Positions 1 to 64,000 of a DNA stretch of 64,000 bases are shown here, one piece after another (the stretch's first letter is position 1; every line of letters starts with the position of its first letter). A program made the position numbers and the translations under genes. The stretch spans positions 1 through 64,000 of the forward strand of contig NJBP01000004.1 of the NCBI GenBank assembly GCA_005223085.1, written 5' to 3'. The notes under the pieces were generated by a model that did not search any database, was not told the origin of the DNA, and saw only the letters and a list, made by a program, of their open reading frames with translations. This DNA is from Candidatus Aerophobetes bacterium Ae_b3b (lineage in GTDB: Bacteria; Aerophobota; Aerophobia; Aerophobales; AE-B3A).

Positions 1-15
1 AAATTAGGAGCTACT

Positions 16-348
16 ATGCAGAAACAAACATCTAGACAACGTACTTTTATCTTACTTTCCTTAGCTCACACTGCCAGTGGTTTGTGCTGGATAGTACCTC
101 TTCTTTTGCCTCTCATCAGAGAGGAACATTTTCAGGTGGATTTAGCTGACCGTAATCCAAGAAGTGTCTGGGAACGATTGGGATCCAAAACTCTCCTGGA
201 AAAAGCCAGGGAGAGAGTTAAGAAAATTCTCAACGAGTATTGTCCGCCACCTCTTGACAAGGATACTCAAAGAGACCTAGAAAAAGCAGTTAGAGAGATA
301 TATGAACGGGAGGGTGTGCCCTACACACCTATCCCTACTGAGTGGTAA
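16..348 (+). pseudogene. Chimeric remnant: MFS transporter start fused to MttB-type methyltransferase end
   Basis: This 110-codon open frame joins pieces of two unrelated genes. Residues 1 to about 39 read like the start of a major facilitator transporter: a polar N-terminus, then a hydrophobic helix ending in PLLLPLI. From about residue 40 (near base 133) the frame continues as the C-terminal tail of a trimethylamine methyltransferase (MttB family), recognisable by VDLADRNPRSVWERLG and the closing PPPLDKDTQRDLEK. MttB proteins are near 490 residues, so most of that gene is missing. The simplest reading is a deletion with one endpoint in each gene that happened to keep frame. Function is unlikely. 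Bases 349-585 hold no convincing gene; the codons just after the stop weakly resemble the helical start of a corrinoid protein, the usual MttB partner. Confidence 0.7.
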
Positions 349-585
349 TATGGACATAACCAGGGAAATGCGCCTCAGGTACAGAATCTTGTTCAAAAGG
401 GAGTTGAGGAGGCAAAAAACCTTCTAGGGCTTTAATGGTTGCAGAAGTGAGATGTATCTTATCCCTAAGGAGGAAAAAAACTAAATAGTGAGGGAGATTG
501 CCATCGTGCCTGATATAGAAGGGAAGATATCCTTGGCTGACCACATGTTTTTTAAGGAAATCGGACATTCTGGAGGTTTATAAGG

Positions 586-1263
586 ATGAAAACTGAATAT
601 TCAGTCTCTCTTTGGTCGGCAGATCTGACGAATTTGGGCAAGGCCGTGAAAGATCTGGAAGGATACGCTGATTATTTTCATTTTGATGTGGCTGATGGAC
701 ACTTTGCACCGACCCTTTTATTTTTCCCCGATCTGGTAAGAAACCTGAGACCTTTAACCGATGTTCCTTTCGAGGTTCACTTAATAGTTGAAAGTCCTGA
801 GCGGTACATTGACTGTTTTGCCGAAGCCGGGGCTAATATAATCTCAGTCTATCCTGAAGCTTGTAAAAATCTAACTCGTACTCTACTTGAAATTAAAGAA
901 AGAAATATAAAAGTTTCTCTTTCTCTCGCTCCCAGGACTTCTATATCCATTCTTAAATCAGTAGCTGATATGCTCGACTTCGTAGTAATAATGGGTACAG
1001 ATGTTGGGGTAAAAGGTCGCTCCTTGTTACCTTCTACTTACCAGAGAATAGCAGAGGTCAAAAAGATTTTAGAAGGCCTAAGAATGAAGAATGTAAAAAT
1101 TGAAGTGGACGGAGGCATAAGAAAAGAAACAGTTCCTCTTTTGATTAGAGCTGGTGCCAATATCCTGGTGCCAGGATCACTGGTCTTCAAGGATAATTAC
1201 TCACAAATTTTCTCTTGGCTTAGGCAACTAGATGAAAATCTACCAGATCTTAATATACCTTGA
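586..1263 (+). CDS. Ribulose-phosphate 3-epimerase family protein, divergent paralogue
   Basis: A 225-residue TIM-barrel protein of the pentulose-phosphate 3-epimerase family, which interconverts ribulose 5-phosphate and xylulose 5-phosphate or related ketose phosphates in the cytoplasm. The four metal ligands of the family are visible: H32 and D34 in FHFDVADGHF, H65 in FEVHL, and the Asp of IEVDGG near residue 176. The phosphate and lid loop differs from the usual NPGFGGQ form and reads DVGVKGR, so the substrate may not be ribulose 5-phosphate. A second, canonical epimerase lies at 56338-57015, which supports a specialised role here. A GGAGG ribosome site sits about 11 bases before the ATG. 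Neighbours are a methyltransferase remnant and a UroD-like gene, which do not define a pathway. Confidence 0.85.
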   Translation: MKTEYSVSLWSADLTNLGKAVKDLEGYADYFHFDVADGHFAPTLLFFPDLVRNLRPLTDVPFEVHLIVESPERYIDCFAEAGANIISVYPEACKNLTRTLLEIKERNIKVSLSLAPRTSISILKSVADMLDFVVIMGTDVGVKGRSLLPSTYQRIAEVKKILEGLRMKNVKIEVDGGIRKETVPLLIRAGANILVPGSLVFKDNYSQIFSWLRQLDENLPDLNIP

Positions 1264-1386
1264 AAGCTTTGAATTCTATCCCAAATTACTACTTCAAATA
1301 ATCGGATCTCCCAGAGAAGATAACAGAAATTTAAAGAGTTAGCTATAATAAGAGCCTAGGTCTAAAATAGAAGGGAAAAAGGAAGG

Positions 1387-2562
1387 ATGAAGATGGATGT
1401 TATAAGCAAACTAACCCAAAAAATTGACCAGTTAGTTGAATCATCTCGTAATCAAAAGATTCAAAGATTCTGGCAACATCAGGAATATACCGCCAAGGAC
1501 CATTGGCGGGGAATACCCCATTCAAGCAAGGACGTGAATATAATTCCTTTCACCGTAGAGCCGGAGATCCCCATGTGGGCTAACATCTTGAATTTTAGCG
1601 TCAAGAAATTCTATACCAACCCCAGGTGCTATCTGCAAAATACCCTGAGAATGGTGATTTATCGCTTTGAAGAGTTTCAAGATTTTACTCTGGTTGAGAA
1701 AAATATTCCCATCTGGCTGGGGGCTCCTTTTGAATCCAGCTTATTTGGCAGTAAGCCTATATTTGTGGAGGGTGAAAGCCCCTGGATAGATAGAGAGCCT
1801 TTAATAAAACGTTATCAGGATCTGGATCGGTTAGAATCTCCCGATTTTCACGAAAGTGGCCTCATGCCCTTAGCTCACCGGATGTACCATGAAATTGGTG
1901 AGTTAATGGGGGATGAATATACCGTTGTTTTCCCGGAATGGAGAATGGGACCTCTGGGGGTGGGTTGTGCCCTGAGGGGAATGCAAAATTTACTCCTCGA
2001 TGTCTTACTAAAACCAGAATTTGTTCACAAGTTGATGCGGTTTATCACCGATGCTCGAAAGAAGTGGGTAAAAGAGAGAGCTAAATTCCTGGGCCAAAAA
2101 GTAGGTAAAGCTGATCTGGATGATGATGAGGTAAACTCCCCCTCCCTTTCTCCACAGCAATACGAGGAATTTATTCTTCCTTACGAGCAAGAAATCTGCC
2201 AGTTTCACGGGGGAATAGGATACTGGCACAGTTGTGGGGATACCACTAAATTGCTTAATTCAATCAGAAAAATTTCCCAGATTGATATGTTCCATATCGG
2301 ACCCTGGACAGATCTGGAGCAAAGTAAAGAGGTTTTTGGTAAGGATACTGCTCTGGAAAAGTGCCTGATGCCGACCGCTGATGTTCAGCTGGCCTCGCAA
2401 AGCAAAATGGAGGCTAAACTAAATGAAATAAGAGGTATCCTGGATGGAACTTCGTATACCGTAAGAGCAGATGGACTGCAGGTCATAAATTCAGTGGAAG
2501 AAGATATAATGGTGATTAAAAAATGGACCAAGCTGGCCTGTAGAAAATTAAGGATTGAATAG
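1387..2562 (+). CDS. UroD/MtaA-like (uroporphyrinogen decarboxylase superfamily) protein
   Basis: A 391-residue protein of the UroD superfamily. In anaerobes many members are not haem enzymes but zinc-dependent methyltransferases (MtaA or MtbA type) that move methyl groups to or from corrinoid proteins or thiols. The C-terminal half carries YWHSCGDTTKLL, the H-x-C-G signature that provides zinc ligands in the MtaA branch, followed by the barrel strand DMFHIGPW. A further Cys in EKCLMP could complete the site. No haem biosynthesis gene lies nearby, whereas an MttB fragment lies upstream and MetVF and GcvH downstream, so a one-carbon role is more likely than porphyrin synthesis. The start chosen follows AGGAAGG; a second ATG two codons later is equally placed. 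The exact methyl donor and acceptor cannot be told. Confidence 0.75.
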   Translation: MKMDVISKLTQKIDQLVESSRNQKIQRFWQHQEYTAKDHWRGIPHSSKDVNIIPFTVEPEIPMWANILNFSVKKFYTNPRCYLQNTLRMVIYRFEEFQDFTLVEKNIPIWLGAPFESSLFGSKPIFVEGESPWIDREPLIKRYQDLDRLESPDFHESGLMPLAHRMYHEIGELMGDEYTVVFPEWRMGPLGVGCALRGMQNLLLDVLLKPEFVHKLMRFITDARKKWVKERAKFLGQKVGKADLDDDEVNSPSLSPQQYEEFILPYEQEICQFHGGIGYWHSCGDTTKLLNSIRKISQIDMFHIGPWTDLEQSKEVFGKDTALEKCLMPTADVQLASQSKMEAKLNEIRGILDGTSYTVRADGLQVINSVEEDIMVIKKWTKLACRKLRIE

Positions 2563-2585
2563 CACCGTTGCTTTTTCCACCTGAG

Positions 2586-2614
2586 TTGACAAGATATTTT
2601 AGATTACGTAATTA
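2586..2614 (+). promoter_or_regulatory. Possible promoter before the aminotransferase gene
   Basis: TTGACA at 2586-2591 and TAATTA at 2609-2614 are separated by 17 bases. The -35 box is perfect and the -10 box mediocre. It lies about 200 bases before the gene at 2817. A second weak candidate (TTGAAT, 18 bases, GATAAT) lies directly upstream of the AGGAGG ribosome site. I see nothing else recognisable between 2563 and 2816. Confidence 0.3.
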
Positions 2615-2816
2615 GTTTAACCTTTTCGGGAAAAGTTCTCATAAAAGCGATGGCGTCTTCTCCCTTTAGAGGGGAATGGGCTATTGGCGCAGTTTGGATG
2701 CTTCCGTGTAATCTTGGTGAAAATAGAGGATAATAGATTCTTTTAGCAGAAACATTGGCTGAGGCATGAAATTTGAATTAGAAAAACTGAAAATAAGATA
2801 ATATCAGGAGGTAGAA

Positions 2817-3755
2817 ATGTTAGAGAAGAAAAGGGGAAAGGAACGGATAGTTTATTTAGACGGGAGATTTGTTCCAGAAAGTCAGGCAAAAATCTCCATA
2901 TTTGATACGGCTTTCCATAATGCTTACATGGTTCATGAGGCAATCAGGACTTTCAATGGAAAGCTATTTAAACTTGAAGAGCATACAGCTCGTCTCTTTC
3001 GGTCATTGCGATGTGCCAGGATAGATGCCGCTATGGGCCCAAGTGAGATGAAGAAGATATCCTTGGAGGTTCTGGAGGCTAATCAACATTTACTTGGGGA
3101 AAATGATGACTACTGGATTTACCAGCATGTTTCAGCGGGAGTTGTACCTCAGTTTAGATACGAGGATCGGACCTACAAGGATTCCACGGTTATCATATAC
3201 TGCTGGATGCTCCCTTTTAAAGCCTATGCCAGATATTATGAAGTAGGCGCCCATGCTATTACTCCCTGGGTTAGACGGATTTCTCCTCAGTGTGTTGATC
3301 CTAAGATAAAAACTTGCAGTCGGATGGATCTAAACTTAGGTACTAGAGAGGCAAAACTGATAGATCCGGACGGATACTGTCTCCTACTTGATGAGCAGAC
3401 TAACGTAGCTGAAGGTGACGGATATAATTTTTTCATAGTAAGTAAAGGGGTATTGCGAACTCCAAGTCTTCGTAACGTTCTCGGTGGAATAAGTCGAGAA
3501 ACGGTAATGGAGTTAGCTAAAGAAATGAAAATTTGTGTGGAAGAAACGGATATACAAACATACGATGTTTATAATGCTGATGAAGCTTTTTTCACCGCTA
3601 CTAGCTACTGCATTTTACCAGTTACAAAATTTAACGGTATCCAGATTGGTCAAGGCAAACCTGGGCTATTAACTAAACGTTTGTTAGAAGCTTGGAGTAA
3701 TAAAGTAGGCATCAATATAGTCAAACAGACATTGAGTCACCTGGAGGAAAAATAA
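2817..3755 (+). CDS. Class IV aminotransferase (branched-chain / D-amino-acid aminotransferase family)
   Basis: A 312-residue PLP enzyme of fold type IV, the family of IlvE, D-alanine aminotransferase and aminodeoxychorismate lyase. The N-terminal YLDGRFVPESQAKISIFD and the HNAYMVHEAIRTFNGKLF block match the family start. The PLP lysine is expected in KTCSRMDLNLGTREAKL, near residue 162, and the cofactor-binding glutamate in NVAEGDGYNFFIV. IlvE proteins usually read TEGSGSNIF here, so substrate preference may differ. The gene follows a clear AGGAGG site and is followed after three bases by a truncated amine dehydrogenase, suggesting the two once formed an operon for amino-acid interconversion. 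Branched-chain amino acids are the default substrate guess, not shown. Confidence 0.82.
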   Translation: MLEKKRGKERIVYLDGRFVPESQAKISIFDTAFHNAYMVHEAIRTFNGKLFKLEEHTARLFRSLRCARIDAAMGPSEMKKISLEVLEANQHLLGENDDYWIYQHVSAGVVPQFRYEDRTYKDSTVIIYCWMLPFKAYARYYEVGAHAITPWVRRISPQCVDPKIKTCSRMDLNLGTREAKLIDPDGYCLLLDEQTNVAEGDGYNFFIVSKGVLRTPSLRNVLGGISRETVMELAKEMKICVEETDIQTYDVYNADEAFFTATSYCILPVTKFNGIQIGQGKPGLLTKRLLEAWSNKVGINIVKQTLSHLEEK

Positions 3756-3758
3756 TCT

Positions 3759-4526
3759 TTGATGTTTTTCCCCTATATTCGTAATCCTCGTCTCTCTCAG
3801 CAGTTGGATAATTTAGCCAAGGAGCACAGTGTAACTGTGTTAGCTACGGGAGTAAACCCTGGTTTTGCAATGGACACACTCCCGCTTTTTCTTACAGGTG
3901 TTTGTCAGAAGGTGAAAAGTATTCACATAGAAAGAGTGGTTGATGCATCTACCCGACGCTTACCTCTACAAACGAAAATCGGAGTAGCGCTTACACCAGA
4001 AAAGTTCCAGGAAGGCGTTAAGAAGAAAAGAATTAGCCATGTTGGTTTGGCTGAATCGTTGGCCTATCTTGCCTGGAACTTAGGCTGGCAATTGGATAAT
4101 GTAGAGGAGACTATAGATCCTGTCCTAGCAGGGAAAGATATATCAACTCAGTACTTTACCATTAAGAAAAATCAAGTTGTGGGGATAAAACAAATTGTCC
4201 GAGGTATCGACAAAGACAGGAATAAACTAATTCGTCTGGACCTACAAATGTACGTAGGTGCCAGGGATCCCCATGATTTAATATTAATTAAAGGAGAACC
4301 TGATCTTAGGGTGCGTATTAAAGGAGGAATCGCAGGCGATATAGCTACGGCAGCAATCCTGGCAAATTCCATTCCTCTAGTAATGAAGAAGCAAGCTGGA
4401 TTGATAACTACGAAAGACTTGCCTCTCCTTAAATTACCGGCCACCTGCTCCCGAGGCTACTATTCCGTTGCCTCTAACTTAACGAGTGGTACTATTAATG
4501 GGGGCAGGTCAGCTAAGATGTGTTAA
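3759..4526 (+). pseudogene. N-terminally truncated 2,4-diaminopentanoate dehydrogenase-type protein
   Basis: The 255-residue frame matches the C-terminal domain of the dihydrodipicolinate-reductase-like amine dehydrogenases typified by 2,4-diaminopentanoate dehydrogenase of ornithine fermentation. The substrate-domain block TVLATGVNPGFAMDTLPL starts near residue 26, and ISHVGLAESLAYLAWNLGW and GGIAGDIATAAILANSIPLV follow in family order. Intact members run to about 340 residues and begin with a Rossmann NAD(P)-binding domain. That domain of roughly 90-100 residues, including the glycine-rich loop, is absent. There is no good ribosome site before the first ATG, and only three bases separate it from the aminotransferase stop. 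A deletion removing the 5' part fits best. It cannot bind nucleotide as it stands. Confidence 0.75.
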
Positions 4527-4640
4527 CTAAAATTATTATTTGGCCACACTGGAGAATTCTCAAATTGACATCTGTTTCGCACCTGTTACAATGAATAGAA
4601 ACAACGAGCATAGGAACAAGGATCGGATCAGCTATGGTAA

Positions 4641-4671
4641 ACCCCGTTAGAGACAAAATCTCTAACGGGGT
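4641..4671. other. Perfect 13-bp hairpin in intergenic region
   Basis: ACCCCGTTAGAGA (4641-4653) pairs perfectly with 4659-4671 around a 5-base loop. It lies between the truncated dehydrogenase and MetVF. Neither side carries a run of T, so it is not a textbook intrinsic terminator, but it could end or stabilise transcripts from the upstream operon. No other element is recognised in 4527-4777. Confidence 0.6.
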
Positions 4672-4777
4672 AAAACAGATTGTAAGACCCACAGAGGAAA
4701 GATAAAGACTAAAAAACAAAAGGAAAGGGAAGCAAATTTCGGTGAGTCTTCCACCAGCCTAGAAAGGAGAGTCAAAG

Positions 4778-6433
4778 GTGATAATTACCCAACAAAAACC
4801 ATTTGAAGAAATAATCGGTTTTTTAGAAAGGTCTAATGCAGTTTTCATCTGTGGATGCAGTGAGTGCGCTACTCTCTGCAAGACCGGGGGAGAGGAAGAA
4901 GTAAAGCAGATGAAAAAAAGATTGGAAGAGACGGGGAAAAAGGGTTCCGGCTGGGTAGTATTAGATCCTGCCTGTAATATCCTGGAGAATAAAAAACATT
5001 TTCGGGAAAATAAAGCCCAGCTCTCTAAGGCTGACTCTATCCTGGTACTTGCCTGTGGTAATGGAGTCCAGGCAGTGAGTGAGTCCATAGATAAAATAGT
5101 CTATCCAGGAGTAAATACCCTCTTCTTAGGCGATATTATCCGTTTTGGGCAATTTGAGGAAAGATGTCAGCTTTGCGGGGAGTGTCTTCTGGATAAAACC
5201 GGAGGAATCTGTCCCATTTCTCGTTGTTCCAAGAGTCTACTTAATGGGCCCTGCGGAGGCTCTGAAAACGGAAAATGTGAAATTGATCCCGATATTGATT
5301 GTGCCTGGCAACTGATAATCGATCGCTTAAGTAAACAGGAGCAGATCGACAGATTAAAAGAGATAATTCCAGCTAAGGATTGGTCAACCTCCAGAGACGG
5401 AGGGCCAAGAAAACTTAATATACGTGAACCACACCACAAAAAGGCGGCTACTTCGAAAGAAAAGAAGACCGAAGAAGCTAAAACTCCGGTTTCCTCAGTA
5501 AAGGCCAATAGTAATCTAAGAAGAATACTAGACGGTGGTGAGTTCGCCGTGACTGGGGAACTCGGACCTCCCAAAGGAGCAGATGCCGAGGTAATTAAGA
5601 AAAAGGCTCTCTATTTTAAAGATTCTGTAGATGCAGTAAACATCACTGATAACCAAACAGCCATTGTCCGAATGTCCAGTATAGCCGCTGGTGTTATCCT
5701 TAGCCAGATGGATATAGAACCTGTCGTTCAAATGGTCTGCCGGGATAGAAACAGACTAGCTATCCAGAGCGACATCTTAGGAGCAGCAGCTCTGGGAATT
5801 AGAAATGTTCTTTGTCTTTCTGGAGACCATCAGAAATTTGGTAACCATCCCCAGGCAAAAAATGTCTATGACCTTGATGCTATTGGGCTCATTCAGGTTT
5901 TAAAAAGCATGCGGGATGAGAAAAAATTCCTCAGTGGTGATAGTTTAACCGTCTCACCTCAGCTTTACATCGGAGCAGTGGAAAATCCTTACGCAGATCC
6001 CTACGAGTTTAGAGCCATAAGATTAGCTAAAAAAATTGAAGCTGGCTGCGATTTTATTCAAACTCAAGGAGTCTTTAATGTGAAAAAATTTAGGGACTGG
6101 ATGAAAATCGTAAGGGACAGTGGTTTAGACGGGAAAGTTCATATTTTAGCCGGTGTGATTCCCATAAAATCTGCCGGAATGGCCCGCTATATGAGAGATT
6201 ATGTATCCGGAGTTAGCCTCCCTGATGAAATTGTAAGCAGAATGGAGGATGCCAAAGATCCAAAAGAGGAGGGTACCCGGATATGTGTGGAGATTATTGA
6301 ACAATTAAAGGAAATCGAAGGCATTCACGGGATACATATCATGGCTGTCGCCTGGGAAAACATTATCCCGGTGATGGTAAAACAAGTAAAGCTATGGCCC
6401 CGCCCTAAAATTGAAAATATCAGAGCAAGCTAA
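4778..6433 (+). CDS. metF: Fused MetV-MetF methylenetetrahydrofolate reductase
   Basis: A 551-residue protein with two parts. Residues 1 to about 200 are the MetV-type zinc/iron-sulfur module: CGCSECATLC at 26-35, then RCQLCGECLLD, GICPISRCSKSLLNGPCGG and GKCEI. A charged linker of about 50 residues rich in Lys, Glu and Ser follows. Residues from about 247 to the end are MetF, the FAD barrel that reduces methylene- to methyl-tetrahydrofolate (AVTGELGPPKGAD, CLSGDHQKFGNHP, GCDFIQTQGVFNVKKF). In acetogens MetV and MetF are often separate subunits of the ferredoxin- or NADH-linked enzyme of the Wood-Ljungdahl methyl branch. The start is GTG at 4778 after AGAAAGGAGA. Sixty bases further on lies GcvH, so the pair may link folate one-carbon units with glycine cleavage. 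Confidence 0.9.
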   Translation: MIITQQKPFEEIIGFLERSNAVFICGCSECATLCKTGGEEEVKQMKKRLEETGKKGSGWVVLDPACNILENKKHFRENKAQLSKADSILVLACGNGVQAVSESIDKIVYPGVNTLFLGDIIRFGQFEERCQLCGECLLDKTGGICPISRCSKSLLNGPCGGSENGKCEIDPDIDCAWQLIIDRLSKQEQIDRLKEIIPAKDWSTSRDGGPRKLNIREPHHKKAATSKEKKTEEAKTPVSSVKANSNLRRILDGGEFAVTGELGPPKGADAEVIKKKALYFKDSVDAVNITDNQTAIVRMSSIAAGVILSQMDIEPVVQMVCRDRNRLAIQSDILGAAALGIRNVLCLSGDHQKFGNHPQAKNVYDLDAIGLIQVLKSMRDEKKFLSGDSLTVSPQLYIGAVENPYADPYEFRAIRLAKKIEAGCDFIQTQGVFNVKKFRDWMKIVRDSGLDGKVHILAGVIPIKSAGMARYMRDYVSGVSLPDEIVSRMEDAKDPKEEGTRICVEIIEQLKEIEGIHGIHIMAVAWENIIPVMVKQVKLWPRPKIENIRAS

Positions 6434-6514
6434 GATATTAATGGCAGAAAGGCGAGTTCAACCCCAAGAGTTAATATCCAGAACAAAATCTTTATGGAGA
6501 AAGGAGTGAGATCA

Positions 6515-6892
6515 GTGTATCCAGAAAATCTAAAATACTTGGATACTCACCAATGGATTAAGGTGGAAGCGACCATTGGTAAGGTCGGAATTAGCTGGTA
6601 CGGACAAGAACAGCTTGGTGAAATTTTGTTGGTTGAGCTACCCAAGGTCGGCGAGGAGATAACGCACAAGAAAACATTTGCTACACTTGAGTCGTCCAAA
6701 ACAGCCTTCGAAGTTCCTTCACCGGTAAGTGGGAAAGTGATAGAAATCAATACTCAGCTTGAGGAGGACCCTTCCTTGATTAACAAAGATCCTTACGGAC
6801 GCGGTTGGATGATAAAGCTCGAAATCTCCCATCCGCAAGAAATCGATTCTTTGCTCAACGCACAGGAATATAAAAAGTTAGTGGAACAATAG
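6515..6892 (+). CDS. gcvH: Glycine cleavage system H protein
   Basis: Lipoyl carrier protein of the glycine cleavage system, which shuttles the aminomethyl group between the P, T and L proteins. The sequence YPENLKYLDTHQWIKVE opens the domain, and the lipoylation site is the Lys in LESSKTAFEVPSPVSG. The closing block NKDPYGRGWMIKLE is typical. A longer frame begins with ATG at 6494, but AAGGAG at 6501-6506 lies inside it and is well spaced for GTG at 6515, giving about 125 residues, the usual length. No gcvP, gcvT or lpd lies in the window, so the other subunits must be elsewhere, or H serves another role such as a lipoate donor. Confidence 0.9.
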   Translation: MYPENLKYLDTHQWIKVEATIGKVGISWYGQEQLGEILLVELPKVGEEITHKKTFATLESSKTAFEVPSPVSGKVIEINTQLEEDPSLINKDPYGRGWMIKLEISHPQEIDSLLNAQEYKKLVEQ

Positions 6893-7000
6893 ATTAGGAA
6901 AATTTATGAGTGTCGTAGTTGACTCGGAAAAAAAAGATAGAGCCTGTTATGTATTGAATATGGATCTCTTTATTCATTACCTTTCTCTTCGACTGCCAAA

Positions 7001-8014
7001 TTACCGTGATAGGTACTTCAAAGGATTCCGGGCTTTACCATTCTTAACTATGGCAAAGAAGAGATGGGGCCCGGTAGACCGCCCAGTATTGCCGCTCAAG
7101 CCTATTTTTTGACCCTGACGAACATACTGTCCTCTCTTCACCAGCACCCGGGAAAGATGAGCATAATAACTACGGGAATTATCACCGCCTCGGATAACCA
7201 CTAATTTTCCATATCCCTTGTTCCATCCCGTACCCCGATAGGTCACTACCACCCGACCACTGTGAGAAGCCCTTATCGGGGTCCCGGTATTCACAGCTAT
7301 ATCAATTCCCCGGTGATATTCCCTTCCTTTTTTACTAAAAGGGTTAGGCCTCCAGCCAAAACCCGAACTGATGCGTCCTCTCACAGGCCAGATAAAGGTG
7401 TAAAGTGGTTTTATAGCCGGGACGAAAATCTTTTGTCCTACCGGGATAAGGTGTGGGTTTTCAATCTGATTAATCTGCATAATTTCGTGCAAAGAGACAT
7501 CATAGGTTCTAGCAATACGGCTCAGAGTTTGGCCGCGGGGAACCTGATAGACAAAGCCATCCATATTGTAAATCTTTAATTTCTGACCGGGATGGATGGG
7601 CTGCGAGGGAGAAAGATTATTAGCATGTACCACGGTACTAAGGTGTAGACCATGCTCCCTAGCTATACCCCAAAGGGTAGCTCCCGGTTTTACCACGTGG
7701 GTCTTGACCTCAAGTAGATTTTTTTTCTGAGCTTCATTTAGGCTTTGATTGGAACCGGTATCTGTATTTTTCTTTTCTGCTCTCTCTCTTTGCGGTAAAC
7801 GCCGTTGGGTATCATCCGTAGATCCCAAATATCTTGTATCTTGGTTGCTGAGTGTGCTCGAATTCATTTGCCTATCAGCCGGATTTAATGATGGAGCTTG
7901 ACCCTGAGGATGTCTCACCAGTACTTTGAAAGCTACCAAGACCAGCACTAAAGAAAGAAATCCTATGAAGCAAATTTTGAATTTTCCTCTCAGCAAATTT
8001 TTTAGGCAACTCAT
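7001..8014 (-). CDS. LysM and M23 (LytM) domain envelope protein, zinc site altered
   Basis: A 337-residue protein with one N-terminal membrane segment (about residues 12-31), a low-complexity polar linker, two LysM domains (about 105-150 and 154-200) that bind peptidoglycan, and a C-terminal M23 domain (about 207-335). M23 enzymes are zinc endopeptidases that cut cell-wall cross-links. H234 and D238 (HRGID), H286 (YAHLS) and H317 (GPHLFF) are present, but the second His of the usual HLHFE motif, a zinc ligand, is Phe at 319, and the following Glu is Ala. That resembles the non-catalytic LytM factors that activate amidases (EnvC/NlpD type). It is transcribed away from cutA from a good promoter (8086-8114). 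Confidence 0.88.
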   Translation of the reverse strand: MSCLKNLLRGKFKICFIGFLSLVLVLVAFKVLVRHPQGQAPSLNPADRQMNSSTLSNQDTRYLGSTDDTQRRLPQRERAEKKNTDTGSNQSLNEAQKKNLLEVKTHVVKPGATLWGIAREHGLHLSTVVHANNLSPSQPIHPGQKLKIYNMDGFVYQVPRGQTLSRIARTYDVSLHEIMQINQIENPHLIPVGQKIFVPAIKPLYTFIWPVRGRISSGFGWRPNPFSKKGREYHRGIDIAVNTGTPIRASHSGRVVVTYRGTGWNKGYGKLVVIRGGDNSRSYYAHLSRVLVKRGQYVRQGQKIGLSGNTGRSTGPHLFFAIVKNGKARNPLKYLSR

Positions 8015-8085
8015 TATTTTCTCCTCCAGGAAATAAACTTCGATATTTGATTTCTCTAGCTTCCGTACCTGTAGGTTCCATTCTC

Positions 8086-8114
8086 AATATAACACAATGC
8101 TAATGAGTTGTCAA
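8086..8114 (-). promoter_or_regulatory. Sigma-70-type promoter for the LysM/M23 gene
   Basis: On the minus strand TTGACA (8114-8109) and TATATT (8091-8086) are separated by 17 bases, close to the ideal. Transcription would begin near 8079 and give a leader of about 65 bases before the ATG at 8014. Confidence 0.7.
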
Positions 8115-8166
8115 AAATGCGGAGGGAACCCAAAATTATAGGCTCTTTCGGCTACCGTCGTGCGTC

Positions 8167-8195
8167 TTGATTTATTCGTTTTTTCCTGATAAGAT
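8167..8195 (+). promoter_or_regulatory. Possible promoter for cutA
   Basis: TTGATT (8167-8172), a 17-base spacer and TAAGAT (8190-8195) lie about 60 bases before the cutA start. Both boxes are imperfect. Confidence 0.35.
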
Positions 8196-8537
8196 AATAG
8201 CGTCTGGACTCAAGATCACCCATGAGGTAGATTTATACATGAGGAGGCAAAAAATGACAGAATACATCCAGGTTTTAACCACTACAGAAAAAAGACAAGA
8301 TGCTGAAAAAATTGCCAAAACTTTAGTAGAGAAAAGGTTAGCTGCTTGCATCCAGATTATGGGCCCGATGCTGAGCACCTATTGGTGGAAAAATCATGTT
8401 GAGACCGCGGAAGAATGGTTATGCATCATCAAGAGTAAATTAAAGCTCTATGAAGAACTCGAAAAATCAATTCGGCAAATCCATCCCTATGAGGTGCCTG
8501 AGATATTAGCCATACCTGTTATTGTGGGCAGTAAAGA

Positions 8538-10054
<1,517 letters not shown>

Positions 10055-10131
10055 TTACCTATCACCCGCTGTGTCAACTCTGGACGACTTGTAGAGCCAG
10101 ATCCATAAAGGAAACTCAAAAAAAGGAATTC

Positions 10132-10158
10132 TTGCCAATCAGAGAAAATTGGTATAGT
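10132..10158 (+). promoter_or_regulatory. Extended -10 promoter for the LptF/LptG pair
   Basis: TTGCCA (10132-10137) and TATAGT (10153-10158) are 15 bases apart. The short spacer is offset by an extended -10 (TGG directly before TATAGT). A start point seven bases downstream would be near 10165, almost at the ATG at 10168, so the mRNA would be leaderless or nearly so. No Shine-Dalgarno sequence is visible before this ATG. Confidence 0.5.
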
Positions 10159-10167
10159 ATTAAAAAG

Positions 10168-11262
10168 ATGAAGATACTGAACCGCTATATTCTAAAGGAG
10201 ATAAGTAGTGCTTTTATTTTTGGATTCATCTTCTTTAACTTCATATTGTTCATTGGCATCATATTTGATCTTACCGAGCTCATCTTCATTGAAAATGTTC
10301 CTCTGGTAGATGTGGGTAAATTGGTAATATTTAAGGTTCCCTCTTTCTTTGACATCGTTATCCCCGTCTCGCTCCTATTCGCCAGTTTACTCAGTTTTGG
10401 GCGACTCAGCTCTGAAGGAGAAATAATCGCTATGAGGAGCTCAGGGATAAGTTTATTCCATATAACGGGATTGCTGCTATTGTTCGCCTTTTCCTTAACC
10501 TTAGGATCTCTTTTGTTTTCTTTCTCTCTTACTCCCTGGTGTAACCAATATTATAAAAAGACATACCAAAAGATAATCTTTCAAAGACCTACCATCCAGG
10601 TTAAAGAAAGAATAATTACCAATCTTAAAGAGAGAAGACTTTACACTTATCACATTGATCCAAAAAATTACCAGATGCAGGAAATCGTTCTTTATGAATT
10701 TCCCTCCGACGGAAACTATATCTTTCCCCAAATTACTCTGGCTCAGCAGGGAAAATTCGAAGAGGAGATCTTAAAACTGGAAAAAGTAACCTTCTATCGT
10801 TTTGGAAATAATTACCGAATCTATCGAAGGGGAAGATTTGATTCTCAGACCGTTTATCTGACCTCCAGAGTTCCAGAGAAAGCCGCAGAGAAAAGAGCTA
10901 TCAGCGAGTTGAACCTATGGCAAATAGGTCAGAAATTGAGTTCGGAAAAAACTAAGCCTAAACCCGATGAAGAGAAAATAAGGAAGCTAGCCGTCGATTT
11001 CCACGGTCGAATAGCCATCCCTCTAGCTACTTTCTTAATGGGTCTGATTGCTGTTCCCCTGGCAATAAAGATAAAAAGGGGAGAGAAATCCATCAGTCTG
11101 GGAATAAGCCTCATCATAACTGTGGCCTATTATGTCCTTTTTATGGCAGGAAGGTTTTTAGGAAGGGGAGGACTTTTGCCCCCTTATCTTGCTATGTGGC
11201 TGCCCAACATATTGTTAAGTGCAGCCGGCATCTGGTTAAGTACGAGGCTTACCGAGGTATAA
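10168..11262 (+). CDS. lptF: LptF/LptG-family permease (first of tandem pair)
   Basis: Inner-membrane permease of the YjgP/YjgQ family, which with LptB extracts lipopolysaccharide from the inner membrane and feeds the LptC-A-D bridge. The N-terminus KILNRYILKEISSAFIFGF is characteristic. There are three hydrophobic segments before residue 115, a soluble beta-rich middle part (about 130-280), and three more membrane segments at the end (from IAIPLATFLMGLIAVPLAI). I chose ATG 10168 rather than the upstream TTG because the family begins with this motif. The second gene starts eight bases after its stop, the usual lptF-lptG arrangement. The F and G labels are assigned by order only. It implies an outer membrane with lipopolysaccharide. 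Confidence 0.85.
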   Translation: MKILNRYILKEISSAFIFGFIFFNFILFIGIIFDLTELIFIENVPLVDVGKLVIFKVPSFFDIVIPVSLLFASLLSFGRLSSEGEIIAMRSSGISLFHITGLLLLFAFSLTLGSLLFSFSLTPWCNQYYKKTYQKIIFQRPTIQVKERIITNLKERRLYTYHIDPKNYQMQEIVLYEFPSDGNYIFPQITLAQQGKFEEEILKLEKVTFYRFGNNYRIYRRGRFDSQTVYLTSRVPEKAAEKRAISELNLWQIGQKLSSEKTKPKPDEEKIRKLAVDFHGRIAIPLATFLMGLIAVPLAIKIKRGEKSISLGISLIITVAYYVLFMAGRFLGRGGLLPPYLAMWLPNILLSAAGIWLSTRLTEV

Positions 11263-11269
11263 AGCTCTC

Positions 11270-12322
11270 ATGAGAATCTTGGACAAATTTTTGAGTAAGG
11301 AATATCTAAGATTATATTTCGTTTTTATTTTCTTTTTTATCGCAATTTTTCTTCTCACTGATTTTTTTACCTCTATACATAATTTAAAAAAAGGAGCTAA
11401 AATCTGGGATGTAATTCAATATTACTTTTTACAGATCCCATATTTATTCAATTTCCTCAGTCCCATGGCGGTCATTGTCTCCACCCTTTTTCTCATTACC
11501 CATTTAACTGGAACTCATCAGATTCAGGCTACACAAATTGCCGGAATATCTTTCAAAAGAACTGCTCTTCCTCTCTTAACTATAGGCCTCATCATTGGCT
11601 TCGTGGTAATTTTTGCAGACCAGACTTTAATCTTCAAAGCAAATGTGACTGCCGAGAAGCTTAAGCAAGAAAACTTTTTGGGTCCTCCACGAAAAAAGGT
11701 ACAAAAGAACATCTTTATTCATGTTCCTCCTTCCTACTTATTTTACATAAGATCATTTAATTCTGAGGCGGGAAGGATGGAAAATGTGTTCATATATGAA
11801 AAATCAACCCCTGGTACCGTTATTTTGGCCAAGGAAGGAAAATGGACGGGTAAGGAATGGATCTTATACCAGGGAATGAGATACCGATTAAATGAGAAAA
11901 TGGAGGGAATACCATTTGCGGAAAAGACTCTACATCTGGATAGAAAACCTAGCTACTTCACCAGAAAATATTTTCCTCCCGAGAAAATGAACATAGCAGA
12001 ACTGCAAAGGTACATAAGTGAATACCGCAAAAGCGGATTCAAGACCCTTGATTTGGAAACAGAGCTAAACTTTAAGATTTCTTATCCCTTTACCAATTTT
12101 ATTCTTCTTTTTTTGGGTATTCCAGTGGGATTGGTCTTGAGAAAGGGAGGAAGAGGAGCCAGCTTTGCCCTCGGTCTTCTCATAAGCTTTGCTTATTATG
12201 AGGCAATGGCTTTGCTTAAAACCCTGGGAGAAAACGGGATCGTCTCTCCTTTCTTAGCCGCTTGGGCTCCTAACTTGATTTTTTTAGCGGGAGGAATTTA
12301 TCTATTCACCCGCGTAGAGTAG
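11270..12322 (+). CDS. lptG: LptF/LptG-family permease (second of tandem pair)
   Basis: The second YjgP/YjgQ-type permease, 350 residues, opening with RILDKFLSKEYLRLYFVFIF and showing the same plan as its neighbour: membrane segments near residues 12-35, 55-80 and 97-118, a periplasmic middle domain, and three C-terminal segments (FTNFILLFLGIPVGLVL onward). The two proteins would form the heterodimeric membrane part of the LPS extractor. The ATPase LptB is not in the window. It ends eight bases before the convergent gene on the other strand, with no obvious terminator between them. Confidence 0.85.
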   Translation: MRILDKFLSKEYLRLYFVFIFFFIAIFLLTDFFTSIHNLKKGAKIWDVIQYYFLQIPYLFNFLSPMAVIVSTLFLITHLTGTHQIQATQIAGISFKRTALPLLTIGLIIGFVVIFADQTLIFKANVTAEKLKQENFLGPPRKKVQKNIFIHVPPSYLFYIRSFNSEAGRMENVFIYEKSTPGTVILAKEGKWTGKEWILYQGMRYRLNEKMEGIPFAEKTLHLDRKPSYFTRKYFPPEKMNIAELQRYISEYRKSGFKTLDLETELNFKISYPFTNFILLFLGIPVGLVLRKGGRGASFALGLLISFAYYEAMALLKTLGENGIVSPFLAAWAPNLIFLAGGIYLFTRVE

Positions 12323-12330
12323 AAAATCAC

Positions 12331-13011
12331 TTAAGATTTTGAGTAAAAGTCCCGAAGATATCGGCGAATATCATCAAGGACGGGAGGATGCACCCGAAAA
12401 ATTTCTATATCAGAGGGAAATTCAATGCTATTGTTCTCCCTGATAAAGATAATCCCGCTTTCGTTTTCTTTGAGTGTTTCATTTATTCTTTTGGCAACGA
12501 ACTCATCTCTCTTTTGCATGGCCTCTACATAAAATTGGGAGACTTTGCTGAGAGCCTTCTCACTCTGAAGATTTGCGGTCAGACATCTGATCCAGTCCAT
12601 GCTCTCCCTGACTAGATTCATATCTTCTGTAGCTTGGAGCTCAGCACCTTTCTCCACATATCTTTTGACAATCCTGTAGCTCTTACCATTTAACTTCTTA
12701 ATTCTCTTAAGACCCTTTTCTCCTTTCTCATTGATCAACTCGTGATATATCTTGTGGATCTTTCCAACCTTGCTCCCTAGATCGTCCAGACGGAGGCTCA
12801 CTTCCTTCCAGTAAGCTTCAAGCTTCGCCGGATAATCCTTAGGTAACCCTTTTTCGTGGGATTCTGCTATAGGTAAAAGGGGGACAAGATAGAGCTTTTT
12901 TCCAGGCTTTTTGAAATGCTCCACAGGAAGTTTTTCTATCCTCCCTATAGCCTTCTTGACCATCTCAATCACCCCCTGTTTTTCTCCAATTTTTTTCTCA
13001 CCATCCCCCAA
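12331..13011 (-). CDS. Uncharacterised protein with internally duplicated segment nearby
   Basis: A 226-residue soluble, mostly helical and charged protein that I do not recognise. Its central part, from KLYLVPLLPIAESHEKGLP to NEKGEKGL, is repeated almost exactly in the truncated frame at 13825-14058, and the DNA of that part is a direct repeat (12704-12899 and 13835-14029). The C-terminus (RDEFVAKRINETLKENESG, then IIFIRENN and a P-x-DI element) looks like a conserved fold end, but I cannot place it in a named family. No transmembrane or signal sequence is seen. The start is the most upstream one; the first 30 residues may be non-native. Confidence 0.6.
   Translation of the reverse strand: MGDGEKKIGEKQGVIEMVKKAIGRIEKLPVEHFKKPGKKLYLVPLLPIAESHEKGLPKDYPAKLEAYWKEVSLRLDDLGSKVGKIHKIYHELINEKGEKGLKRIKKLNGKSYRIVKRYVEKGAELQATEDMNLVRESMDWIRCLTANLQSEKALSKVSQFYVEAMQKRDEFVAKRINETLKENESGIIFIRENNSIEFPSDIEIFRVHPPVLDDIRRYLRDFYSKS
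12704..12899. repeat. Direct repeat copy 1 (about 195 bp)
   Basis: This stretch, inside the gene at 12331-13011, is repeated with only a few substitutions at 13835-14029 in the same orientation. It encodes the segment from KLYLVPLLP to EKGLK on the minus strand. Confidence 0.9.
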
Positions 13012-13023
13012 TCAATTCATTTC

Positions 13024-13164
13024 TCATTGCCCGATCCCCTCCAGAGTTGACCCTTCAAAAAACCTGCAGGTCATTTTCTCCTCAGCAATCTCCTCTCGAT
13101 CGATTAAATCATCACCGGTGACTGGTTTTCCATAAGCGAATAGCTCTTTCACTAGCAACCTCAC
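13024..13164 (-). pseudogene. AAA-type ATPase N-terminal fragment
   Basis: A 46-codon minus-strand frame from GTG at 13164. The peptide contains KELFAYGKPVTGDDLIDRE, which matches the start of archaeal-type AAA ATPases (pattern F-x-x-G-x-PV-x-x-x-x-F-V-x-RE) that precedes their Walker A loop. The frame ends before any Walker motif, so the ATPase and DNA-binding parts are lost. These ATPases are mobile accessory genes, in keeping with the surrounding scrap zone. Confidence 0.5.
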
Positions 13165-13194
13165 TACCAGTTAGATTTGTTTTAAATTTAGCTT

Positions 13195-13256
13195 GCTATC
13201 TTTACTTTTATTTAACTTCCTTAGCTCACAAAGTATCTCTTTAAGAAGTAAGAGAG
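13195..13256. repeat. Short direct repeat, copy 1 (about 62 bp)
   Basis: Nearly identical to 15516-15577. On the minus strand both copies read as the end of a small charged protein (LLLREILCELRKLNKSKDS in copy 2). Copy 1 lies across the 3' end of the phosphoesterase gene at 13241. Confidence 0.85.
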
Positions 13257-13780
13257 AATTGGTATTTCACCAGATCCTTTCCTTGCCGCAGATCAACGAG
13301 CCTCCCTGTCACCTTGCCTTTATCAAAGTCAACTACGACAAAGCTTGGAGGAAAGCCTTTTTTGTCTTCTTTTTGCAGGTGGCCAGGATTCACCCACAAG
13401 ACTCCATTCTTTTCCTTTATCTCAGGGACATGAGTATGGCCGTAGAGAATCACCTTTATTCTCTCGCAGTCTATTAACTCCTGCGGTGAAAGCTCACCCG
13501 GTGGGTCATTTTTGTGAGGGGTGGGAGCATGAGTGATAAGAGTTTTCACTCCACCAAATTCCCTCACCAGACGATTGGGTGTCTGAGGGTCCTGATAATA
13601 GGTGCTGAAAACCCCGGGAATTTTCACTACTTCAACCGGAAACTCCTCTAGAACCTTAGCATCATCGTAATCGTCTCCCAGATGTATAATGGCTTGTACC
13701 TTTTCTTCAATGAGCTTGCGAGCGGCTGACTTCAGATTATCCAGATTTTTATGACTGTCACTTACCACACCCATTCTCAT
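13241..13780 (-). CDS. YfcE/MJ0936-type metallophosphoesterase
   Basis: A calcineurin-like phosphoesterase of the small MJ0936/YfcE class, which hydrolyse phosphodiesters with two metal ions. Motif I GVVSDSHKN, motif II HLGDDYDD, the His of LITHAPTP and the C-terminal GHTHVPE are present. The expected GN(H/D) motif is not: the sequence there is IPGVFSTYY, so one metal-bridging Asn is missing and activity may be reduced or altered. I start at ATG 13780, which follows AAGGAG (13788-13793) at seven bases, rather than at the upstream ATG at 13828 that overlaps the neighbouring fragment. The last codons lie inside a short duplicated sequence (13195-13256), so the natural C-terminus may have been replaced. 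Confidence 0.8.
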   Translation of the reverse strand: MRMGVVSDSHKNLDNLKSAARKLIEEKVQAIIHLGDDYDDAKVLEEFPVEVVKIPGVFSTYYQDPQTPNRLVREFGGVKTLITHAPTPHKNDPPGELSPQELIDCERIKVILYGHTHVPEIKEKNGVLWVNPGHLQKEDKKGFPPSFVVVDFDKGKVTGRLVDLRQGKDLVKYQFSLTS

Positions 13781-13824
13781 ATTCGCACTCCTTGGCTTTT
13801 GACCTATTTTTAAAAATTCATTTT

Positions 13825-14058
13825 TCAATCTGACTCTTCAAGACCCTTTTCTCCTTTCTCATTGATCAACTCGTGATATATCTTGTGGATCTTTCCAACC
13901 TTGCTTCCTAGATCGTCCAGACGGAGGCTCACTTCCTTCCAGTAAGCTTCAAGCTTTGCCGGATAATCCTTAGGTAACCCTTTTTCGTGGGATTCTGTTA
14001 CAGGTAAAAGGGGGACAAGATAGAGTTTTCTTCCTAGGGAGCTTAACACATTTTCCAT
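13825..14058 (-). pseudogene. Truncated second copy of the uncharacterised protein at 12331-13011
   Basis: This 77-residue frame repeats the KLYLVPLLP to EKGL segment of the neighbour at 12331-13011 with two or three substitutions (VTESHEKG for IAESHEKG), then ends in an unrelated tail (EESD). Its own first ten residues also differ. It lacks the C-terminal half of the full protein and is best regarded as a partial duplication, possibly still translated. Confidence 0.7.
13835..14029. repeat. Direct repeat copy 2 (about 195 bp)
   Basis: Second copy of 12704-12899, same orientation, about 1.1 kb away. The phosphoesterase gene and the AAA ATPase fragment lie between the copies. Confidence 0.9.
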
Positions 14059-14076
14059 TTAATACAAACGCCCAAT

Positions 14077-14604
14077 TTATTTCCAATATCCTATGCTATG
14101 AAGATAATACTCGGCAGTATATTCTCCCACCTGACTAAACCGTTGGGTCAATTTTCTAATTGCTTCTTTATCTCCCATACCTTTTAATGATCTTAAGAAG
14201 TTTGAAAAAGACCCGGCCTCTTGTATCGTGTTCTGAAACTCCCTGGCATCCTCTATAATTGCTTTAACCTTATTTTTGTTCTTTATTACTCCCTCTCTTT
14301 TGAAGAGTTCGTTCACTGTCGCTTTTGCTAGTCTTTTGATATCGAAATTATAAAATCCTTTCTTGAGTGTAGACCAATTTTTTCTAACCATCCCCCAACC
14401 AAGTCCAGCTTGTAATACACATAAACAAAGGACTTCAAAATATTGCTGGTCAGATTTTGGCCGAATGCCTGGTCTGCACCTGCTTTTTTCTTCCTTGGCA
14501 AAAGTACATTCCCAAGGCGCTCTATGTTCTCTACTGCTTTCATTCATACTTATTGAAATGCGTTTCTTCCTAAATTTCTTGGCAAGGGGCCCAATTTCAC
14601 TCAA
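14077..14604 (-). CDS. DNA-3-methyladenine glycosylase I-like (Tag family) protein
   Basis: Resembles the base-excision glycosylase Tag, which removes 3-methyladenine from DNA. The conserved blocks are YFEVLCLCVLQAGLGW, the helix with FYNFDIKRLAKATV, VIKNKNKVKAIIEDAREF (helix-hairpin-helix region) and EAGSFSNFLRS. It lacks the YHDxEWG motif near the N-terminus and the zinc-binding Cys/His pair at the C-terminus of enteric Tag, so it belongs to a divergent branch or is degraded. The first 40 residues are not family-like, so the true start may be internal. It sits among duplicated and broken genes. Confidence 0.6.
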   Translation of the reverse strand: MSEIGPLAKKFRKKRISISMNESSREHRAPWECTFAKEEKSRCRPGIRPKSDQQYFEVLCLCVLQAGLGWGMVRKNWSTLKKGFYNFDIKRLAKATVNELFKREGVIKNKNKVKAIIEDAREFQNTIQEAGSFSNFLRSLKGMGDKEAIRKLTQRFSQVGEYTAEYYLHSIGYWK

Positions 14605-14623
14605 CTTTCTTCCCTCTTAAACC

Positions 14624-14892
14624 TCAACCTTTAATCCTTTGAGTCAACTTTTTAGCAAAATCTAGAACCCCTAGCGCATCTTCCTTCGCTTTCTTCGCTT
14701 CCTCCAAGGTATAATCTTTCTCAAAATAAAAGGAAGGGGCATCTTCAAAAGAGCCTTCAAGCTGATTTCAACTACCTCTTGAGCCCGCCTCACTACAAGA
14801 TTGGGAAGATTTCTCTCAAAGACATTGGTTAGCTCCCGGGAAATGCCTTCCGCCTGGCTAAGCAGTTTTTCTCCTCTTTGGAAATTATTCAA
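14624..14892 (-). pseudogene. HEPN-domain toxin gene, internally deleted and frameshifted
   Basis: The first part (from ATG 14892) reads MNNFQRGEKLLSQAEGISRE and VVRRAQEVVEISLKALLK, the opening helices of a HEPN protein. The frame then changes, and a second frame gives APSFYFEKDYTLEEAKKA and VLDFAKKLTQRIKG ending at 14624, the usual HEPN C-terminal helices. The roughly 40 residues that belong between them, including the R-x(4-6)-H ribonuclease motif, are missing. The start overlaps the end of the nucleotidyltransferase gene upstream by four bases, the standard layout of MNT/HEPN modules. As it stands no active toxin can be made. Confidence 0.8.
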
Positions 14893-15383
14893 ATCTCAAT
14901 CACCTCTTTGGGCTTCCAATCAGGCTTCAGATCCCAATAATATGAACCGTCCGGAAGAGAAACTTTTTTTGCTCCTAGCTCCTGGAGTCTTTTTTTAAAA
15001 GAGAAGAGTCTCTTCTCCAGAATGCCGTCATGATCATATAAAATAATTCCATGGTCAAGAACATCTAAGAGTATGAGCGGATTTTTCTCCAGTTCCTTCT
15101 CGCCTAAAAATACTGGATAAGGGTCTGGTAAAAATCCATCTTTTTTCAGTCTTTTGTATTCCTTGTCTTTTTCCAGATCCCTGAGAACCTTCAAGAATCT
15201 CTCCATAGGCCGATAACCACAAGATTGATGAACGATCAAAAGATCTATATCACTTTGAGGCAAAGCTTCATTCCTCGCCACCGATCCAAAAAGTGCGCAG
15301 GACAAAAAATCCTCTCCAAAATGAAATTTAAGAAGTTCCACTATATTATCCAGTAAGACTTTGTAGGTATCATATCCTATCAC
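14889..15383 (-). CDS. MNT-type nucleotidyltransferase (antitoxin partner of HEPN)
   Basis: A 164-residue protein with the minimal nucleotidyltransferase signature LFGSVARNEALPQSDIDLLI (GS followed by DxD) near residues 31-50. In MNT/HEPN (type VII) toxin-antitoxin systems the MNT protein neutralises the HEPN ribonuclease, in studied cases by adding AMP. Here the frame is intact and longer than the minimal form, with a C-terminal extension of about 80 residues after the core, while the HEPN partner is broken. It may be an orphan kept after toxin loss. Confidence 0.8.
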   Translation of the reverse strand: MIGYDTYKVLLDNIVELLKFHFGEDFLSCALFGSVARNEALPQSDIDLLIVHQSCGYRPMERFLKVLRDLEKDKEYKRLKKDGFLPDPYPVFLGEKELEKNPLILLDVLDHGIILYDHDGILEKRLFSFKKRLQELGAKKVSLPDGSYYWDLKPDWKPKEVIEI

Positions 15384-15500
15384 AATTTAACCTCTTTCTT
15401 CTTTACTAAGATAATCCACCTTAATCCTCCCTACCCTACCGGTCATTTTCCGCTACTTTCCTGTGGAAATAGTCACGGCCGAAAAAATATTAGATTTATC

Positions 15501-15675
15501 TTATATTTTGCCCTCGCTATCTTTACTTTTATTTAACTTCCTTAGCTCACAAAGTATCTCTCTGAGAAGCAGGAGAGTGAGACGACGATATTCGATCTCG
15601 CTTGATAACTTGGCCCACTTTCGTGGATTAGCCTCAGGTATGTAATCTTCCAGTACCTCAAGAATGTCCTTCATA
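15501..15675 (-). pseudogene. Small charged protein gene with early frameshift
   Basis: AAGGAG (15690-15685) followed by ATG at 15675 looks like a proper translation start, but after five codons the frame meets a stop. In the adjacent frame a continuous peptide runs EVLEDYIPEANPRKWAKLSS and then RRLTLLLLREILCELRKLNK to the stop at 15501. One extra base in the AAA run at 15660-15662 would explain the break. The end of the gene is repeated at 13195-13256. It belongs to no family I recognise, and a sequencing error is possible. Confidence 0.5.
15516..15577. repeat. Short direct repeat, copy 2 (about 62 bp)
   Basis: Second copy of 13195-13256, differing at a few positions. Here it forms the 3' part of a small broken gene. 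Confidence 0.85.
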
Positions 15676-15725
15676 TTCCATCACTCCTTTGCTTGACCAT
15701 AGCAAGAGCCCTATATTTTCAGGGG

Positions 15726-16460
15726 TTAGGCCACAAAAACTATCCCTACAGAAATGGCGCAAGGTATAGATTCAGGATCAACATCTTTATGCGCTACTGG
15801 ATAGATTCCCCAGCCTACCAGACTCACTAAACGGTAAACATCAATCCCTACCGCCTCCATGGAAGGCCTTGCCTTCAAAGGGAAACGACATCGGCCACTG
15901 TCCAGGAATTGACAGATTCGACCCCCACAAAGAGCGGTCTTACATCCTCCCGCAGCAAAACCAGCCGCAAAATAATACCCGTCATTAAAAGCTAGAGCCT
16001 CAACTCCAGAGACTATACGATGCGTTTTACCCTGGTGGGCCATATGAGCCTTATACCACTTCTCATCGTCCACAAAATCCTCAGCCGGCAAAACATCATT
16101 CTTTACCATTATAGCATAACTATATTTTTCTAATATCCTTCGCATCTGGTGCGGCTCGGGGGTATAGGGAGGACAATTAGGCGTTTCCCCGTATAAGTGG
16201 CAGCGAGGAACAAGACATTTCAGCCTCACCCGTGGGTCTACCACAACTTGCCTGGCAGGGATAATTCTGGCATCGGTTGCTCCTAACTGAAGAGATTTTT
16301 CTTGATAAAGATCAAGATCTTTTTTCAAAATCTTTTCCGGGGTATCTAGTTTTATTCTCCTGGCTCTAATCTTACCCATTATTTGCTTCTCTTCAACCTG
16401 ATTCTTAAGATTGACAACTCTGACCAAAAACTTGCCGAAGCTTTTTTGAAAGAACCTCAC
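15726..16460 (-). CDS. DUF2284 putative metal-binding protein
   Basis: A 244-residue cysteine-rich protein of the DUF2284 family, found mainly in anaerobes. Clustered cysteines occur in KCLVPRCHLYGETPNCPPYTP (split for length) near residues 81-100, and again in GGCKTALCGGRICQFLDSGRC near residues 170-190, a spacing that could hold an iron-sulfur cluster or another metal. The family has no established function. The first 25-30 residues are not conserved in appearance, and ATG at 16379 is a possible alternative start. It is the last gene before the scrap zone and lies about 30 bases after the CYTH gene. Confidence 0.75.
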   Translation of the reverse strand: MRFFQKSFGKFLVRVVNLKNQVEEKQIMGKIRARRIKLDTPEKILKKDLDLYQEKSLQLGATDARIIPARQVVVDPRVRLKCLVPRCHLYGETPNCPPYTPEPHQMRRILEKYSYAIMVKNDVLPAEDFVDDEKWYKAHMAHQGKTHRIVSGVEALAFNDGYYFAAGFAAGGCKTALCGGRICQFLDSGRCRFPLKARPSMEAVGIDVYRLVSLVGWGIYPVAHKDVDPESIPCAISVGIVFVA

Positions 16461-16490
16461 TACTTATAGAAATTAAGGAGAGAAACGGAT

Positions 16491-17003
16491 TTATTTTTCA
16501 ACCTGACTCTCAAGAAGTTCAAGATAAGAGTTCCTGGTGAGTTTTCTTTTTTCTATACCTAACTTTTGCAAAAGCTCGAACATCTTTTCTTTATGCTTCC
16601 AGGAGGTTCCTTCCAGCTCCATAAAATTGCCTAATCCTTTTACTTCATCCAGATAAATTCTCAGATCTTCCCACTGATAAAAACTCCTCCATTTCTCCAC
16701 TTCTCTTATGGGGGAAAACCCCAAATTTTTTAAAAGGTTAAATGCCCCCTTCTCTACCCTTATCTGAATCTCTTTTCTGGTTTTCGTCTCCGGATCAAGC
16801 TTTTCTCCTTTGTAAGTTAAAAAATAGTTATCTTCAACTTTCCGCATTCTCAAGGCTTCATCAGATTTTTTAAAATCATGACAGGGATGTCTGAAATAGA
16901 CATCCTTTTGATGGGTTCGGTTGATAAATTCTGCCCCTAACTCACCTAACCTCTTTTTCATTGGTTCAATCTCTATCTTTGCCTTGATCTCCACCTCCAG
17001 CAT
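16491..17003 (-). CDS. CYTH-domain protein (CyaB / thiamine-triphosphatase family)
   Basis: A 170-residue tunnel-fold enzyme of the CYTH family, which acts on triphosphates (class IV adenylate cyclase, thiamine triphosphatase, inorganic triphosphatase). The defining ExExK motif is EVEIKAK at residues 3-9. Further charged residues of the tunnel are seen in DEALRMRKVEDNYFLTYKG, the RKEIQIRVE block and IYLDEVKGLGNFMELEG. Length is normal for the CyaB subgroup. Substrate cannot be told from the sequence. It follows ftsW after about 35 bases on the same strand. Confidence 0.85.
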   Translation of the reverse strand: MLEVEIKAKIEIEPMKKRLGELGAEFINRTHQKDVYFRHPCHDFKKSDEALRMRKVEDNYFLTYKGEKLDPETKTRKEIQIRVEKGAFNLLKNLGFSPIREVEKWRSFYQWEDLRIYLDEVKGLGNFMELEGTSWKHKEKMFELLQKLGIEKRKLTRNSYLELLESQVEK

Positions 17004-17039
17004 CTTAAGACCCCTTAATACTATTACTTAAAAGAAAGT

Positions 17040-18152
17040 CTAGTCGGTATTCTTCAAATCCTTATTTTTAGAAATATTCAACAATATCCCCACCGCTGTC
17101 AGACACACTATCAAGGAAGAGCCTCCATAGCTAATGAAAGGCAGAGTAGCTCCAGTTGTGGGAAGAATTACTGTGGCTACACCCATATTGACAATGGCCT
17201 GAACGAGAATAAGACAGGTTAGTCCGAGAGCCAGAAGCTTACCCAGACCATCCGGTGCTTTTCTAGCAATTCTAAGACCACGCAGGGCTACCACAAAAAA
17301 TAAAGCTATAATGATGCTGGTTCCAATAAAACCGAGTTCCTCTCCAATTACGGCGAAAATAGAATCGGTGTGGGGAGCAGGAAGATAGAAAAGTTTTTCT
17401 TTTCCCTGACCTGGTCCCAGACCCCACAGGCCCCCTGAGCCAATAGAGATCTTCAAATGCCGGGGATGAAAACCTATTCCCTGAGGGTCCAGTCCCGGGC
17501 GAAGAAATCCGAGTATCCTGATTTTCTGATAGCCTATCTTGAATATGGAGAAAGAGAGAGGTATCAAAGCTAGAATCACAGTGTAGGCAAGGTGAGAAAT
17601 TCTGGCACCTCCGGCGTAGAGAAGAATAAAGGCTAGTACGGCTATAATTAAAGCCGATCCTAGATCCGGCTCTATCATCACCAGAACAGAAATGACTCCC
17701 AGGGTAATAAAATAGGGTAGAGAGCCACTAATGTAACTTTGCATCTTTTCTTTCTTTCTTACCAGAGAAAAGGCAAGATAGATGATGAGACCCAGTTTGG
17801 TAAACTCACTGGGAGTGAAAGTGATAGGGCCAAGGCCGATCAAGCGGTGTACACCACGGGTGGGTTTACCTATACCGGGTATGAAGACAGCACAAAGTAA
17901 AATTATAATAAAAAGAGGAAGGAATCTCGATATGATCTGATATTTCTGATAATTAAACCTGCTGGCCAGCCAGAGGAAGATAAAACCCGGTCCCAGCCAC
18001 AGCAGTTGACGCTTGAGAAAATAATAAAGATCACCTTTATGATAAATATAGGCATAGGCTGCACTAGCACTAAAAAGTTCCATCAGCCCTATACCTACGA
18101 GTATCAACGTAGCAACCAGTAAAGGATAATCAAAATCTTCCCCAGCTTTCAA
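17040..18152 (-). CDS. ftsW: Peptidoglycan glycosyltransferase FtsW
   Basis: SEDS-family polytopic membrane protein that polymerises lipid II at the division septum, working with FtsI. Nine to ten hydrophobic segments are visible. Conserved elements include the first helix with GLMELFSASAAYA, the TPSEFTKLGLIIYLA block, MIEPDLGSALI, IGSGGLWGLGPGQGKEK, and YLPAPHTDSIFAVIGEELGF. The C-terminal FISYGGSSL is also typical. It lies one base after murD. In many bacteria murG, murC, ftsQ, ftsA and ftsZ would follow, but here the next gene is a CYTH protein, so the cluster is cut short. Confidence 0.93.
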   Translation of the reverse strand: MKAGEDFDYPLLVATLILVGIGLMELFSASAAYAYIYHKGDLYYFLKRQLLWLGPGFIFLWLASRFNYQKYQIISRFLPLFIIILLCAVFIPGIGKPTRGVHRLIGLGPITFTPSEFTKLGLIIYLAFSLVRKKEKMQSYISGSLPYFITLGVISVLVMIEPDLGSALIIAVLAFILLYAGGARISHLAYTVILALIPLSFSIFKIGYQKIRILGFLRPGLDPQGIGFHPRHLKISIGSGGLWGLGPGQGKEKLFYLPAPHTDSIFAVIGEELGFIGTSIIIALFFVVALRGLRIARKAPDGLGKLLALGLTCLILVQAIVNMGVATVILPTTGATLPFISYGGSSLIVCLTAVGILLNISKNKDLKNTD

Positions 18153-18153
18153 T

Positions 18154-19512
18154 TTATGAGCCTAACTTTCTCACCTCCTCTTTAAAAACCTTTCCTCTCT
18201 CCTCATAATTCTTAAACTGATCAAAACTGGCACAAGCAGGCGAAAGCAGAACACAATCACCTTTTTGAGCTTTATTAAAAGCCTCTCTTACTGCATCTCT
18301 CATATTTTCTACTTCGGAGAGTAGACAGATGGTATTTAACTGAGCTTTAATTACCCTTTTAGCCTCCCCCAGCAAGATTACCCTCTTGACCCTTTCCTTT
18401 ATGGCATTTCTAAGATAAAAGAAATTGGCTCCCTTATCCTTTCCTCCCATAATGAGAATGATTGGCTGCGCGATGGACTCAAGGCAGCTCTTCACTGCCC
18501 CCTCGTTAGTGGCCTTAGAATCATTTATAAAATCCACTCCTCTTATCCTGGCCACCGGCTCACAGCGATGAGGCAGTCCTTTAAACTCCAGCAAAGCCTC
18601 TCTCACCGCTTCTCTCTCTAATCGATAAAGAGAGGCGATAGCTATGGCAGAGAGAATATTTTCCAGATTATGAGACCCGGTAAAACTAATCTCGTCCCTG
18701 GAAACAACCACTTCCTCTCCCTCAAACTTTCTCATTATGTGAGGTCCCTTAAGGAAAACTCCTCTTTCCAACCTCTCTTTTTGACTGAAAAAGATAACCT
18801 CTGCTCTGGTTTTTCTCCTTAAAGGGTAGACACGAGGATCGTCTCTATTTAATATGGTATAACCATCTGATTCCTGATTGGTGAGGATGCGACTTTTAAG
18901 CCAAATATATTGTTCAAGATCTGGATGTCTATCCAGATGATCGGGGGAGATATTGAGAATACAGGATATAAAAGGCGAAAACTTCTTAATAGTTTCCAAT
19001 TGGAAACTACTTACCTCTGTTACAATTATTTTCCCGGGTCTTCTAACAACCTCAGAAAGAGGTATCCCTATGTTACCTGCTATCTGAACATCTTTGTAAG
19101 CTTTTTTCAGTATCTTCTCTGTGAGGACAGTGGTGGTGGTCTTTCCATTGGTACCCGTAATAGCAATAAGAGATCTATCTGGTAAAAAGCGGTAAGCTAG
19201 CTCTAACTCTCCCATTATAGGAATATGTAGCTTTTCTGCCTGGCGAAGCAGGGGAATATCAAGAGGAATCCCAGGAGAAAGAACAATTAACTGGTGTCCG
19301 GGAAGGATTTCCAACGGGTGTGAGCCCAGGATTACCTTAATCCCATTTCTTTCAAACTCTCTGGCTCTAGCTCTCATCTCTTTACTATCTTCTAATTCAT
19401 TAATGGTTACCTTTGCTCCCTTGTCCTTTAATAGACGGGTTGCTCCCATACCGCTGATTCCCATGCCCAGCACCAGTACTTTTTTACCTTTGAGCATCAT
19501 GGGCTTCACCAC
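18154..19512 (-). CDS. murD: UDP-N-acetylmuramoylalanine--D-glutamate ligase
   Basis: Cytoplasmic ATP-dependent ligase that adds D-glutamate to UDP-MurNAc-L-alanine. The N-terminal nucleotide-sugar domain begins VLVLGMGISGMGATRLL. The ATP loop is GTNGKTTTTV near residue 118, and NISPDHLDRHP and VDFINDSKATNEGA mark the active-site and third domains. The start overlaps the end of mraY by seven bases; internal ATGs at codons 5 and 6 would remove the overlap. 452 residues is normal. Confidence 0.94.
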   Translation of the reverse strand: MVKPMMLKGKKVLVLGMGISGMGATRLLKDKGAKVTINELEDSKEMRARAREFERNGIKVILGSHPLEILPGHQLIVLSPGIPLDIPLLRQAEKLHIPIMGELELAYRFLPDRSLIAITGTNGKTTTTVLTEKILKKAYKDVQIAGNIGIPLSEVVRRPGKIIVTEVSSFQLETIKKFSPFISCILNISPDHLDRHPDLEQYIWLKSRILTNQESDGYTILNRDDPRVYPLRRKTRAEVIFFSQKERLERGVFLKGPHIMRKFEGEEVVVSRDEISFTGSHNLENILSAIAIASLYRLEREAVREALLEFKGLPHRCEPVARIRGVDFINDSKATNEGAVKSCLESIAQPIILIMGGKDKGANFFYLRNAIKERVKRVILLGEAKRVIKAQLNTICLLSEVENMRDAVREAFNKAQKGDCVLLSPACASFDQFKNYEERGKVFKEEVRKLGS

Positions 19513-20537
19513 CTCAGGCTGCTTAATCCTGCCAGAGCCAGAAGAAAAGCTAAAATCCAGAAACGGACGACAATCTTAGGCTCCTCTACTCCTTTAAGCT
19601 CATAATGATGATGGATGGGACTCATTCTCAGGATACGCCTCCCAGTTAGTCGGAAGGAAATAACCTGCGATATTACAGATAAAGCCTCCAGCACAAAGAC
19701 TCCTCCAATGAGAAGAAGCAGTATTTCTCTTTTTATCAAGATTGCGGTCATAGCCAGAGCTCCTCCTAGAAATTGGGCTCCTGTTTCTCCCATAAATACT
19801 TTAGCCGGGTAGCGATTGTACCATAGAAATCCCAGAGTCGCCCCCAGAAGTGCTGCCCAGAAGACCATCATCTCTTCTGCTCCAGGAACATGGTGAGTAT
19901 TTACATAGCCATGAAAATAGGTAGCTCCCGCCACGTAGGCTAGAACACCGTAAGCTATCCCGGCGAACAGCATACAGCCGGCGACTAATCCATCCAGCCC
20001 ATCGGTAATGTTAACGCTAATGGGAACACACATCAGGATGAGCACAATCAAAGGAATGTAGCCCCACCCCAGGGCTAGACTGGCTCCGGTAAATGGAATG
20101 TAAAGATGAGTATCAAAAAAAGGCTGATAATAAAGAAAAAGGGCAACCGCCAGAGCCGGAATCAACTGAATGACCAATTTGGTTCTAATCCTAAGACCCC
20201 GGGAGCTCTTTTTTAATATTTTAATCTCATCATCCCAGAATCCTATCAATCCCAGAAAAAGCGAAACAAAGAGAATAAGAAGAATTAGCTTATTGGTAAA
20301 ATTGCCAAAGACAAGAAGGCTTAAAAGAAGGGCAACTATGATGAAAATCCCTCCTGCTACCGGAATACCCCTTTTTTCGCGATGAGTGGAAGGAGTAAAC
20401 CTGCGAACGTAATCAACCCATCCTGCCTCTTTGAATTTCTTTATACATATCTTACCCCCCAACAGGCTCAAAGCAAGGGAAAGTAAAGCTGTGGCTGCGA
20501 TACGCACCCATAGAGAAGAAATCAGGTAGAAGGGCAT
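19506..20537 (-). CDS. mraY: Phospho-N-acetylmuramoyl-pentapeptide transferase
   Basis: Integral membrane enzyme that transfers phospho-MurNAc-pentapeptide to undecaprenyl phosphate to form lipid I. About ten membrane segments are seen, with the catalytic aspartates in NITDGLDGLVAG, the GETGAQFLGGALA loop (often GDTGS) and the histidine motif MSPIHHHYELKG. At 343 residues it is the usual size. It overlaps murF upstream by 16 bases and murD downstream by seven. Confidence 0.94.
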   Translation of the reverse strand: MPFYLISSLWVRIAATALLSLALSLLGGKICIKKFKEAGWVDYVRRFTPSTHREKRGIPVAGGIFIIVALLLSLLVFGNFTNKLILLILFVSLFLGLIGFWDDEIKILKKSSRGLRIRTKLVIQLIPALAVALFLYYQPFFDTHLYIPFTGASLALGWGYIPLIVLILMCVPISVNITDGLDGLVAGCMLFAGIAYGVLAYVAGATYFHGYVNTHHVPGAEEMMVFWAALLGATLGFLWYNRYPAKVFMGETGAQFLGGALAMTAILIKREILLLLIGGVFVLEALSVISQVISFRLTGRRILRMSPIHHHYELKGVEEPKIVVRFWILAFLLALAGLSSLRW

Positions 20538-21922
20538 AACTTCATCCTTAATCTATCAATGATTTCCTCCATCCTCATCTCTCTTGAGCCCTTAACCAAA
20601 AGACAATCATTTTCCCTGAGGAAAGTGAGTAATTTCTCAATCAGGCTTTTCTTATCTCGGAAGAAGAAAGCTTCTTCTATCCCAGCTTTTTTTGCCCCGG
20701 CAACTGTCTTATGAGAGTATTTCCCCAGAGTGAACAAAGCCTGGATGTTTAACTCCCCCATCAGGCTTCCTATTTTATAATGAAAAAATTCTGCCGCGCC
20801 TCCTAACTCCAACATATCTCCCAAGACAACTATTTTCCGACCCCCTCTAATTTCCTTCAGCAGTTTCAAAGTCTGTTCCATAGACTCCGGATTTGCATTA
20901 TAAGAATCATCAATTACTTTATATTTGCCCAATAGATATATCTGGGAATGCATGGAAGGAAGTTGAAAGTTTGACAGAGCTCGAGCCATAGTAGATAGAG
21001 GAACTCCCAGAATGAGAGCTACTGCGCAGGCAGCCAGGGCATTAGACACATTATATTCTCCAGGAATGGTCAGATGAATGGGAATCTTCCCTTTCCTGGA
21101 AATCAGGGTAAATTCCATGGCCTCCTGTTGGTTCTGGATGCCATCTGCTCCCACGTCAGATCCTTGCCCAATCCCAAAGGTGATTACCTTACATCTAGCT
21201 CTTGAGGCCAGTTCGGGAGTCCATTCACTATCATTGTTCAAAACTAGGCAATTGGTGGGATCCCTATTTAGCAGAGGAATAAGTTCTGCCTTGGCTTCTT
21301 TAATTTCCTCCAGACTTCCCAGAAATCCCACATGAGAGTGATGGATGTTACTAATCACCCCAATGTGAGGTTCAACAATCTCAGCCAGGCGCTGGATCTC
21401 TCCTCTGGAATTCATCCCCATTTCAAAAACTCCTAATCTATGGGAGGAGGAAAGCTTAAGCAAGGAGAGGGGAACTCCAATTTGATTATTAAAATTTCCT
21501 TCGGATTTCAAAACCGGATATTGCTGGGATAGAATCTGCCAGATCATTTCCTTAACTGTAGTTTTGCCATTACTACCTGTTACTGCTATGAGAGGCAGGG
21601 AGAGTCTCCTCTGATGGTATCTGGCCAGTTCCTGTAAAGCTTGGAGGGTGTCTTTTACCTCTACCAGAAAAAAATCTCCGCCAGGAGGATAAATTGGCTC
21701 AGAGACAATGGCTCCACAGGCTCCTCTTTCGCGAGATTCCTCGACAAATTGGTGCCCATCGAACTTCTTACCCACAAGAGCAACAAAGAGATCCCCCTTT
21801 TGAAGATTTCGGGTATCGGTGCAGATTTGATGAGGTGAGATGGAGGAGATGTCAGGGATTTTTCCTGTCAGTCTACCCTGGGTAGCTTTCACTATCTCCC
21901 GGATGGAAAAGTTATCCTCCAT
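20522..21922 (-). CDS. murF: UDP-MurNAc-tripeptide--D-alanyl-D-alanine ligase
   Basis: Adds D-Ala-D-Ala to the muropeptide precursor in the last cytoplasmic step. The ATP loop is VTGSNGKTTVKEM near residue 114. MGMNSRGEIQRLAEI, SNIHHSHVGFLGS and DDSYNANPESM are diagnostic. 466 residues. It follows murE after about 50 bases with the same orientation. Confidence 0.94.
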   Translation of the reverse strand: MEDNFSIREIVKATQGRLTGKIPDISSISPHQICTDTRNLQKGDLFVALVGKKFDGHQFVEESRERGACGAIVSEPIYPPGGDFFLVEVKDTLQALQELARYHQRRLSLPLIAVTGSNGKTTVKEMIWQILSQQYPVLKSEGNFNNQIGVPLSLLKLSSSHRLGVFEMGMNSRGEIQRLAEIVEPHIGVISNIHHSHVGFLGSLEEIKEAKAELIPLLNRDPTNCLVLNNDSEWTPELASRARCKVITFGIGQGSDVGADGIQNQQEAMEFTLISRKGKIPIHLTIPGEYNVSNALAACAVALILGVPLSTMARALSNFQLPSMHSQIYLLGKYKVIDDSYNANPESMEQTLKLLKEIRGGRKIVVLGDMLELGGAAEFFHYKIGSLMGELNIQALFTLGKYSHKTVAGAKKAGIEEAFFFRDKKSLIEKLLTFLRENDCLLVKGSREMRMEEIIDRLRMKLCPST

Positions 21923-21974
21923 TGGCTTTCTCTACTCTTTTGACCATCTAAAATCATAGTTTCATCATATCATA

Positions 21975-23462
21975 TTATTCTCTCCCAAGCAAATCTTGCA
22001 CTACTTTCCTGTCCTCAAACTCTACTACCTTATCTTTGAAAATTTGAAATTTTTCATGCCCTTTGCCTGCAATAAGAAGGGTGTCTTCCGTTCTCATTCT
22101 TTCTAGAGCTTCCTGTATGGCTTCTCTGCGGTCGACTATAACCAAATAATCTCTTTCTCTTTTTCCTCCAGCCTCCTTTACTCCCTTTTCAATCTGGACA
22201 ATAATCTCTTCGGGGTCCTCGCTCCTGGGGTTATCGGAAGTAACAATTGAATAGTCGGCCAATTTAAGGGCTACTTTGCCCATAAGGGGACGTTTTTGCC
22301 TATCTCTATCGCCGCCACAGCCAAATACCACCAACAACCTCCCCTTAACGACTCCCCGTAGAGCTTGTAATACTTTCTCCAGACCATCTGCGGTATGAGC
22401 GTAATCCACAAAAACTCTGAAGCCCTGCGAATTTTCAGTAGGTTCAAGTCTGCCGGGGACCCTCCTTAAAGACTCAAGCCCCTCTTTGATCAGAGCAAAA
22501 GGAATTTCTTCTCCCCTCGCCACTGAGGCAGCGGCCAGAGCATTGTAAACGTTATGAATACCTAGAAGAGATAGATTTATCTTATCAATGCTGTCAGCTT
22601 CCAAGATAAAATGGACACCGTTAGAGCTGACTTCTAAAACCTTTCCCCGGACATCAGCCTCTTTGGTAATCCCATAGGTAATTATCTGGCAAGGAGTCTC
22701 AGCCATGATATAACTTGCCACAGGATCATCCACATTAACTACGGCTCCTTTAGGTGGCTTTTTTGGGGGGAGATTGCCCAGTGATTTAAACAAGGAGACT
22801 TTGGCTTCCAAATACTCATCAAGGTTTTTATGAAAATCGAGGTGCTCCGGAGAAAAATTGGTGAATACAGCCCAATCAAATTCTACCCCCTCAACCCTGT
22901 GAAGAACGAGGGCATGGGAGGAGACTTCCATCACGACATAGTCAAGATGGTCATCCACCATTGCCCTGATCATTCGCTGCGCATCCTCTGACTCGGGGGT
23001 AGTGATGGAAGAGAAAGAAGAAAATCCCCTTCCCAGGGTGTAATCGATGGTTGATATCTTCCCAACCCTATAGCCACATCGTTTGAGAATAGACTCGATG
23101 AGGTAAGCGGTAGTAGTTTTACCATTGGTCCCAGTAATTCCAATCACGCGTATCTGTCCCGAAGGAAACTCATAAAAACGATTAGAGATCTGAGCTAATG
23201 CCACCCTTGAGGAAGGAACTCTGACTGAAACGATTTTTGGGAAGGGGATTTGGATTTCTTTTTCTACTATTACTGCCTTAGCTCCTTTTTCTATAGCCTC
23301 AAGAATAAAGTCGTGGCCATCCTCCTTGAAGCCAGAAATAGCGACAAACAAGAAGTCCGGCTGGATCTTTCTCGAATCGTAGGCTACTCCCTCTATTTCC
23401 AAATCGGGATTGCCAGCTATTTTCTCTACATCTATCTCGGTGATAAGTTCTCTTAAATTCAT
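21975..23462 (-). CDS. murE: UDP-MurNAc-dipeptide--meso-diaminopimelate ligase
   Basis: Adds the third amino acid to the muropeptide precursor. GITGTNGKTTTAYLI holds the ATP loop, and TNFSPEHLDFHKNLDEYLEAK is conserved, with the lysine that is carbamylated in this family in EAKVSLF. The specificity motif near residues 407-410 is DNPR, which in characterised enzymes goes with meso-diaminopimelate rather than lysine and supports a Gram-negative-type wall. Upstream, a repeat (23494-23716) and a coiled-coil gene separate it from ftsI, where the two genes are usually adjacent. Confidence 0.94.
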   Translation of the reverse strand: MNLRELITEIDVEKIAGNPDLEIEGVAYDSRKIQPDFLFVAISGFKEDGHDFILEAIEKGAKAVIVEKEIQIPFPKIVSVRVPSSRVALAQISNRFYEFPSGQIRVIGITGTNGKTTTAYLIESILKRCGYRVGKISTIDYTLGRGFSSFSSITTPESEDAQRMIRAMVDDHLDYVVMEVSSHALVLHRVEGVEFDWAVFTNFSPEHLDFHKNLDEYLEAKVSLFKSLGNLPPKKPPKGAVVNVDDPVASYIMAETPCQIITYGITKEADVRGKVLEVSSNGVHFILEADSIDKINLSLLGIHNVYNALAAASVARGEEIPFALIKEGLESLRRVPGRLEPTENSQGFRVFVDYAHTADGLEKVLQALRGVVKGRLLVVFGCGGDRDRQKRPLMGKVALKLADYSIVTSDNPRSEDPEEIIVQIEKGVKEAGGKRERDYLVIVDRREAIQEALERMRTEDTLLIAGKGHEKFQIFKDKVVEFEDRKVVQDLLGRE

Positions 23463-23493
23463 GGATTACTCTTTGTCCCGTATGGTAATTTTG

Positions 23494-23716
23494 GTCAAGA
23501 AGTATCTCGGCACTCTTCCCCTTCGTCGCTGTATATCGACTTTGGATTGTTTCTGCTCGTCATCTCGTCTCGGGAAAGACGTGAAACTCGTCGCTCCGCT
23601 CCTCAGACATCACGTCTTTCTTCTTCCTCAACTCCAAGACTCATTAAGGTGGCTGATATAAGGCTCCTGCGGGGAAAGTCCCTCGATACGCGTATAAATC
23701 TTCTCAATACTTTCCT
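23494..23716 (+). repeat. Inverted repeat element, copy A (about 220 bp)
   Basis: This segment recurs as its reverse complement at 28431-28656 with about 95 per cent identity by eye, so the two copies flank the 4.7 kb carrying the coiled-coil gene, ftsI, ftsL, rsmH, mraZ and the HAD gene. Inside each copy AAAGACGTGA pairs with TCACGTCTTT about 25 bases away, so a stem-loop is likely. One frame is open through both copies, but its Ser/Arg-rich peptide does not look like a protein. No transposase is near. Confidence 0.9.
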
Positions 23717-24105
23717 GAAGAAACCAACGTACCGTTTCTCTCCAGCTCATTTCTCCGTATAATCAGCCGGGCTCGTTCGGTAGCCATCTCATTTATCTTC
23801 CTTCTCAGTTCACTGCGCTCCATTTTTAGTAGTTTGATTTTGGCTACAAAAAAATCTAATCTTTCCCGGTAGTTTTCTAAAGCTAGATTAGTGTTCTGAA
23901 TCTCTATCCTCAGTCTCTCTACTTTTTGACTAATTCCCTCTATTTCTTTATTCCTTATCTCAGCAAGTATCTCATCTCGAGCTTCTATTATTTTAACGGC
24001 AGGATTTCTACCAATTTTTTCAGTAGCTCTGAACCCCTCGAAAAAGGCCGGCCGTAGTTCCGATCCACCGTATTGCTTTGAAGTTTTCAGCTTTGTTTTC
24101 GGCAT
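23704..24105 (-). CDS. Coiled-coil protein of unknown function inside the division cluster
   Basis: A 133-residue, strongly charged protein. Residues 35-125 are predicted by eye to be one long coiled coil (heptad-like Leu/Ile spacing in EGISQKVERLRIEIQNTNLA and KIKLLKMERSELRRKINEM). There is no membrane segment. It lies between ftsI and murE, where no gene is normally found, and its last ten codons run up to copy A of the inverted repeat, so it may have arrived with the repeat or been truncated by it. I do not recognise a family. Confidence 0.6.
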   Translation of the reverse strand: MPKTKLKTSKQYGGSELRPAFFEGFRATEKIGRNPAVKIIEARDEILAEIRNKEIEGISQKVERLRIEIQNTNLALENYRERLDFFVAKIKLLKMERSELRRKINEMATERARLIIRRNELERNGTLVSSGKY

Positions 24106-24197
24106 TTTTAACCCCCCTCTTTTGAAGTAAGAAATTGTTCCACCCTATTTCTTAATCACCCCAATTCTTGAAACTTTGATACTTTAAAATAGCCTGC

Positions 24198-26033
24198 TCA
24201 GTTCTTTGTAGGAGAAATAACCTTAGATAGGTCACTCAGCCACGACCTATTCAGATTAGCCGCTGCTGAGGAAAAAAGCGAGGTTAGATCCCTCTTCAGG
24301 TTCCTTTTAGGAGAGGGTAACTTCTCTTTTGCCTGGATCAACTCTTCCTTTTGAGGTAAGATATTTAAGTAAGGTAGGACTCTTTTCATTATTCTTCTAA
24401 AAAGAGGTGCCGCCACCTCTCCTCCATAATATGCCCCCGTAGGCTCCTTAATTATCACAATTCCAGCGATTCTAGGTGAGTCTACGGGGGCAAAACCCAT
24501 AAAGGAGGCAATATACTTATTGGGAAGGTATCCCCTTTCATTAGATGCAGGGATCTGTGCCGTCCCTGTCTTTCCTCCGAGAGAATATCCGGTGACCTTT
24601 GCCCTTTTTCCCGTTCCCTCTTCTACAACCCCTTCCAAAAGTGATTTTATCGTTTGAGATAAAGACTCAGAGCTCACTCTTCTTATCACCAAAGGTCGGT
24701 TCTCCTTAATTATCTTACCATCCGAGCTAGACACGTATTTAACCACGTAAGGTCTTAGAAGTTTTCCTCCATTTATGAGAGCACTCAAAGCGGTAACCAT
24801 CTGAACAGGAGTGACTGCAATTCCCTGACCGATAGAGATAGCGGGTAGATCGGTAAGCGACCAATCCGAAGGAGATCTAACAATTCCTTTGCCTTCTCCG
24901 GGAAGATCTACTCCGGTTCGGTTTCCGAAGCCGAAAAGACGAATGTACTTATGGAATTTCTCCTTTTTCATCCTGCTTGCTAACTCGATTACCCCAACGT
25001 TTGAGGAATTTTCAAAAATCTCGGTAACACTTAGGTCTCGATCGAAATTCTTCCAGTCATGAAATAGGTGATTAGCAACCCTGACTGATTCCCCACAATA
25101 AATCTTCTCATTTAGATCTGTCAGTCCCTCTTGCAATAAAGCACTCGCAGTAAAGGATTTAAAAGATGAACCAGGCTCATAAAGGGATTGAACTACCCTA
25201 TTCTTTCTAGTGAAGGGTGAATAATCGGAGTAGTGATTAGGATCATAATCAGGTTTATTGGCTAGAGCGAGAATCTCACCCGTTTGAGGATCCATAAACA
25301 AGGCCTCCACGGATTTGGCTTTGGTTTTCTTGAGAGTAAGAGATAATTCTTGTTCTACCATGGACTGGATGACATTGTCTAAGGTCAAGACCAAGTTCTT
25401 ACCAGGAACCAGAGCCTGAAGAGTATCTTTAGCAAAGGGAATTTCGTAACCCAAAGCATCTTCTCTTATCCAGAAATGACCCGTCTCTCCTTGTAGTTCA
25501 CTGTTATAAGAAAGCTCTACCCCGGCCAATCCCTGATTGTCCACTCCAGCAAATCCTAAAAGAGAAGAGGCCAGTTCCCCCTGAGGGTAAAATCTCTTAC
25601 TTTCCTCCACAAATCCTATCCCTTTGAGACCCAGTGCTTCAATTCTTTTTTTCTGGGCCAGGGAGAGCTTTCTTTTTAGCCAAACAAAGACCTTCTTCTG
25701 TCTCAATTTCTTTGTCAAGCTGGAAACCTTCATCCTTACGATGGGAGAAAGTTTCCCGGCTACTTTCTTAGAATGGGAAATCTTTCCCGGGCGAGCATAA
25801 AGAGAATAGGAAGGGATATTAACGGCTAGCTTTCCCAGGTTTCGGTCATAAATTGATCCTCTTTTTGGAGAAATCTTTATTGATTTTGTCTGTCCCTTGC
25901 TCGCTTGCCGGAAAAACTTCTGGTGGTTTAGAATCTGCAGGTCATATAAACGGCCTTCCAGAATAATTAGAGCCATAAAGAGAAGAAAAAAGGGTAAATA
26001 GATGCGAGCTCGGCAATCTCTTTTTCTAGCCAC
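24198..26033 (-). CDS. ftsI: Peptidoglycan D,D-transpeptidase FtsI (class B PBP)
   Basis: Septal penicillin-binding protein that cross-links peptidoglycan with FtsW. One N-terminal membrane anchor (about residues 10-27) precedes the dimerisation domain (SPKRGSIYDRNLGKLAVNI). The transpeptidase motifs are present: SSFK with the catalytic Ser near residue 287, SSN in FENSSNVGVIEL, and KTG in LGGKTGTAQIP near residue 484. At 611 residues it is within range, and I see no C-terminal PASTA domain. It lies 22 bases after ftsL. Confidence 0.93.
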   Translation of the reverse strand: MARKRDCRARIYLPFFLLFMALIILEGRLYDLQILNHQKFFRQASKGQTKSIKISPKRGSIYDRNLGKLAVNIPSYSLYARPGKISHSKKVAGKLSPIVRMKVSSLTKKLRQKKVFVWLKRKLSLAQKKRIEALGLKGIGFVEESKRFYPQGELASSLLGFAGVDNQGLAGVELSYNSELQGETGHFWIREDALGYEIPFAKDTLQALVPGKNLVLTLDNVIQSMVEQELSLTLKKTKAKSVEALFMDPQTGEILALANKPDYDPNHYSDYSPFTRKNRVVQSLYEPGSSFKSFTASALLQEGLTDLNEKIYCGESVRVANHLFHDWKNFDRDLSVTEIFENSSNVGVIELASRMKKEKFHKYIRLFGFGNRTGVDLPGEGKGIVRSPSDWSLTDLPAISIGQGIAVTPVQMVTALSALINGGKLLRPYVVKYVSSSDGKIIKENRPLVIRRVSSESLSQTIKSLLEGVVEEGTGKRAKVTGYSLGGKTGTAQIPASNERGYLPNKYIASFMGFAPVDSPRIAGIVIIKEPTGAYYGGEVAAPLFRRIMKRVLPYLNILPQKEELIQAKEKLPSPKRNLKRDLTSLFSSAAANLNRSWLSDLSKVISPTKN

Positions 26034-26055
26034 GAAGATCTCCTTGGAGGACTTT

Positions 26056-26322
26056 TTAATCCCGGGGCGAATCTTTCCTAATAAATCTCACTTCCTCGGG
26101 TTCCCCTAACTTTAGCCTCTCTCGAGCATAAACCTCCAGTCTTCTCAAAGATAAGGAGGTCGAAATTTTTCTTTTTAAGACCGCATTCTCTTTCTCCACA
26201 TTTTTTATCTTACTTTGAAGTCTTTGCACGGTGTAGCTATTCCTGATCAATTCCATGTGCTTGTAAACCTCCATCCCTGCCAATCCCAAAATAAAAATGA
26301 GGATTAGTAAAAACCACCTCAA
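26056..26322 (-). CDS. ftsL: Cell-division protein FtsL
   Basis: An 88-residue bitopic protein: a very short cytoplasmic N-terminus, one membrane helix (about residues 3-20), then a coiled-coil periplasmic part (YTVQRLQSKIKNVEKENAVL) and the C-terminal RLEVYARERLKLGEPEE typical of FtsL/DivIC. Identity rests on size, topology and its place between rsmH and ftsI. FtsL links FtsB/FtsQ to the FtsWI synthase. Confidence 0.85.
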   Translation of the reverse strand: MRWFLLILIFILGLAGMEVYKHMELIRNSYTVQRLQSKIKNVEKENAVLKRKISTSLSLRRLEVYARERLKLGEPEEVRFIRKDSPRD

Positions 26323-26324
26323 TT

Positions 26325-27215
26325 TTATAGCCTTTCCGCTGCCCTTAGCCGAGCCGAACGAGCACTCGGGTTGGCTAGAATCTCATTTGATGATGGCTTG
26401 ACTACCTTTTTGGTCAGGATCTTCAGCCTATTCTTTTTTCCTTCGCTGAATTCCCTTTTAACTATTCTGTCTTCCAGAGAATGATAGCTAATCACACAGA
26501 CTCTTCCTCCAGGTCGCAGCCACTCAAAACTGAGGGGAAGAGCTATCTTTATATTTTCAAGCTCTTGATTTACTTTGATTCGTAAAGCTTGAAAAATCTT
26601 GGTAGCAAAATGTATCTTTCTTTTTTTCCGAACCTCAGCCGGAATAGCTTTTCTTACCACTTCTACCAGATCCCAGGTGGTCTTGAGGGAACTTTTTTGC
26701 CTCTCTCGAACTGCAAACTCTGCTACCCGCCGGGCCCATCTCTCCTCCCCCAACCTCAAAAAGATATCCCCTAGTTCGGCTGCCGAGAGGTTGTTCACCA
26801 GATAAGCGGCTGTCATTTTCTGTGATCTGTCCACTCTCATATCTAAAGGAGCAGAACCCCGAAAACTAAAGCCTCTCTCTCGACTTTTTAACTGAAAAGA
26901 AGATAGCCCTAGATCGTAAAGTATACTGTCTACCTCTCTTATCTTTTTCTCTTTTAGAATTTGAGGGAGATGTTTAAAGTTTGCTTTAACCAAGCTAATG
27001 TGTGATTGATACTTCTTTAGTGCTTCCTTAGCTACTTTGAGAGTTTCTTCGTCACGATCTATCCCTATTAAGCTAATTCTACCCCTTGCTTTTTCCAGGA
27101 TGGCCTCACTGTGACCACCTGTACCTATAGTGCAGTCAACATAAACATCCCCCTCTTTTGGAGCGAGCCAGTGCAAAACCTCTGTGACCATTACCGGCTG
27201 ATGAGAGAATTTCAA
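26325..27215 (-). CDS. rsmH: 16S rRNA (cytosine-1402-N4)-methyltransferase
   Basis: RsmH (MraW) methylates N4 of C1402 in 16S rRNA. The N-terminal HQPVMVTEVLHWLAPKEGD, the SAM-binding DCTIGTGGHSEAIL, DSILYDLGLSSFQL, RGFSFRGSAPLDMRVD and the C-terminal VISYHSLEDRIVKREF are all family hallmarks. The start overlaps the end of mraZ by four bases and the end abuts ftsL, as in most mra operons. Confidence 0.95.
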   Translation of the reverse strand: MKFSHQPVMVTEVLHWLAPKEGDVYVDCTIGTGGHSEAILEKARGRISLIGIDRDEETLKVAKEALKKYQSHISLVKANFKHLPQILKEKKIREVDSILYDLGLSSFQLKSRERGFSFRGSAPLDMRVDRSQKMTAAYLVNNLSAAELGDIFLRLGEERWARRVAEFAVRERQKSSLKTTWDLVEVVRKAIPAEVRKKRKIHFATKIFQALRIKVNQELENIKIALPLSFEWLRPGGRVCVISYHSLEDRIVKREFSEGKKNRLKILTKKVVKPSSNEILANPSARSARLRAAERL

Positions 27216-27652
27216 ATCTCCACATCCATAATCTTCTCCGATAACTCCTCGAAGATGGATCTCTGCTCCCGGTAGTACTTATTCCAGTTTTCCTCGCTCC
27301 ATATCTCTATTTTATTGAAAGCACCAATTACAGCAATCTTCTCCTTAATTTGGGCAAAATCCTTCAAAGTTTGCGGCAAGGTGATTCTTCCCTGACCATC
27401 TGGCTGAACTGGATGAGCTCCAGAGAAGAGAAGTCTTAGAAAGGCCCGGGCATTGGATTTAGTGGTAGATAAGTAGGTCAATCGATCTCCGAGATTTTTC
27501 CATTCCGATAGAGGGTAGAGAAATAGACTCCTATCCAATCCCCGGGTAATGATAAACCTATCCTCACCCTGCTTGGTAAGTTGACGCAGAGGAGAGGGAA
27601 TGATGATTCGGTTCTTTTTGTCTATGGTATGATGGTATTCCCCCATGAACAT
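27212..27652 (-). CDS. mraZ: Transcriptional regulator MraZ
   Basis: A 146-residue protein with two SpoVT/AbrB-like MraZ domains: FMGEYHHTIDKKNRIIIPSP at the start and FSGAHPVQPDGQGRITLPQ in the second half. MraZ binds DNA as a ring-shaped oligomer and usually represses its own operon. It is the first gene of the cluster, and repeats that fit a MraZ box lie in its leader (27672-27690). Confidence 0.94.
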   Translation of the reverse strand: MFMGEYHHTIDKKNRIIIPSPLRQLTKQGEDRFIITRGLDRSLFLYPLSEWKNLGDRLTYLSTTKSNARAFLRLLFSGAHPVQPDGQGRITLPQTLKDFAQIKEKIAVIGAFNKIEIWSEENWNKYYREQRSIFEELSEKIMDVEI

Positions 27653-27671
27653 TTAACTCTCCCGCTATTTT

Positions 27672-27690
27672 CTCCACTTCACTCCACTTT
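27672..27690 (-). promoter_or_regulatory. Probable MraZ operator repeats
   Basis: On the minus strand the leader between the -10 box and the mraZ start contains AAGTGGAG twice, ten bases apart. This fits the known MraZ target of short GTG(G/T)-type direct repeats at helical spacing and suggests autoregulation. Confidence 0.6.
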
Positions 27691-27705
27691 TTACCACCAA
27701 CACCC

Positions 27706-27733
27706 ATTATAAACTAAAAAAAAAAATTGTCAA
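27706..27733 (-). promoter_or_regulatory. Promoter of the mraZ operon
   Basis: TTGACA (27733-27728) and TATAAT (27711-27706) are both perfect consensus boxes with a 16-base, A/T-rich spacer on the minus strand. It is divergent from the HAD-gene promoter at 27768-27796. Confidence 0.85.
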
Positions 27734-27767
27734 GGGGTCACTCACCACAAAAAATTCTTGAGTGAGA

Positions 27768-27796
27768 TTGACACTTCCAAGGAAAAGTGTTATTCT
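27768..27796 (+). promoter_or_regulatory. Promoter of the HAD-phosphatase gene with palindrome
   Basis: TTGACA (27768-27773) and TATTCT (27791-27796) are 17 bases apart. The spacer region contains an inverted repeat, ACACTT (27771-27776) and AAGTGT (27785-27790), positioned where a repressor could act. Confidence 0.65.
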
Positions 27797-27833
27797 CTTG
27801 CCCGAAAGAAAATTCTAAGGGCATCCATCATCG

Positions 27834-28421
27834 ATGAAGAAAATGAATAATTTTAAAGCCATTATATTTGATCTGGATGGGGTAATAGTGAAATCCGAGC
27901 TTGACTTCAAGCTGATAAGGAAGGAGATTTTCGGCTCAGAGTTAGATGAGCCGGTACTTGAGCAGATCGAGCAGCTCAAGGAACCAGAGGAGAAAAAAAG
28001 GGCTATAAGGATCCTAGAAAATCACGAAATGAAAGCCGCCCTCACATCAGAGCTTAATCTTGGTATTATGGCGCTGCTCAGATTACTCTCCCAAAAAAAA
28101 ATAAAACGTGCTATCGTTACTCGCAATAGTAGGAAGTCGGTTAGGATTATTCTTGACCGGTTCAAACTGGATTTCGACGCCATAGTTACCAGAAAAGAAG
28201 CTCCACCCAAACCAGCCAAAGAGCCAGTTCTCCTGGCCTGCGAAAAAATGGGAGTCCAGCCAGAAGAAGTAATATTGATAGGAGATTATGAATTTGACAT
28301 GCTGGCAGGAAAGAGGGCAGGGGTCACCACAATTCTCTTGCGTACCCCTAATCAACTATCCTCACAAAATGCCGATCTAGTGATCGACTCTGTTTTGGAA
28401 CTTGCCAAATCAATCTCTTGA
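27834..28421 (+). CDS. HAD-superfamily phosphatase (phosphoglycolate phosphatase-like)
   Basis: A 195-residue HAD hydrolase. Motif I is IIFDLDGVIVKSE with the nucleophilic Asp, motif II is IVTRNS, motif III the Lys of PPKPAKEP, and motif IV GDYEFDMLAGKRAG. A small helical cap lies between motifs I and II. Such enzymes dephosphorylate small metabolites; phosphoglycolate is the usual label, but the substrate is not determined. It has its own promoter, and its stop lies ten bases before copy B of the inverted repeat. Confidence 0.85.
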   Translation: MKKMNNFKAIIFDLDGVIVKSELDFKLIRKEIFGSELDEPVLEQIEQLKEPEEKKRAIRILENHEMKAALTSELNLGIMALLRLLSQKKIKRAIVTRNSRKSVRIILDRFKLDFDAIVTRKEAPPKPAKEPVLLACEKMGVQPEEVILIGDYEFDMLAGKRAGVTTILLRTPNQLSSQNADLVIDSVLELAKSIS

Positions 28422-28430
28422 TAGTACCAA

Positions 28431-28656
28431 GAAAGTATTAGTACTCAGAAGATTTATACGCGTATCGAGGGACTTTCCCCGGAGGAGCCTTATATCAGCC
28501 ACCTTAACGAGTCTTGGAGTTGAGGAAGAAGAAAGACGTGATGTCTGAGGAGCAAAGCGACGAGTTTCACGTCTTTCCCGAGACGAGAAGACGAGCAGAA
28601 ACAATCCAAAGTCGATATACAGCGACGAAGGGGAAGAGTCCCGAGATTCTCTTGAC
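28431..28656 (-). repeat. Inverted repeat element, copy B (about 220 bp)
   Basis: Reverse complement of 23494-23716 with a few substitutions and a short indel near one end. It fills most of the space between the HAD gene and the next operon. The internal stem AAAGACGTGA/TCACGTCTTT is preserved. Confidence 0.9.
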
Positions 28657-28761
28657 AAGTTTTTGACTTTGCATTAGGCTAAGGGCGGATAAATATTGTG
28701 TTAATGCGTGAAGAGACTTCTCCTCTGGAAAAAGGAGAAACCAAAAAGAGGATGTAAGAGA

Positions 28762-29301
28762 ATGAGTCTACAGGAAAAATGGGAAAGAGCTATCGGGGAA
28801 ACAAAGATTTTGAGACCTCGCTTACGGAGTCTTCTAGCTTTTGAAAATACCGAATTACCTTATACATGTTTAACCAAATCAGTAGTTAATGTGGGAGATA
28901 CCGTGGTGCGAAAAGGTAAGGTGGTAGTTCATAAACCAATGATAGTTCTGCCCCGGGACCTTCCTCAATTTGAAGGTTTTGAGTTCGAAAGGGACTTTGA
29001 CGAGGTAGATGAAGATGAAATTGGAAGATTCCTGCTCATGCGTGGAGTTTCCTTTCCTATGTTAAAATACAGTAATCAAACCTATACTGTCAATCTATTT
29101 GAAGGTCCATTGGGAAAAGCGATCGGTCACTTTTCCAGACAGTTAGAGAGAAAAGAGGATGTCCATTCCGGACTGATTACTGGTCCGGAAGATAGCTGGC
29201 AATTTTCGGTCTTGATCTACGTCGGAACTTTAGCCGTCAGGTCAGCCCCTCATGATATAGAAAGACTTCTGGATTATCTCAACAAACATGGACATCGGTG
29301 A
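28762..29301 (+). CDS. Uncharacterised protein preceding larA-like gene
   Basis: About 180 residues, soluble, no signal peptide. I do not recognise a family. Notable stretches are TKSVVNVGDTVVRKGKVVVH, which looks like a small beta domain, an acidic segment (FERDFDEVDEDEIGRF) and GPEDSWQFSVLIYVG. A frame open from 28708 is possible, but ATG 28762 follows a GAGG site and gives a more protein-like start. It ends 18 bases before the LarA-type gene and probably shares its operon and process. Confidence 0.65.
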   Translation: MSLQEKWERAIGETKILRPRLRSLLAFENTELPYTCLTKSVVNVGDTVVRKGKVVVHKPMIVLPRDLPQFEGFEFERDFDEVDEDEIGRFLLMRGVSFPMLKYSNQTYTVNLFEGPLGKAIGHFSRQLERKEDVHSGLITGPEDSWQFSVLIYVGTLAVRSAPHDIERLLDYLNKHGHR

Positions 29302-29319
29302 GGAGTGTAGTTACTCAAA

Positions 29320-30699
29320 ATGAAAGTAAAACTGCCCTATGGAAAAGAAAGTTTGATTTTGGATCTACCAGATGACCAGGTACAGATTATAGAACCAAAA
29401 GAATTGGAAGAAACCTCAACCACCTCGGAAACTCTGGAAAATGCATTAGAAAAACCTTTGGCTGGTTCAAAATTGAAGGACATGGTGAGGAACCAAAAAG
29501 TGTGTGCTCTGGTCGAGGATAGTACCAGAAACGAGCCTCATTGGCACCAAATCGAGGCCAGTGCAAAACGGCTAAAAGGAGCAAAGCATATTCAATACAT
29601 AATTACGACCGGTTCTCACGATCCAGAAACTAAGGGAAATCTTGAGGTTGTGGGAATTATCAAAGAGATTGCAAAAAGATACCGTCTTAACCATACCATT
29701 TTGATTCATGATTGTGAAAGACCTACTGTAACGGTAGGTACAACCACCCGAGGGACAAAAGTTGAAGTTGACCCGGAACTCTTAAAAGTGGAAGTCTTTT
29801 TTGTTACCACTAACATGAAGAATCACTATTTTGCGGGCTATTGTAATGCTATTAAAAACTTTCTTCCCGGGTGTTGTTCCTTTGAAACAATAGAAGCTAA
29901 TCACAGACTTGCCTTAGAAAGGGAGGCATCTTTTGGCAGGCATCCCTGGCATTATGATCCCGAACGACGTTCCAATCCGGTTGCTGAAGATATGTTAGAG
30001 GCCATGGATCTTATCAGCCAAGGTAGGAGAGTGTACACCATGGCTACCATTGGTAGCAAAAGACTCATCTGGGCTGCAGCGGGTGACGTTGAAACTGTAA
30101 CCAGGGAAGGCATCAGAGTGGTAGACCAAACAACTAGTTTCTATCTAAAACCCAGCAAATATTCTATCGTCTCCCCGGGTGGTTATCCTGACGATGAAAC
30201 TCTCTACGCTTCTCAGAGGGGACTTGATCTAGTAAATAATGCCATTCTTGATAAAGGAGAGATTATCTGGTTAGCCGCTTGTGACGGTGGATATCAAGGT
30301 CTGGCTCCTAGTGAAAAGGCCAAAAAAAATTTTTATGATTCCCTAACTCTGGACAAATCGAAAGATGCGCTTGCCCCTGAAATCAAGAAGAACTACAGAT
30401 TGTTCAAGCAGAAAGCTTATAAAATGGCAAGAATCATTGGGCGAGTAAATAGAGTCTGGCTATATTCCAAGCTTGATGAAAGAACAGTTCGGGCAGCTCA
30501 TTTAAATCCTACAAAAAATCCACAGAAAATCATCGACCAATGGATTAGAGATAATTCTCAGGAGACGATCTTAGTATTTAAAGATGCCAATAAACTAGCT
30601 ATATACAATGCTCACCTAACCAAAAAAGAAGCTGAAGTTTCAAAATCCTTGTTTCCTAGAGTAGCGCCTGCAAATCAGAGTGATGGGAACCGATTCTAG
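29320..30699 (+). CDS. LarA-type nickel-pincer racemase
   Basis: A 459-residue member of the lactate racemase (LarA, DUF2088) family, which use a nickel-pincer nucleotide to racemise or epimerise 2-hydroxyacids. The four key residues of Lactobacillus LarA (H108, H174, K184, H200) have counterparts with matching spacing: H100 in TTGSHDPE, H169 in MKNHYFAG, K179 in NAIKNFLPG and H195 in EANHRLA. The cofactor lysine and the nickel ligand are therefore kept. The usual TGxHRP signature reads TGSHDP, so the substrate may not be lactate. No cofactor-making larB, larC or larE lies in the window. The gene is flanked closely by two uncharacterised genes. Confidence 0.82.
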   Translation: MKVKLPYGKESLILDLPDDQVQIIEPKELEETSTTSETLENALEKPLAGSKLKDMVRNQKVCALVEDSTRNEPHWHQIEASAKRLKGAKHIQYIITTGSHDPETKGNLEVVGIIKEIAKRYRLNHTILIHDCERPTVTVGTTTRGTKVEVDPELLKVEVFFVTTNMKNHYFAGYCNAIKNFLPGCCSFETIEANHRLALEREASFGRHPWHYDPERRSNPVAEDMLEAMDLISQGRRVYTMATIGSKRLIWAAAGDVETVTREGIRVVDQTTSFYLKPSKYSIVSPGGYPDDETLYASQRGLDLVNNAILDKGEIIWLAACDGGYQGLAPSEKAKKNFYDSLTLDKSKDALAPEIKKNYRLFKQKAYKMARIIGRVNRVWLYSKLDERTVRAAHLNPTKNPQKIIDQWIRDNSQETILVFKDANKLAIYNAHLTKKEAEVSKSLFPRVAPANQSDGNRF

Positions 30700-30710
30700 A
30701 GGAGAAAGAT

Positions 30711-31469
30711 ATGAGTGAGGATATTAGTCCGGCTATGGAAGGATGGGAATACCGGCCAGATAAGGTGACCGCAAGAAAAATAAAGGGAAGGAACGCAAAG
30801 GACAAAATTCAGATGAGGATAGAACTCGGTCTTCTCCAAATGGAAGCAGAGGGTAGACCCGATGGAAAAAGGCCTTATGGTAAAGAGTCTTTACTGGATT
30901 ATCATCTATCACGATTAGAACAATATAAAACCAGCCATGGCACCACCCGGGGATTTGAGTTGAGTAAGAGCGATTGTGAAAAGCTGTACGAGGAAGCTGT
31001 CCAATATTATCACCGCTACCTCAGCCTATTTTCGTTAAAAGATTATCCAGGAGTCATAAGGGATACCGACCGCAATCTCAGAGCACACAATTTGGTTTTA
31101 AGATACGCCGCCGATGAGCGATATAAAACAGCTTTTAGCCGCTACATACCCTATATAATAATGATGAATACCAAGGCAAAAGCATCGATCAGTTTAGAAA
31201 AAAAAGATTACGAGAAAGCCTTAAAGCAAACAAAGCTGGGAATGGAAAGAATTGATGACTTTTTCCAAAGTTTGGATCAGTCAGAATTATCCAAAGAAAG
31301 TGAGGAGATAGAATCACTGAGAGAACTAGCACAAGAAATCAGAAAGAAGAAACCGCTTACGCACTTGGAAGAATTGAACATAGAGTTAGAAGAGGCTGTC
31401 AGAAGAGAAAATTTTGAAGAGGCGGCCCGACTCCGGGATGAAATAAAAGAGCTGCAAGGCAAAAATTAA
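30711..31469 (+). CDS. Uncharacterised protein with C-terminal UVR motif
   Basis: A 252-residue, helix-rich and charged protein. The last 35 residues form a UVR motif (LEEAVRRENFEEAARLRDEI), the protein-interaction helix pair known from UvrB, UvrC, ClpC and McsA. The N-terminal 200 residues contain tetratricopeptide-like helices (KLYEEAVQYYHRYLSLF, then DYEKALKQTKLGMERIDDF). I do not recognise a family beyond this. It starts 11 bases after the LarA-type gene with a GGAG site. A UVR-bearing ClpC is encoded 2 kb downstream, so an adaptor role is conceivable, but that is inference. Confidence 0.7.
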   Translation: MSEDISPAMEGWEYRPDKVTARKIKGRNAKDKIQMRIELGLLQMEAEGRPDGKRPYGKESLLDYHLSRLEQYKTSHGTTRGFELSKSDCEKLYEEAVQYYHRYLSLFSLKDYPGVIRDTDRNLRAHNLVLRYAADERYKTAFSRYIPYIIMMNTKAKASISLEKKDYEKALKQTKLGMERIDDFFQSLDQSELSKESEEIESLRELAQEIRKKKPLTHLEELNIELEEAVRRENFEEAARLRDEIKELQGKN

Positions 31470-31541
31470 AGCTATCTTATTGGCTCTCCTACCAGTAGTC
31501 AACAACCAAATAAGCCAATCTTATCTTACGGTAGTGGAATC

Positions 31542-32306
31542 TCAATGTTCACCGGAGAATTTTTTGTCTTTTAAAGTCTCGGAACCTTTTGAATTCCGCG
31601 GTCCCAAGATAAGTCCGCCACAATGATTTACCCCCTGAGTGAGGAAATGCTTTAAACTCAAAAAGACATTAAAAAAGGTAAGTCTCAAGGGGTGGGTGAC
31701 TATCTGGATTCTTTTTTTTCTAATGGCGTCAATGACAGCCTCGGGGGTCTTCTCTGCATCAATAAGAGAGTAGGTCAAGCCTACTTGATGAAGAAGATGG
31801 GCGTCGGAAACCCCTATCAGAGGAAGGTTAAACTCGGTTGCTTTTCTTTCAGCTTTTTTGTTATAGTTAATTCTGCGGAAATAGAAATGAGTGTATTCTA
31901 TAGCATCAAAAATATCGGTATACTCTTCCAACTTTGACTTTAGCGCCTGATACATGGGAAAGTAAGGATGGGGAGCTACCACTAAACTACCCTCGTTTTT
32001 ATAATGCCTTAGGTCTTGTAGGCTTTGAATCTTTTGGGGAAGATTATCGGTGATATTCAGCAGTACAATGTGTTTTTCTTGTACAGAAAGCTCAATCCCG
32101 GGAATCAAAAGAATCCCTTTGCTGGCAGCGTAGTCTCTCAAATAATCATTATAGGTATAAAAATCGTGGTTGGTAATAGCAAGCACATCAAAGCCCTTCT
32201 GAGATGCATAATCAATCAATTGCCTGGCTGAATATCTGACTTTATCTTTAGGGTCCTCGCTAGTATGTAGGTGTAGATCAGCTTTTAATCTTCTATGAGT
32301 CATCAT
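31542..32306 (-). CDS. PHP-domain metal-dependent phosphoesterase
   Basis: A 254-residue PHP-domain protein. Motif I is ADLHLHTSEDP, motif II AITNHDF, motif III PGIELS, with later His and Asp in VAPHPYFPMY and GVSDAHLLHQ. These residues bind two or three metal ions in PHP phosphoesterases. Substrates range from nucleotides to sugar phosphates and cannot be inferred. The ATG overlaps the end of a cystathionine-synthase remnant upstream, from which it may be translated by coupling. Confidence 0.82.
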   Translation of the reverse strand: MMTHRRLKADLHLHTSEDPKDKVRYSARQLIDYASQKGFDVLAITNHDFYTYNDYLRDYAASKGILLIPGIELSVQEKHIVLLNITDNLPQKIQSLQDLRHYKNEGSLVVAPHPYFPMYQALKSKLEEYTDIFDAIEYTHFYFRRINYNKKAERKATEFNLPLIGVSDAHLLHQVGLTYSLIDAEKTPEAVIDAIRKKRIQIVTHPLRLTFFNVFLSLKHFLTQGVNHCGGLILGPRNSKGSETLKDKKFSGEH

Positions 32307-32588
32307 TTCCTAATCTCCAAAAGAAAAGCCTGATGAGGATCCATAGAACCACCAAATCTCACCATCTTTTTCCAGATTTTGTCAACAAGGGATTTTTTGC
32401 CCACACTCACTCCTGCAATGATATCGCTATGTCCGTTAAGATATTTAGAAGCACTATGAACAACCAGGTCAATTCCCCAGTTCAAGGGGCGAAGATTATA
32501 AGGGGTCAGGTGTCACTACCGCCTTGGTTACCTCATCAATGTATTCCCCTGCATGAACAGAAACTGTGGAGATCCCTTTAAATCTCAT
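32303..32588 (-). pseudogene. Cys/Met-metabolism PLP enzyme, doubly deleted
   Basis: AAAGGAG followed by ATG at 32588 opens a frame GISTVSVHAGEYIDEVTKAV, the standard start of cystathionine gamma-synthase/lyase, which stops after about 30 codons. A second frame from about 32485 gives the PLP-lysine block LVVHSASKYLNGHSDIIAGV and ends at GGSMDPHQAFLLEIRK. The roughly 150 residues between the two parts and the whole C-terminal domain are absent. At least two deletions have therefore occurred, and no enzyme can be made. Confidence 0.8.
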
Positions 32589-32825
32589 GGTCTTTCTCCT
32601 TTATATTTATGCCAGGCTAGCTTCATATTTTACTTGTCTCTTTTGAATACGATAAAGTCATTTGGACTTTCTGAGTAGCCGGCTTCAAACTAATAAAGTC
32701 TCTTTCTTCCCTAAATTTCTTTCCCATCGAAGTGAACCTAACGAGTTCTGTCCCCAGTCTTTTAGGAATTGGGAGTTCCAAAGTTTACCAGATTTTTAAG
32801 AGGGGTCAACCACGCCGCACCCCTC

Positions 32826-32871
32826 TTGACAATTTATTTTTTTGTGCTATTATTTAACCAAGTTAAATAAT
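32826..32871 (+). promoter_or_regulatory. MarR-gene promoter with overlapping perfect palindrome
   Basis: TTGACA (32826-32831), a 16-base spacer and TATTAT (32848-32853), with TGC directly before it as an extended -10. Overlapping and following the -10 box is a perfect inverted repeat: ATTATTTAAC (32849-32858), three bases, then GTTAAATAAT (32862-32871). Its size and position are those of a MarR operator, so autorepression is likely. The gene starts 13 bases later. Confidence 0.8.
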
Positions 32872-32884
32872 TTCGGAAGAAAAG

Positions 32885-33430
32885 ATGGAACGTTATCTGT
32901 TAGAGTTAGAAAGACTGATGGATCTTTTCAGCCGATTAATTAATATGACCACCTTGGAGACATTGACATACTTAAGGGAGTATCATCTCACTGTATCTCA
33001 GCTAAGGGGTTTGAGATTTCTTAAACAACATGAGGATTGTCTGGTAGGAGATTTAGCCAATGGCCTGGCGGTAAGTTACCCGGCGGCCAGTAAACTCATA
33101 AACAGGCTTATCGATAGAGGACTCAGTCAGCGAAGGGACGATGAAACCGACCGAAGAAATACCAGACTAAGAGTTACCCTTAAAGGAGGAGAGGTGTTGG
33201 AAATTATAGAAGAGAAAAGACAAAGAGAGATAGCTCAGGTCTTCTTGAGACTAAAGGGGGATGAGCAAAGATTTCTAACTCAAGGATTAAAAAGGTTCCT
33301 TGAGGCTGCCTTATCAGATGAAGCAATCATTGACAAGATATGTTTACATTGCGGAACTGATCATTTTGATGATTGTTTAATCAATAAATTAAATCTAATT
33401 AGAGCTGGTGGTAAATTGGGAAAGATTTAG
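32885..33430 (+). CDS. MarR-family transcriptional regulator with Cys-rich tail
   Basis: A 181-residue winged-helix regulator. The DNA-binding core is VGDLANGLAVSYPAASKLIN (recognition helix), RLIDRGLSQRRDD and the wing DRRNTRLRVTLKGG. After the dimerisation helices a C-terminal extension carries CLHCGTDHFDDC (Cys at about residues 158, 161 and 168), which could bind a metal or sense redox. The strong palindrome over its promoter suggests it controls itself, and perhaps clpC 156 bases downstream. Confidence 0.85.
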   Translation: MERYLLELERLMDLFSRLINMTTLETLTYLREYHLTVSQLRGLRFLKQHEDCLVGDLANGLAVSYPAASKLINRLIDRGLSQRRDDETDRRNTRLRVTLKGGEVLEIIEEKRQREIAQVFLRLKGDEQRFLTQGLKRFLEAALSDEAIIDKICLHCGTDHFDDCLINKLNLIRAGGKLGKI

Positions 33431-33474
33431 AAAAAAAACGAAAGAGAATTTTCCTCTGGGGAAAATGGGGCAAG

Positions 33475-33528
33475 GTAGCCGCAACCTTTAGGTTGCGCTT
33501 GTTTACGCAGGCTAAAGCCTGCGACTAC
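33475..33528. repeat. REP-like double hairpin
   Basis: Bracketed by GTAG and CTAC, this 54-base element contains two perfect stem-loops: GCAACC-TTTA-GGTTGC and CGCAGGC-TAAA-GCCTGCG. The GTAG head and paired hairpins resemble REP sequences moved by REP-associated (Y1) transposases. Only this copy was seen in the window. Confidence 0.7.
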
Positions 33529-33586
33529 CAGATTATAGATGGACAAGCGGGAAAGAAAAACGTAAAGACTTAAAAGGAGATTAATT

Positions 33587-36037
33587 ATGTTTAGTAGATT
33601 CACTGAACAAGCAAAACGAGCCATCTTATTGGCTCAAGAAGAAGCCAATAGATTAAATCATGGTTATCTGGGAACCGAACATATCCTTCTAGGGTTGATC
33701 CGGGAAAATGAAGGAATAGCTGCTAATGTTTTAAAGAACTCAGGAATAGATCTGGCCCGAGTTCGTCAGGCGGTGACAAACGCGGTAGGCAGAGGTCAGG
33801 AAGCTTCATTCCTGGGACAGATTCCTCTTACTTTGCGGGCCAATAAAGCCTTACAGTTAGCCGCGAAAGAGGCAAGACAATTGGGACACAACTATCTAGG
33901 GACTGAACATCTTCTCTTAGGATTGACCAAAGACAAGGAGAGTCTGGCTGCCCAAATTCTTATGGGTTTAGGAGTGGATCTGGACCAGCTAAGGCAGGAG
34001 GTAATTAACCAGCTGGGAGAGCTGCCGTCTTCGGCAGCCAAGGTAACCGGATCTAGCAAAACTCCAGCTCTGGATCGATTCGGTCGTGATCTTACCCGGC
34101 TAGCTAAGGAAGGAAAGTTGGATCCAGTCATTGGAAGGGAAAAAGAGATTGAGCGGATAACCCAGATCCTCTGCCGGCGCACCAAAAACAATCCGGTCCT
34201 CATTGGCGAAGCGGGGGTAGGTAAGACTGCCGTGGTTGAGGGCCTGGCGCAAAAAATAGTGGAAGGTTCTGTTCCTGAGGTTCTTTTAGACAAACGAGTG
34301 GTGACTATTGAACTGGGAGGAATGGTAGCCGGGACCAAATATCGAGGGGAGTTCGAGAAACGGCTGGAGCTGGTGTTAAACGAAATCAGGAAGGTCAAGA
34401 ACATTATCCTCTTTGTGGATGAGGTACACACTCTGGTAGGAGCAGGAGCAGCAGAGGGAGCTATAGACGCCTCAAATATGCTCAAGCCTTCTCTGGCCAG
34501 AGGAGAATTTCAGTGTATTGGGGCAACCACTCTCAATGAGTATCGCAAATACGTGGAAAAAGATGAGGCACTGGAGAGGAGATTTCAGACGGTGCTGGTG
34601 GGTGAGCCTACGATTGAACAGACCATTGAGATTCTTAAAGGCCTGAGGCCTAAATATGAGGAATTTCACCGGGTAAAGATAATCGATGACGCTCTAGTGG
34701 CAGCGACTAATCACTCTCATCGCTACATTCAAGGAAGATTCCTTCCCGATAAGGCTATTGACGTAATAGACGAAGCTGCGGCAAGGGTAAGAATGCGGAG
34801 TGGTTCCTCAGGTCAGCTTAAGAAAATAGAAAAGAGACTGCAAGAGATCGAAAAAGAAAAACAATTGGCGGTGAAGAAACAGGAATTTGAAAGAGCAGCA
34901 CATCTTCGGGACGAGGAGAAGAATCTACAGCAGGTGGTTTCTAAGGAAAAAGCTCAACTTCAAAAAGGAAAGGGTGAGAAGGAAAAAAAGCCTCAAGTTA
35001 CCCCCAAGGATGTGGCTCACATCATTGCCAGTTGGACCAATATCCATGTAGAGGATCTCACTGAGGCTGAATCGACAAGGCTTCTTGGCATGGAAGAGAC
35101 TCTCCATAAACGAATAGTTGGCCAGGATGAAGCGATAACCGCACTCTCTCAGTCCATCCGTCGAGCGCGAGCAGGAGTGAAGAATATCAAAAGACCTCTG
35201 GGCGTCTTTATTTTCATAGGTCCTACTGGAGTAGGCAAAACCTACCTGGCCCGTAATTTAGCCCAGTTCCTCTTCGGAGATGAGGATGCCCTGATCAGGT
35301 TGGATATGTCTGAATATATGGAGAGGTTCAACGTCTCTCGGCTTATTGGTGCTCCTCCCGGTTATGTAGGATACCAGGAAGGGGGTGAGCTCACCGAGAA
35401 GGTTAGACGTCGTCCCTATTCGGTAATTTTGCTGGACGAAATTGAAAAAGCTCACCCAGATGTATTCAATATCCTCCTTCAAGTCATGGAAGACGGGAGA
35501 CTATCAGACAATTTAGGCCACGCAGTAGACTTCAGGAATACCGTTTTAATTATGACCTCCAATTTGGCAACCGAACAGATCACTACCGAAGGAAGTCTCG
35601 GATTTCAGGCCAAAAATAAGGCAGCTTTATCCCATCAGGAAATCAAAAGTAAAGTAACATCTGAACTAAAGAGAAACTTCCGTCCGGAATTCTTAAACCG
35701 GGTGGACGAGGTGATTGTCTTTCACTCCTTGATAAAAAAGGAGATCAAGAAAATCCTAGACTTGATGCTCAATGAAGTTAAGGAGCTTCTTAAGGAAAAG
35801 GAGATCAAGCTGGAGCTCACCGAGGAGGCAAAGGATCTGATTGCCAAGGAGGGGTATGATCCCGATTTTGGAGCTCGACCCTTAAGGAGAGCCATCCAGA
35901 GGTTGATTGAGAATCCTCTGTCCGAGAAGATCCTGGAGGGAAAATTCAAGCAAGGAGATACTGTCACCGTCGAAATAAAAGAAGGAAATGTTGTCCTCAA
36001 GAAAAAAGAGGAACTTGCGGGAGCGCTTAGTAGATAG
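33587..36037 (+). CDS. clpC: ATP-dependent Clp protease ATP-binding subunit ClpC
   Basis: An 816-residue AAA+ unfoldase that feeds proteins to ClpP. Two Clp-N repeats fill residues 1-145 (RFTEQAKRAILLAQEEA and GHNYLGTEHLLLGL). The first AAA module has Walker A GEAGVGKTA near 207 and Walker B ILFVDEVH. The middle domain has a UVR motif (KKQEFERAAHLRDEEKNL near 430), diagnostic of ClpC rather than ClpA or ClpB. The second module has GPTGVGKTY near 545 and VILLDEIEKAH. In many Gram-positives clpC follows ctsR-mcsA-mcsB; here a MarR gene precedes it. A hairpin lies 13 bases after the stop. ClpP is not in the window. Confidence 0.95.
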   Translation: MFSRFTEQAKRAILLAQEEANRLNHGYLGTEHILLGLIRENEGIAANVLKNSGIDLARVRQAVTNAVGRGQEASFLGQIPLTLRANKALQLAAKEARQLGHNYLGTEHLLLGLTKDKESLAAQILMGLGVDLDQLRQEVINQLGELPSSAAKVTGSSKTPALDRFGRDLTRLAKEGKLDPVIGREKEIERITQILCRRTKNNPVLIGEAGVGKTAVVEGLAQKIVEGSVPEVLLDKRVVTIELGGMVAGTKYRGEFEKRLELVLNEIRKVKNIILFVDEVHTLVGAGAAEGAIDASNMLKPSLARGEFQCIGATTLNEYRKYVEKDEALERRFQTVLVGEPTIEQTIEILKGLRPKYEEFHRVKIIDDALVAATNHSHRYIQGRFLPDKAIDVIDEAAARVRMRSGSSGQLKKIEKRLQEIEKEKQLAVKKQEFERAAHLRDEEKNLQQVVSKEKAQLQKGKGEKEKKPQVTPKDVAHIIASWTNIHVEDLTEAESTRLLGMEETLHKRIVGQDEAITALSQSIRRARAGVKNIKRPLGVFIFIGPTGVGKTYLARNLAQFLFGDEDALIRLDMSEYMERFNVSRLIGAPPGYVGYQEGGELTEKVRRRPYSVILLDEIEKAHPDVFNILLQVMEDGRLSDNLGHAVDFRNTVLIMTSNLATEQITTEGSLGFQAKNKAALSHQEIKSKVTSELKRNFRPEFLNRVDEVIVFHSLIKKEIKKILDLMLNEVKELLKEKEIKLELTEEAKDLIAKEGYDPDFGARPLRRAIQRLIENPLSEKILEGKFKQGDTVTVEIKEGNVVLKKKEELAGALSR

Positions 36038-36049
36038 ATATAAAACCAA

Positions 36050-36084
36050 TGGCCCTCCTGGCACTATCAAGCCCAGGAGGGCCA
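36050..36084 (+). terminator. Hairpin after clpC
   Basis: A 12-bp perfect stem, GGCCCTCCTGG (36051-36061) with 36073-36083 plus one flanking T-A pair, around an 11-base loop, 13 bases after the clpC stop. No long T run follows, so it may need Rho or serve mainly to protect the mRNA end. Confidence 0.6.
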
Positions 36085-36235
36085 ACTTAATTTGCTCCTT
36101 CTTACTCTACCCATTGACTAAAAGCTTACAAAAATCGTGCTTCCCTACCTTTATATCAAAAGACTCCGTTTTTTGTCGACTTTCCCCTAAAAAAGCAAAA
36201 TCCATCTACAATTTTTCGAGTTCAATACCCCCCAC

Positions 36236-36297
36236 TTGACACTTAGAAATTTTCGATTATAATAAGAATATGTTCAATATTTGAGAAAATGCTCAAA
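36236..36297 (+). promoter_or_regulatory. Promoter and likely operator of the SorC-type regulator gene
   Basis: TTGACA (36236-36241) and TATAAT (36258-36263) are perfect boxes with a 16-base spacer. Just downstream, at 36272-36297, TCAA-TAT-TTGA and TTGAG-6-CTCAA form overlapping inverted repeats, a plausible site for the SorC-type protein encoded next. Confidence 0.75.
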
Positions 36298-36332
36298 ATC
36301 TAGAGAGCCTTAGTCTAGAGACCGCTGGTTCG

Positions 36333-37271
36333 ATGACAGACTTAATAACGAGAATAGCTTGGCTGTACTATAAAGAAGGATTGAAAGAGACTCAAATTGC
36401 TAGTATGCTGGATCTATCACGGAGCAAGGTAGGTCGTTTACTTCAGAAGGCTCGCCAGGACGGAATTGTTCACTTCCAGGTGCTCGGGACTACCAGCAAT
36501 TGCCTAGAGATCGAGAAAAAACTCATTGACTTATTTGATTTGCAGGACGCAGTAGTAGTTCCCACAGTTTCAGAAAATAAGATTAAAGAGAGTTTAGCCA
36601 AGGCAGCCGCTCAATACCTCGAGAGACATCTCCCCAGTGGAAGCCTCTTTGCGGTAGGTTGGGGAATCACCATATCCGAAGTGCCTAAATTTATTCGCTC
36701 GCAAGAAATCCGCGATCTCAGAATAGTCACCCTTAATGGAGGACTTACCCCTTCATTTTATCTAAATCCCTACGACGTTGGGAGCAGGCTGGCCTATATC
36801 CTTGGAGGAGAGTGTTACTATGTTCACGCTCCTGCCATAACCACATCCGAGCATCTGTGTCGCTCCCTTAAAGCCGATGCTACCGTAGAGCAGGCTCTGG
36901 AGATGGCCAAACACGCTGATTACTTTATGGTGGGCATCGGTAGGGCCGGTGCTGAGTCGACCTTGGTTAAGATGAGATATCTTAATCTAGGAGAAACCGA
37001 AGCTCTACGTCAACAAGGTGCCGTGGGGGATATCCTGGGCCAGTTTTTCAATGTCCAGGGTGAAAAAGTTAACTGTGACCTCCACAAAAGAATTGTAGGC
37101 TTTCCCATCGAGGATTTGAGCAAAATGAAAAATGTGATCGGACTGGCCGGGGGAATAGCTAAAGCAGAGGCCATCCTAGGAGCACTCCATGGCATGTACA
37201 TTAAGATCCTCATCACCGACGAGAAGACGGCCGAGTCCCTGATAAATCTTGAGCAAAGATCAGCTTCTTGA
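36333..37271 (+). CDS. SorC/DeoR-type sugar-binding transcriptional regulator
   Basis: A 312-residue regulator of the SorC family. Residues 5-55 form a helix-turn-helix (YYKEGLKETQIASMLDLSRS, then KVGRLLQKAR), and residues from about 60 on form the phosphosugar-binding domain, with LFAVGWGITISEVPK, a GGLTPSFYLNPYDV block and GLAGGIAKAEAILGALHG. SorC proteins sense phosphorylated sugars and control pentose, polyol or erythritol operons. It stands at the head of the transporter and RuBisCO-like cluster on the same strand, so that operon is its likely target. The ribosome site is poor. Confidence 0.85.
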   Translation: MTDLITRIAWLYYKEGLKETQIASMLDLSRSKVGRLLQKARQDGIVHFQVLGTTSNCLEIEKKLIDLFDLQDAVVVPTVSENKIKESLAKAAAQYLERHLPSGSLFAVGWGITISEVPKFIRSQEIRDLRIVTLNGGLTPSFYLNPYDVGSRLAYILGGECYYVHAPAITTSEHLCRSLKADATVEQALEMAKHADYFMVGIGRAGAESTLVKMRYLNLGETEALRQQGAVGDILGQFFNVQGEKVNCDLHKRIVGFPIEDLSKMKNVIGLAGGIAKAEAILGALHGMYIKILITDEKTAESLINLEQRSAS

Positions 37272-37406
37272 AATTAGATCTTTTTTGTTAGTTGAACACT
37301 TATTTCATTGGGTAGTCCAAGAGCATGAGAAGAAAGGAGGTGAAAAAGAGAATAAAGAGGCGTAAAGTGGAAAAATAAGTTCATTGACGAAAGGGAGGTA
37401 AATCAG

Positions 37407-38948
37407 ATGAAAAGAAACAAAGTGATACTTGGTGCGGTGGTGACATTGGCGGCTCTATTGCTAGTGTCTGTGGGAGTGGCTCCAGTATTTTGCTACACCG
37501 CCGCCCAGGAAAAATATTTTCCCCGGGTAGATCGGAAAATGTCCCCGTTCTTAATGGCCCGGTGGGGAATTGTCCCTGGATATCAATTCCCCAACGATTG
37601 GGTCAAGACAGTGGATTGGTCAGAGATTAAGAAAAAATACGGCGGAACTACGGTGACTATGGCCATTCAGGGACACGATGTTTCCGCCCCGGAGATGTTC
37701 AAAAAGGACTTCGAGGCCCTTTCCGGAATTAAGGTCGAGCTATACGGTGTTCCCTCAGAAGAGTTCACTGAGAAACTGCTGGTGGAATTCCTTGCCGGGA
37801 CTGCCAAATACGACACCGTGGAGTACTACCAGGGCGACACCGGAATGTTCATTCCCTATCTAGCTGATCTAGCTCCGTATGTGACCAAATTTAAATATAC
37901 GGACATCAAGGATATTCACCCAGTTTATTTCTGGATTCACTCACTCCGCGACGGCAGAATAGTCGCCCTCCCCTTTGATAGTGACTGTCGATTACTGCAT
38001 TATCGCCCCAAGATGCTGGCACTGGCCGGATATGATCGACCACCCAAAACCTGGACAGAAACCCTCGAGTACTGCAAAAAGCTAGAGCAGGCACTACCCG
38101 AGGGAACATATGCCATTGGATTCCCGGGATCTCGTCATTTTGGGGCTCTCAAGGCCTGGATGGATATTGCCGGTTCTGAAGGGGTAGAGTTCTTTACCGA
38201 AGGCTGGAAGGTAGCTCTTAACACTCCCGACGGAGTGGGAGCTCTCAGGACAATGATGGAGCTTTCCAAGTACGCACCTCCGGGTCTAAAGAACTGGGGC
38301 TACTCTGAGTGTCGGGAAGCCTGGTTGGGCGGAAAAATGGCTATGGTCCAGCAGTGGCAGTGCGTGGGAAGACAAATGTACGATCCCGAACTCTCTGAGT
38401 TCGCTCTGGAAGATCCGCGCCCGGAAAGTGCTCCCTTACCTCAGGGAACCGGGCCCAATGCTCGAGAGGCCTACAGTGTCGTTCAGGGATCCTCTGCAAG
38501 TTTGACTGAAGTTAGCAAAAACAAGGAAGCAGCTGCCATCTGGCTTTTCTTCCTCAATGGAACGGAAACCCAGTTCGTCTATTCTATCTCCGGTACCGGA
38601 GTCGAGACAGGCTCCAGGAAGGTTCTGGAGAATCCCGTCTATCAGAAAGGATTCCCTCCCGCCAAAGCTTGGCTCTATGAGCTGGACTATGCCAATGCTG
38701 AACAGCTATGGATTTCAGAATGGTCAACTCTGGAATCGTTAGGTACGATGATTGTCAACTATGGACTGGTGGGAGAATATACTCCTGAAAAAGCCATGGA
38801 GATTTTAGAGAAGAGGTGGACCCAAGTTATGAAACGGGCTGGATACTATCTGCCGGGAGCACCACCGGTACCCAGCGCCTACTGGCCAGAAATCAGGGAT
38901 GCGTTTATTGAGAAAGTCAACGAGCTCTTCGATAGTCTCGGAGTATAA
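37407..38948 (+). CDS. ABC transporter sugar-binding protein (family 1)
   Basis: A 513-residue secreted solute-binding protein of the carbohydrate class (CUT1 type). A signal peptide covers about residues 1-30 (KRNK, then a Leu/Ala/Val-rich core). No clear lipobox is present. The mature part shows the family pattern: VTMAIQGHDVSAPEMFKKDF, FLAGTAKYDTVEYYQGDTG, LADLAPYV, a PFDSD hinge element and W-rich binding clefts. At over 500 residues it is longer than typical. A GGGAGG site lies ten bases before the ATG. It begins the transport unit of the cluster. A 17-codon basic frame with a strong GGAGG (37325-37378) lies upstream and could be a leader. Confidence 0.88.
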   Translation: MKRNKVILGAVVTLAALLLVSVGVAPVFCYTAAQEKYFPRVDRKMSPFLMARWGIVPGYQFPNDWVKTVDWSEIKKKYGGTTVTMAIQGHDVSAPEMFKKDFEALSGIKVELYGVPSEEFTEKLLVEFLAGTAKYDTVEYYQGDTGMFIPYLADLAPYVTKFKYTDIKDIHPVYFWIHSLRDGRIVALPFDSDCRLLHYRPKMLALAGYDRPPKTWTETLEYCKKLEQALPEGTYAIGFPGSRHFGALKAWMDIAGSEGVEFFTEGWKVALNTPDGVGALRTMMELSKYAPPGLKNWGYSECREAWLGGKMAMVQQWQCVGRQMYDPELSEFALEDPRPESAPLPQGTGPNAREAYSVVQGSSASLTEVSKNKEAAAIWLFFLNGTETQFVYSISGTGVETGSRKVLENPVYQKGFPPAKAWLYELDYANAEQLWISEWSTLESLGTMIVNYGLVGEYTPEKAMEILEKRWTQVMKRAGYYLPGAPPVPSAYWPEIRDAFIEKVNELFDSLGV

Positions 38949-38987
38949 CGACTTCGCTTCATCGCCACAGGAACCACTGTAAAAAGA

Positions 38988-39014
38988 GGGGCCCAGTTTC
39001 TGCAGCTGGGCCCC
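38988..39014 (+). other. Hairpin between binding-protein and permease genes
   Basis: GGGGCCCAG (38988-38996) pairs with CTGGGCCCC (39006-39014), nine-base loop, 39 bases after the binding-protein stop. Such stems protect the upstream mRNA or partly stop transcription, so that the binding protein is made in excess over the permeases. A similar stem lies at 62571-62607 in the second ABC operon. Confidence 0.75.
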
Positions 39015-39036
39015 AGAACCAAGAAGGTGTCTTATA

Positions 39037-39921
39037 GTGAAGAAGCTTAAGTGGAGAAAACTTCTGGTTATCCTGGCCCTGCTGGGCCCAGCCATGGCTA
39101 TGTTCATAGGACTTACCGTCTATCCTTTCATCAAAAACCTCATCTGGAGTACTACCTTTTTTGTCCTCTACAAACCTACAAGCCAATACGTTTCTGCTGG
39201 TCTGGAAAACTACAAGGATATTCTGTTTGGGATTGAATTCTGGAACAGCGTCGAATCCAGTTTAGTAATCGTTTTTGGAGCCCTGGCTATAGAGTGTTTC
39301 ATTGGCCTGGGAGTCGCTCTGGTGCTAAATGAGAGGTTCCGGGGACGGGGCATTCTGAGGACTCTCTTCATTATCCCCATGGGAGTTATGCCCATAGTAG
39401 CCGGAGTGGTCTGGAAACTGATGCTCTTTCCTGGAGGGAGTCTAATTAGCGACATCCTGGTGAAGATGCGATTGGCTTCCGGTCAGCTCGACTTCTGGGG
39501 TGATGTCCGGCTAGCCCGACTGAGTGTCATGGCGGCGGACATCTGGGGCTGGACCCCTTTTGTGGGCCTTATTCTTCTGGCTGGCCTGCAGGCCATCCCC
39601 AGTGAGTTATACGATGCGGCCCAGGTGGACGGTGCCTCACAGCTGCAGAGATTCACCCATGTGACCGCCCCCCTGCTCAAGTACGCCATAATTGTTGCTC
39701 TTATGTTTCGGGGAATGGATCTCCTTCGTCTTTTTGACACGGTGTACATGATGACCCAGGGAGGTCCCGGATATGCTACAGAAGTCATCAGTTTCTTTAT
39801 CTACCGAAAAGGCTTTTCGGAGTTTGGTGTGGGATACGCGGCTGCTACGTCGGTCATAGTATTCGTGGTAATCTTCGTCATAGCTCAAATTACGGTGCGC
39901 AAGTCCGGTATTGCTGCCTGA
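39037..39921 (+). CDS. Sugar ABC transporter permease (MalF type)
   Basis: A 294-residue inner-membrane permease with six membrane segments. It starts with GTG (KKLKWRKLLVILALLGPAM). The EAA loop that contacts the ATPase is ELYDAAQVDGASQLQRFTHV near residues 190-209, of the CUT1 form. It pairs with the permease that follows 11 bases later. No ATPase gene accompanies them. Confidence 0.9.
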   Translation: MKKLKWRKLLVILALLGPAMAMFIGLTVYPFIKNLIWSTTFFVLYKPTSQYVSAGLENYKDILFGIEFWNSVESSLVIVFGALAIECFIGLGVALVLNERFRGRGILRTLFIIPMGVMPIVAGVVWKLMLFPGGSLISDILVKMRLASGQLDFWGDVRLARLSVMAADIWGWTPFVGLILLAGLQAIPSELYDAAQVDGASQLQRFTHVTAPLLKYAIIVALMFRGMDLLRLFDTVYMMTQGGPGYATEVISFFIYRKGFSEFGVGYAAATSVIVFVVIFVIAQITVRKSGIAA

Positions 39922-39932
39922 GAGGTCTAAAT

Positions 39933-40763
39933 GTGAAGAGAATAAACATACCTAAAACCATCGGCATTTGTCTGGTAGTCCTCTACGTTGTGGCGGCTCT
40001 AATTCCAGTCTACTGGGTGGTTACCACCGCCTTTAAACCCCGGATAGAAGTGTATACCTTTCCGGTGAAGTATATACCTTCCTCTTTCACCTGGGAGCCA
40101 GCTCATAATTCCCTTACCCAGCGGCCAACCATGAGTTTCCTCCGAAACAGTCTCTTTGCTGCAGTCGGCGCTACTATTCTCGCTCTGGCGCTGGGAGTGC
40201 CAGCTGCCTATGCCCTAGCCCGAGAGAAATTCCCGGGAAGGAAGGATATAGCCTTTTTTATCTTGACCACCAGAATGTTCCCTCCGGTAACTATTTGCAT
40301 CCCCATCTACTTTATTATTAGGAATGTAGGGTTGTTGGATAGGCTCGCCGGTTTGATAATCGTATACGCCATGTTTAACCTGGCTATCATCATTTGGGTA
40401 ATGAAGGGATACATTCAACAGGTGCCGGTGGAAATTGAGGAAAGTGCCAGGGTAGATGGTTGCACCAAACTGGGGGCTTTTATCAGAATCACCCTGCCTC
40501 TGCTTGCCCCCGGAATGGCTGCGGTAGCAATTATTTCTCTGGTATTGTCGTGGAACGAATTCCTCTACGCTCTCATACTTACTCATTCGCCGGCTGCCAA
40601 AACCTTGCCGGTGGGAATTGCTGAATTCATTGGCGGTGCCTACGGCATTCTCTGGGGTGAAATCTGCTTCCTTGGTACTGTAGCCATTATCCCTATGATC
40701 GTGCTCATTATGGTGGTTCAGAAATACATCGTCCGCGGTTTGACTATGGGCGCCATAAGATAA
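39933..40763 (+). CDS. Sugar ABC transporter permease (MalG type)
   Basis: A 276-residue second permease with six membrane segments and the EAA loop EIEESARVDGCTKLGAFIRI near residues 169-188. The C-terminal QKYIVRGLTMGAIR is the MalG-type ending that reaches into the ATPase. It starts with GTG. The gene is followed by 680 bases without a recognisable gene, which is where the ATPase might have been. Confidence 0.9.
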   Translation: MKRINIPKTIGICLVVLYVVAALIPVYWVVTTAFKPRIEVYTFPVKYIPSSFTWEPAHNSLTQRPTMSFLRNSLFAAVGATILALALGVPAAYALAREKFPGRKDIAFFILTTRMFPPVTICIPIYFIIRNVGLLDRLAGLIIVYAMFNLAIIIWVMKGYIQQVPVEIEESARVDGCTKLGAFIRITLPLLAPGMAAVAIISLVLSWNEFLYALILTHSPAAKTLPVGIAEFIGGAYGILWGEICFLGTVAIIPMIVLIMVVQKYIVRGLTMGAIR

Positions 40764-41443
40764 ACAGCGTGGTTTCGCCCATAGATTCTAAGACCCCAGT
40801 CGAGAGTACCGTGCTCCAGTCATCCCTCGCGGGCTCCCCCATCTTGCGCTAATTATGTTCCCGTATAGGAAACTCAATAATTTGAAAGAAATAGGTGTAA
40901 TAAAAGGCGACTTGAGAACCAAGTTGATAGGTGAAAATGAGCTAGAATTTCCAAGGAAAACAGGAATTTTTATAAAGCGAGGTTAAAGAAAAAAGAAAAA
41001 TTCAAAAATTTCTCAAGATAACGGCTGGATCTTTGATAATTAAGGAAAAAAGCTGTACCCGGCCTTCAAGGAGTTGAGTTTCTTTTCCTAAAGGCGAGTG
41101 GATGTGTAAAGGTAATCTGGAATACTTGTGTTTATAAAAGGATAAAAGCCTTTCTCTCGGTTTAGGGAATGGCCTCTGGAATCTTGAATTAGTTAAAAAA
41201 TTGATCTTTTGCATTTTCCGGAAGACCTCTCTTATGGAAAAGTCTGCAGGTCTTTTGGAGCCATTGTACACACCATAGGGGGAGAAGAGATGTTAGATAT
41301 GGGTTTAGTGGACTGACACACTTAGGAGTTGAAATGAATTTGGGTGAGTTGAAAACCTGCCTATAACCGGCAAAATCAGTTCTTGAATTGGCTAATCATT
41401 AATGCATAGATTCTGAACAGAAGAGACGAAAGGAGGCATTTGC
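40764..41443. other. 680-base gap between transporter and RuBisCO-like gene
   Basis: No protein or RNA gene can be supported here. A minus-strand frame at 41002-41271 and a 43-codon plus-strand frame (MFPYRKLNNLKEIGVIKGD at its start) lack family resemblance and good ribosome sites. The base composition is richer in A and T than the genes on either side. It could be a decayed gene, possibly the missing transporter ATPase, but nothing shows this. A weak promoter-like pair (TTGAAT, 18 bases, TAGATT) lies just before the RuBisCO-like gene, whose AAAGGAGG site begins the next unit. Confidence 0.5.
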
Positions 41444-42727
41444 GTGGCTAGATTTGATCCGATTGTTTTCTCTTCCTGGGAGGGACTCCATCAGGAAAAC
41501 TATTTGATAGCCATGTATTTTATGGAGGTGGAGGCTAGCGTAGATCCAGTAGAGTTGGGTGTAGAGATCGCAGTGGACCAGACTACTGGCACCTGGACTG
41601 CCGTACCAGCCGAAACACCGGAAGTCCGTCGTCACCATATGGCCAAGTTGATAGCTCTTCACGAAGTTCCAAATTATGAGTTTGAGGTTCCTCAGGATAC
41701 CAAGACAAGGCGCTATCTAATTCAGATAGCATTCCCTACCATAAACTTTGGACCCCAGATTCCCATGCTGTTGAGCAGTGTGTTTGGCAACTTATCGTCT
41801 CGTGGCTGGATAAAATTACTGGACCTTCAGTTTCCCAGAACCTTTCTGGAAAGTTTTCCTGGTCCAAAATTTGGAATTGAAGGATTGCGCAGGCTTCTAG
41901 GGATATGGGATAGACCAATCTTATGTAATGTTATTAAACCCTGTACTGGTATCAGTCCTGAAGTAGGAGCTGAACTTGTCTACCAGGCAGCCAGGGGAGG
42001 GGTAGATATCATTAAGGACGATGAGTTGATCGGTGATGCTCCCTTTTCTCCAATGGTAAAGCGAGTGAAGGAATACATGTGCCGACTCAAGGAAGCCGAC
42101 GAACAGAAAGGCGAAAAGACGCTATTTGCAATAAATGTTACTGACCGGCAGGATAAGATTCGGGATAACGCTCTGAGAGCGATTGAGGCAGGGGCTAACG
42201 CACTGATGATAAGCTTTGCAACGGTCGGTTTCTCCATGGTACGAACTCTGGCAGAGGATAAGTCCATAAATGTTCCCATAATGGGGCATATGAATTTTGC
42301 CGGCGCGCTTTGCGAATCACCATGTTCAGGTGTGAGCTCCGAACTAATCTGTGGAAAGTTGGCCCGAATGGTGGGTATGGATATGGTTCTTGTTTATCCT
42401 CCTCAGAGCCGATTTCATCTCATAGAAAATAAGTTTGAGCGTGTTGTGCAGATATTGCAGCAACCTTTTTCCAAAATAAAACCAAGCTTTCCTTTATTAG
42501 CTGGCGGTGTTCATCCGGGAATAGTTCCTGCTACTCTAGACTCAATGGGGACTGATGTCATTATTGGCGCCGGAGGTTCTGTTCACGGTCATCCTGGTGG
42601 TGCTGTAGCCGGAGCTCGGGCTTTCCGGCAGGCCTTTGAAGCCTATTCTCGTGGCGTTGACTTGGAAGGATGGGCTCAGGATAAAGAGGAGCTGCAGCAA
42701 GCCTTGGGACTTTGGGGAACAGCATGA
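41444..42727 (+). CDS. RuBisCO-like protein (form IV type)
   Basis: A 427-residue RuBisCO homologue that cannot be a normal carboxylase. The metal site is intact: K191, D193 and E194 in GGVDIIKDDE match the carbamylated Lys, Asp and Glu. T50-W51 of TGTW, K165 of VIKP and the GG pair 377-378 that bind the first phosphate are kept. Changed positions are the second Lys of IKPK (C167), the Arg after the active-site His (GHMNF, M283), Ser of SGG (A353) and the loop-6 Lys (no GK motif in VYPPQSRFHLIE). Known relatives enolise, decarboxylate or hydrolyse other compounds (methionine salvage, tetritol-phosphate isomerase, apionate pathways). It starts with GTG and overlaps the E1 alpha gene by four bases. 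Confidence 0.9.
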   Translation: MARFDPIVFSSWEGLHQENYLIAMYFMEVEASVDPVELGVEIAVDQTTGTWTAVPAETPEVRRHHMAKLIALHEVPNYEFEVPQDTKTRRYLIQIAFPTINFGPQIPMLLSSVFGNLSSRGWIKLLDLQFPRTFLESFPGPKFGIEGLRRLLGIWDRPILCNVIKPCTGISPEVGAELVYQAARGGVDIIKDDELIGDAPFSPMVKRVKEYMCRLKEADEQKGEKTLFAINVTDRQDKIRDNALRAIEAGANALMISFATVGFSMVRTLAEDKSINVPIMGHMNFAGALCESPCSGVSSELICGKLARMVGMDMVLVYPPQSRFHLIENKFERVVQILQQPFSKIKPSFPLLAGGVHPGIVPATLDSMGTDVIIGAGGSVHGHPGGAVAGARAFRQAFEAYSRGVDLEGWAQDKEELQQALGLWGTA

Positions 42728-43719
42728 GCTTGGTAGACGAAGAAGAAAAACAGCGGTCTGTTCTGGCTCCTGAGTTCTATAGAAAAATGTTAGCCGTTAG
42801 GCTATTCGAGCAGCGTGCTATTGAGCTTTACACTCGAGGAGAGATTCGGGGAGTTATTCACCCCTATATCGGTGAGGAAGCTGTAGCTGTAGGAGCGTGC
42901 GCTGTTCTCAACAATGATGACTACGTGGTTTCTACTCATCGCGGCCATGGCCATTGCATTGCCAAAGGAGCTTCATTGGATCGGATGATGGCCGAACTTC
43001 TGGGACGTAGCAATGGCTACTGTCGAGGAAAGGGTGGTTCCATGCATCTGGCCACCTTTGAAGTGGGAATGTTGGGTGCCATAGGTATCGTGGCAGCAGG
43101 TATTCCCATTGCTGTGGGAGCTGGACTATCAGTGAAATTGAGAAAGACTCGTCAGGTAGTAATTTGCTTTTTCGGTGATGGTGCTGTCAACCAGGGAGCA
43201 TTCCATGAGGGTTTAAATATGGCTGCTGTGTGGAACTTACCGGTTGTCTTTCTGTGTGAAAATAATTTCTATGCTATCTCTACTCACGTGAGCAGAGTTT
43301 CGGCAGTAACCGAGGTGGCTCGGAGGAGTTGTGCCTATGACATTCCAGGTAAGCGAGTCGATGGCAATTCCGTATGGGCTGTCTACGAGGCGGTTCAGGA
43401 GGCAGTAGCCCGGGCTAGACATGGACATGGTCCAAGTCTCATCGAGGCTCTGACCTACCGCCATGAAGGACATTACAAGGGAGACCCCGGTCATTATCGA
43501 CCACCAGAGGAGTTAAAAAAATGGCAACGGAAGGATCCCATTAAAAAGTTAAGGAAAGAGTTACTAGCTAAAAATTGGCTGGAGCCAAAAGCACTGGAGG
43601 AACTGGAACAGGAGGTTGCCCAAGATGTACAAAGGGCCGTTGAGTTTGCCAGGAAGAGTCCCTATCCTGCAGAGGAGGAACTCACAAGCGATATATTCGG
43701 AGGAGACCATAGGAAATGA
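42724..43719 (+). CDS. TPP-dependent dehydrogenase E1 component, alpha subunit
   Basis: A 331-residue protein of the pyruvate/acetoin dehydrogenase E1-alpha family, which binds thiamine diphosphate. The TPP motif runs from GDGAVNQGAFHEGLNMA near residue 149 to CENN about 30 residues later. HRGHGHCIAKGAS and GKGGSMH are also typical. I start at ATG 42724, which overlaps the stop of the RuBisCO-like gene. With the beta subunit it would decarboxylate a 2-oxoacid or cleave an acyloin. No lipoyl E2 or E3 gene lies in the window. Confidence 0.9.
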   Translation: MSLVDEEEKQRSVLAPEFYRKMLAVRLFEQRAIELYTRGEIRGVIHPYIGEEAVAVGACAVLNNDDYVVSTHRGHGHCIAKGASLDRMMAELLGRSNGYCRGKGGSMHLATFEVGMLGAIGIVAAGIPIAVGAGLSVKLRKTRQVVICFFGDGAVNQGAFHEGLNMAAVWNLPVVFLCENNFYAISTHVSRVSAVTEVARRSCAYDIPGKRVDGNSVWAVYEAVQEAVARARHGHGPSLIEALTYRHEGHYKGDPGHYRPPEELKKWQRKDPIKKLRKELLAKNWLEPKALEELEQEVAQDVQRAVEFARKSPYPAEEELTSDIFGGDHRK

Positions 43720-44693
43720 GGGAAATTAGCTACCGAGACGCCATAAATGAGGCTTTACAAGAGGAGATGAAGCGCGATGAAAGAGTGATACTACTTGGCG
43801 AAGACATCTCGCACTATGGTGGACCTCGGCGAGTAACCTGGGGTCTTGTTGAGAGTTTTGGTGAAGACCGGGTCAGGGATACACCTATTTCAGAGAATAC
43901 TATTATAGGCACGGGTCTGGGAGCCGCTATTACCGGTATGCGGCCGCTTGTGGAGATTTCGTATATAGATTTTGCTTTACTGGCTATGGATCAAATTGGT
44001 AACCAAGTAGCCAAATTATCCTATATGACCGGTGGTCAAACCAAGGTACCTTTGGTTATTCGGACCCAGGGTGGGGCTGGTGGTGGCACCGCTGCTCAGC
44101 ACTCGCAGAGCTTGGAGATGCTATTTGTACATATTCCTGGGCTGAAAGTGGTAATTCCGGCTACTCCTTATGATGCTAAGGGATTAATTAAGATGGCTAT
44201 CCGGGATGATAGCCCGGTGGTCTTCATTGAACACAAGTTGCTCTATAGTACCAAGGGAATGGTTCCGGAAGAAGAGTATCTTATTCCTTTCGGTAAGGCG
44301 GCAATTCGCCGCAGTGGTTCGGATATTACCATGGTAACTTATTCGGCCATGTTGTCAGAAGTGATGGCGGCTGCTGACGTACTCCATCAGAAGGAGATAG
44401 AAGCAGAAGTGCTTGATCTGAGGACCCTTATCCCATTAGATATTGATGGTGTTCTGGCCTCGGTGAAAAAGACAGGGAGGTTACTGATAATCCATGAGGC
44501 CTCTTTGGTTGGAGGAATGGGGGCTGAAATTGCTGCCCAAGTTCAGGAACAGGCATTTGACTATCTGGATGCCCCTGTTATCCGTCTGGGAGCAGTTCCG
44601 ATACCTATTCCTTATTCAGAGTCCCTGGAGCGGCTGGTTTTTCCCAATAAAGGGAAAATAGTTACTGCTAGCCGTGCCCTAATTGTTGCTTAA
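43716..44693 (+). CDS. TPP-dependent dehydrogenase E1 component, beta subunit
   Basis: The 325-residue partner of the alpha subunit. REISYRDAINEALQEEMKRD, LLGEDISHYGG, the DTPISENTIIGTGLGAA block with the cofactor glutamate, GGAGGGTAAQHSQSLEMLF and the C-terminal transketolase domain (EAEVLDLRTLIPLD) are all standard for the PDH/acetoin E1-beta family. The start overlaps the alpha stop (ATGA). After it comes a 700-base gap with a structured element and a possible transposase remnant before the operon resumes. Confidence 0.9.
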   Translation: MREISYRDAINEALQEEMKRDERVILLGEDISHYGGPRRVTWGLVESFGEDRVRDTPISENTIIGTGLGAAITGMRPLVEISYIDFALLAMDQIGNQVAKLSYMTGGQTKVPLVIRTQGGAGGGTAAQHSQSLEMLFVHIPGLKVVIPATPYDAKGLIKMAIRDDSPVVFIEHKLLYSTKGMVPEEEYLIPFGKAAIRRSGSDITMVTYSAMLSEVMAAADVLHQKEIEAEVLDLRTLIPLDIDGVLASVKKTGRLLIIHEASLVGGMGAEIAAQVQEQAFDYLDAPVIRLGAVPIPIPYSESLERLVFPNKGKIVTASRALIVA

Positions 44694-44720
44694 CCTGTGT
44701 CGGTTTGACACCCTAAAAAT

Positions 44721-44763
44721 ACTTCCCGTAAGCCACGTCGCTTGACGGCGTGGTAAGGGAGGT
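44721..44763. other. Imperfect nested hairpin, possible mobile-element end
   Basis: An outer arm ACTTCCC/GGGAGGT surrounds an inner stem CCACGTCG-cttga-CGGCGTGG (44733-44753), each with one G-T type mismatch. It could terminate the E1 transcript or mark the end of an insertion element, because a transposase-like frame follows at 44793. Confidence 0.5.
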
Positions 44764-44792
44764 GTCCAGCGAAGCTGCGCTAAGTTGCTCTT

Positions 44793-45146
44793 TCAATTAG
44801 AATTCGGCAATTTGCACCAAAGACAGGAATTTGACGAGTGTCCAAAGAGGTTATGAAGAACAAAGTTGTAAACGTTCCTAAACGCCCTCGTAGTCTCCAG
44901 AGACGAGACCCTCGCTCTAGGGAGAAGCTTCCTGAGGTTGATCACTGCTGCTGTGAGGAGAAGTTGGGTCTCCATCATAGCGAGTGACCTGGCAACCAAT
45001 TGCCCGAGCACTATCAATGTACCTTTTTCGATCTGGGTAAGTGTTGGATTCTTCCTTTTTCGCACAGTAGATAATTTAGTTAGTGCGATGGCTCTTAAAT
45101 CGTCTTGGTAGCTTTCTACCCCGAGGACAGATGAAAAGATCTTGCT
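44793..45146 (-). pseudogene. Possible transposase C-terminal remnant
   Basis: A minus-strand frame of about 117 codons without a convincing start. The stretch ARSLAMMETQLLLTAAVINL followed by RKLL resembles the C-terminal helix of IS1182/IS5-type transposases (pattern LARMRLQxLLTAAxxNLKRL). The rest is not recognisable. It interrupts the otherwise dense catabolic operon. The assignment is weak. Confidence 0.3.
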
Positions 45147-45239
45147 CTATCATAATAACAGTATATTCAGGAGCGTTGGGAAGGCAGCAAATGAATGCAG
45201 TATATATCAGAAACTACTAAGGGAGAGGAAGGGGGATTT

Positions 45240-45262
45240 CAAGGGGAAAGAATTTCCCCTTG
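45240..45262. other. 10-bp perfect hairpin with 3-base loop
   Basis: CAAGGGGAAA (45240-45249), GAA, then TTTCCCCTTG (45253-45262). It has no T run after it. It lies in the gap before the hydroxyacid dehydrogenase gene and may be a transcription boundary or part of a decayed element. Confidence 0.5.
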
Positions 45263-45397
45263 ATTATCTTGTACGGAGGTAAACGTCCGCTTCTAGCATT
45301 TATTCTTCTTCAGCACCGTCAAAGTGATGGGTTTTGACCTGTGAGGGGATAATAGTATGCCGATTCGCTGAGAAAACAGTGAAAGGGGTTTTTGAGG

Positions 45398-46492
45398 ATG
45401 AGACTCTTGTTGACCAGTAAACTAGAAGATGAAGACCTGAAGATATTGAGTCGCTACTTTGATGAAATAAGAATTCGTGGTCTCTACGTGCGTTCCAAGA
45501 TTCTCCGGCCAGAGGAACTGGCTGCGGAGTTAGGAAATGTTGATATTCTGGTAGTAGAGTTTGATCAGGTAACACCAGAGGTATTGGATACCGCACCCAA
45601 CCTGAAGTTAATAGTTTCGCTGCGGGCTGGTGCAGGCCGTAACATTAACCTGAGGGCTGCCACAGAAAGAGGCATACTGGTGGCCTGCTGTCCCGGTCGT
45701 AGCGCTGATCAGGTGGCTGATTTCACCCTGGGTGTGATAGTAGCCCTTGTCCGACACATTGCTGAGACTCACTGTCTAATCAAGTCTCGACAGCTTACCG
45801 AGAAAAATCCCAAGCGAGAGGGCTTTGCCAAAGGTGATGTTGTCTGGATTATGAATGATCCCCAGAACTTTAGCTTCTTGCGTTTCAAAGGACCCATATT
45901 AGCTGGTCGGACTCTGGGTATTTTGGGATTTGGTGTCATCGGCCGGGAGGTAGCCCGCCGAGCCGGAGGCTTTAAGGTAACTATGATTGCCCATGATCCC
46001 TACGTTTCACCTGAGGAAATAGCAGAATTTAGAGTAAAGCTGGTTGATTGCGACACTCTGTTCAGAGAGTCAGACTTTCTTACGGTGCATGTTAAGGATA
46101 GTCCTGAAACCCGTGGCTTGGCTGGAAGATATCAGTTCTCCCTGATGAAATCTACCGCTTACTTTATCAATACGGCTCGGGGTTCCGTCGTTGACTACAA
46201 TGCCTTATACGAGGTGCTGGTTAACAAGAAAATTGCCGGTGCAGCTCTGGATGTATTCGAGGAAGAACCGCTGCCCCCTGATCACCCACTGCTGGATCTG
46301 GACAATGTCCTACTGACTCCTCACATTGCCGGGGCCAGTCCCGATTGCTATAGGGTATCCTCTCCCCTGGCGAGAAAGGCAATTGAGGACTTTCTGGCTG
46401 GTCGCAAACCGCGATTTCTGGCCAACGAGCAGGTCTGGGAACGCCGAAGGTTCAGAATCGACAAAGACAAATCAGATTACCGGGAAAATTAA
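45398..46492 (+). CDS. D-2-hydroxyacid dehydrogenase (phosphoglycerate-dehydrogenase type)
   Basis: NAD-dependent dehydrogenase of the D-isomer family. The nucleotide loop is GILGFGVIGREVA. The catalytic triad is Arg in INTARGSVVDYN, Glu in FEEEPLP and His in LTPHIAGAS. A segment of about 25 residues between the two domains (KNPKREGFAKGDVVW) is longer than usual. I start at ATG 45398 rather than the TTG two codons earlier. It would interconvert a 2-oxoacid and a 2-hydroxyacid of the sugar-acid route. Its stop overlaps the kinase start (TAATG). Confidence 0.88.
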   Translation: MRLLLTSKLEDEDLKILSRYFDEIRIRGLYVRSKILRPEELAAELGNVDILVVEFDQVTPEVLDTAPNLKLIVSLRAGAGRNINLRAATERGILVACCPGRSADQVADFTLGVIVALVRHIAETHCLIKSRQLTEKNPKREGFAKGDVVWIMNDPQNFSFLRFKGPILAGRTLGILGFGVIGREVARRAGGFKVTMIAHDPYVSPEEIAEFRVKLVDCDTLFRESDFLTVHVKDSPETRGLAGRYQFSLMKSTAYFINTARGSVVDYNALYEVLVNKKIAGAALDVFEEEPLPPDHPLLDLDNVLLTPHIAGASPDCYRVSSPLARKAIEDFLAGRKPRFLANEQVWERRRFRIDKDKSDYREN

Positions 46493-48006
46493 TGAGCTCT
46501 CGGGAATTGGTAATTGGAATAGATATTGGAACTTCTCAAGCCAAAGGAGGGGTATTTGATCCCCAAGGCAGATGTCTGGGGAAGGCCTCCTTCTCGTATG
46601 CCATACATTCCCCACATCCTTCTTGGGATGAGGTTGACGCTGAGGACTGGTGGCAGGCGGTCTGTCACATAATCCACCAATCTCTTGCCACAGCCAGAGT
46701 GTCCAGCAGGGATATTGCTGCCATATCAGTCAGTAGCCTGCTACCCTGCTGCCTTCCGGTCGATCACCAGGGAAACCCCCTCCGTAGGGCCATTATCTGG
46801 CGCGATCGGCGCACCGATCAAGAGTGCGCTTGGATGGAGCAGCACATCGGAGGCGATGCCTGCTTCGAAATCTCCGGCAACCGTATTGACCATTATTTCT
46901 GGGGTCCTAAGGTGCTCTGGATAAAGCATCAGGAGCCAAAAATCTTTAAGAGAACCTGGAAGCTGCTACAGGCTCACAGCTACATGGTGCTGAAGCTTTG
47001 TGGTGAAACGGTGACTGATTTCACCTGTGGCAATCTCTCTATACCCTTCTATGATTACCGCAGGAAATGCTGGTCACCTGCAATGAGTGAGAAGATGGGG
47101 GTTCCCATTGAGATGCTGCCTGATTTAAGACCTTCACACATGGTGGTCGGTCGGGTGAGCACCAACGTAACCGGAGAAACTGGTCTTGATAGGGGTACCC
47201 TGGTAGTCACAGGGTGTGGAGACTTTGCTTCCTCAACCCTGGGAGCGGGCGTTTATCGTCAGGGAGAGGCTTGCATGATGTTGGGAACCGCCGGAAACTT
47301 ACTCATCCCTATGGATAACCCCAACTTCGATCCCCGTCTCATTAATTCTTCTCATGCCTTGCCCAACCGGTACATAAGTTTTGCCACTTCTTATGCTGGT
47401 GGCTCACTTCAGTGGTTACGGCAGGTTCTGGCTGGATCAAGAAACGAATTTGACATCTCTTACCAACAGTTGGATTTGGAGGCCTCCCGCATCCCGCTAG
47501 GATCAGAGGGACTGCTGTTTCTCCCATTTCTTCCGGGAGAACTTACTATTAACTGGGACCGGACATCACGAGGTGTCTTCTTTGGCCTAACTCTGAATCA
47601 CACCAGAGGACACCTCTACCGAGCTGTACTGGAATCGATTGGATATCGATACCGTCACATGCTAGAAATCATGGCCAGTCGCGGAATCAGGGTGAAAAAA
47701 GCAACCCTTATCAATGGCGGTGGAAAAAGTCCAGTTTGGCGACAAATTCTGGCCGACATTACCGGTATGCACCTTAATTACACGGAGTCAGAGGGAGCTC
47801 CCCTGGGAAACGCAGTATTGGCTGCCATGGGAGCCAAGCTCATCAAGAGTGGCGAGGAAGTAAAGAACTGGTTATCGATAAAGAGTGAAACTGAACCCGA
47901 CCAGAGAGCTTATCGGTTATACAACGATTACTTTCAACTGTACAAAAGACTTTATGAGCACCTGAAGGATGATTTTCAGGAACGCTATCGCTTTGTTGGC
48001 AGCTAA
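46492..48006 (+). CDS. FGGY-family carbohydrate kinase, first of tandem pair
   Basis: A 504-residue sugar kinase of the FGGY family (xylulo-, glycero-, fuculokinase). The phosphate-1 motif is VIGIDIGTSQAKGGVFD. RAIIWRDRRTDQE and the catalytic Asp in GCGDFASSTLGAG near residue 240 follow, and the ATP-site motif is INGGGKSPVWRQILADI. It phosphorylates a ketose or polyol in the cytoplasm after uptake. Specificity cannot be read off, but SCLLPCCLPVD differs from the SGQMHG of true xylulokinases. A second FGGY gene starts 21 bases later. Confidence 0.88.
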   Translation: MSSRELVIGIDIGTSQAKGGVFDPQGRCLGKASFSYAIHSPHPSWDEVDAEDWWQAVCHIIHQSLATARVSSRDIAAISVSSLLPCCLPVDHQGNPLRRAIIWRDRRTDQECAWMEQHIGGDACFEISGNRIDHYFWGPKVLWIKHQEPKIFKRTWKLLQAHSYMVLKLCGETVTDFTCGNLSIPFYDYRRKCWSPAMSEKMGVPIEMLPDLRPSHMVVGRVSTNVTGETGLDRGTLVVTGCGDFASSTLGAGVYRQGEACMMLGTAGNLLIPMDNPNFDPRLINSSHALPNRYISFATSYAGGSLQWLRQVLAGSRNEFDISYQQLDLEASRIPLGSEGLLFLPFLPGELTINWDRTSRGVFFGLTLNHTRGHLYRAVLESIGYRYRHMLEIMASRGIRVKKATLINGGGKSPVWRQILADITGMHLNYTESEGAPLGNAVLAAMGAKLIKSGEEVKNWLSIKSETEPDQRAYRLYNDYFQLYKRLYEHLKDDFQERYRFVGS

Positions 48007-48027
48007 CAGAGGACGAGGAGTGGTGCG

Positions 48028-49560
48028 ATGGTTGTAATAGGATTGGATCTGGGAACTACTGTCTGTAAAGCTGGGCTCTTCGATACCACAGGAAAACTTT
48101 TAAAACTGGTTAGAAGGGAATATCCGGTTACCAGTGATTATCCGGGGTGGGCTGAGCAGAATCCTGATATTGTTTGGAACACCATTCGAATGGTTTTGTC
48201 AGAGATCGCTGAAGATAAACAGTTAAACGATCCTATCAAGGCGATTTGCATCTCAGCTCAGGGTGAGGCAGTAGTCTTTCTCGATCAACGGGGCAGGCCC
48301 TTGCGTAATTCCATCCTCGGGATGGATATGAGATCGGTGGAGCAGGCAGAGCGTTTAAAAAGCAAGCTGGGAGCCGAATGGTTTTTAGAGACCCCCGGAG
48401 TTCCTCCTCATCCCCTCACTACAGTAGCCAAGATCCTCTGGGTTAAGGAACATGAGCCGGAGATTGCCCAAAAAACTGTTCGCTACCTTTGCTATGAGGA
48501 TTTTGCCTTCTTCAAACTAGGCGACGTTCCCGCCATCGACTACTCCCTTGCTTGCCGGACTGGGCTTTTTGATATGAGAAAGAAAAAATGGTCAGCGAAG
48601 ATATTGGATTATACCGGGATAAACGAAGATCAACTGGCCAACATCTACCCCTCGGGAGAGGCGATCGGCAAAATTAACCGAAAAATAGCTCATACTTTGG
48701 GCTTACCGACCGATATTCTACTGGTCACTGGCGGACACGATGTGACCTGTGCGGCTTTGGGAGCAGGTGCCATCAACAAGGGAGTGGGGGGAGATATTCT
48801 GGGGACGGCGGAAATTTTTGGCGTTACTGTGGAGAACAACTCAGTGGCGAAAGAAATAAAACCGAGTAACTTTGCCTGCTACTGTCACGTAGTTCCGAAC
48901 AAGTTCTGGCTGATGACTTTGAATCACACCGGTGGGCTTCTCCTCAGGTGGTATCGAGATAACTTTGGTGAGTCAGAGGTAAAGCTGTCTGAGAAAGAAG
49001 GAAAAGATGTCTTTGACTTAATAGTAAGTAAAAGTAAGCCCGACATTGCAGAAAGCATGATCCTTCCCCATTTTGTAGGCAGCGGCACTCCCTGGATAGA
49101 TGCTCGTTCCAAAGGAGCAATAGTGGGTTTGAGCATTCACACCAACAAAGCCGATATTATTCGAGCCATCCTGGAAGCCGTCATTTATGAGCAAAAGATA
49201 AGTATAGACATTTTTGAAAAATACGGAGTCGATATTAAAGAGATCAGAGCAGTGGGGGGAGGTAGTAAATCTCGGTTCTGGCTACAGATAAGGTCAGATA
49301 TCCTGGGAAAAGCTGTTCTTACTTTGGAAACTGAGGAGGCTTCCTGCCTCGGAACCGCCATTCTTGCCAACTATGCTCTGGGGAATTATCCCTCTATTGA
49401 GAACGGCGTCGAACAAATGGTGAAGATGAAGGACAGAATCGAACCGAACAAAAAACTTTACTCCCGGTACCAGCAAAGATATCTTATTTACCAAGAGCTT
49501 TACCCAGCCCTCAAGAAGATCAATTATTCGCTTCAGCAAATAAGCTCCAGGGGAGGTTGA
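48028..49560 (+). CDS. FGGY-family carbohydrate kinase, second of tandem pair
   Basis: A 510-residue FGGY kinase that is clearly a different paralogue from its neighbour. VIGLDLGTTVCKAGLFD is phosphate-1, ISAQGEAVVFLD holds the substrate loop, TGGHDVTCAALGAGA the catalytic Asp near residue 236, and AVGGGSKSRFWLQIRSDI the adenosine motif. Two kinases in one operon suggest two phosphorylatable substrates or branches. It ends four bases before the SAF-domain oxidoreductase gene. Confidence 0.88.
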   Translation: MVVIGLDLGTTVCKAGLFDTTGKLLKLVRREYPVTSDYPGWAEQNPDIVWNTIRMVLSEIAEDKQLNDPIKAICISAQGEAVVFLDQRGRPLRNSILGMDMRSVEQAERLKSKLGAEWFLETPGVPPHPLTTVAKILWVKEHEPEIAQKTVRYLCYEDFAFFKLGDVPAIDYSLACRTGLFDMRKKKWSAKILDYTGINEDQLANIYPSGEAIGKINRKIAHTLGLPTDILLVTGGHDVTCAALGAGAINKGVGGDILGTAEIFGVTVENNSVAKEIKPSNFACYCHVVPNKFWLMTLNHTGGLLLRWYRDNFGESEVKLSEKEGKDVFDLIVSKSKPDIAESMILPHFVGSGTPWIDARSKGAIVGLSIHTNKADIIRAILEAVIYEQKISIDIFEKYGVDIKEIRAVGGGSKSRFWLQIRSDILGKAVLTLETEEASCLGTAILANYALGNYPSIENGVEQMVKMKDRIEPNKKLYSRYQQRYLIYQELYPALKKINYSLQQISSRGG

Positions 49561-49564
49561 TAAA

Positions 49565-50872
49565 TTGGAACTGCTTTATCAAAAACTAAAATCTCTTCAA
49601 GAAAAAAAACAGCCTATAAAGGTGGGCCTGGTTGGATGCGGCCAGATGGGATCAGGAATGGTAAGTCTGGTAAGCCAGATGCCCGGATTAGAAGTTGCAG
49701 CCGTGGCCGAATTAGACCTGGAAAAAGCCAAAGGTGCTTATGAGACTGCTGGAATTCCCGAGGGAAAAATTGCCGTTGTTGAGGACCCGGAAAAAGCGGA
49801 GGATCTCCTAGGTAGAGGCAAAGTCATCATCTGCAAAAATGCTTTGACTCTGGTTTCTATCCCTTCTCTTCAAGCAGTGGTGGAAGCTACTGGTATCCCT
49901 CGAGTCGGTGCCCAGATTGCTTTAGAATGCATCTTTCACCAAAAGCATGTAATTATGCTGAATGTGGAAACCGAGGTGACGGTGGGTTGGATACTGAAAA
50001 AAATGGCTGATAAAACCAATGTTATCTACACCGTCTCGGCGGGAGACGAGCCGGGAGCCATAAAAGAGCTCTACAACTTCGCCTCTTCTTTAGGATTTTC
50101 GGTGGTGACCGCCGGGAAGGGTAAAAATAATCCCCTAGATTTGGATGCAACTCCTGATGAGTGCCAGGAAGAAGCCCTGAGAAAAGATATGAACCCCAAA
50201 ATGCTAACTTCCTTTATAGACGGGACAAAAACAATGATTGAAATGGCTGCAGTGGCCAACGCCACTGGTCTCGTTCCCGACGTCCCGGGAATGCATGGTC
50301 CCAAAGTTGATGTCTCTGAACTCACTCAGGTATTAATACCCAAGAAAGACGGAGGTATATTGAGTAGAAGTGGGGTGGTTGACTACTCTATCGGCAAAGT
50401 GGCTCCGGGTGTTTTCCTGATAGTAACCACGGGTAAAGAAAGGGTAAGAAAAGATTTAGGATTCTACGGCATGGGAGAAGGTCCCTATTACCTTCTTTAC
50501 CGTCCTTATCATCTATGCAGTATAGAGACTCCTCTTTCCGTAGCTAGAGCGGTTCTTTTTAATGAACCCACCTTAAATTCAGAACAAAGAGTAGCTGAAG
50601 TGGTAACGGTAGCCAAGCAGAATCTAGATGTCGGAGTCACCATTGATGGAATAGGGGGCTACCATGTGCTTGGACGAATCTATCCAGCGCAAGAAGCAAG
50701 AAAAAAAAATCTTTTACCTTTAGGACTAGCTGAAGGAGGCAGAGTCAAGATAAGAGTCGCCAAAGGGGAATACATCACTATGGATATGGTTGAGCCAGAA
50801 ACGGAATCGACCGTTTACCAGCTTTGGAAATTACAGGAAAGCCTCTGGCAATCCGAGCTTAAGAGTAAATAA
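49565..50872 (+). CDS. NAD(P)-dependent oxidoreductase with SAF domain
   Basis: A 435-residue protein of the homoserine-dehydrogenase-like family with a C-terminal SAF domain. The Rossmann loop is KVGLVGCGQMGSGMVSLV near residue 25. The middle catalytic part contains YTVSAGDEPGAIKELYNFA and VVTAGKGKNNPLD. The SAF-like end (LPLGLAEGGRVKIRVAKGEY) is shared with antifreeze-like and sugar-acid dehydratase proteins. Such genes accompany catabolism of tetritols and branched or uncommon sugars, but I know of no settled reaction. It starts with TTG after GGGGAGG. Confidence 0.8.
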   Translation: MELLYQKLKSLQEKKQPIKVGLVGCGQMGSGMVSLVSQMPGLEVAAVAELDLEKAKGAYETAGIPEGKIAVVEDPEKAEDLLGRGKVIICKNALTLVSIPSLQAVVEATGIPRVGAQIALECIFHQKHVIMLNVETEVTVGWILKKMADKTNVIYTVSAGDEPGAIKELYNFASSLGFSVVTAGKGKNNPLDLDATPDECQEEALRKDMNPKMLTSFIDGTKTMIEMAAVANATGLVPDVPGMHGPKVDVSELTQVLIPKKDGGILSRSGVVDYSIGKVAPGVFLIVTTGKERVRKDLGFYGMGEGPYYLLYRPYHLCSIETPLSVARAVLFNEPTLNSEQRVAEVVTVAKQNLDVGVTIDGIGGYHVLGRIYPAQEARKKNLLPLGLAEGGRVKIRVAKGEYITMDMVEPETESTVYQLWKLQESLWQSELKSK

Positions 50873-50900
50873 GTAAGACCGGGCTAAAAAGGAAGGTAGG

Positions 50901-51533
50901 TTGAATTTAGAAAAAGTAGAGGTGGTCCCAAGCAGGATGCTGCGGGTGAGGATACCGCAAGAACAGGGAGTAAGATCGGTCTTTTGCCGGACAGAATCAG
51001 GGACTGCCGGGACAGGTAAGCCAATGCCGAAAAAGCTAGAATCTGAAGAAGGCGAGAAATACCACTTTGCTGTGGGAAGCGATCATGCCGGGTTCTCTCT
51101 AAAGGAGAGGATCAAAGAGTACCTCTGTGGAGAAGGAAGAGCTGTCCTGGATGTAGGTATCCATACTTTGAGGAGTGTCGGCACCGGGCCCGTAGCCGAG
51201 AAAGTGGGACGTCTGGTGGCCAAGGGGAAATGCGAAAAGGGTATTTTGGTTTGTGGAACCGGTATTGGTATGGCAATGGGAGCAAATAAAGTCTTCGGTA
51301 TCAGAGCAGCCCTCTGTTACAACCAGTTTACTGCCTCTTATGCCAAGCGCCACAATGATGCCAACGTAATTTGCCTGGGAGCCCGGGTTCTGGGGGAAGA
51401 ACTGGCCATTGAGTGTGTCAGGACCTGGTTAAGGGAAGAATTTCTGAGGGATAAATACGCCCAGCGCCTTGCCTATCTAGATGTTATTGAAAATCATTCC
51501 TGCCGGAATAAACTAGCAAAAAAGGGAGAGTGA
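50901..51533 (+). CDS. RpiB/LacAB-type sugar-phosphate isomerase with N-terminal extension
   Basis: From residue 53 on this is an RpiB-family isomerase: AVGSDHAGFSLKERIKEYL, the catalytic Cys in LVCGTGIGMAMGANKV, and KRHNDANVICLGARVLGEE. It would interconvert an aldose and a ketose phosphate. The usual DYPDYA stretch that shapes the phosphate site is replaced by RSVGTGPVAEKVG, so the substrate is probably not plain ribose 5-phosphate. About 50 extra N-terminal residues of no known family precede the domain. The TTG start has GGAAGG just before it; an internal ATG at 51024 lacks a ribosome site. RpiB paralogues also occur in erythritol operons. Confidence 0.8.
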   Translation: MNLEKVEVVPSRMLRVRIPQEQGVRSVFCRTESGTAGTGKPMPKKLESEEGEKYHFAVGSDHAGFSLKERIKEYLCGEGRAVLDVGIHTLRSVGTGPVAEKVGRLVAKGKCEKGILVCGTGIGMAMGANKVFGIRAALCYNQFTASYAKRHNDANVICLGARVLGEELAIECVRTWLREEFLRDKYAQRLAYLDVIENHSCRNKLAKKGE

Positions 51534-51536
51534 ACT

Positions 51537-52574
51537 TTGAAAGCGTTAGTATATCATGCCATCCAAGACTTTCGCATTGAAGAGATTGAAAAACCCGCCT
51601 GTCCACCAGAAGGCTTACTTCTAAAAGTTAAAGCTTGTGGTTTGTGTGGAGGAGATGTTCGCACATACTTTGGGGGTCACAAAAGTGTCACTCCTCCCTG
51701 GATTATCGGCCATGAGATTGCGGGAATAGTAGAAGAAGTGGGCGATCAAACTAAAGGTTTCCATAAGGGAAATCGTCTGGCGGTAGCTCCTGTCGTTTAC
51801 TGCGGTAAGTGCCCCTTTTGCCTCGAGGGGAAACATTATCTTTGCCAGAATGTCAAGGAAATTGCTCAGCATTGGCCAGGAGGATTTGCTGAATTTATGG
51901 CTATTCCGGAAGATGCTTTGAAATTGGGAAATGTTAATGTCATTCCTCAAGGTCTTTCCTTTGAAGAAGCTGCCATTTCCGAGCCTCCATCTTCGTGCCT
52001 TAATGCGCAGGATCGTGCTCAAGTTGGAATGGGAGATAGCGTGGTTATCATCGGAGCAGGGCCGGTCGGCTGTTTTCACTGTGAAATTGCCCGTATTCGT
52101 GGCGCTCTAAAGATTGTTATGGTAGATTTGTTGAATGAACGGCTAAAACTGGCCGAGCGATTTAGCCCCGATCTTCTTCTTGAGAGTAGTGACTCTGGAT
52201 ATCTTAAGAAGTTGAATGATGAAACAGAAGGTTTGGGGGCAGATGTCGTTATTGTGGCCTGCTCTTCCACCAAAGCCCAGCAGGATGCGCTAGAAATTGC
52301 CAGAAACGGAGGCAGAGTCATCTTTTTTGGAGGGCTTGCTCCGGGGAAAAGTTCCTCCAGCCTTGATGCTAACCTGCTCCATTACAAGAATCTGCAGATT
52401 TTTGGTGCCTACAGTTTTTCTCCTGAGCATCATCGGCTTTCTTTGAAGCTAATATCTAAAGGAAAAATAGATGCCAAAAAGTATATCACTCATGTTATTC
52501 CCCTGGAGAACATCATTGAAGGCATTAAGGCGGTGAAGGAAGGGATAGTTTTAAAAGTAGTGGTCAGGATTTAG
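51537..52574 (+). CDS. Zinc-dependent alcohol/polyol dehydrogenase (MDR family)
   Basis: A 345-residue medium-chain dehydrogenase. Catalytic zinc ligands are the Cys in ACGLCGGDVR and the His-Glu of IIGHEIAGIV. The structural zinc site is CGKCPFCLEGKHYLC with four Cys. The NAD loop is VIIGAGPVGCFHCEIA. It oxidises a secondary alcohol of a polyol or sugar, in sorbitol- or threonine-dehydrogenase manner. It starts with TTG three bases after the isomerase and closes the operon. Its end overlaps the convergent MFS gene by four bases. Confidence 0.9.
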   Translation: MKALVYHAIQDFRIEEIEKPACPPEGLLLKVKACGLCGGDVRTYFGGHKSVTPPWIIGHEIAGIVEEVGDQTKGFHKGNRLAVAPVVYCGKCPFCLEGKHYLCQNVKEIAQHWPGGFAEFMAIPEDALKLGNVNVIPQGLSFEEAAISEPPSSCLNAQDRAQVGMGDSVVIIGAGPVGCFHCEIARIRGALKIVMVDLLNERLKLAERFSPDLLLESSDSGYLKKLNDETEGLGADVVIVACSSTKAQQDALEIARNGGRVIFFGGLAPGKSSSSLDANLLHYKNLQIFGAYSFSPEHHRLSLKLISKGKIDAKKYITHVIPLENIIEGIKAVKEGIVLKVVVRI

Positions 52575-53761
52575 GCGTTTAACTTGCCCATCTTTACTCT
52601 ACCCATTAACAAAAAGCTGGCAAAAATTGTAATAAAGGCGACAAGAAAGGCATATTTTATCCCGATTAGGTACATTAAGGCTATGCCTACAAAAGGAGCT
52701 GTTATTCCCCTGACGCCCATAAGGCTATAGTCAATCCCCCAGTAGGACCCAATTTCTTTCTCCCTGGCTGCCTTGGTTATATAATTAAGTCTTGCCAGCT
52801 CCACACCTCCCGTGGTAGCACCGGAAAATACCGTTGCTATTGCCACCAGATAAATATCAGAGCTCAGAAAATAAAGAAGGGGAACGAAACTGGTCAATAT
52901 AAAAATACGGTGAAGGGCGGCCAGAGGACCTTTCTTGTCGATGTAGTGGCCCCAAAGAAGATAAGAGATCAGCCAGAAGGCCGAAAAAAGAGCCCCCAAT
53001 TTTCCCGCATCAGCATTGGAAACACGAAGAGTATCTACCAGGAAAATTGGATAAAGTGGCATAGCAATGAGATTGCCGAAACCGAAGATAAAAAAGGTAG
53101 AAATATAGCGAAGAAAGCTTTTATCTTTTTGAAAAATATCCCTTATCTTAAGTAGAGAAAAACGCTCATTACTAGATTTTGAATTTTCATCACTTTTAAC
53201 TCTAATTTTACCAAAAAAGTGAAGAGAAAAAATTCCCACCGCTGCACCTAAAGGAAAGACATATCGATAACTGATTTGATCAAGCAAAAAACCGCCTCCA
53301 TAGGTTGCTATAATGGCAGCCAGAGCGAGCTCCACCCGGACATAACCCATAAGCTTTGCTCGATCTTCATCCGGGTAAATATCCTTCATTATTCTGGTGT
53401 AGGCTGGGGTCCCAGCATACTCAAAAATCCAGTAAAGAAGGATAATCACCAGAAAGATTTCTGGCTTAAAGGCAAAAAATGTTAAAAAAAGAGAACATCG
53501 AGCGAGGATTTTCACACCGATCACCCAGGGCATTTTCTTTCTTTTTCCTGAGATGTGTGCCCAGTAAAACGTAAACAGAGCTCCAACGAAGGGAATGGCG
53601 GTAAGAAAAGCCATCTGGCCCGAAGTAGCCCCGATTTTTCTGGCAATTATAGGAAAGAAAGCAATGGTCAGTCCATAGAAAATTCCGTAGAGGAAACCTC
53701 CCGTAGAATCATAATAATAAGTCACTCTTATCCAGGATGGGACTCTTCTATTAAAAAACAA
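52571..53761 (-). CDS. Major facilitator superfamily transporter
   Basis: A 396-residue membrane protein with about 12 hydrophobic segments in two halves. The first inter-helix loop (YWAHISGKRKKMPW) and the matching one in the second half (LLWGHYIDKKGPLA) resemble the MFS GxLxDrxGrR loop. The central loop is polar. Substrate cannot be deduced. TTG at 53761 with AAAGGA eight bases upstream is the likely start. It points toward the catabolic operon and follows argD after 68 bases. Confidence 0.8.
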   Translation of the reverse strand: MFFNRRVPSWIRVTYYYDSTGGFLYGIFYGLTIAFFPIIARKIGATSGQMAFLTAIPFVGALFTFYWAHISGKRKKMPWVIGVKILARCSLFLTFFAFKPEIFLVIILLYWIFEYAGTPAYTRIMKDIYPDEDRAKLMGYVRVELALAAIIATYGGGFLLDQISYRYVFPLGAAVGIFSLHFFGKIRVKSDENSKSSNERFSLLKIRDIFQKDKSFLRYISTFFIFGFGNLIAMPLYPIFLVDTLRVSNADAGKLGALFSAFWLISYLLWGHYIDKKGPLAALHRIFILTSFVPLLYFLSSDIYLVAIATVFSGATTGGVELARLNYITKAAREKEIGSYWGIDYSLMGVRGITAPFVGIALMYLIGIKYAFLVAFITIFASFLLMGRVKMGKLNA

Positions 53762-53829
53762 AAGCTTTTTCCTTTCTTGGCTGAAATTCTCTAACTTTTT
53801 TTATCATGACCTCGAAGTGAGGTTGGTAG

Positions 53830-55017
53830 TTAAAGGCGAGAAAAAACGGTATCCAGAATCTTTACTGCCTCATCTATATCTCTTTCCTCAATAATTAAAG
53901 GAGGGAGAAAGCGAAGGATTTTTTCCATCGTACAGTTAATCAAAAGACCCCTGTCACGACACCTGTTGACAATATCTTTACCGGGAAACCCCAGTTCAAG
54001 TCCAATCATCAATCCCTTACCCCTCATAGCTTTAATGAAGGAATATTTTTTCTTTAGTTCCTCCAACCCAACCCGAAAGTAGTTTCCCCTCTCTCGAGCC
54101 TTTTCAACTAGATTTTCTTTTCTCACCACTTTCAGGAAGGCCAGGGCAGCCGAGCAAGCTAGAGGATTACCGCCAAAGGTAGAGGCATGAGTTCCCGGCT
54201 CAAACGCAGAAGCAACCTTCTCTTTAGCCAGAGTTGCCCCTATAGGCATTCCTCCACCCAGGGGTTTAGCCAGAGTCATCACATCCGGCTCAATCCCGTA
54301 GTGCTGGTAGGCAAACATCTTACCTGTCCTCCCCAGACCACATTGAACCTCGTCTAAGATTAACAGAATCTCCTCTTTATGGCAGAACTGGCGAAGCTCA
54401 CGTAGAAAGGTCTCTGAGGCTACATTTATCCCTCCCTCTCCCTGAATAGGCTCCAGCATTACCGCACAGGTTTTAGAAGAGATCGCTTTTTTAACTCCTT
54501 TTAGATCGTTGAAAGGGGCGTACTTGAATCCGGGAAGAAAAGGACCAAAACCATTTTGATATTTTGTCTGAGCAGTGGCTTTTAGGGTGGCCAGAGTCCT
54601 TCCGTGAAAGGAACCTTTCATAGTAATTATCTCATATCTTCTTCCGCCCAGCTTGCTACCAAACCTTCGAGCCAATTTAATGGCAGCCTCATTAGCCTCA
54701 GCCCCAGAATTAGAAAAAAATACCTTATCAGCAAAAGAGACCTCGCATAGGGCCTCGGCCAATTTAGTCTGAGGGTTAATATGATAAAGATTAGAGCAGT
54801 GAAGAAGTCTCTTGAGTTGACTTTCAACAGCTTTAACTATTTCTGGATGGCAGTGTCCTACAGCATTTACCCCGATACCAGAGATAAAGTCAAGATACTC
54901 TTTTCCATCACTGTCCCAAATCCTTACCCCTTCACCTCTTTCCATGGCTATAGGGATACGGGAATAGGTATGCATCACATATTTTTTGTCCAGTCTCACA
55001 ACTCTTCGATTGTTCAT
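53830..55017 (-). CDS. argD: Acetylornithine aminotransferase-type enzyme
   Basis: A 395-residue class III PLP aminotransferase of the ArgD group. FISGIGVNAVGHCHPEI, SNSGAEANEAAIKLAR, TMKGSFHGRTLATL, LDEVQCGLGRTGKM and the PLP lysine in MTLAKPLGGGMPIG near residue 250 are present, and FEPGTHASTFGGNPLAC completes the pattern. It would transfer the amino group of acetylornithine in arginine synthesis or act on related omega-amines. No other arginine gene is near. It starts one base after rnfC. Confidence 0.88.
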   Translation of the reverse strand: MNNRRVVRLDKKYVMHTYSRIPIAMERGEGVRIWDSDGKEYLDFISGIGVNAVGHCHPEIVKAVESQLKRLLHCSNLYHINPQTKLAEALCEVSFADKVFFSNSGAEANEAAIKLARRFGSKLGGRRYEIITMKGSFHGRTLATLKATAQTKYQNGFGPFLPGFKYAPFNDLKGVKKAISSKTCAVMLEPIQGEGGINVASETFLRELRQFCHKEEILLILDEVQCGLGRTGKMFAYQHYGIEPDVMTLAKPLGGGMPIGATLAKEKVASAFEPGTHASTFGGNPLACSAALAFLKVVRKENLVEKARERGNYFRVGLEELKKKYSFIKAMRGKGLMIGLELGFPGKDIVNRCRDRGLLINCTMEKILRFLPPLIIEERDIDEAVKILDTVFSRL

Positions 55018-55018
55018 T

Positions 55019-56332
55019 TTAAGCCTGCCTCTGGCTAACCTGAAATTTACCCAATTTCATTAGATGTACCAGGGGAATCTTGGATGGACAGACATAGGCA
55101 CAGCAGCCGCATTCAATGCAATCCATAACCCCATAATCTTTTAGACTATCCCATCTTTCTGCCTTTACCAGACGAGCAAGGATGGTAGGAACAAGACCCA
55201 TGGGGCAGTGGTCTATACAGCGGGCACACTTAATACAAGGCTCTTCCTCTCTGGCCACAGCTTCCGATTCGGTCAAAACCAGGATTCCAGATGTTCCCTT
55301 GATCACGGGAACATCTAGGGTATATTGGGATAACCCCATCATGGGGCCACCCATAATCACTTTGCTGGCGTTCTCTTTCAATCCTCCACATTCCTCAACT
55401 ACACAAGAAAAAGGGGTTCCCAGAGGAACCCAGAGATTAGCCGGCTGGCTCACCCCGGAACCAGTGATGGTAACTACCCTTTCTAAAAGAGGCTTACCCC
55501 ATTTTATGGCTTCAGCAATGGCTAGGGCTGTGCCCACATTACTCACCACCACCCCCACATCAAGAGGGAGTCCACCCGAGGGAACCTCACGATTAAGAAT
55601 TGCCTTAATGAGCATCTTCTCTCCCCCCTGGGGATACTTCGTTTTTAAAGGAACCACTTGAATATTTCCCTTGGCTTTCAATTTTTCTCTCATCAAGGCT
55701 ATAGCATCGCCCTTATTGCTTTCAATTCCCACATAACCTCTGGTAGCGCCAGTTACCTTGATAATCAGCCTTAAACCATACAAACAATCATCGGCTCTTT
55801 CCAGCATAAGACGGTGATCTCCAGTAAGATAAGGTTCACACTCACAGCCATTTAAGATTATGGTATCTATGGGTTTATTCTCGGGAGGGCTGAGTTTGAC
55901 ATGGGTAGGGAAAGCAGCCCCTCCTAATCCTACTATTCCAGCCTCCCGGATGATTTTTCTAATCTCTTTAGCCTCTAAAGATCTTGAACTGACTTCCCCT
56001 TTCTCCCAGACCTTTCTCCCATTGCCATTCCCCTCAATAATTATGGCCTCACCCTCACCTCCCACCGGGTGGGGAAGCTTCTCAATAGAGCTAACCTTTC
56101 CTGATATACTGGCGTGAATGGGACTGGAAATGAAAGAGTCGGCATCGGCGATTTTTTGGCCTTCTTCTACCAGGTCCCCTACTTTGACCAATGGTATGCC
56201 GGGAGCACCTGTATGCTGACTCAAGGGAAGGATAACCCGGGGAGGAGAAGAAATCTTTTTTATCTTTTTATCTTCACTTAATTCCTTCTTCTCCACCAAA
56301 TGAAGTCCCTGCCTGAAAGTCTTCATCCTCAC
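55019..56332 (-). CDS. rnfC: RnfC-type electron-transport subunit, solitary
   Basis: A 437-residue protein matching RnfC, the NADH-binding peripheral subunit of the Rnf ferredoxin:NAD oxidoreductase. A small N-terminal barrel (SPIHASISGKVSSIEKLPHP) precedes the flavin/NADH domain (GIVGLGGAAFPTHVKLSPP, NGCECEPYLTGDHRLM), a SLBB-like part, and two 4Fe-4S motifs (CIKCARCIDHCP and CIECGCCAYVCP). The membrane subunits RnfD, G, E, A and B are not adjacent, as they would be in a normal operon. Instead rpe lies upstream and argD downstream. Confidence 0.88.
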   Translation of the reverse strand: MRMKTFRQGLHLVEKKELSEDKKIKKISSPPRVILPLSQHTGAPGIPLVKVGDLVEEGQKIADADSFISSPIHASISGKVSSIEKLPHPVGGEGEAIIIEGNGNGRKVWEKGEVSSRSLEAKEIRKIIREAGIVGLGGAAFPTHVKLSPPENKPIDTIILNGCECEPYLTGDHRLMLERADDCLYGLRLIIKVTGATRGYVGIESNKGDAIALMREKLKAKGNIQVVPLKTKYPQGGEKMLIKAILNREVPSGGLPLDVGVVVSNVGTALAIAEAIKWGKPLLERVVTITGSGVSQPANLWVPLGTPFSCVVEECGGLKENASKVIMGGPMMGLSQYTLDVPVIKGTSGILVLTESEAVAREEEPCIKCARCIDHCPMGLVPTILARLVKAERWDSLKDYGVMDCIECGCCAYVCPSKIPLVHLMKLGKFQVSQRQA

Positions 56333-56337
56333 CTCTC

Positions 56338-57015
56338 CTATTTTTCGGGGTCAAAGCCGCAGATCTTCCTGAAGGATCTGGTGGCTTTCTCCAGATCCTC
56401 CTTTCCACTGAATATACTTGATGTACCGGCTACCAAGACATTGGCCCCAGCAGAAAGGACCTGCGGGACAGTTTTCTCATTGATATTACCATCTACTTCA
56501 ACGTCTATGTTGAGCTCTTTTTCTTCGATTAGCTCTCGTAAGCGCTTGATTTTAGGTACCACTGCCGGAATAAAGGCTTGCCCAGCATATCCGGGATCAA
56601 CGGTCATCAATAAGACCATATCAACCTCTGCCAATACATATTCAATCGAGGAAAGAGGTGTAGCCGGATTAAGAGCCACACACGCCCTCATTCCGTTTTC
56701 TTTGATTACATCGATTACACGGTACAGAAAATGACAAACCTCCACATGGATGGAGATGATGTTGCTTCCCACCTCAGCGAATCTGCCAATGTATTTCTCT
56801 GGATTAGTAATTTGGAGATGTGCATCAAACGGAAGAGAGGTTTTATCTCTTAAAGATTCGAGAATCAGCGGTCCCAGCATCAGATTGGGAACAAAATGGC
56901 CATCCATAATATCGAAGTGGAAGAGATCTATCCCTCCCTTTTCCAGTTTCTTTATTTCATCCCCCAGCCTGGTAAGATCTGCACACATTAATGAGGCAGC
57001 AACTTTCACTTTCAT
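56338..57015 (-). CDS. rpe: Ribulose-phosphate 3-epimerase
   Basis: A canonical 225-residue epimerase linking ribulose and xylulose 5-phosphates. ASLMCADLTRLGDEIKKL, the metal ligands in FHFDIMDGHFVPN and AHLQI, the lid MTVDPGYAGQAFIP and VDGNINEKTVP are present. GGAG lies seven bases before the ATG. Its position between xylulokinase and RnfC suggests it routes xylulose 5-phosphate from the kinase into the pentose phosphate pathway. Compare the divergent copy at 586-1263. Confidence 0.93.
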   Translation of the reverse strand: MKVKVAASLMCADLTRLGDEIKKLEKGGIDLFHFDIMDGHFVPNLMLGPLILESLRDKTSLPFDAHLQITNPEKYIGRFAEVGSNIISIHVEVCHFLYRVIDVIKENGMRACVALNPATPLSSIEYVLAEVDMVLLMTVDPGYAGQAFIPAVVPKIKRLRELIEEKELNIDVEVDGNINEKTVPQVLSAGANVLVAGTSSIFSGKEDLEKATRSFRKICGFDPEK

Positions 57016-57038
57016 GTTTTTCTCCAGCCAAAGTTAAT

Positions 57039-57152
57039 CTATGAGTTCAAGCCCAGATTCTCTATTTTTTTAGGGGTAGGTATCCCCTCCTTACTCCATC
57101 TTCTTGCCTCATAATACTCGTCAAGCTCAACTGCATACATATCCTCCTCCAT
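57039..57152 (-). pseudogene. Aldehyde:ferredoxin oxidoreductase C-terminal fragment
   Basis: A 37-codon frame ending 24 bases before rpe. Its peptide contains LDEYYEARRWSKEGIPTPKK and ends in LGLNS, which is the usual C-terminus of tungsten aldehyde:ferredoxin oxidoreductases (LDEYYxxRGWdxxGxPTpexL). The other roughly 560 residues, including the cofactor sites, are gone. A GGAGGAG precedes an in-frame ATG, so a short peptide might still be made. It suggests the enzyme once headed the rpe-rnfC-argD operon. Confidence 0.75.
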
Positions 57153-57220
57153 CCGGCATTTCCTCTCCTTTCAAAAAAACCATCATTTTGATTCTGATAA
57201 TTTTTAAACTTTGCCAACTG

Positions 57221-58753
57221 CTATTTTAAGGAAGCGATTTGCTCATAAATGGGCACCAGAGCTTGGTACGCATTCTTAAAGATAGGATATAGTCTCTCAT
57301 ATCTTTCCCGGGCCGAGGGACGAGGACTCTGGACCTCCACAATCTTTACCAACCTCTCTGCCACTCTAAAATTTTTAAAAATCCCCGTGCCTATTCCACC
57401 GGCAATAGCAGCCCCCAATGAGGTAGCCTCCTCTATTAAGAGAGGGCAAAGAATTTTTCTTCCATAAACATCAGCCATGATCTGGCGCAGCAGCCTTCCT
57501 TTCGCTCCCCCTCCAATGACCCTCACTTCCTCTACCCGAGCACCTTGATGCTCAAAAGCATCCAGGATAATCTTCAGGTTAAAGACAATACCCTCCAGAA
57601 CAGATCTAATAAGATGTTCTCTTTTATGAGTAAGGGTAAGACCGATAAATGCTCCCTTTGCATCCGGATTCCAGTAAGGACTTCTCTCCCCCATTAAATA
57701 TGGTAGAAAAAGTAAATTTTGAGCACCAGGCTCAACCGATTCTGCCTTCAAATCCATAATTTCATAGGGATCTACCTTTGCCTCTCTGGCAGCTTCAGTC
57801 TCCACCCAGCAGATATTATCCTTGAGCCACTGATAAGCTCCTCCGGCGGTCTGCATAGTACCGGCAGGCATAAACATTCCCGGATCAAGGTGAGAGAAGG
57901 TAAATGTTCGTTTTTCTGGATCATAAATAGGTTTTCGACTGGCCAGAGCAATCCAGGAAGAAGAACCCACGTAGTTATAAGAACTCCCTTCCCTTACCAC
58001 TCCCGCTCCTACCGCAGCACAAGGTCCATCACCTCCACCCATCACTACCGGGGTGCCCGGCCCAAGGAAAGCCTCTTCACTAATTTCTCTGGTGACCTCA
58101 CCCACTACATCTATAGAAGTATGTAATTCAGGCAAAATTTCCACGGGGATCCTGATCAGCTTTAACATCTGGGAAGACCACTCTCTTTTCTGGATATCAA
58201 ACAGATTCATCCCCGAGGCATCAGAATAATCAGTAGCAAACCGATGAGTTAATCGGTAAATAATATAATCCTTGGCATGTACGAACTTATGCACCTTTTT
58301 GAAAATTCCCGGTTCATTGTCCCTGACCCACATGATCTTGGCCGCTGAATAAGTGGGACTGATGCGATGACCAGTAATTGTATACACCTCATCTTCTCCC
58401 ACAATCTCCCTAATTCGGTTTGCCTGCTCAACTCCCCTTTGATCTGCCCAGATAATGGAGTTTCGTAAAGGATTTCCCTGCTTATCCAGAGGCAGACATC
58501 CCATCATCTGTCCACTAAAGCTCACGCAAGCCACATTTTTTTTAGATATTCTGGCCTTTTTTAATAGATCTTGCGTAGAAACACAAACCGCTTTCCACCA
58601 ATCCAGGGGGTTCTGTTCCGCCCAATTCACTCCAGGATAATGGGTCGCATAACTATGAAAACTACTAGCTACGAGCTTTCCGGCTGAATCGTAGAGGGTC
58701 GCCTTATTGCCGGTGGTGCCCAGGTCATGGGCTAAAATATATTCTTTTTTCAT
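57221..58753 (-). CDS. xylB: Xylulokinase
   Basis: A 510-residue FGGY kinase. ILAHDLGTTGNKATLYD is phosphate-1, the substrate loop is VSFSGQMMGCLPLD (close to the SGQMHG of xylulokinase), the catalytic Asp lies in GGGDGPCAAVGAG near residue 241, and VIGGGAKGRLLRQIMADV is the adenosine motif. Among the three FGGY kinases in the window it is the one most like true XylB. With DeoC, an aldo/keto reductase and rpe it forms the soluble part of the second sugar operon. Confidence 0.88.
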   Translation of the reverse strand: MKKEYILAHDLGTTGNKATLYDSAGKLVASSFHSYATHYPGVNWAEQNPLDWWKAVCVSTQDLLKKARISKKNVACVSFSGQMMGCLPLDKQGNPLRNSIIWADQRGVEQANRIREIVGEDEVYTITGHRISPTYSAAKIMWVRDNEPGIFKKVHKFVHAKDYIIYRLTHRFATDYSDASGMNLFDIQKREWSSQMLKLIRIPVEILPELHTSIDVVGEVTREISEEAFLGPGTPVVMGGGDGPCAAVGAGVVREGSSYNYVGSSSWIALASRKPIYDPEKRTFTFSHLDPGMFMPAGTMQTAGGAYQWLKDNICWVETEAAREAKVDPYEIMDLKAESVEPGAQNLLFLPYLMGERSPYWNPDAKGAFIGLTLTHKREHLIRSVLEGIVFNLKIILDAFEHQGARVEEVRVIGGGAKGRLLRQIMADVYGRKILCPLLIEEATSLGAAIAGGIGTGIFKNFRVAERLVKIVEVQSPRPSARERYERLYPIFKNAYQALVPIYEQIASLK

Positions 58754-58795
58754 TTTTAGAAGGTTTTTGTATTGACTAGCACAGATTTAAATGTT

Positions 58796-59797
58796 TTATC
58801 TTCTCCTGGTATACCTTTCAATAAACCGGTATGGGTAGGGAAGGGGGATATCGCTCGCTTTTTTCAGTTTATTCATCTCCTCCTCTGAAAGCTGCCAACC
58901 CATACACCCTAAATTTTCTTTTAACTGCTCTAAGGAGCGTGCGCCCAGAATGGGGGCAGTTATACCGGGCTGTTGCAGAATCCAGTTCAGGGCTATTTGA
59001 GCAGGAGTTTTTCCGCGATTTTTGCCTATTTCAATAAGGTTATCAATAACCCGCCAGGTGAGTTCACTTTCACGCTGCTCTGGTTGATCATCCCATCTAT
59101 CTTTCCTACCGACCCTACTGTTGGGTGGAGGGGACTGATTTCGCCTGTACTTGCCTGCAAGCCATCCACCTGCTATGGGAGACCAGGCCAGAAAGCCTAG
59201 TCCCTCCTCTCTGCAGAGAGGAAGAAGCTCCCACTCGGTACTTCTCACAATGAGGCTGTATTCGGCTTGCAGAGACCTAAAAGATTCCCATCCGTGAATT
59301 TTGCTGAGCATTAAAGCTTTTTGGAGTTGAGAGGCAGTGTAATTAGAAGCCCCCATATAACGGATTTTTCCCGCCCTCAATAAATCATCCATGGCACCCA
59401 AGGTTTCTTCTAATGGTGTTGAGATGTCAAAACAGTGAACCTGGTAAAGATCAACGTAATCGGTTTTTAGCCTGCGTAGGCTCTCATTGATTGACTGGAA
59501 AATGTGCTTTCGTGATGCACCTGTATCATTAGGACCATCTCCGGTAGGGAAAAAGACTTTAGTAGCAATAATCACCGAATGTCTGTTTTCTCTCGCTTTC
59601 AGCCAGGAACCGAGCATTGACTCTGCTACCCCGTTATTGTATATATCAGCGGTGTCGAAAAAATTGCCTCCCGCCCCCACGAACAAATCTGCCATGGCGT
59701 GCGCGGTTTTCTCGTCTGCGCCCCAGCCGAATGTCTGTGTCCCGAGGACAAGCTCAGAAACCTTCAGCCCGGTATCCCCAAGAAATCGGTACTGCAC
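58796..59797 (-). CDS. Aldo/keto reductase
   Basis: A 333-residue NADPH-dependent reductase of the YajO/YghZ-like AKR group. The catalytic tetrad is visible: Asp and Tyr in FDTADIYNNGVAES, Lys in IIATKVFFP and His in YQVHCFD. The NADP-binding end reads ILGARSLEQLKENLG. It would reduce an aldehyde or ketone of the sugar taken up. It starts with GTG after AAGGAGGAAG and has its own promoter at 59827-59854. Confidence 0.9.
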   Translation of the reverse strand: MQYRFLGDTGLKVSELVLGTQTFGWGADEKTAHAMADLFVGAGGNFFDTADIYNNGVAESMLGSWLKARENRHSVIIATKVFFPTGDGPNDTGASRKHIFQSINESLRRLKTDYVDLYQVHCFDISTPLEETLGAMDDLLRAGKIRYMGASNYTASQLQKALMLSKIHGWESFRSLQAEYSLIVRSTEWELLPLCREEGLGFLAWSPIAGGWLAGKYRRNQSPPPNSRVGRKDRWDDQPEQRESELTWRVIDNLIEIGKNRGKTPAQIALNWILQQPGITAPILGARSLEQLKENLGCMGWQLSEEEMNKLKKASDIPLPYPYRFIERYTRRR

Positions 59798-59826
59798 GTC
59801 TTCCTCCTTTTTATCTGTTGTAAAAA

Positions 59827-59854
59827 ATTATAGTCTCTCTGTTTAATAAATCAA
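59827..59854 (-). promoter_or_regulatory. Promoter before the aldo/keto reductase gene
   Basis: TTGATT (59854-59849), 16 bases, TATAAT (59832-59827) on the minus strand, about 30 bases before the GTG start. It would allow the aldo/keto reductase and xylulokinase to be transcribed separately from the transporter and deoC. Confidence 0.65.
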
Positions 59855-59918
59855 GAAAAGCAACATAAATATTCTTATTAACAAAAGCAAACGGTGCAAG
59901 TTAACTCTGAGGTAAAAT

Positions 59919-60641
59919 TCATTTATAATTCCTGGAAACCCAGTCTTCCATAATAGTCTGAGTAGCACTTGTTCCTAGACGGGTTGCTCCCGCTTCAATC
60001 ATGGCGAGAGCATCACTTAACCCACGGATTCCACCGGATGCCTTGACACCGAGACGAGGACCTACTGTCCGATACATTAATTTTATATCTTCGACCTTAG
60101 CCCCTTCGGGACCAAAACCGGTCGAGGTTTTGACATAATGAGCCCCCGCTTCTTCCGCCAGCTTGCATGCCTCGATCTTCTCGTGCTCATTCAGGTAACA
60201 CGTCTCCAGGATTACTTTCACCAGAGCACCTCTTCCGGCTTCCACCACCTGTTGGATCTCTTCACGCACATACTTGTAGTCACCTTCTTTCAAAGCTCCA
60301 ACATTAAGGACCATATCAAGCTCCGCAGCGCCATCTTCTACAGCTCGTTGTGCCTCGGCCTTCTTCATTACAGGAGCATTTGCTCCCAGAGGAAAACCAA
60401 TCACCGCATCTACTTTTACCTCAGAGTTTTTCAAAATGTCGGCACAGAGTCTCACATAGCAAGGATTGACACAGATCGCGGCGACCTTGTATTTCAAAGC
60501 GATGCTACAGCCTTCTCTAATCTCTACTTCAGTAGAGGACGGTTTGAGAACAGCATGGTCTATAGTCTTTGCCAATTGTTTCTCTGTAAGAGATGAAACT
60601 TCTAGCTTCTGTATAACTCTTTCCCATCCACCGTTTGGCAT
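59919..60641 (-). CDS. deoC: Deoxyribose-phosphate aldolase
   Basis: A 240-residue class I aldolase that splits 2-deoxyribose 5-phosphate into acetaldehyde and glyceraldehyde 3-phosphate. KTIDHAVLKPSST opens the barrel. The proton-relay Asp is in AELDMVLNVGAL, a Lys in ALVKVILET, and the Schiff-base Lys in YVKTSTGFGPEGA. VKASGGIRGLSDAL binds phosphate. A 33-codon frame with a GGGAGG site overlaps its start upstream and may couple translation. Its place next to sugar permeases suggests a catabolic rather than nucleoside-salvage role. Confidence 0.93.
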   Translation of the reverse strand: MPNGGWERVIQKLEVSSLTEKQLAKTIDHAVLKPSSTEVEIREGCSIALKYKVAAICVNPCYVRLCADILKNSEVKVDAVIGFPLGANAPVMKKAEAQRAVEDGAAELDMVLNVGALKEGDYKYVREEIQQVVEAGRGALVKVILETCYLNEHEKIEACKLAEEAGAHYVKTSTGFGPEGAKVEDIKLMYRTVGPRLGVKASGGIRGLSDALAMIEAGATRLGTSATQTIMEDWVSRNYK

Positions 60642-60751
60642 GGATTCACCTCACTCTTTGAAGTCACCAGGACCTGCATCATAACCTGGATATGGCGTGA
60701 CATTACCTCCCGTATATCATGCCACGGAAGGTGTCAACGGTATGACCAAAT

Positions 60752-61657
60752 CTATTCTTTGAGTGCACCGAAGGTAAGTCCGCGAACAAGGAATTTTGAT
60801 ACAAACGTTGTCAAAATCACCACGGGAATAATACCTATGAGGGATATAGAAGCCACCTTCCAGAACTCAAGACCCTTACTGGTAAGAGCTCCTGCGATAA
60901 GAATAGGAATGGTAGTTGCCTTGTGGAAACCGAGCACCAAAACGAAGATGAACTCATTCCAAGAAAAGATGAAGGACAGAACATAAACTGCAACTAAACC
61001 TGGAGCTGCTAAAGGAAGCGCAATCCGAAAGAAAGCTCCCAAATGTGAACAACCGTCTATGAAAGCCGCATCTTCCAAATCCCGAGGGAGATCCCTGAAA
61101 AAATCCATCATTAACCATACACCAAGAGGAAGGTTCAAGACCGTATGTGCCATAATGATGGCAAGAGGGTTGTCCAAAAGTCTTAAGGTTCTCATGAAGA
61201 GAAAATAAGGAATCACCACCGCAACTGGAGGGAACATCCGATTCGAAAGAATCCAGACTGCAATATCCTTGTTTTTCCAACCTCTGAATACGAACCGACC
61301 CAACGAGTAGCCCGCAAAAGCTCCAAGCAGAAGCACTAAGGCACTCGAACAGGAGGCAATGAGGATAGAGTTCTTTAGAGACCTCAGCGTTCTCTCTCCC
61401 GCGGTTATGAATACAAAATGCCAACCCTGCAGAGTGGGTTTGAACTGTACCCAGGGAATGAAAGTCGGGTTGAACGCATCCCCTGTATGCTTAAAGGAGG
61501 TGATTACCGCCCAGAAGATTGGGAACATGGTCCAAATTGTGAAAACTACCATTATCAGCCATAAAATGGTCCAACCAAGTGGGGATCTTTTTTGCGTTCC
61601 AAGCTCTATCCTTCGCTGACGTCGCAGATTCTTGCGCTCGTTTCTTTGATTGTCCAC
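60752..61657 (-). CDS. Sugar ABC transporter permease (MalG type)
   Basis: A 301-residue CUT1 permease with six membrane segments after an unusually basic N-terminus (NERKNLRRQRRIELGTQKR). The EAA loop is DLEDAAFIDGCSHLGAFFRI, and the ending SKFLVRGLTFGALKE is MalG-like. It follows its MalF-type partner after nine bases and precedes deoC. Confidence 0.9.
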   Translation of the reverse strand: MDNQRNERKNLRRQRRIELGTQKRSPLGWTILWLIMVVFTIWTMFPIFWAVITSFKHTGDAFNPTFIPWVQFKPTLQGWHFVFITAGERTLRSLKNSILIASCSSALVLLLGAFAGYSLGRFVFRGWKNKDIAVWILSNRMFPPVAVVIPYFLFMRTLRLLDNPLAIIMAHTVLNLPLGVWLMMDFFRDLPRDLEDAAFIDGCSHLGAFFRIALPLAAPGLVAVYVLSFIFSWNEFIFVLVLGFHKATTIPILIAGALTSKGLEFWKVASISLIGIIPVVILTTFVSKFLVRGLTFGALKE

Positions 61658-61666
61658 GGGCTACCT

Positions 61667-62548
61667 CTAAATCTTCTTCCTAAGCCGGGATAATAGAATT
61701 AATGATATCCCTAGTACGATGAGGAGAAAGATCCATGACATGGCCGATCCTTTTCCCAGGTTCATCCACTTTATTCCTGTAAGATACACATAAAATGAGA
61801 GGGCTTCTGTAGCATTCGCCGGACCAGCACTGGTAATACCGAAGATAAGCTCGAAAAGTTTAAACGCATCAATAATCCTAATAAGGACAATGGTTACAAT
61901 AATCGGTGCAACTAAGGGAAAAGTAATCTTTCGAAAAACCTGGAAGTTTGAAGCACCGTCTACGGCTGCAGCATCATAGATTTCAACCGGAAGAGCTTGA
62001 AAGGCAGCGAAAAGTACCAGGAACATAAAGGGCGTCCACTCCCAAACATCAACCATTACGATTGTGAACGGCGCAACAACAACAGATGTAGTCCACTTTA
62101 CCTTGGCAAGCCCGATTGTCTGAAGAGCGGTATTTATGATTCCAATGTCAGGATGAAGCATCATTTTCCATAGGAAGGCTACTGCTATGGGAGGGCAGGC
62201 CATTGGGATAAGGAATAGAACTCGGAAAAAGTTTCGCCCTCGAAAATTATTGTGGAGAAGATGAGCTAGTCCCAGACCTATACCCAGTTGAATTACCACA
62301 GTCAAGAAGACAAAACGAACCGTAAACCACAAAGCGCTCCAGAACCTGGGGTCTTTGAACAGGATGTCCCGAAAATTAGTGATACCTGTCCATTCAGGGT
62401 TTTCCATTATTGTTGCCAGCCACTTGGTGAAAGACAGGCGAAGTGACCAGGTTAGGGGGAAGATAGCCATTACAATAAGGTAAGCAAGGCAGGGTAGAAG
62501 AAAAAACCACTTTATGACGTGTTTACGGTATGCGTATTTCAATTCCAC
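61667..62548 (-). CDS. Sugar ABC transporter permease (MalF type)
   Basis: A 293-residue permease with six membrane segments (first near residues 14-32) and the EAA loop EIYDAAAVDGASNFQVFRKI. It is the partner of the permease at 60752-61657. A strong hairpin separates it from the binding-protein gene upstream. No ATPase gene is seen between here and the window edge. Confidence 0.9.
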   Translation of the reverse strand: MELKYAYRKHVIKWFFLLPCLAYLIVMAIFPLTWSLRLSFTKWLATIMENPEWTGITNFRDILFKDPRFWSALWFTVRFVFLTVVIQLGIGLGLAHLLHNNFRGRNFFRVLFLIPMACPPIAVAFLWKMMLHPDIGIINTALQTIGLAKVKWTTSVVVAPFTIVMVDVWEWTPFMFLVLFAAFQALPVEIYDAAAVDGASNFQVFRKITFPLVAPIIVTIVLIRIIDAFKLFELIFGITSAGPANATEALSFYVYLTGIKWMNLGKGSAMSWIFLLIVLGISLILLSRLRKKI

Positions 62549-62570
62549 CTTTAGGTTTTACAAGTATTGA

Positions 62571-62607
62571 TTTGCCTGGTCCCGAAGAAAATCCGGGACC
62601 AGGCAAA
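62571..62607 (-). other. 14-bp hairpin between binding-protein and permease genes
   Basis: TTTGCCTGGTCCCG (62571-62584) pairs perfectly with 62594-62607 around a nine-base loop. It lies 25 bases after the binding-protein stop, in the same relative place as 38988-39014 of the first ABC operon. It probably limits permease relative to binding-protein expression. Confidence 0.75.
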
Positions 62608-62632
62608 GGAACTCTTCGAGGTCTGTCCTATC

Positions 62633-64000
62633 CTATTCTAGACCAAGAGATTGTCGGTAGTAGCGCTGCTGATCTTCCTTGCCGTATTCATCCGTAATCC
62701 TGACCCAGTCATCATAAAGGGCAGCACAGGCATCCTCCGGAGTTGTTGTTAGCGCTAATACTCCAGCAAGGCGGGTATCAAGGGCGTCGTAGTATTTTTC
62801 TCCTCCAGGTATCCTGAGGTCGGTTACCGCGTATGGATCTGTCAGGATGTCCACGATTGCCTTCTGATAGCCCTTTGCCGCATTAGGATCCCAACCTCCC
62901 CTTTCCCAGAGGCCTAAGACCCCTGGATCAAAGTGAGATTTACGGTATGGGTTAACACCGGTATAGCCGTGAATACCGCAGGCATCCAAGAGACTCCGAT
63001 CGGGGTTGGTAATGTAGGTTACCCAGTGATAGGCCATATCCACATTTTTTGTGGCTTTGGGAATTATCCAGACCCATCCTCCAAAGTTAAGGAAGTTAAC
63101 CTGGTGATCCTCCTGGACCCATTTCTTGTTTAGGTGATCCCAGTATTTCCTGGCCCCGGGAAGAGGTCCATAGCCGAGCTTACCCTTCACCTTGGAGCCG
63201 TACTCATCCGGATACTGCTCCATGATTCCAACATCTCCCCAGTCAAATCCTAAAGCTGCAATGCCGGAAACGTAAGCGTACCGGAACTCAGCGTACCCAT
63301 ACCCCAAAAGTCCTGGAGGTGCAAATTTCGTAAGCTCCTGAAGCCTTGTGAAAGCTTCGATCCAGCCGGGGGTATTGCAGAGTGGCTCCATAGTATCGGC
63401 ATCGAAGAAGATGTTTGAGGTGGTGTTGCTGGGTGGACCAGCCTTGGTGGCATATTGAGCAACAAGGTTGAGAATCTCCCACATGGCCTGTGTCTTCTGT
63501 TGGGCGATGAAAGCACATCCGTACTCGATCTCGCCATCGTTATCCCAGTCCCATCCATTGAAAAATTCCGAGATGTCGCGAACTTCAGTCCAATCTTTAG
63601 GCGGCAGATGGTAATCATAGCCATACTTCTGCTTGAATTTCTCTTGGTACTCAGGGACCTCAAGAGCATCTTTCCGATAGTAGGTCATGTGGTTATCCCC
63701 ATCGTATGGGAAAGCGACTGTCTTGCCTGCCCATCTGGTGATTACCTTAATTGCCGGGAGAATATCATCCCAGTCAGGGTAGCCGTATTTTGTGAATAGG
63801 GGATCCAACTCGACAACATGACCCCCACCGGCAACATCTCCCAACCAGCTGGAGGGGATAGCAGCAGTATCGAAGGTGCCAGTCTTGCTTGTGAACTCAA
63901 TCCACAGCTTATCACTCAAACCTGCATAGGGGACCACAATGACGTTGATTTTACCACCAGTTTCCCGCTCCCACAGAGGCTTCCAGGCATCGACTACCGG
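62633..64000 (-). CDS. ABC transporter sugar-binding protein (partial, start beyond window)
   Basis: The C-terminal 455 or so residues of a family 1 solute-binding protein. The frame is open to the window edge (base 64000), where it reads PLWERETGGKINVIVVPYAG. That corresponds to about residue 60-80 of the complete protein, so the signal peptide lies outside. Features include the PYDGDNHMTYYRKDAL hinge, WTEVRDISEFFNGWDWDNDG and the C-terminal AWxxW-like segments. It belongs to the CUT1 class but is not closely alike to the binding protein at 37407, so the two transporters probably carry different sugars. Confidence 0.88.
   Translation of the reverse strand, partial: PVVDAWKPLWERETGGKINVIVVPYAGLSDKLWIEFTSKTGTFDTAAIPSSWLGDVAGGGHVVELDPLFTKYGYPDWDDILPAIKVITRWAGKTVAFPYDGDNHMTYYRKDALEVPEYQEKFKQKYGYDYHLPPKDWTEVRDISEFFNGWDWDNDGEIEYGCAFIAQQKTQAMWEILNLVAQYATKAGPPSNTTSNIFFDADTMEPLCNTPGWIEAFTRLQELTKFAPPGLLGYGYAEFRYAYVSGIAALGFDWGDVGIMEQYPDEYGSKVKGKLGYGPLPGARKYWDHLNKKWVQEDHQVNFLNFGGWVWIIPKATKNVDMAYHWVTYITNPDRSLLDACGIHGYTGVNPYRKSHFDPGVLGLWERGGWDPNAAKGYQKAIVDILTDPYAVTDLRIPGGEKYYDALDTRLAGVLALTTTPEDACAALYDDWVRITDEYGKEDQQRYYRQSLGLE

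Follow-up and report, generated by a model that had tools for sequence, protein, structure and literature searches.

Background

To our knowledge, the reduction of DXP to MEP is the only reaction that has been experimentally assigned to the type II DXP reductoisomerases (DXR-II; DRL). These proteins are separated from DLO1 and DLO2 by a set of residues that includes Thr229, Gly121, His250 and Arg320 (positions from PMC3847144), and are represented here by the Brucella DRL (3upl, 3upy; PMC3847144). The literature was searched for a DXR-II with a catabolic role and for organisms using 2-C-methylerythritol; nothing relevant was returned from sources in which subscription papers mostly lay outside coverage. 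What replaces Dxs in bacteria without it has been stated as an open question (PMC10663253).

RuBisCO-like proteins (RLPs) belong to several described routes: MtnW is the 2,3-diketo-5-methylthiopentyl-1-phosphate enolase (PDB 2oek); OiaX and OiaT are the RLPs of the D-apionate pathway (Carter et al. 2018, as cited in PMC6302742); and in the MTA-isoprenoid shunt of Rhodospirillum rubrum an RLP and a cupin methylsulfurylase are coupled to DXP chemistry (PMC10663253), the RLP feeding DXP synthesis according to work cited there. The non-oxidative D-apiose pathway joins a carbohydrate kinase and a two-gene TPP enzyme (AplK; AptA/AptB) in the catabolism of a branched pentose (PMC13001218).

Here we describe a gene set in the window, the whole 64,000-nt stretch of Candidatus Aerophobetes bacterium Ae_b3b DNA that was analysed, which resembles each of these systems in part. 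As in the OiaX/OiaT routes, an RLP lies within a sugar catabolic gene set, but a DUF1537-type kinase is absent among the 13 genes, whose kinases are of the FGGY family only, as an initial annotation had correctly stated. We know of no DRL, E1 or RpiB in the described OiaX/OiaT routes. The combination of carbohydrate kinase and two-gene TPP enzyme recalls the D-apiose pathway, but the TPP pair is of the E1_dh type rather than a transketolase, and a DRL and an RLP are added; in contrast to the MTA-isoprenoid shunt, the 13 genes include no cupin or methylthioadenosine genes; and MtnW is the best-scoring solved relative of the RLP, but the cluster holds no other salvage genes. We hypothesize, at somewhat less than an even chance for the explanation as a whole, that the locus is a previously undescribed gene set for sugar or polyol catabolism with a DRL paralogue as its proposed centre and the RLP as a neighbour, and that it consists of two blocks: a conserved core (block B, 45392-52574), and block A, made up of the SorC gene, the ABC genes and an RLP-E1 cassette.

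Results

Gene content and layout

Between 36333 and 52574 lie 13 intact ORFs, all on the + strand, listed here with the two larger gaps:

36333..37271, +, SorC-family regulator with sugar-phosphate-binding domain (PF04198, 241.5 bits)
37407..38948, +, ABC transporter solute-binding protein, family 1 (PF01547, 80.5 bits)
39037..39921, +, ABC transporter permease (PF00528)
39933..40763, +, ABC transporter permease (PF00528)
40764..41443, no strand, gap 1, 680 nt, carrying a split 65+56-nt repeat that matches G000:C23
41444..42727, +, RuBisCO-like protein (RLP), form IV (PF00016, 175.8 bits)
42724..43719, +, TPP-dependent E1 alpha subunit (PF00676, 304.4 bits)
43716..44693, +, TPP-dependent E1 beta subunit (NF006667, 399.6 bits, exceeding the cut-off of 321)
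44694..45391, no strand, gap 2, 698 nt, no assignable gene
45392..46492, +, D-2-hydroxyacid dehydrogenase (DHADH), phosphoglycerate-dehydrogenase-like (PF02826/PF00389, 2-Hacid_dh)
46492..48006, +, FGGY kinase 1 (FGGY1; PF00370/PF02782)
48028..49560, +, FGGY kinase 2 (FGGY2; PF00370/PF02782)
49565..50872, +, DRL/DXR type II paralogue, predicted NAD(P)-dependent oxidoisomerase (PF21135; 3upl/3upy)
50901..51533, +, RpiB-type sugar-phosphate isomerase (PF02502)
51537..52574, +, zinc-dependent alcohol dehydrogenase (ADH; PF08240/PF00107)

The family assignments of the initial annotation (SorC, family-1 solute-binding protein, permeases, RuBisCO_large, E1 pair, 2-Hacid_dh, two FGGY kinases, RpiB and zinc ADH) hold, as does the placement of all genes on one strand. 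Two models fell below their cut-offs: TIGR03182 for E1alpha (386 bits, slightly below 393.85) and TIGR01312 for FGGY1 (351.6 bits). Solved sugar-binding proteins matched the solute-binding protein weakly, and its ligand is not predictable from these matches. The "many 4-base overlaps" reported earlier come down to two (RLP/E1alpha and E1alpha/E1beta) plus one 1-nt overlap (DHADH/FGGY1), and the picture of one tight operon gives way to an RLP-E1alpha-E1beta cassette flanked on both sides by gaps of about 690 nt.

The repeat in gap 1 also occurs, at 86% identity, upstream of an RLP on another contig of the window's genome (G000:C23; G and C number genomes and contigs), the window copy being split by about 312 nt. 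It is probably mobile-element debris, perhaps with IS21-like ends. A shared regulatory leader before the two RLPs was set aside, because the window repeat is split and the two proteins are only 32% identical. An Rfam search of the gaps found no match to a riboswitch or other known RNA, and the reverse-strand ORF in gap 2 (44793-45065, 90 aa) had no Pfam or plasmid match; a transposase remnant in gap 2 was an impression supported by no search. GC3 is 0.43-0.44 in the RLP and E1 genes and 0.48-0.58 in the SorC and ABC genes, but equally low in DRL (0.42) and ADH (0.40), and the blocks are therefore not separable by composition.

The oxidoreductase is a DXR type II protein

The product of 49565-50872 had been called a SAF-domain oxidoreductase; its more precise identity was missed. 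Judged by its sequence, it is a DXR type II protein (DRL), and the chemistry to be expected of it changes accordingly. It matches the DRL_cat domain (PF21135) at 235.9 bits (E=3.2e-70) and aligns with the Brucella DRL 3upl over 420 residues (residues 8-427, E=3.6e-110), the two agreeing at 26 of 27 compared positions, with Trp for Arg at 429 as the sole difference. Lys191, Lys193, Thr229, His250, Arg320 and Tyr322 are all kept; both the residues distinguishing DXR-II from DLO1/DLO2 and the substrate-anchoring Lys191 and Lys193 are thus conserved, and the protein may therefore simply make MEP. It differs from the Brucella DRL in belonging to a separate clade and in standing beside kinases, RpiB and DHADH in two phyla: seven DRLs of block B form one clade (support 97/98) distinct from that of the housekeeping DRLs, into which a separate DRL of the window's genome (G000:C35) falls.

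Block B recurs in two phyla

Related genomes and members of a second phylum carry the block DHADH-FGGY1-FGGY2-DRL-RpiB-ADH, partly or wholly, which argues that the clustering is not due to chance:

G005:C27, FGGY2-DRL-ADH-RpiB
G013:C46, FGGY-FGGY2-DHADH-ADH-DRL
G012:C50, DHADH-FGGY1-DRL
G294, G394:C52, G396 and G397 (second phylum), FGGY1, DHADH, FGGY2, DRL and RpiB, partly or wholly
G402 (second phylum), SorC-ADH-Rpe-FGGY2-DRL

Relatives of DHADH are 84% identical in G012:C50, where the gene adjoins FGGY1 (85%) and DRL, and 54% in G013:C46. FGGY2 lies directly upstream of DRL in G005:C27 (59%) and in G294, G397, G394:C52 and G396 (47-49%); RpiB adjoins DRL in G005:C27 (65%, with ADH between), G397 (52%), G294 (48%) and G394:C52 (47%); and relatives of ADH stand beside DRL in G005:C27, G013:C46 and G015:C7 (57-66%) and in G402 (56%). 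SorC relatives occur in or adjoining three other DRL gene sets (G002:C20, 62%; G402, 42%; G362, 39%). Of the 50 second-phylum genomes, only six had a DRL above the search threshold, as would be expected if the pathway is accessory. Further DRLs lie behind PfkB and a split transketolase (G392, G394:C34) or behind a split transketolase (G000:C19, G013:C243), or precede E1alpha/E1beta (G002:C20, G005:C37), so that TPP or pentose-phosphate enzymes are repeated neighbours of DRL.

Wherever block B recurs it does so without E1, and also without an RLP except in G012, whose very different RLP is on the other strand. The earlier view of an uncharacterised sugar catabolic gene set stands, but not that it is built around the RLP. 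Elsewhere E1alpha/E1beta and RLP lie outside block B, and the two blocks may therefore be separate pathways.

The RuBisCO-like protein and the E1 pair

The RLP keeps equivalents of Lys175, the carbamate Lys201, Asp203, Glu204, His294 and Asn123, and its functional-RuBisCO residue set is incomplete (Cys for Lys177, Met for Arg295, Arg for Lys334, Ala for Ser379). A methionine-salvage enolase is ruled out by model scores (322.8 bits for TIGR03332 and 360.4 bits, with cut-offs of 513.6 and 409) and by Asn at the position of Lys98 (2oek numbering), which we take to be the catalytic base of MtnW and which is Lys in the 2oek row only among 89 aligned sequences. OiaX (3-oxo-isoapionate-4-phosphate decarboxylase) was rejected because the NF042437 score of 219.7 bits is far short of the 700 required, so that the mismatch to both routes had been correctly recognised.

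All three RLPs of the window's genome, from divergent subfamilies, adjoin E1alpha/E1beta pairs, as does one RLP of a genus-mate, and a double-cupin protein lies beside E1 and the C23 RLP. For closer relatives of the RLP (42-55% identity), 75 named loci were checked, and none has E1, DRL or DHADH within 8 kb; the supposed link between RLP and partners thus holds locally for E1, but does not extend to the closer relatives elsewhere. Close homologues lacking these partners are what the initial annotation itself had named as grounds for giving up its RLP-centred view. The E1alpha tree is poorly resolved, and the RLP-linked E1s form no single supported group. A partner E2, as for an acetoin or pyruvate dehydrogenase, was not found beside the window E1 pair; the single E2 of the genome (contig C37) adjoins no E1.

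Isoprenoid genes across the phylum

In the 17 genomes of the phylum, DRL and classical DXR never occur together; a recognisable DXS was found in none of the 10 DRL genomes, nine of which keep IspG, and one locus (G011:C73) is an IspD-DRL-IspG cluster. These are hints that throughout this bacterial group an isoprenoid precursor is made by a route other than the known one. The RLP was rejected as a general DXS substitute, because five DRL genomes have no RLP.

Discussion

In the reading that we prefer, an FGGY kinase would phosphorylate the substrate, the DRL paralogue would work in the oxidising direction, with a 2-C-branched tetritol phosphate as substrate and a linear 2-pentulose phosphate as product, and RpiB (at sister loci Rpe or a split transketolase) would feed this product into the pentose phosphate pathway, with ADH, DHADH and FGGY1 serving in preparation or finishing of the substrate. 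We infer this catabolic, reverse-direction use of the DRL, as well as its substrate, from chemistry. On the same grounds, block A would contribute regulation through SorC and uptake through the ABC transporter; its E1 would split off a two-carbon unit or transfer it, and its RLP would isomerise or enolise a related phosphate.

Four other explanations have to be weighed. The locus could supply isoprenoids in an organism without recognisable DXS, with E1alpha/E1beta and/or the RLP making DXP and the DRL making MEP: the distribution of DXS, DXR and IspG, the IspD-DRL-IspG cluster and the E1 genes adjoining DRL in G002:C20 and G005:C37 are in keeping with this, as are the E. coli aceE mutants that replace DXS (PMC3424233) and the R. 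rubrum RLP feeding DXP synthesis (as cited in PMC10663253). We nevertheless consider it unlikely, as the genome owns a separate DRL in the housekeeping clade, the window DRL has SorC, an ABC importer and two sugar kinases as companions, and five DRL genomes have no RLP. Slightly less probable is a sugar-acid pathway centred on the RLP, running through oxidation, phosphorylation, decarboxylation or enolisation by the RLP and TPP cleavage; the local RLP-E1 adjacency across three divergent subfamilies and the retained enolisation residues speak for it, against the 75 loci without partners, the low OiaX score and the occurrence of block B without RLP.

More doubtful again is that two unrelated gene sets, both catabolic, happen to be neighbours, and that mobile elements either brought in the RLP-E1 cassette or isolated it. 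The flanking gaps, the repeat common to two RLP loci and the GC3 contrast with SorC and ABC would suit such an origin, but all genes share a strand, DRL and ADH have equally low GC3, and the searches of gap 2 identified no debris. Salvage of 5-deoxyribose or methylthioribose, in which the RLP would isomerise a 5-deoxypentulose 1-phosphate, giving a 1-deoxypentulose 5-phosphate for cleavage by E1 and use by DRL, strikes us as very improbable: the chemistry is analogous to that of the R. rubrum RLP (PMC10663253) and a double-cupin protein accompanies E1 and the C23 RLP, but the 13 genes include no nucleosidase, phosphorylase, MtnK, MtnA or cupin, and the presence of an importer and of SorC suggests that the substrate comes from outside.

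Returning to the DRL-centred catabolic set, a conserved operon with kinases, RpiB, Rpe or transketolase would supply a catabolic role for the DXR type II family, of which we found no description, and branched tetritols would be used through skeletal rearrangement. A wider conjecture, which we regard as distinctly improbable, is that a DXR-type oxidoisomerase was recruited in at least two phyla for branched sugar-alcohol catabolism and that, in the same lineage, E1-type TPP enzymes adjoining DRL or RLP form or cleave deoxy-ketose phosphates that resemble DXP; if so, DXP-making E1 enzymes in these positions would also explain isoprenoid synthesis without DXS. The presence of DRL and IspG where DXS and DXR are absent bears on what replaces Dxs (PMC10663253), and the E1 pairs and split transketolases that adjoin DRL are candidate replacements.

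Identity and recurrence of the DXR-II module

All thirteen genes of the cluster (36333-52574) are present and intact on one strand, and profile matches bear out the families proposed for them in the initial annotation; its "many 4-base overlaps" reduce to two 4-nt junctions, joining the RuBisCO-like protein (RLP) to E1alpha and E1alpha to E1beta (a TPP-dependent pair), and one further 1-nt overlap. The gene read as a SAF-domain oxidoreductase is there, and its product (49565-50872) can be named more exactly as a DRL, or DXR type II protein, an alternative DXP reductoisomerase in the MEP pathway (PMC3847144): it scores 235.9 bits against Pfam DRL_cat, and a sequence search of solved structures returned only Brucella DRL (3upl and 3upy; E ~4e-110, residues 8-427). 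It equals Brucella DRL at 26 of the 27 positions to which PMC3847144 assigns DXR-II specificity or function (the sole mismatch is Trp for Arg at 429), so that its sequence places it with DXR-II rather than with DLO1 or DLO2.

In a maximum-likelihood tree, this DRL groups with that of G005:C27 and five DRLs of a second phylum (97/98); a separate group (100/99) has ten members, one from each of the DRL-bearing genomes in the window's phylum, and thus the window DRL is a paralogue of the housekeeping DRL, whose copy in the same genome lies on contig C35. The housekeeping group takes in a copy from G011:C73 (locus L182, 222-4018) clustered between IspD and two neighbouring IspG-like ORFs, context evidence for DRL in the MEP pathway of the phylum. 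Misfits are the DRLs of G012:C50, G013:C46 and G015:C7, which have the window DRL's partners yet fall inside the housekeeping clade, and that of G061 (with an alcohol dehydrogenase (ADH), FGGY2 and a fucose-isomerase-like protein), outside the window-type clade.

Those partners make up block B (45392-52574): a D-2-hydroxyacid dehydrogenase (DHADH), two FGGY kinases (FGGY1, FGGY2), DRL, RpiB and ADH. Block B was found again, partial or complete, in both phyla.

Recurrences of block B (genome:contig; percentages are identities to the window)
G005:C27, same phylum: FGGY2 59%, DRL 60%, ADH 57%, RpiB 65%
G013:C46, same phylum: FGGY2 56%, DHADH 54%, ADH 60%, DRL 54%
G012:C50, same phylum: FGGY1 85%, DHADH 84%, DRL 55%
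G015:C7, same phylum: ADH 66%, DRL 54%
G294, second phylum: fucose-isomerase-like protein, FGGY1, DHADH, FGGY2, DRL, RpiB
G396, second phylum: gene set of G294 minus RpiB
G397 and G394:C52, second phylum: parts of block B
G402, second phylum: SorC, ADH, Rpe, FGGY2, DRL

Of 50 second-phylum genomes, 6 have a DRL above the search threshold, which marks DRL as accessory there. The element of the cluster that stays constant is the DXR-II paralogue within a kinase-isomerase module common to two phyla.

A proposed reaction

Enzymes of the DXR type combine oxidation-reduction with a skeletal rearrangement to convert a 2-C-branched tetritol 4-phosphate into a linear 2-pentulose 5-phosphate, or the reverse. 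Since DRL has a kinase ahead of it and RpiB, Rpe or transketolase nearby, block B is most simply read as catabolic: a branched polyol phosphorylated by the kinase would be converted by DRL to a pentulose phosphate. If the branch were methyl the product would be DXP, and if hydroxymethyl, D-xylulose 5-phosphate, the latter being the better match to RpiB and Rpe. More tentatively, E1alpha/E1beta might take the ketose phosphate as substrate, with the RLP perhaps supplying a related phosphate.

DRLs of a third kind come directly after a split transketolase, in the window's own genome (G000:C19, L180, 193-3357) and G013:C243 and, with a PfkB kinase leading, in G392 and G394:C34; the housekeeping DRLs of G002:C20 and G005:C37 immediately precede E1alpha/E1beta. 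DRL therefore recurrently adjoins ketose-phosphate-handling enzymes.

The RLP-E1 cassette

The cluster had been presented as a candidate undescribed sugar-acid catabolic operon built around the RLP; it is real and unassigned, and the evidence does not support an RLP-centred pathway. Within 8 kb of the RLP at 75 named loci of closer relatives (42-55%, outside the phylum), E1, DRL and DHADH were found at none, some loci being short contigs on which absence is not proven individually; at the same loci FGGY kinases best matched FGGY1 in 27 and FGGY2 in 14, with SorC in 12, ADH in 6 and RpiB in 3. The window RLP retains equivalents of Lys175, Lys201, Asp203, Glu204 and His294, whereas Lys177, Arg295, Lys334 and Ser379 are replaced by Cys, Met, Arg and Ala, and MtnW Lys98 by Asn. 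Judged by these residues it is neither a carboxylase nor a methionine-salvage enolase, and the OiaX model scores it far under its cut-off.

The window's genome has three RLPs, each beside an E1alpha/E1beta pair, and three stand-alone E1alpha genes; since the RLPs are 29-34% and the E1alphas 49-51% identical, these are three separate pairings, with a fourth in a genus-mate (L034). Linkage to E1 is not obligatory, since on the sequence examined no E1 adjoins the C23-type RLP on contig C84 of G005, nor an RLP fragment of this type in G002. The genome's single E2 gene lies on a different contig and adjoins no E1.

That the whole region is one regulon is favoured by the SorC regulator, relatives of which (62%, 42% and 39%) adjoin other DRL gene sets; later insertion of RLP-E1alpha-E1beta (41444-44693) is favoured by its flanking gaps of 680 and 698 nt and by the absence of the RLP elsewhere. 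G012:C50 also has an RLP, on the opposite strand and highly divergent (31%). A 65+56-nt repeat in gap 1 (40930-41360, split by ~312 nt) has a second copy on G000:C23 (L044, 11189-11311; 86% identity in two pieces), so lying upstream of two different RLP genes, and by eye resembles mobile-element ends. Gap 2 (698 nt) holds no identifiable gene, and a search across the window found no known RNA families.

Isoprenoid genes in the phylum

Among the 17 examined genomes of the window's phylum (completeness 69-91%), DRL occurs in 10 and classical DXR in 6, never together, and one has neither. DXS reached the curated cut-off in five, each of which also has DXR; it was missing from all ten genomes with DRL, a chance outcome of about 1 in 10^8 assuming independent losses at that completeness; IspG is kept in 16 (9 of the 10 with DRL). 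A 2023 survey found only Dxs absent in 181 species, mostly without a known substitute (PMC10663253), and a mutant form of E. coli PDH E1 (aceE) can supply DXP (PMC3424233). The E1alpha/E1beta or split transketolase beside DRL is therefore a candidate DXS substitute, a lead rather than a finding, E1 directly beside a housekeeping DRL being seen in two genomes only.

Neighbourhoods of other RLP and E1 genes

On G000:C10 (L037, 343-14799) an RLP and E1 pair lie with an ABC transporter, an FGGY-like kinase, two xylose-isomerase-like TIM barrels, a histone-deacetylase-like protein, URO-D and an MTTB-family methyltransferase, possibly for use of a methylated substrate. The third RLP (L044, 6224-14273) has an E1 pair, a double-cupin protein, two ADHs and an FGGY kinase, and on G000:C22 (L136, 4467-6830) a 787-aa E1 alpha-beta fusion lies downstream of an FGGY kinase and ADH. 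A formate-tetrahydrofolate ligase gene is found near Thorarchaeota RLPs (L076, L078, L087, L094, L096). At L054, L108, L118, L124 and Chloroflexota loci (e.g. L061, L064, L074) the RLP has as neighbours an FGGY kinase and a class-III aminotransferase-like or saccharopine-dehydrogenase-like protein. PEP_hydrolase-like (PF09370) and UPF0261 proteins come after the close RLP relatives in Bacillota and Syntrophomonas (L047, L052, L055, L059, L062), a recurrent partnership different from that of the window.
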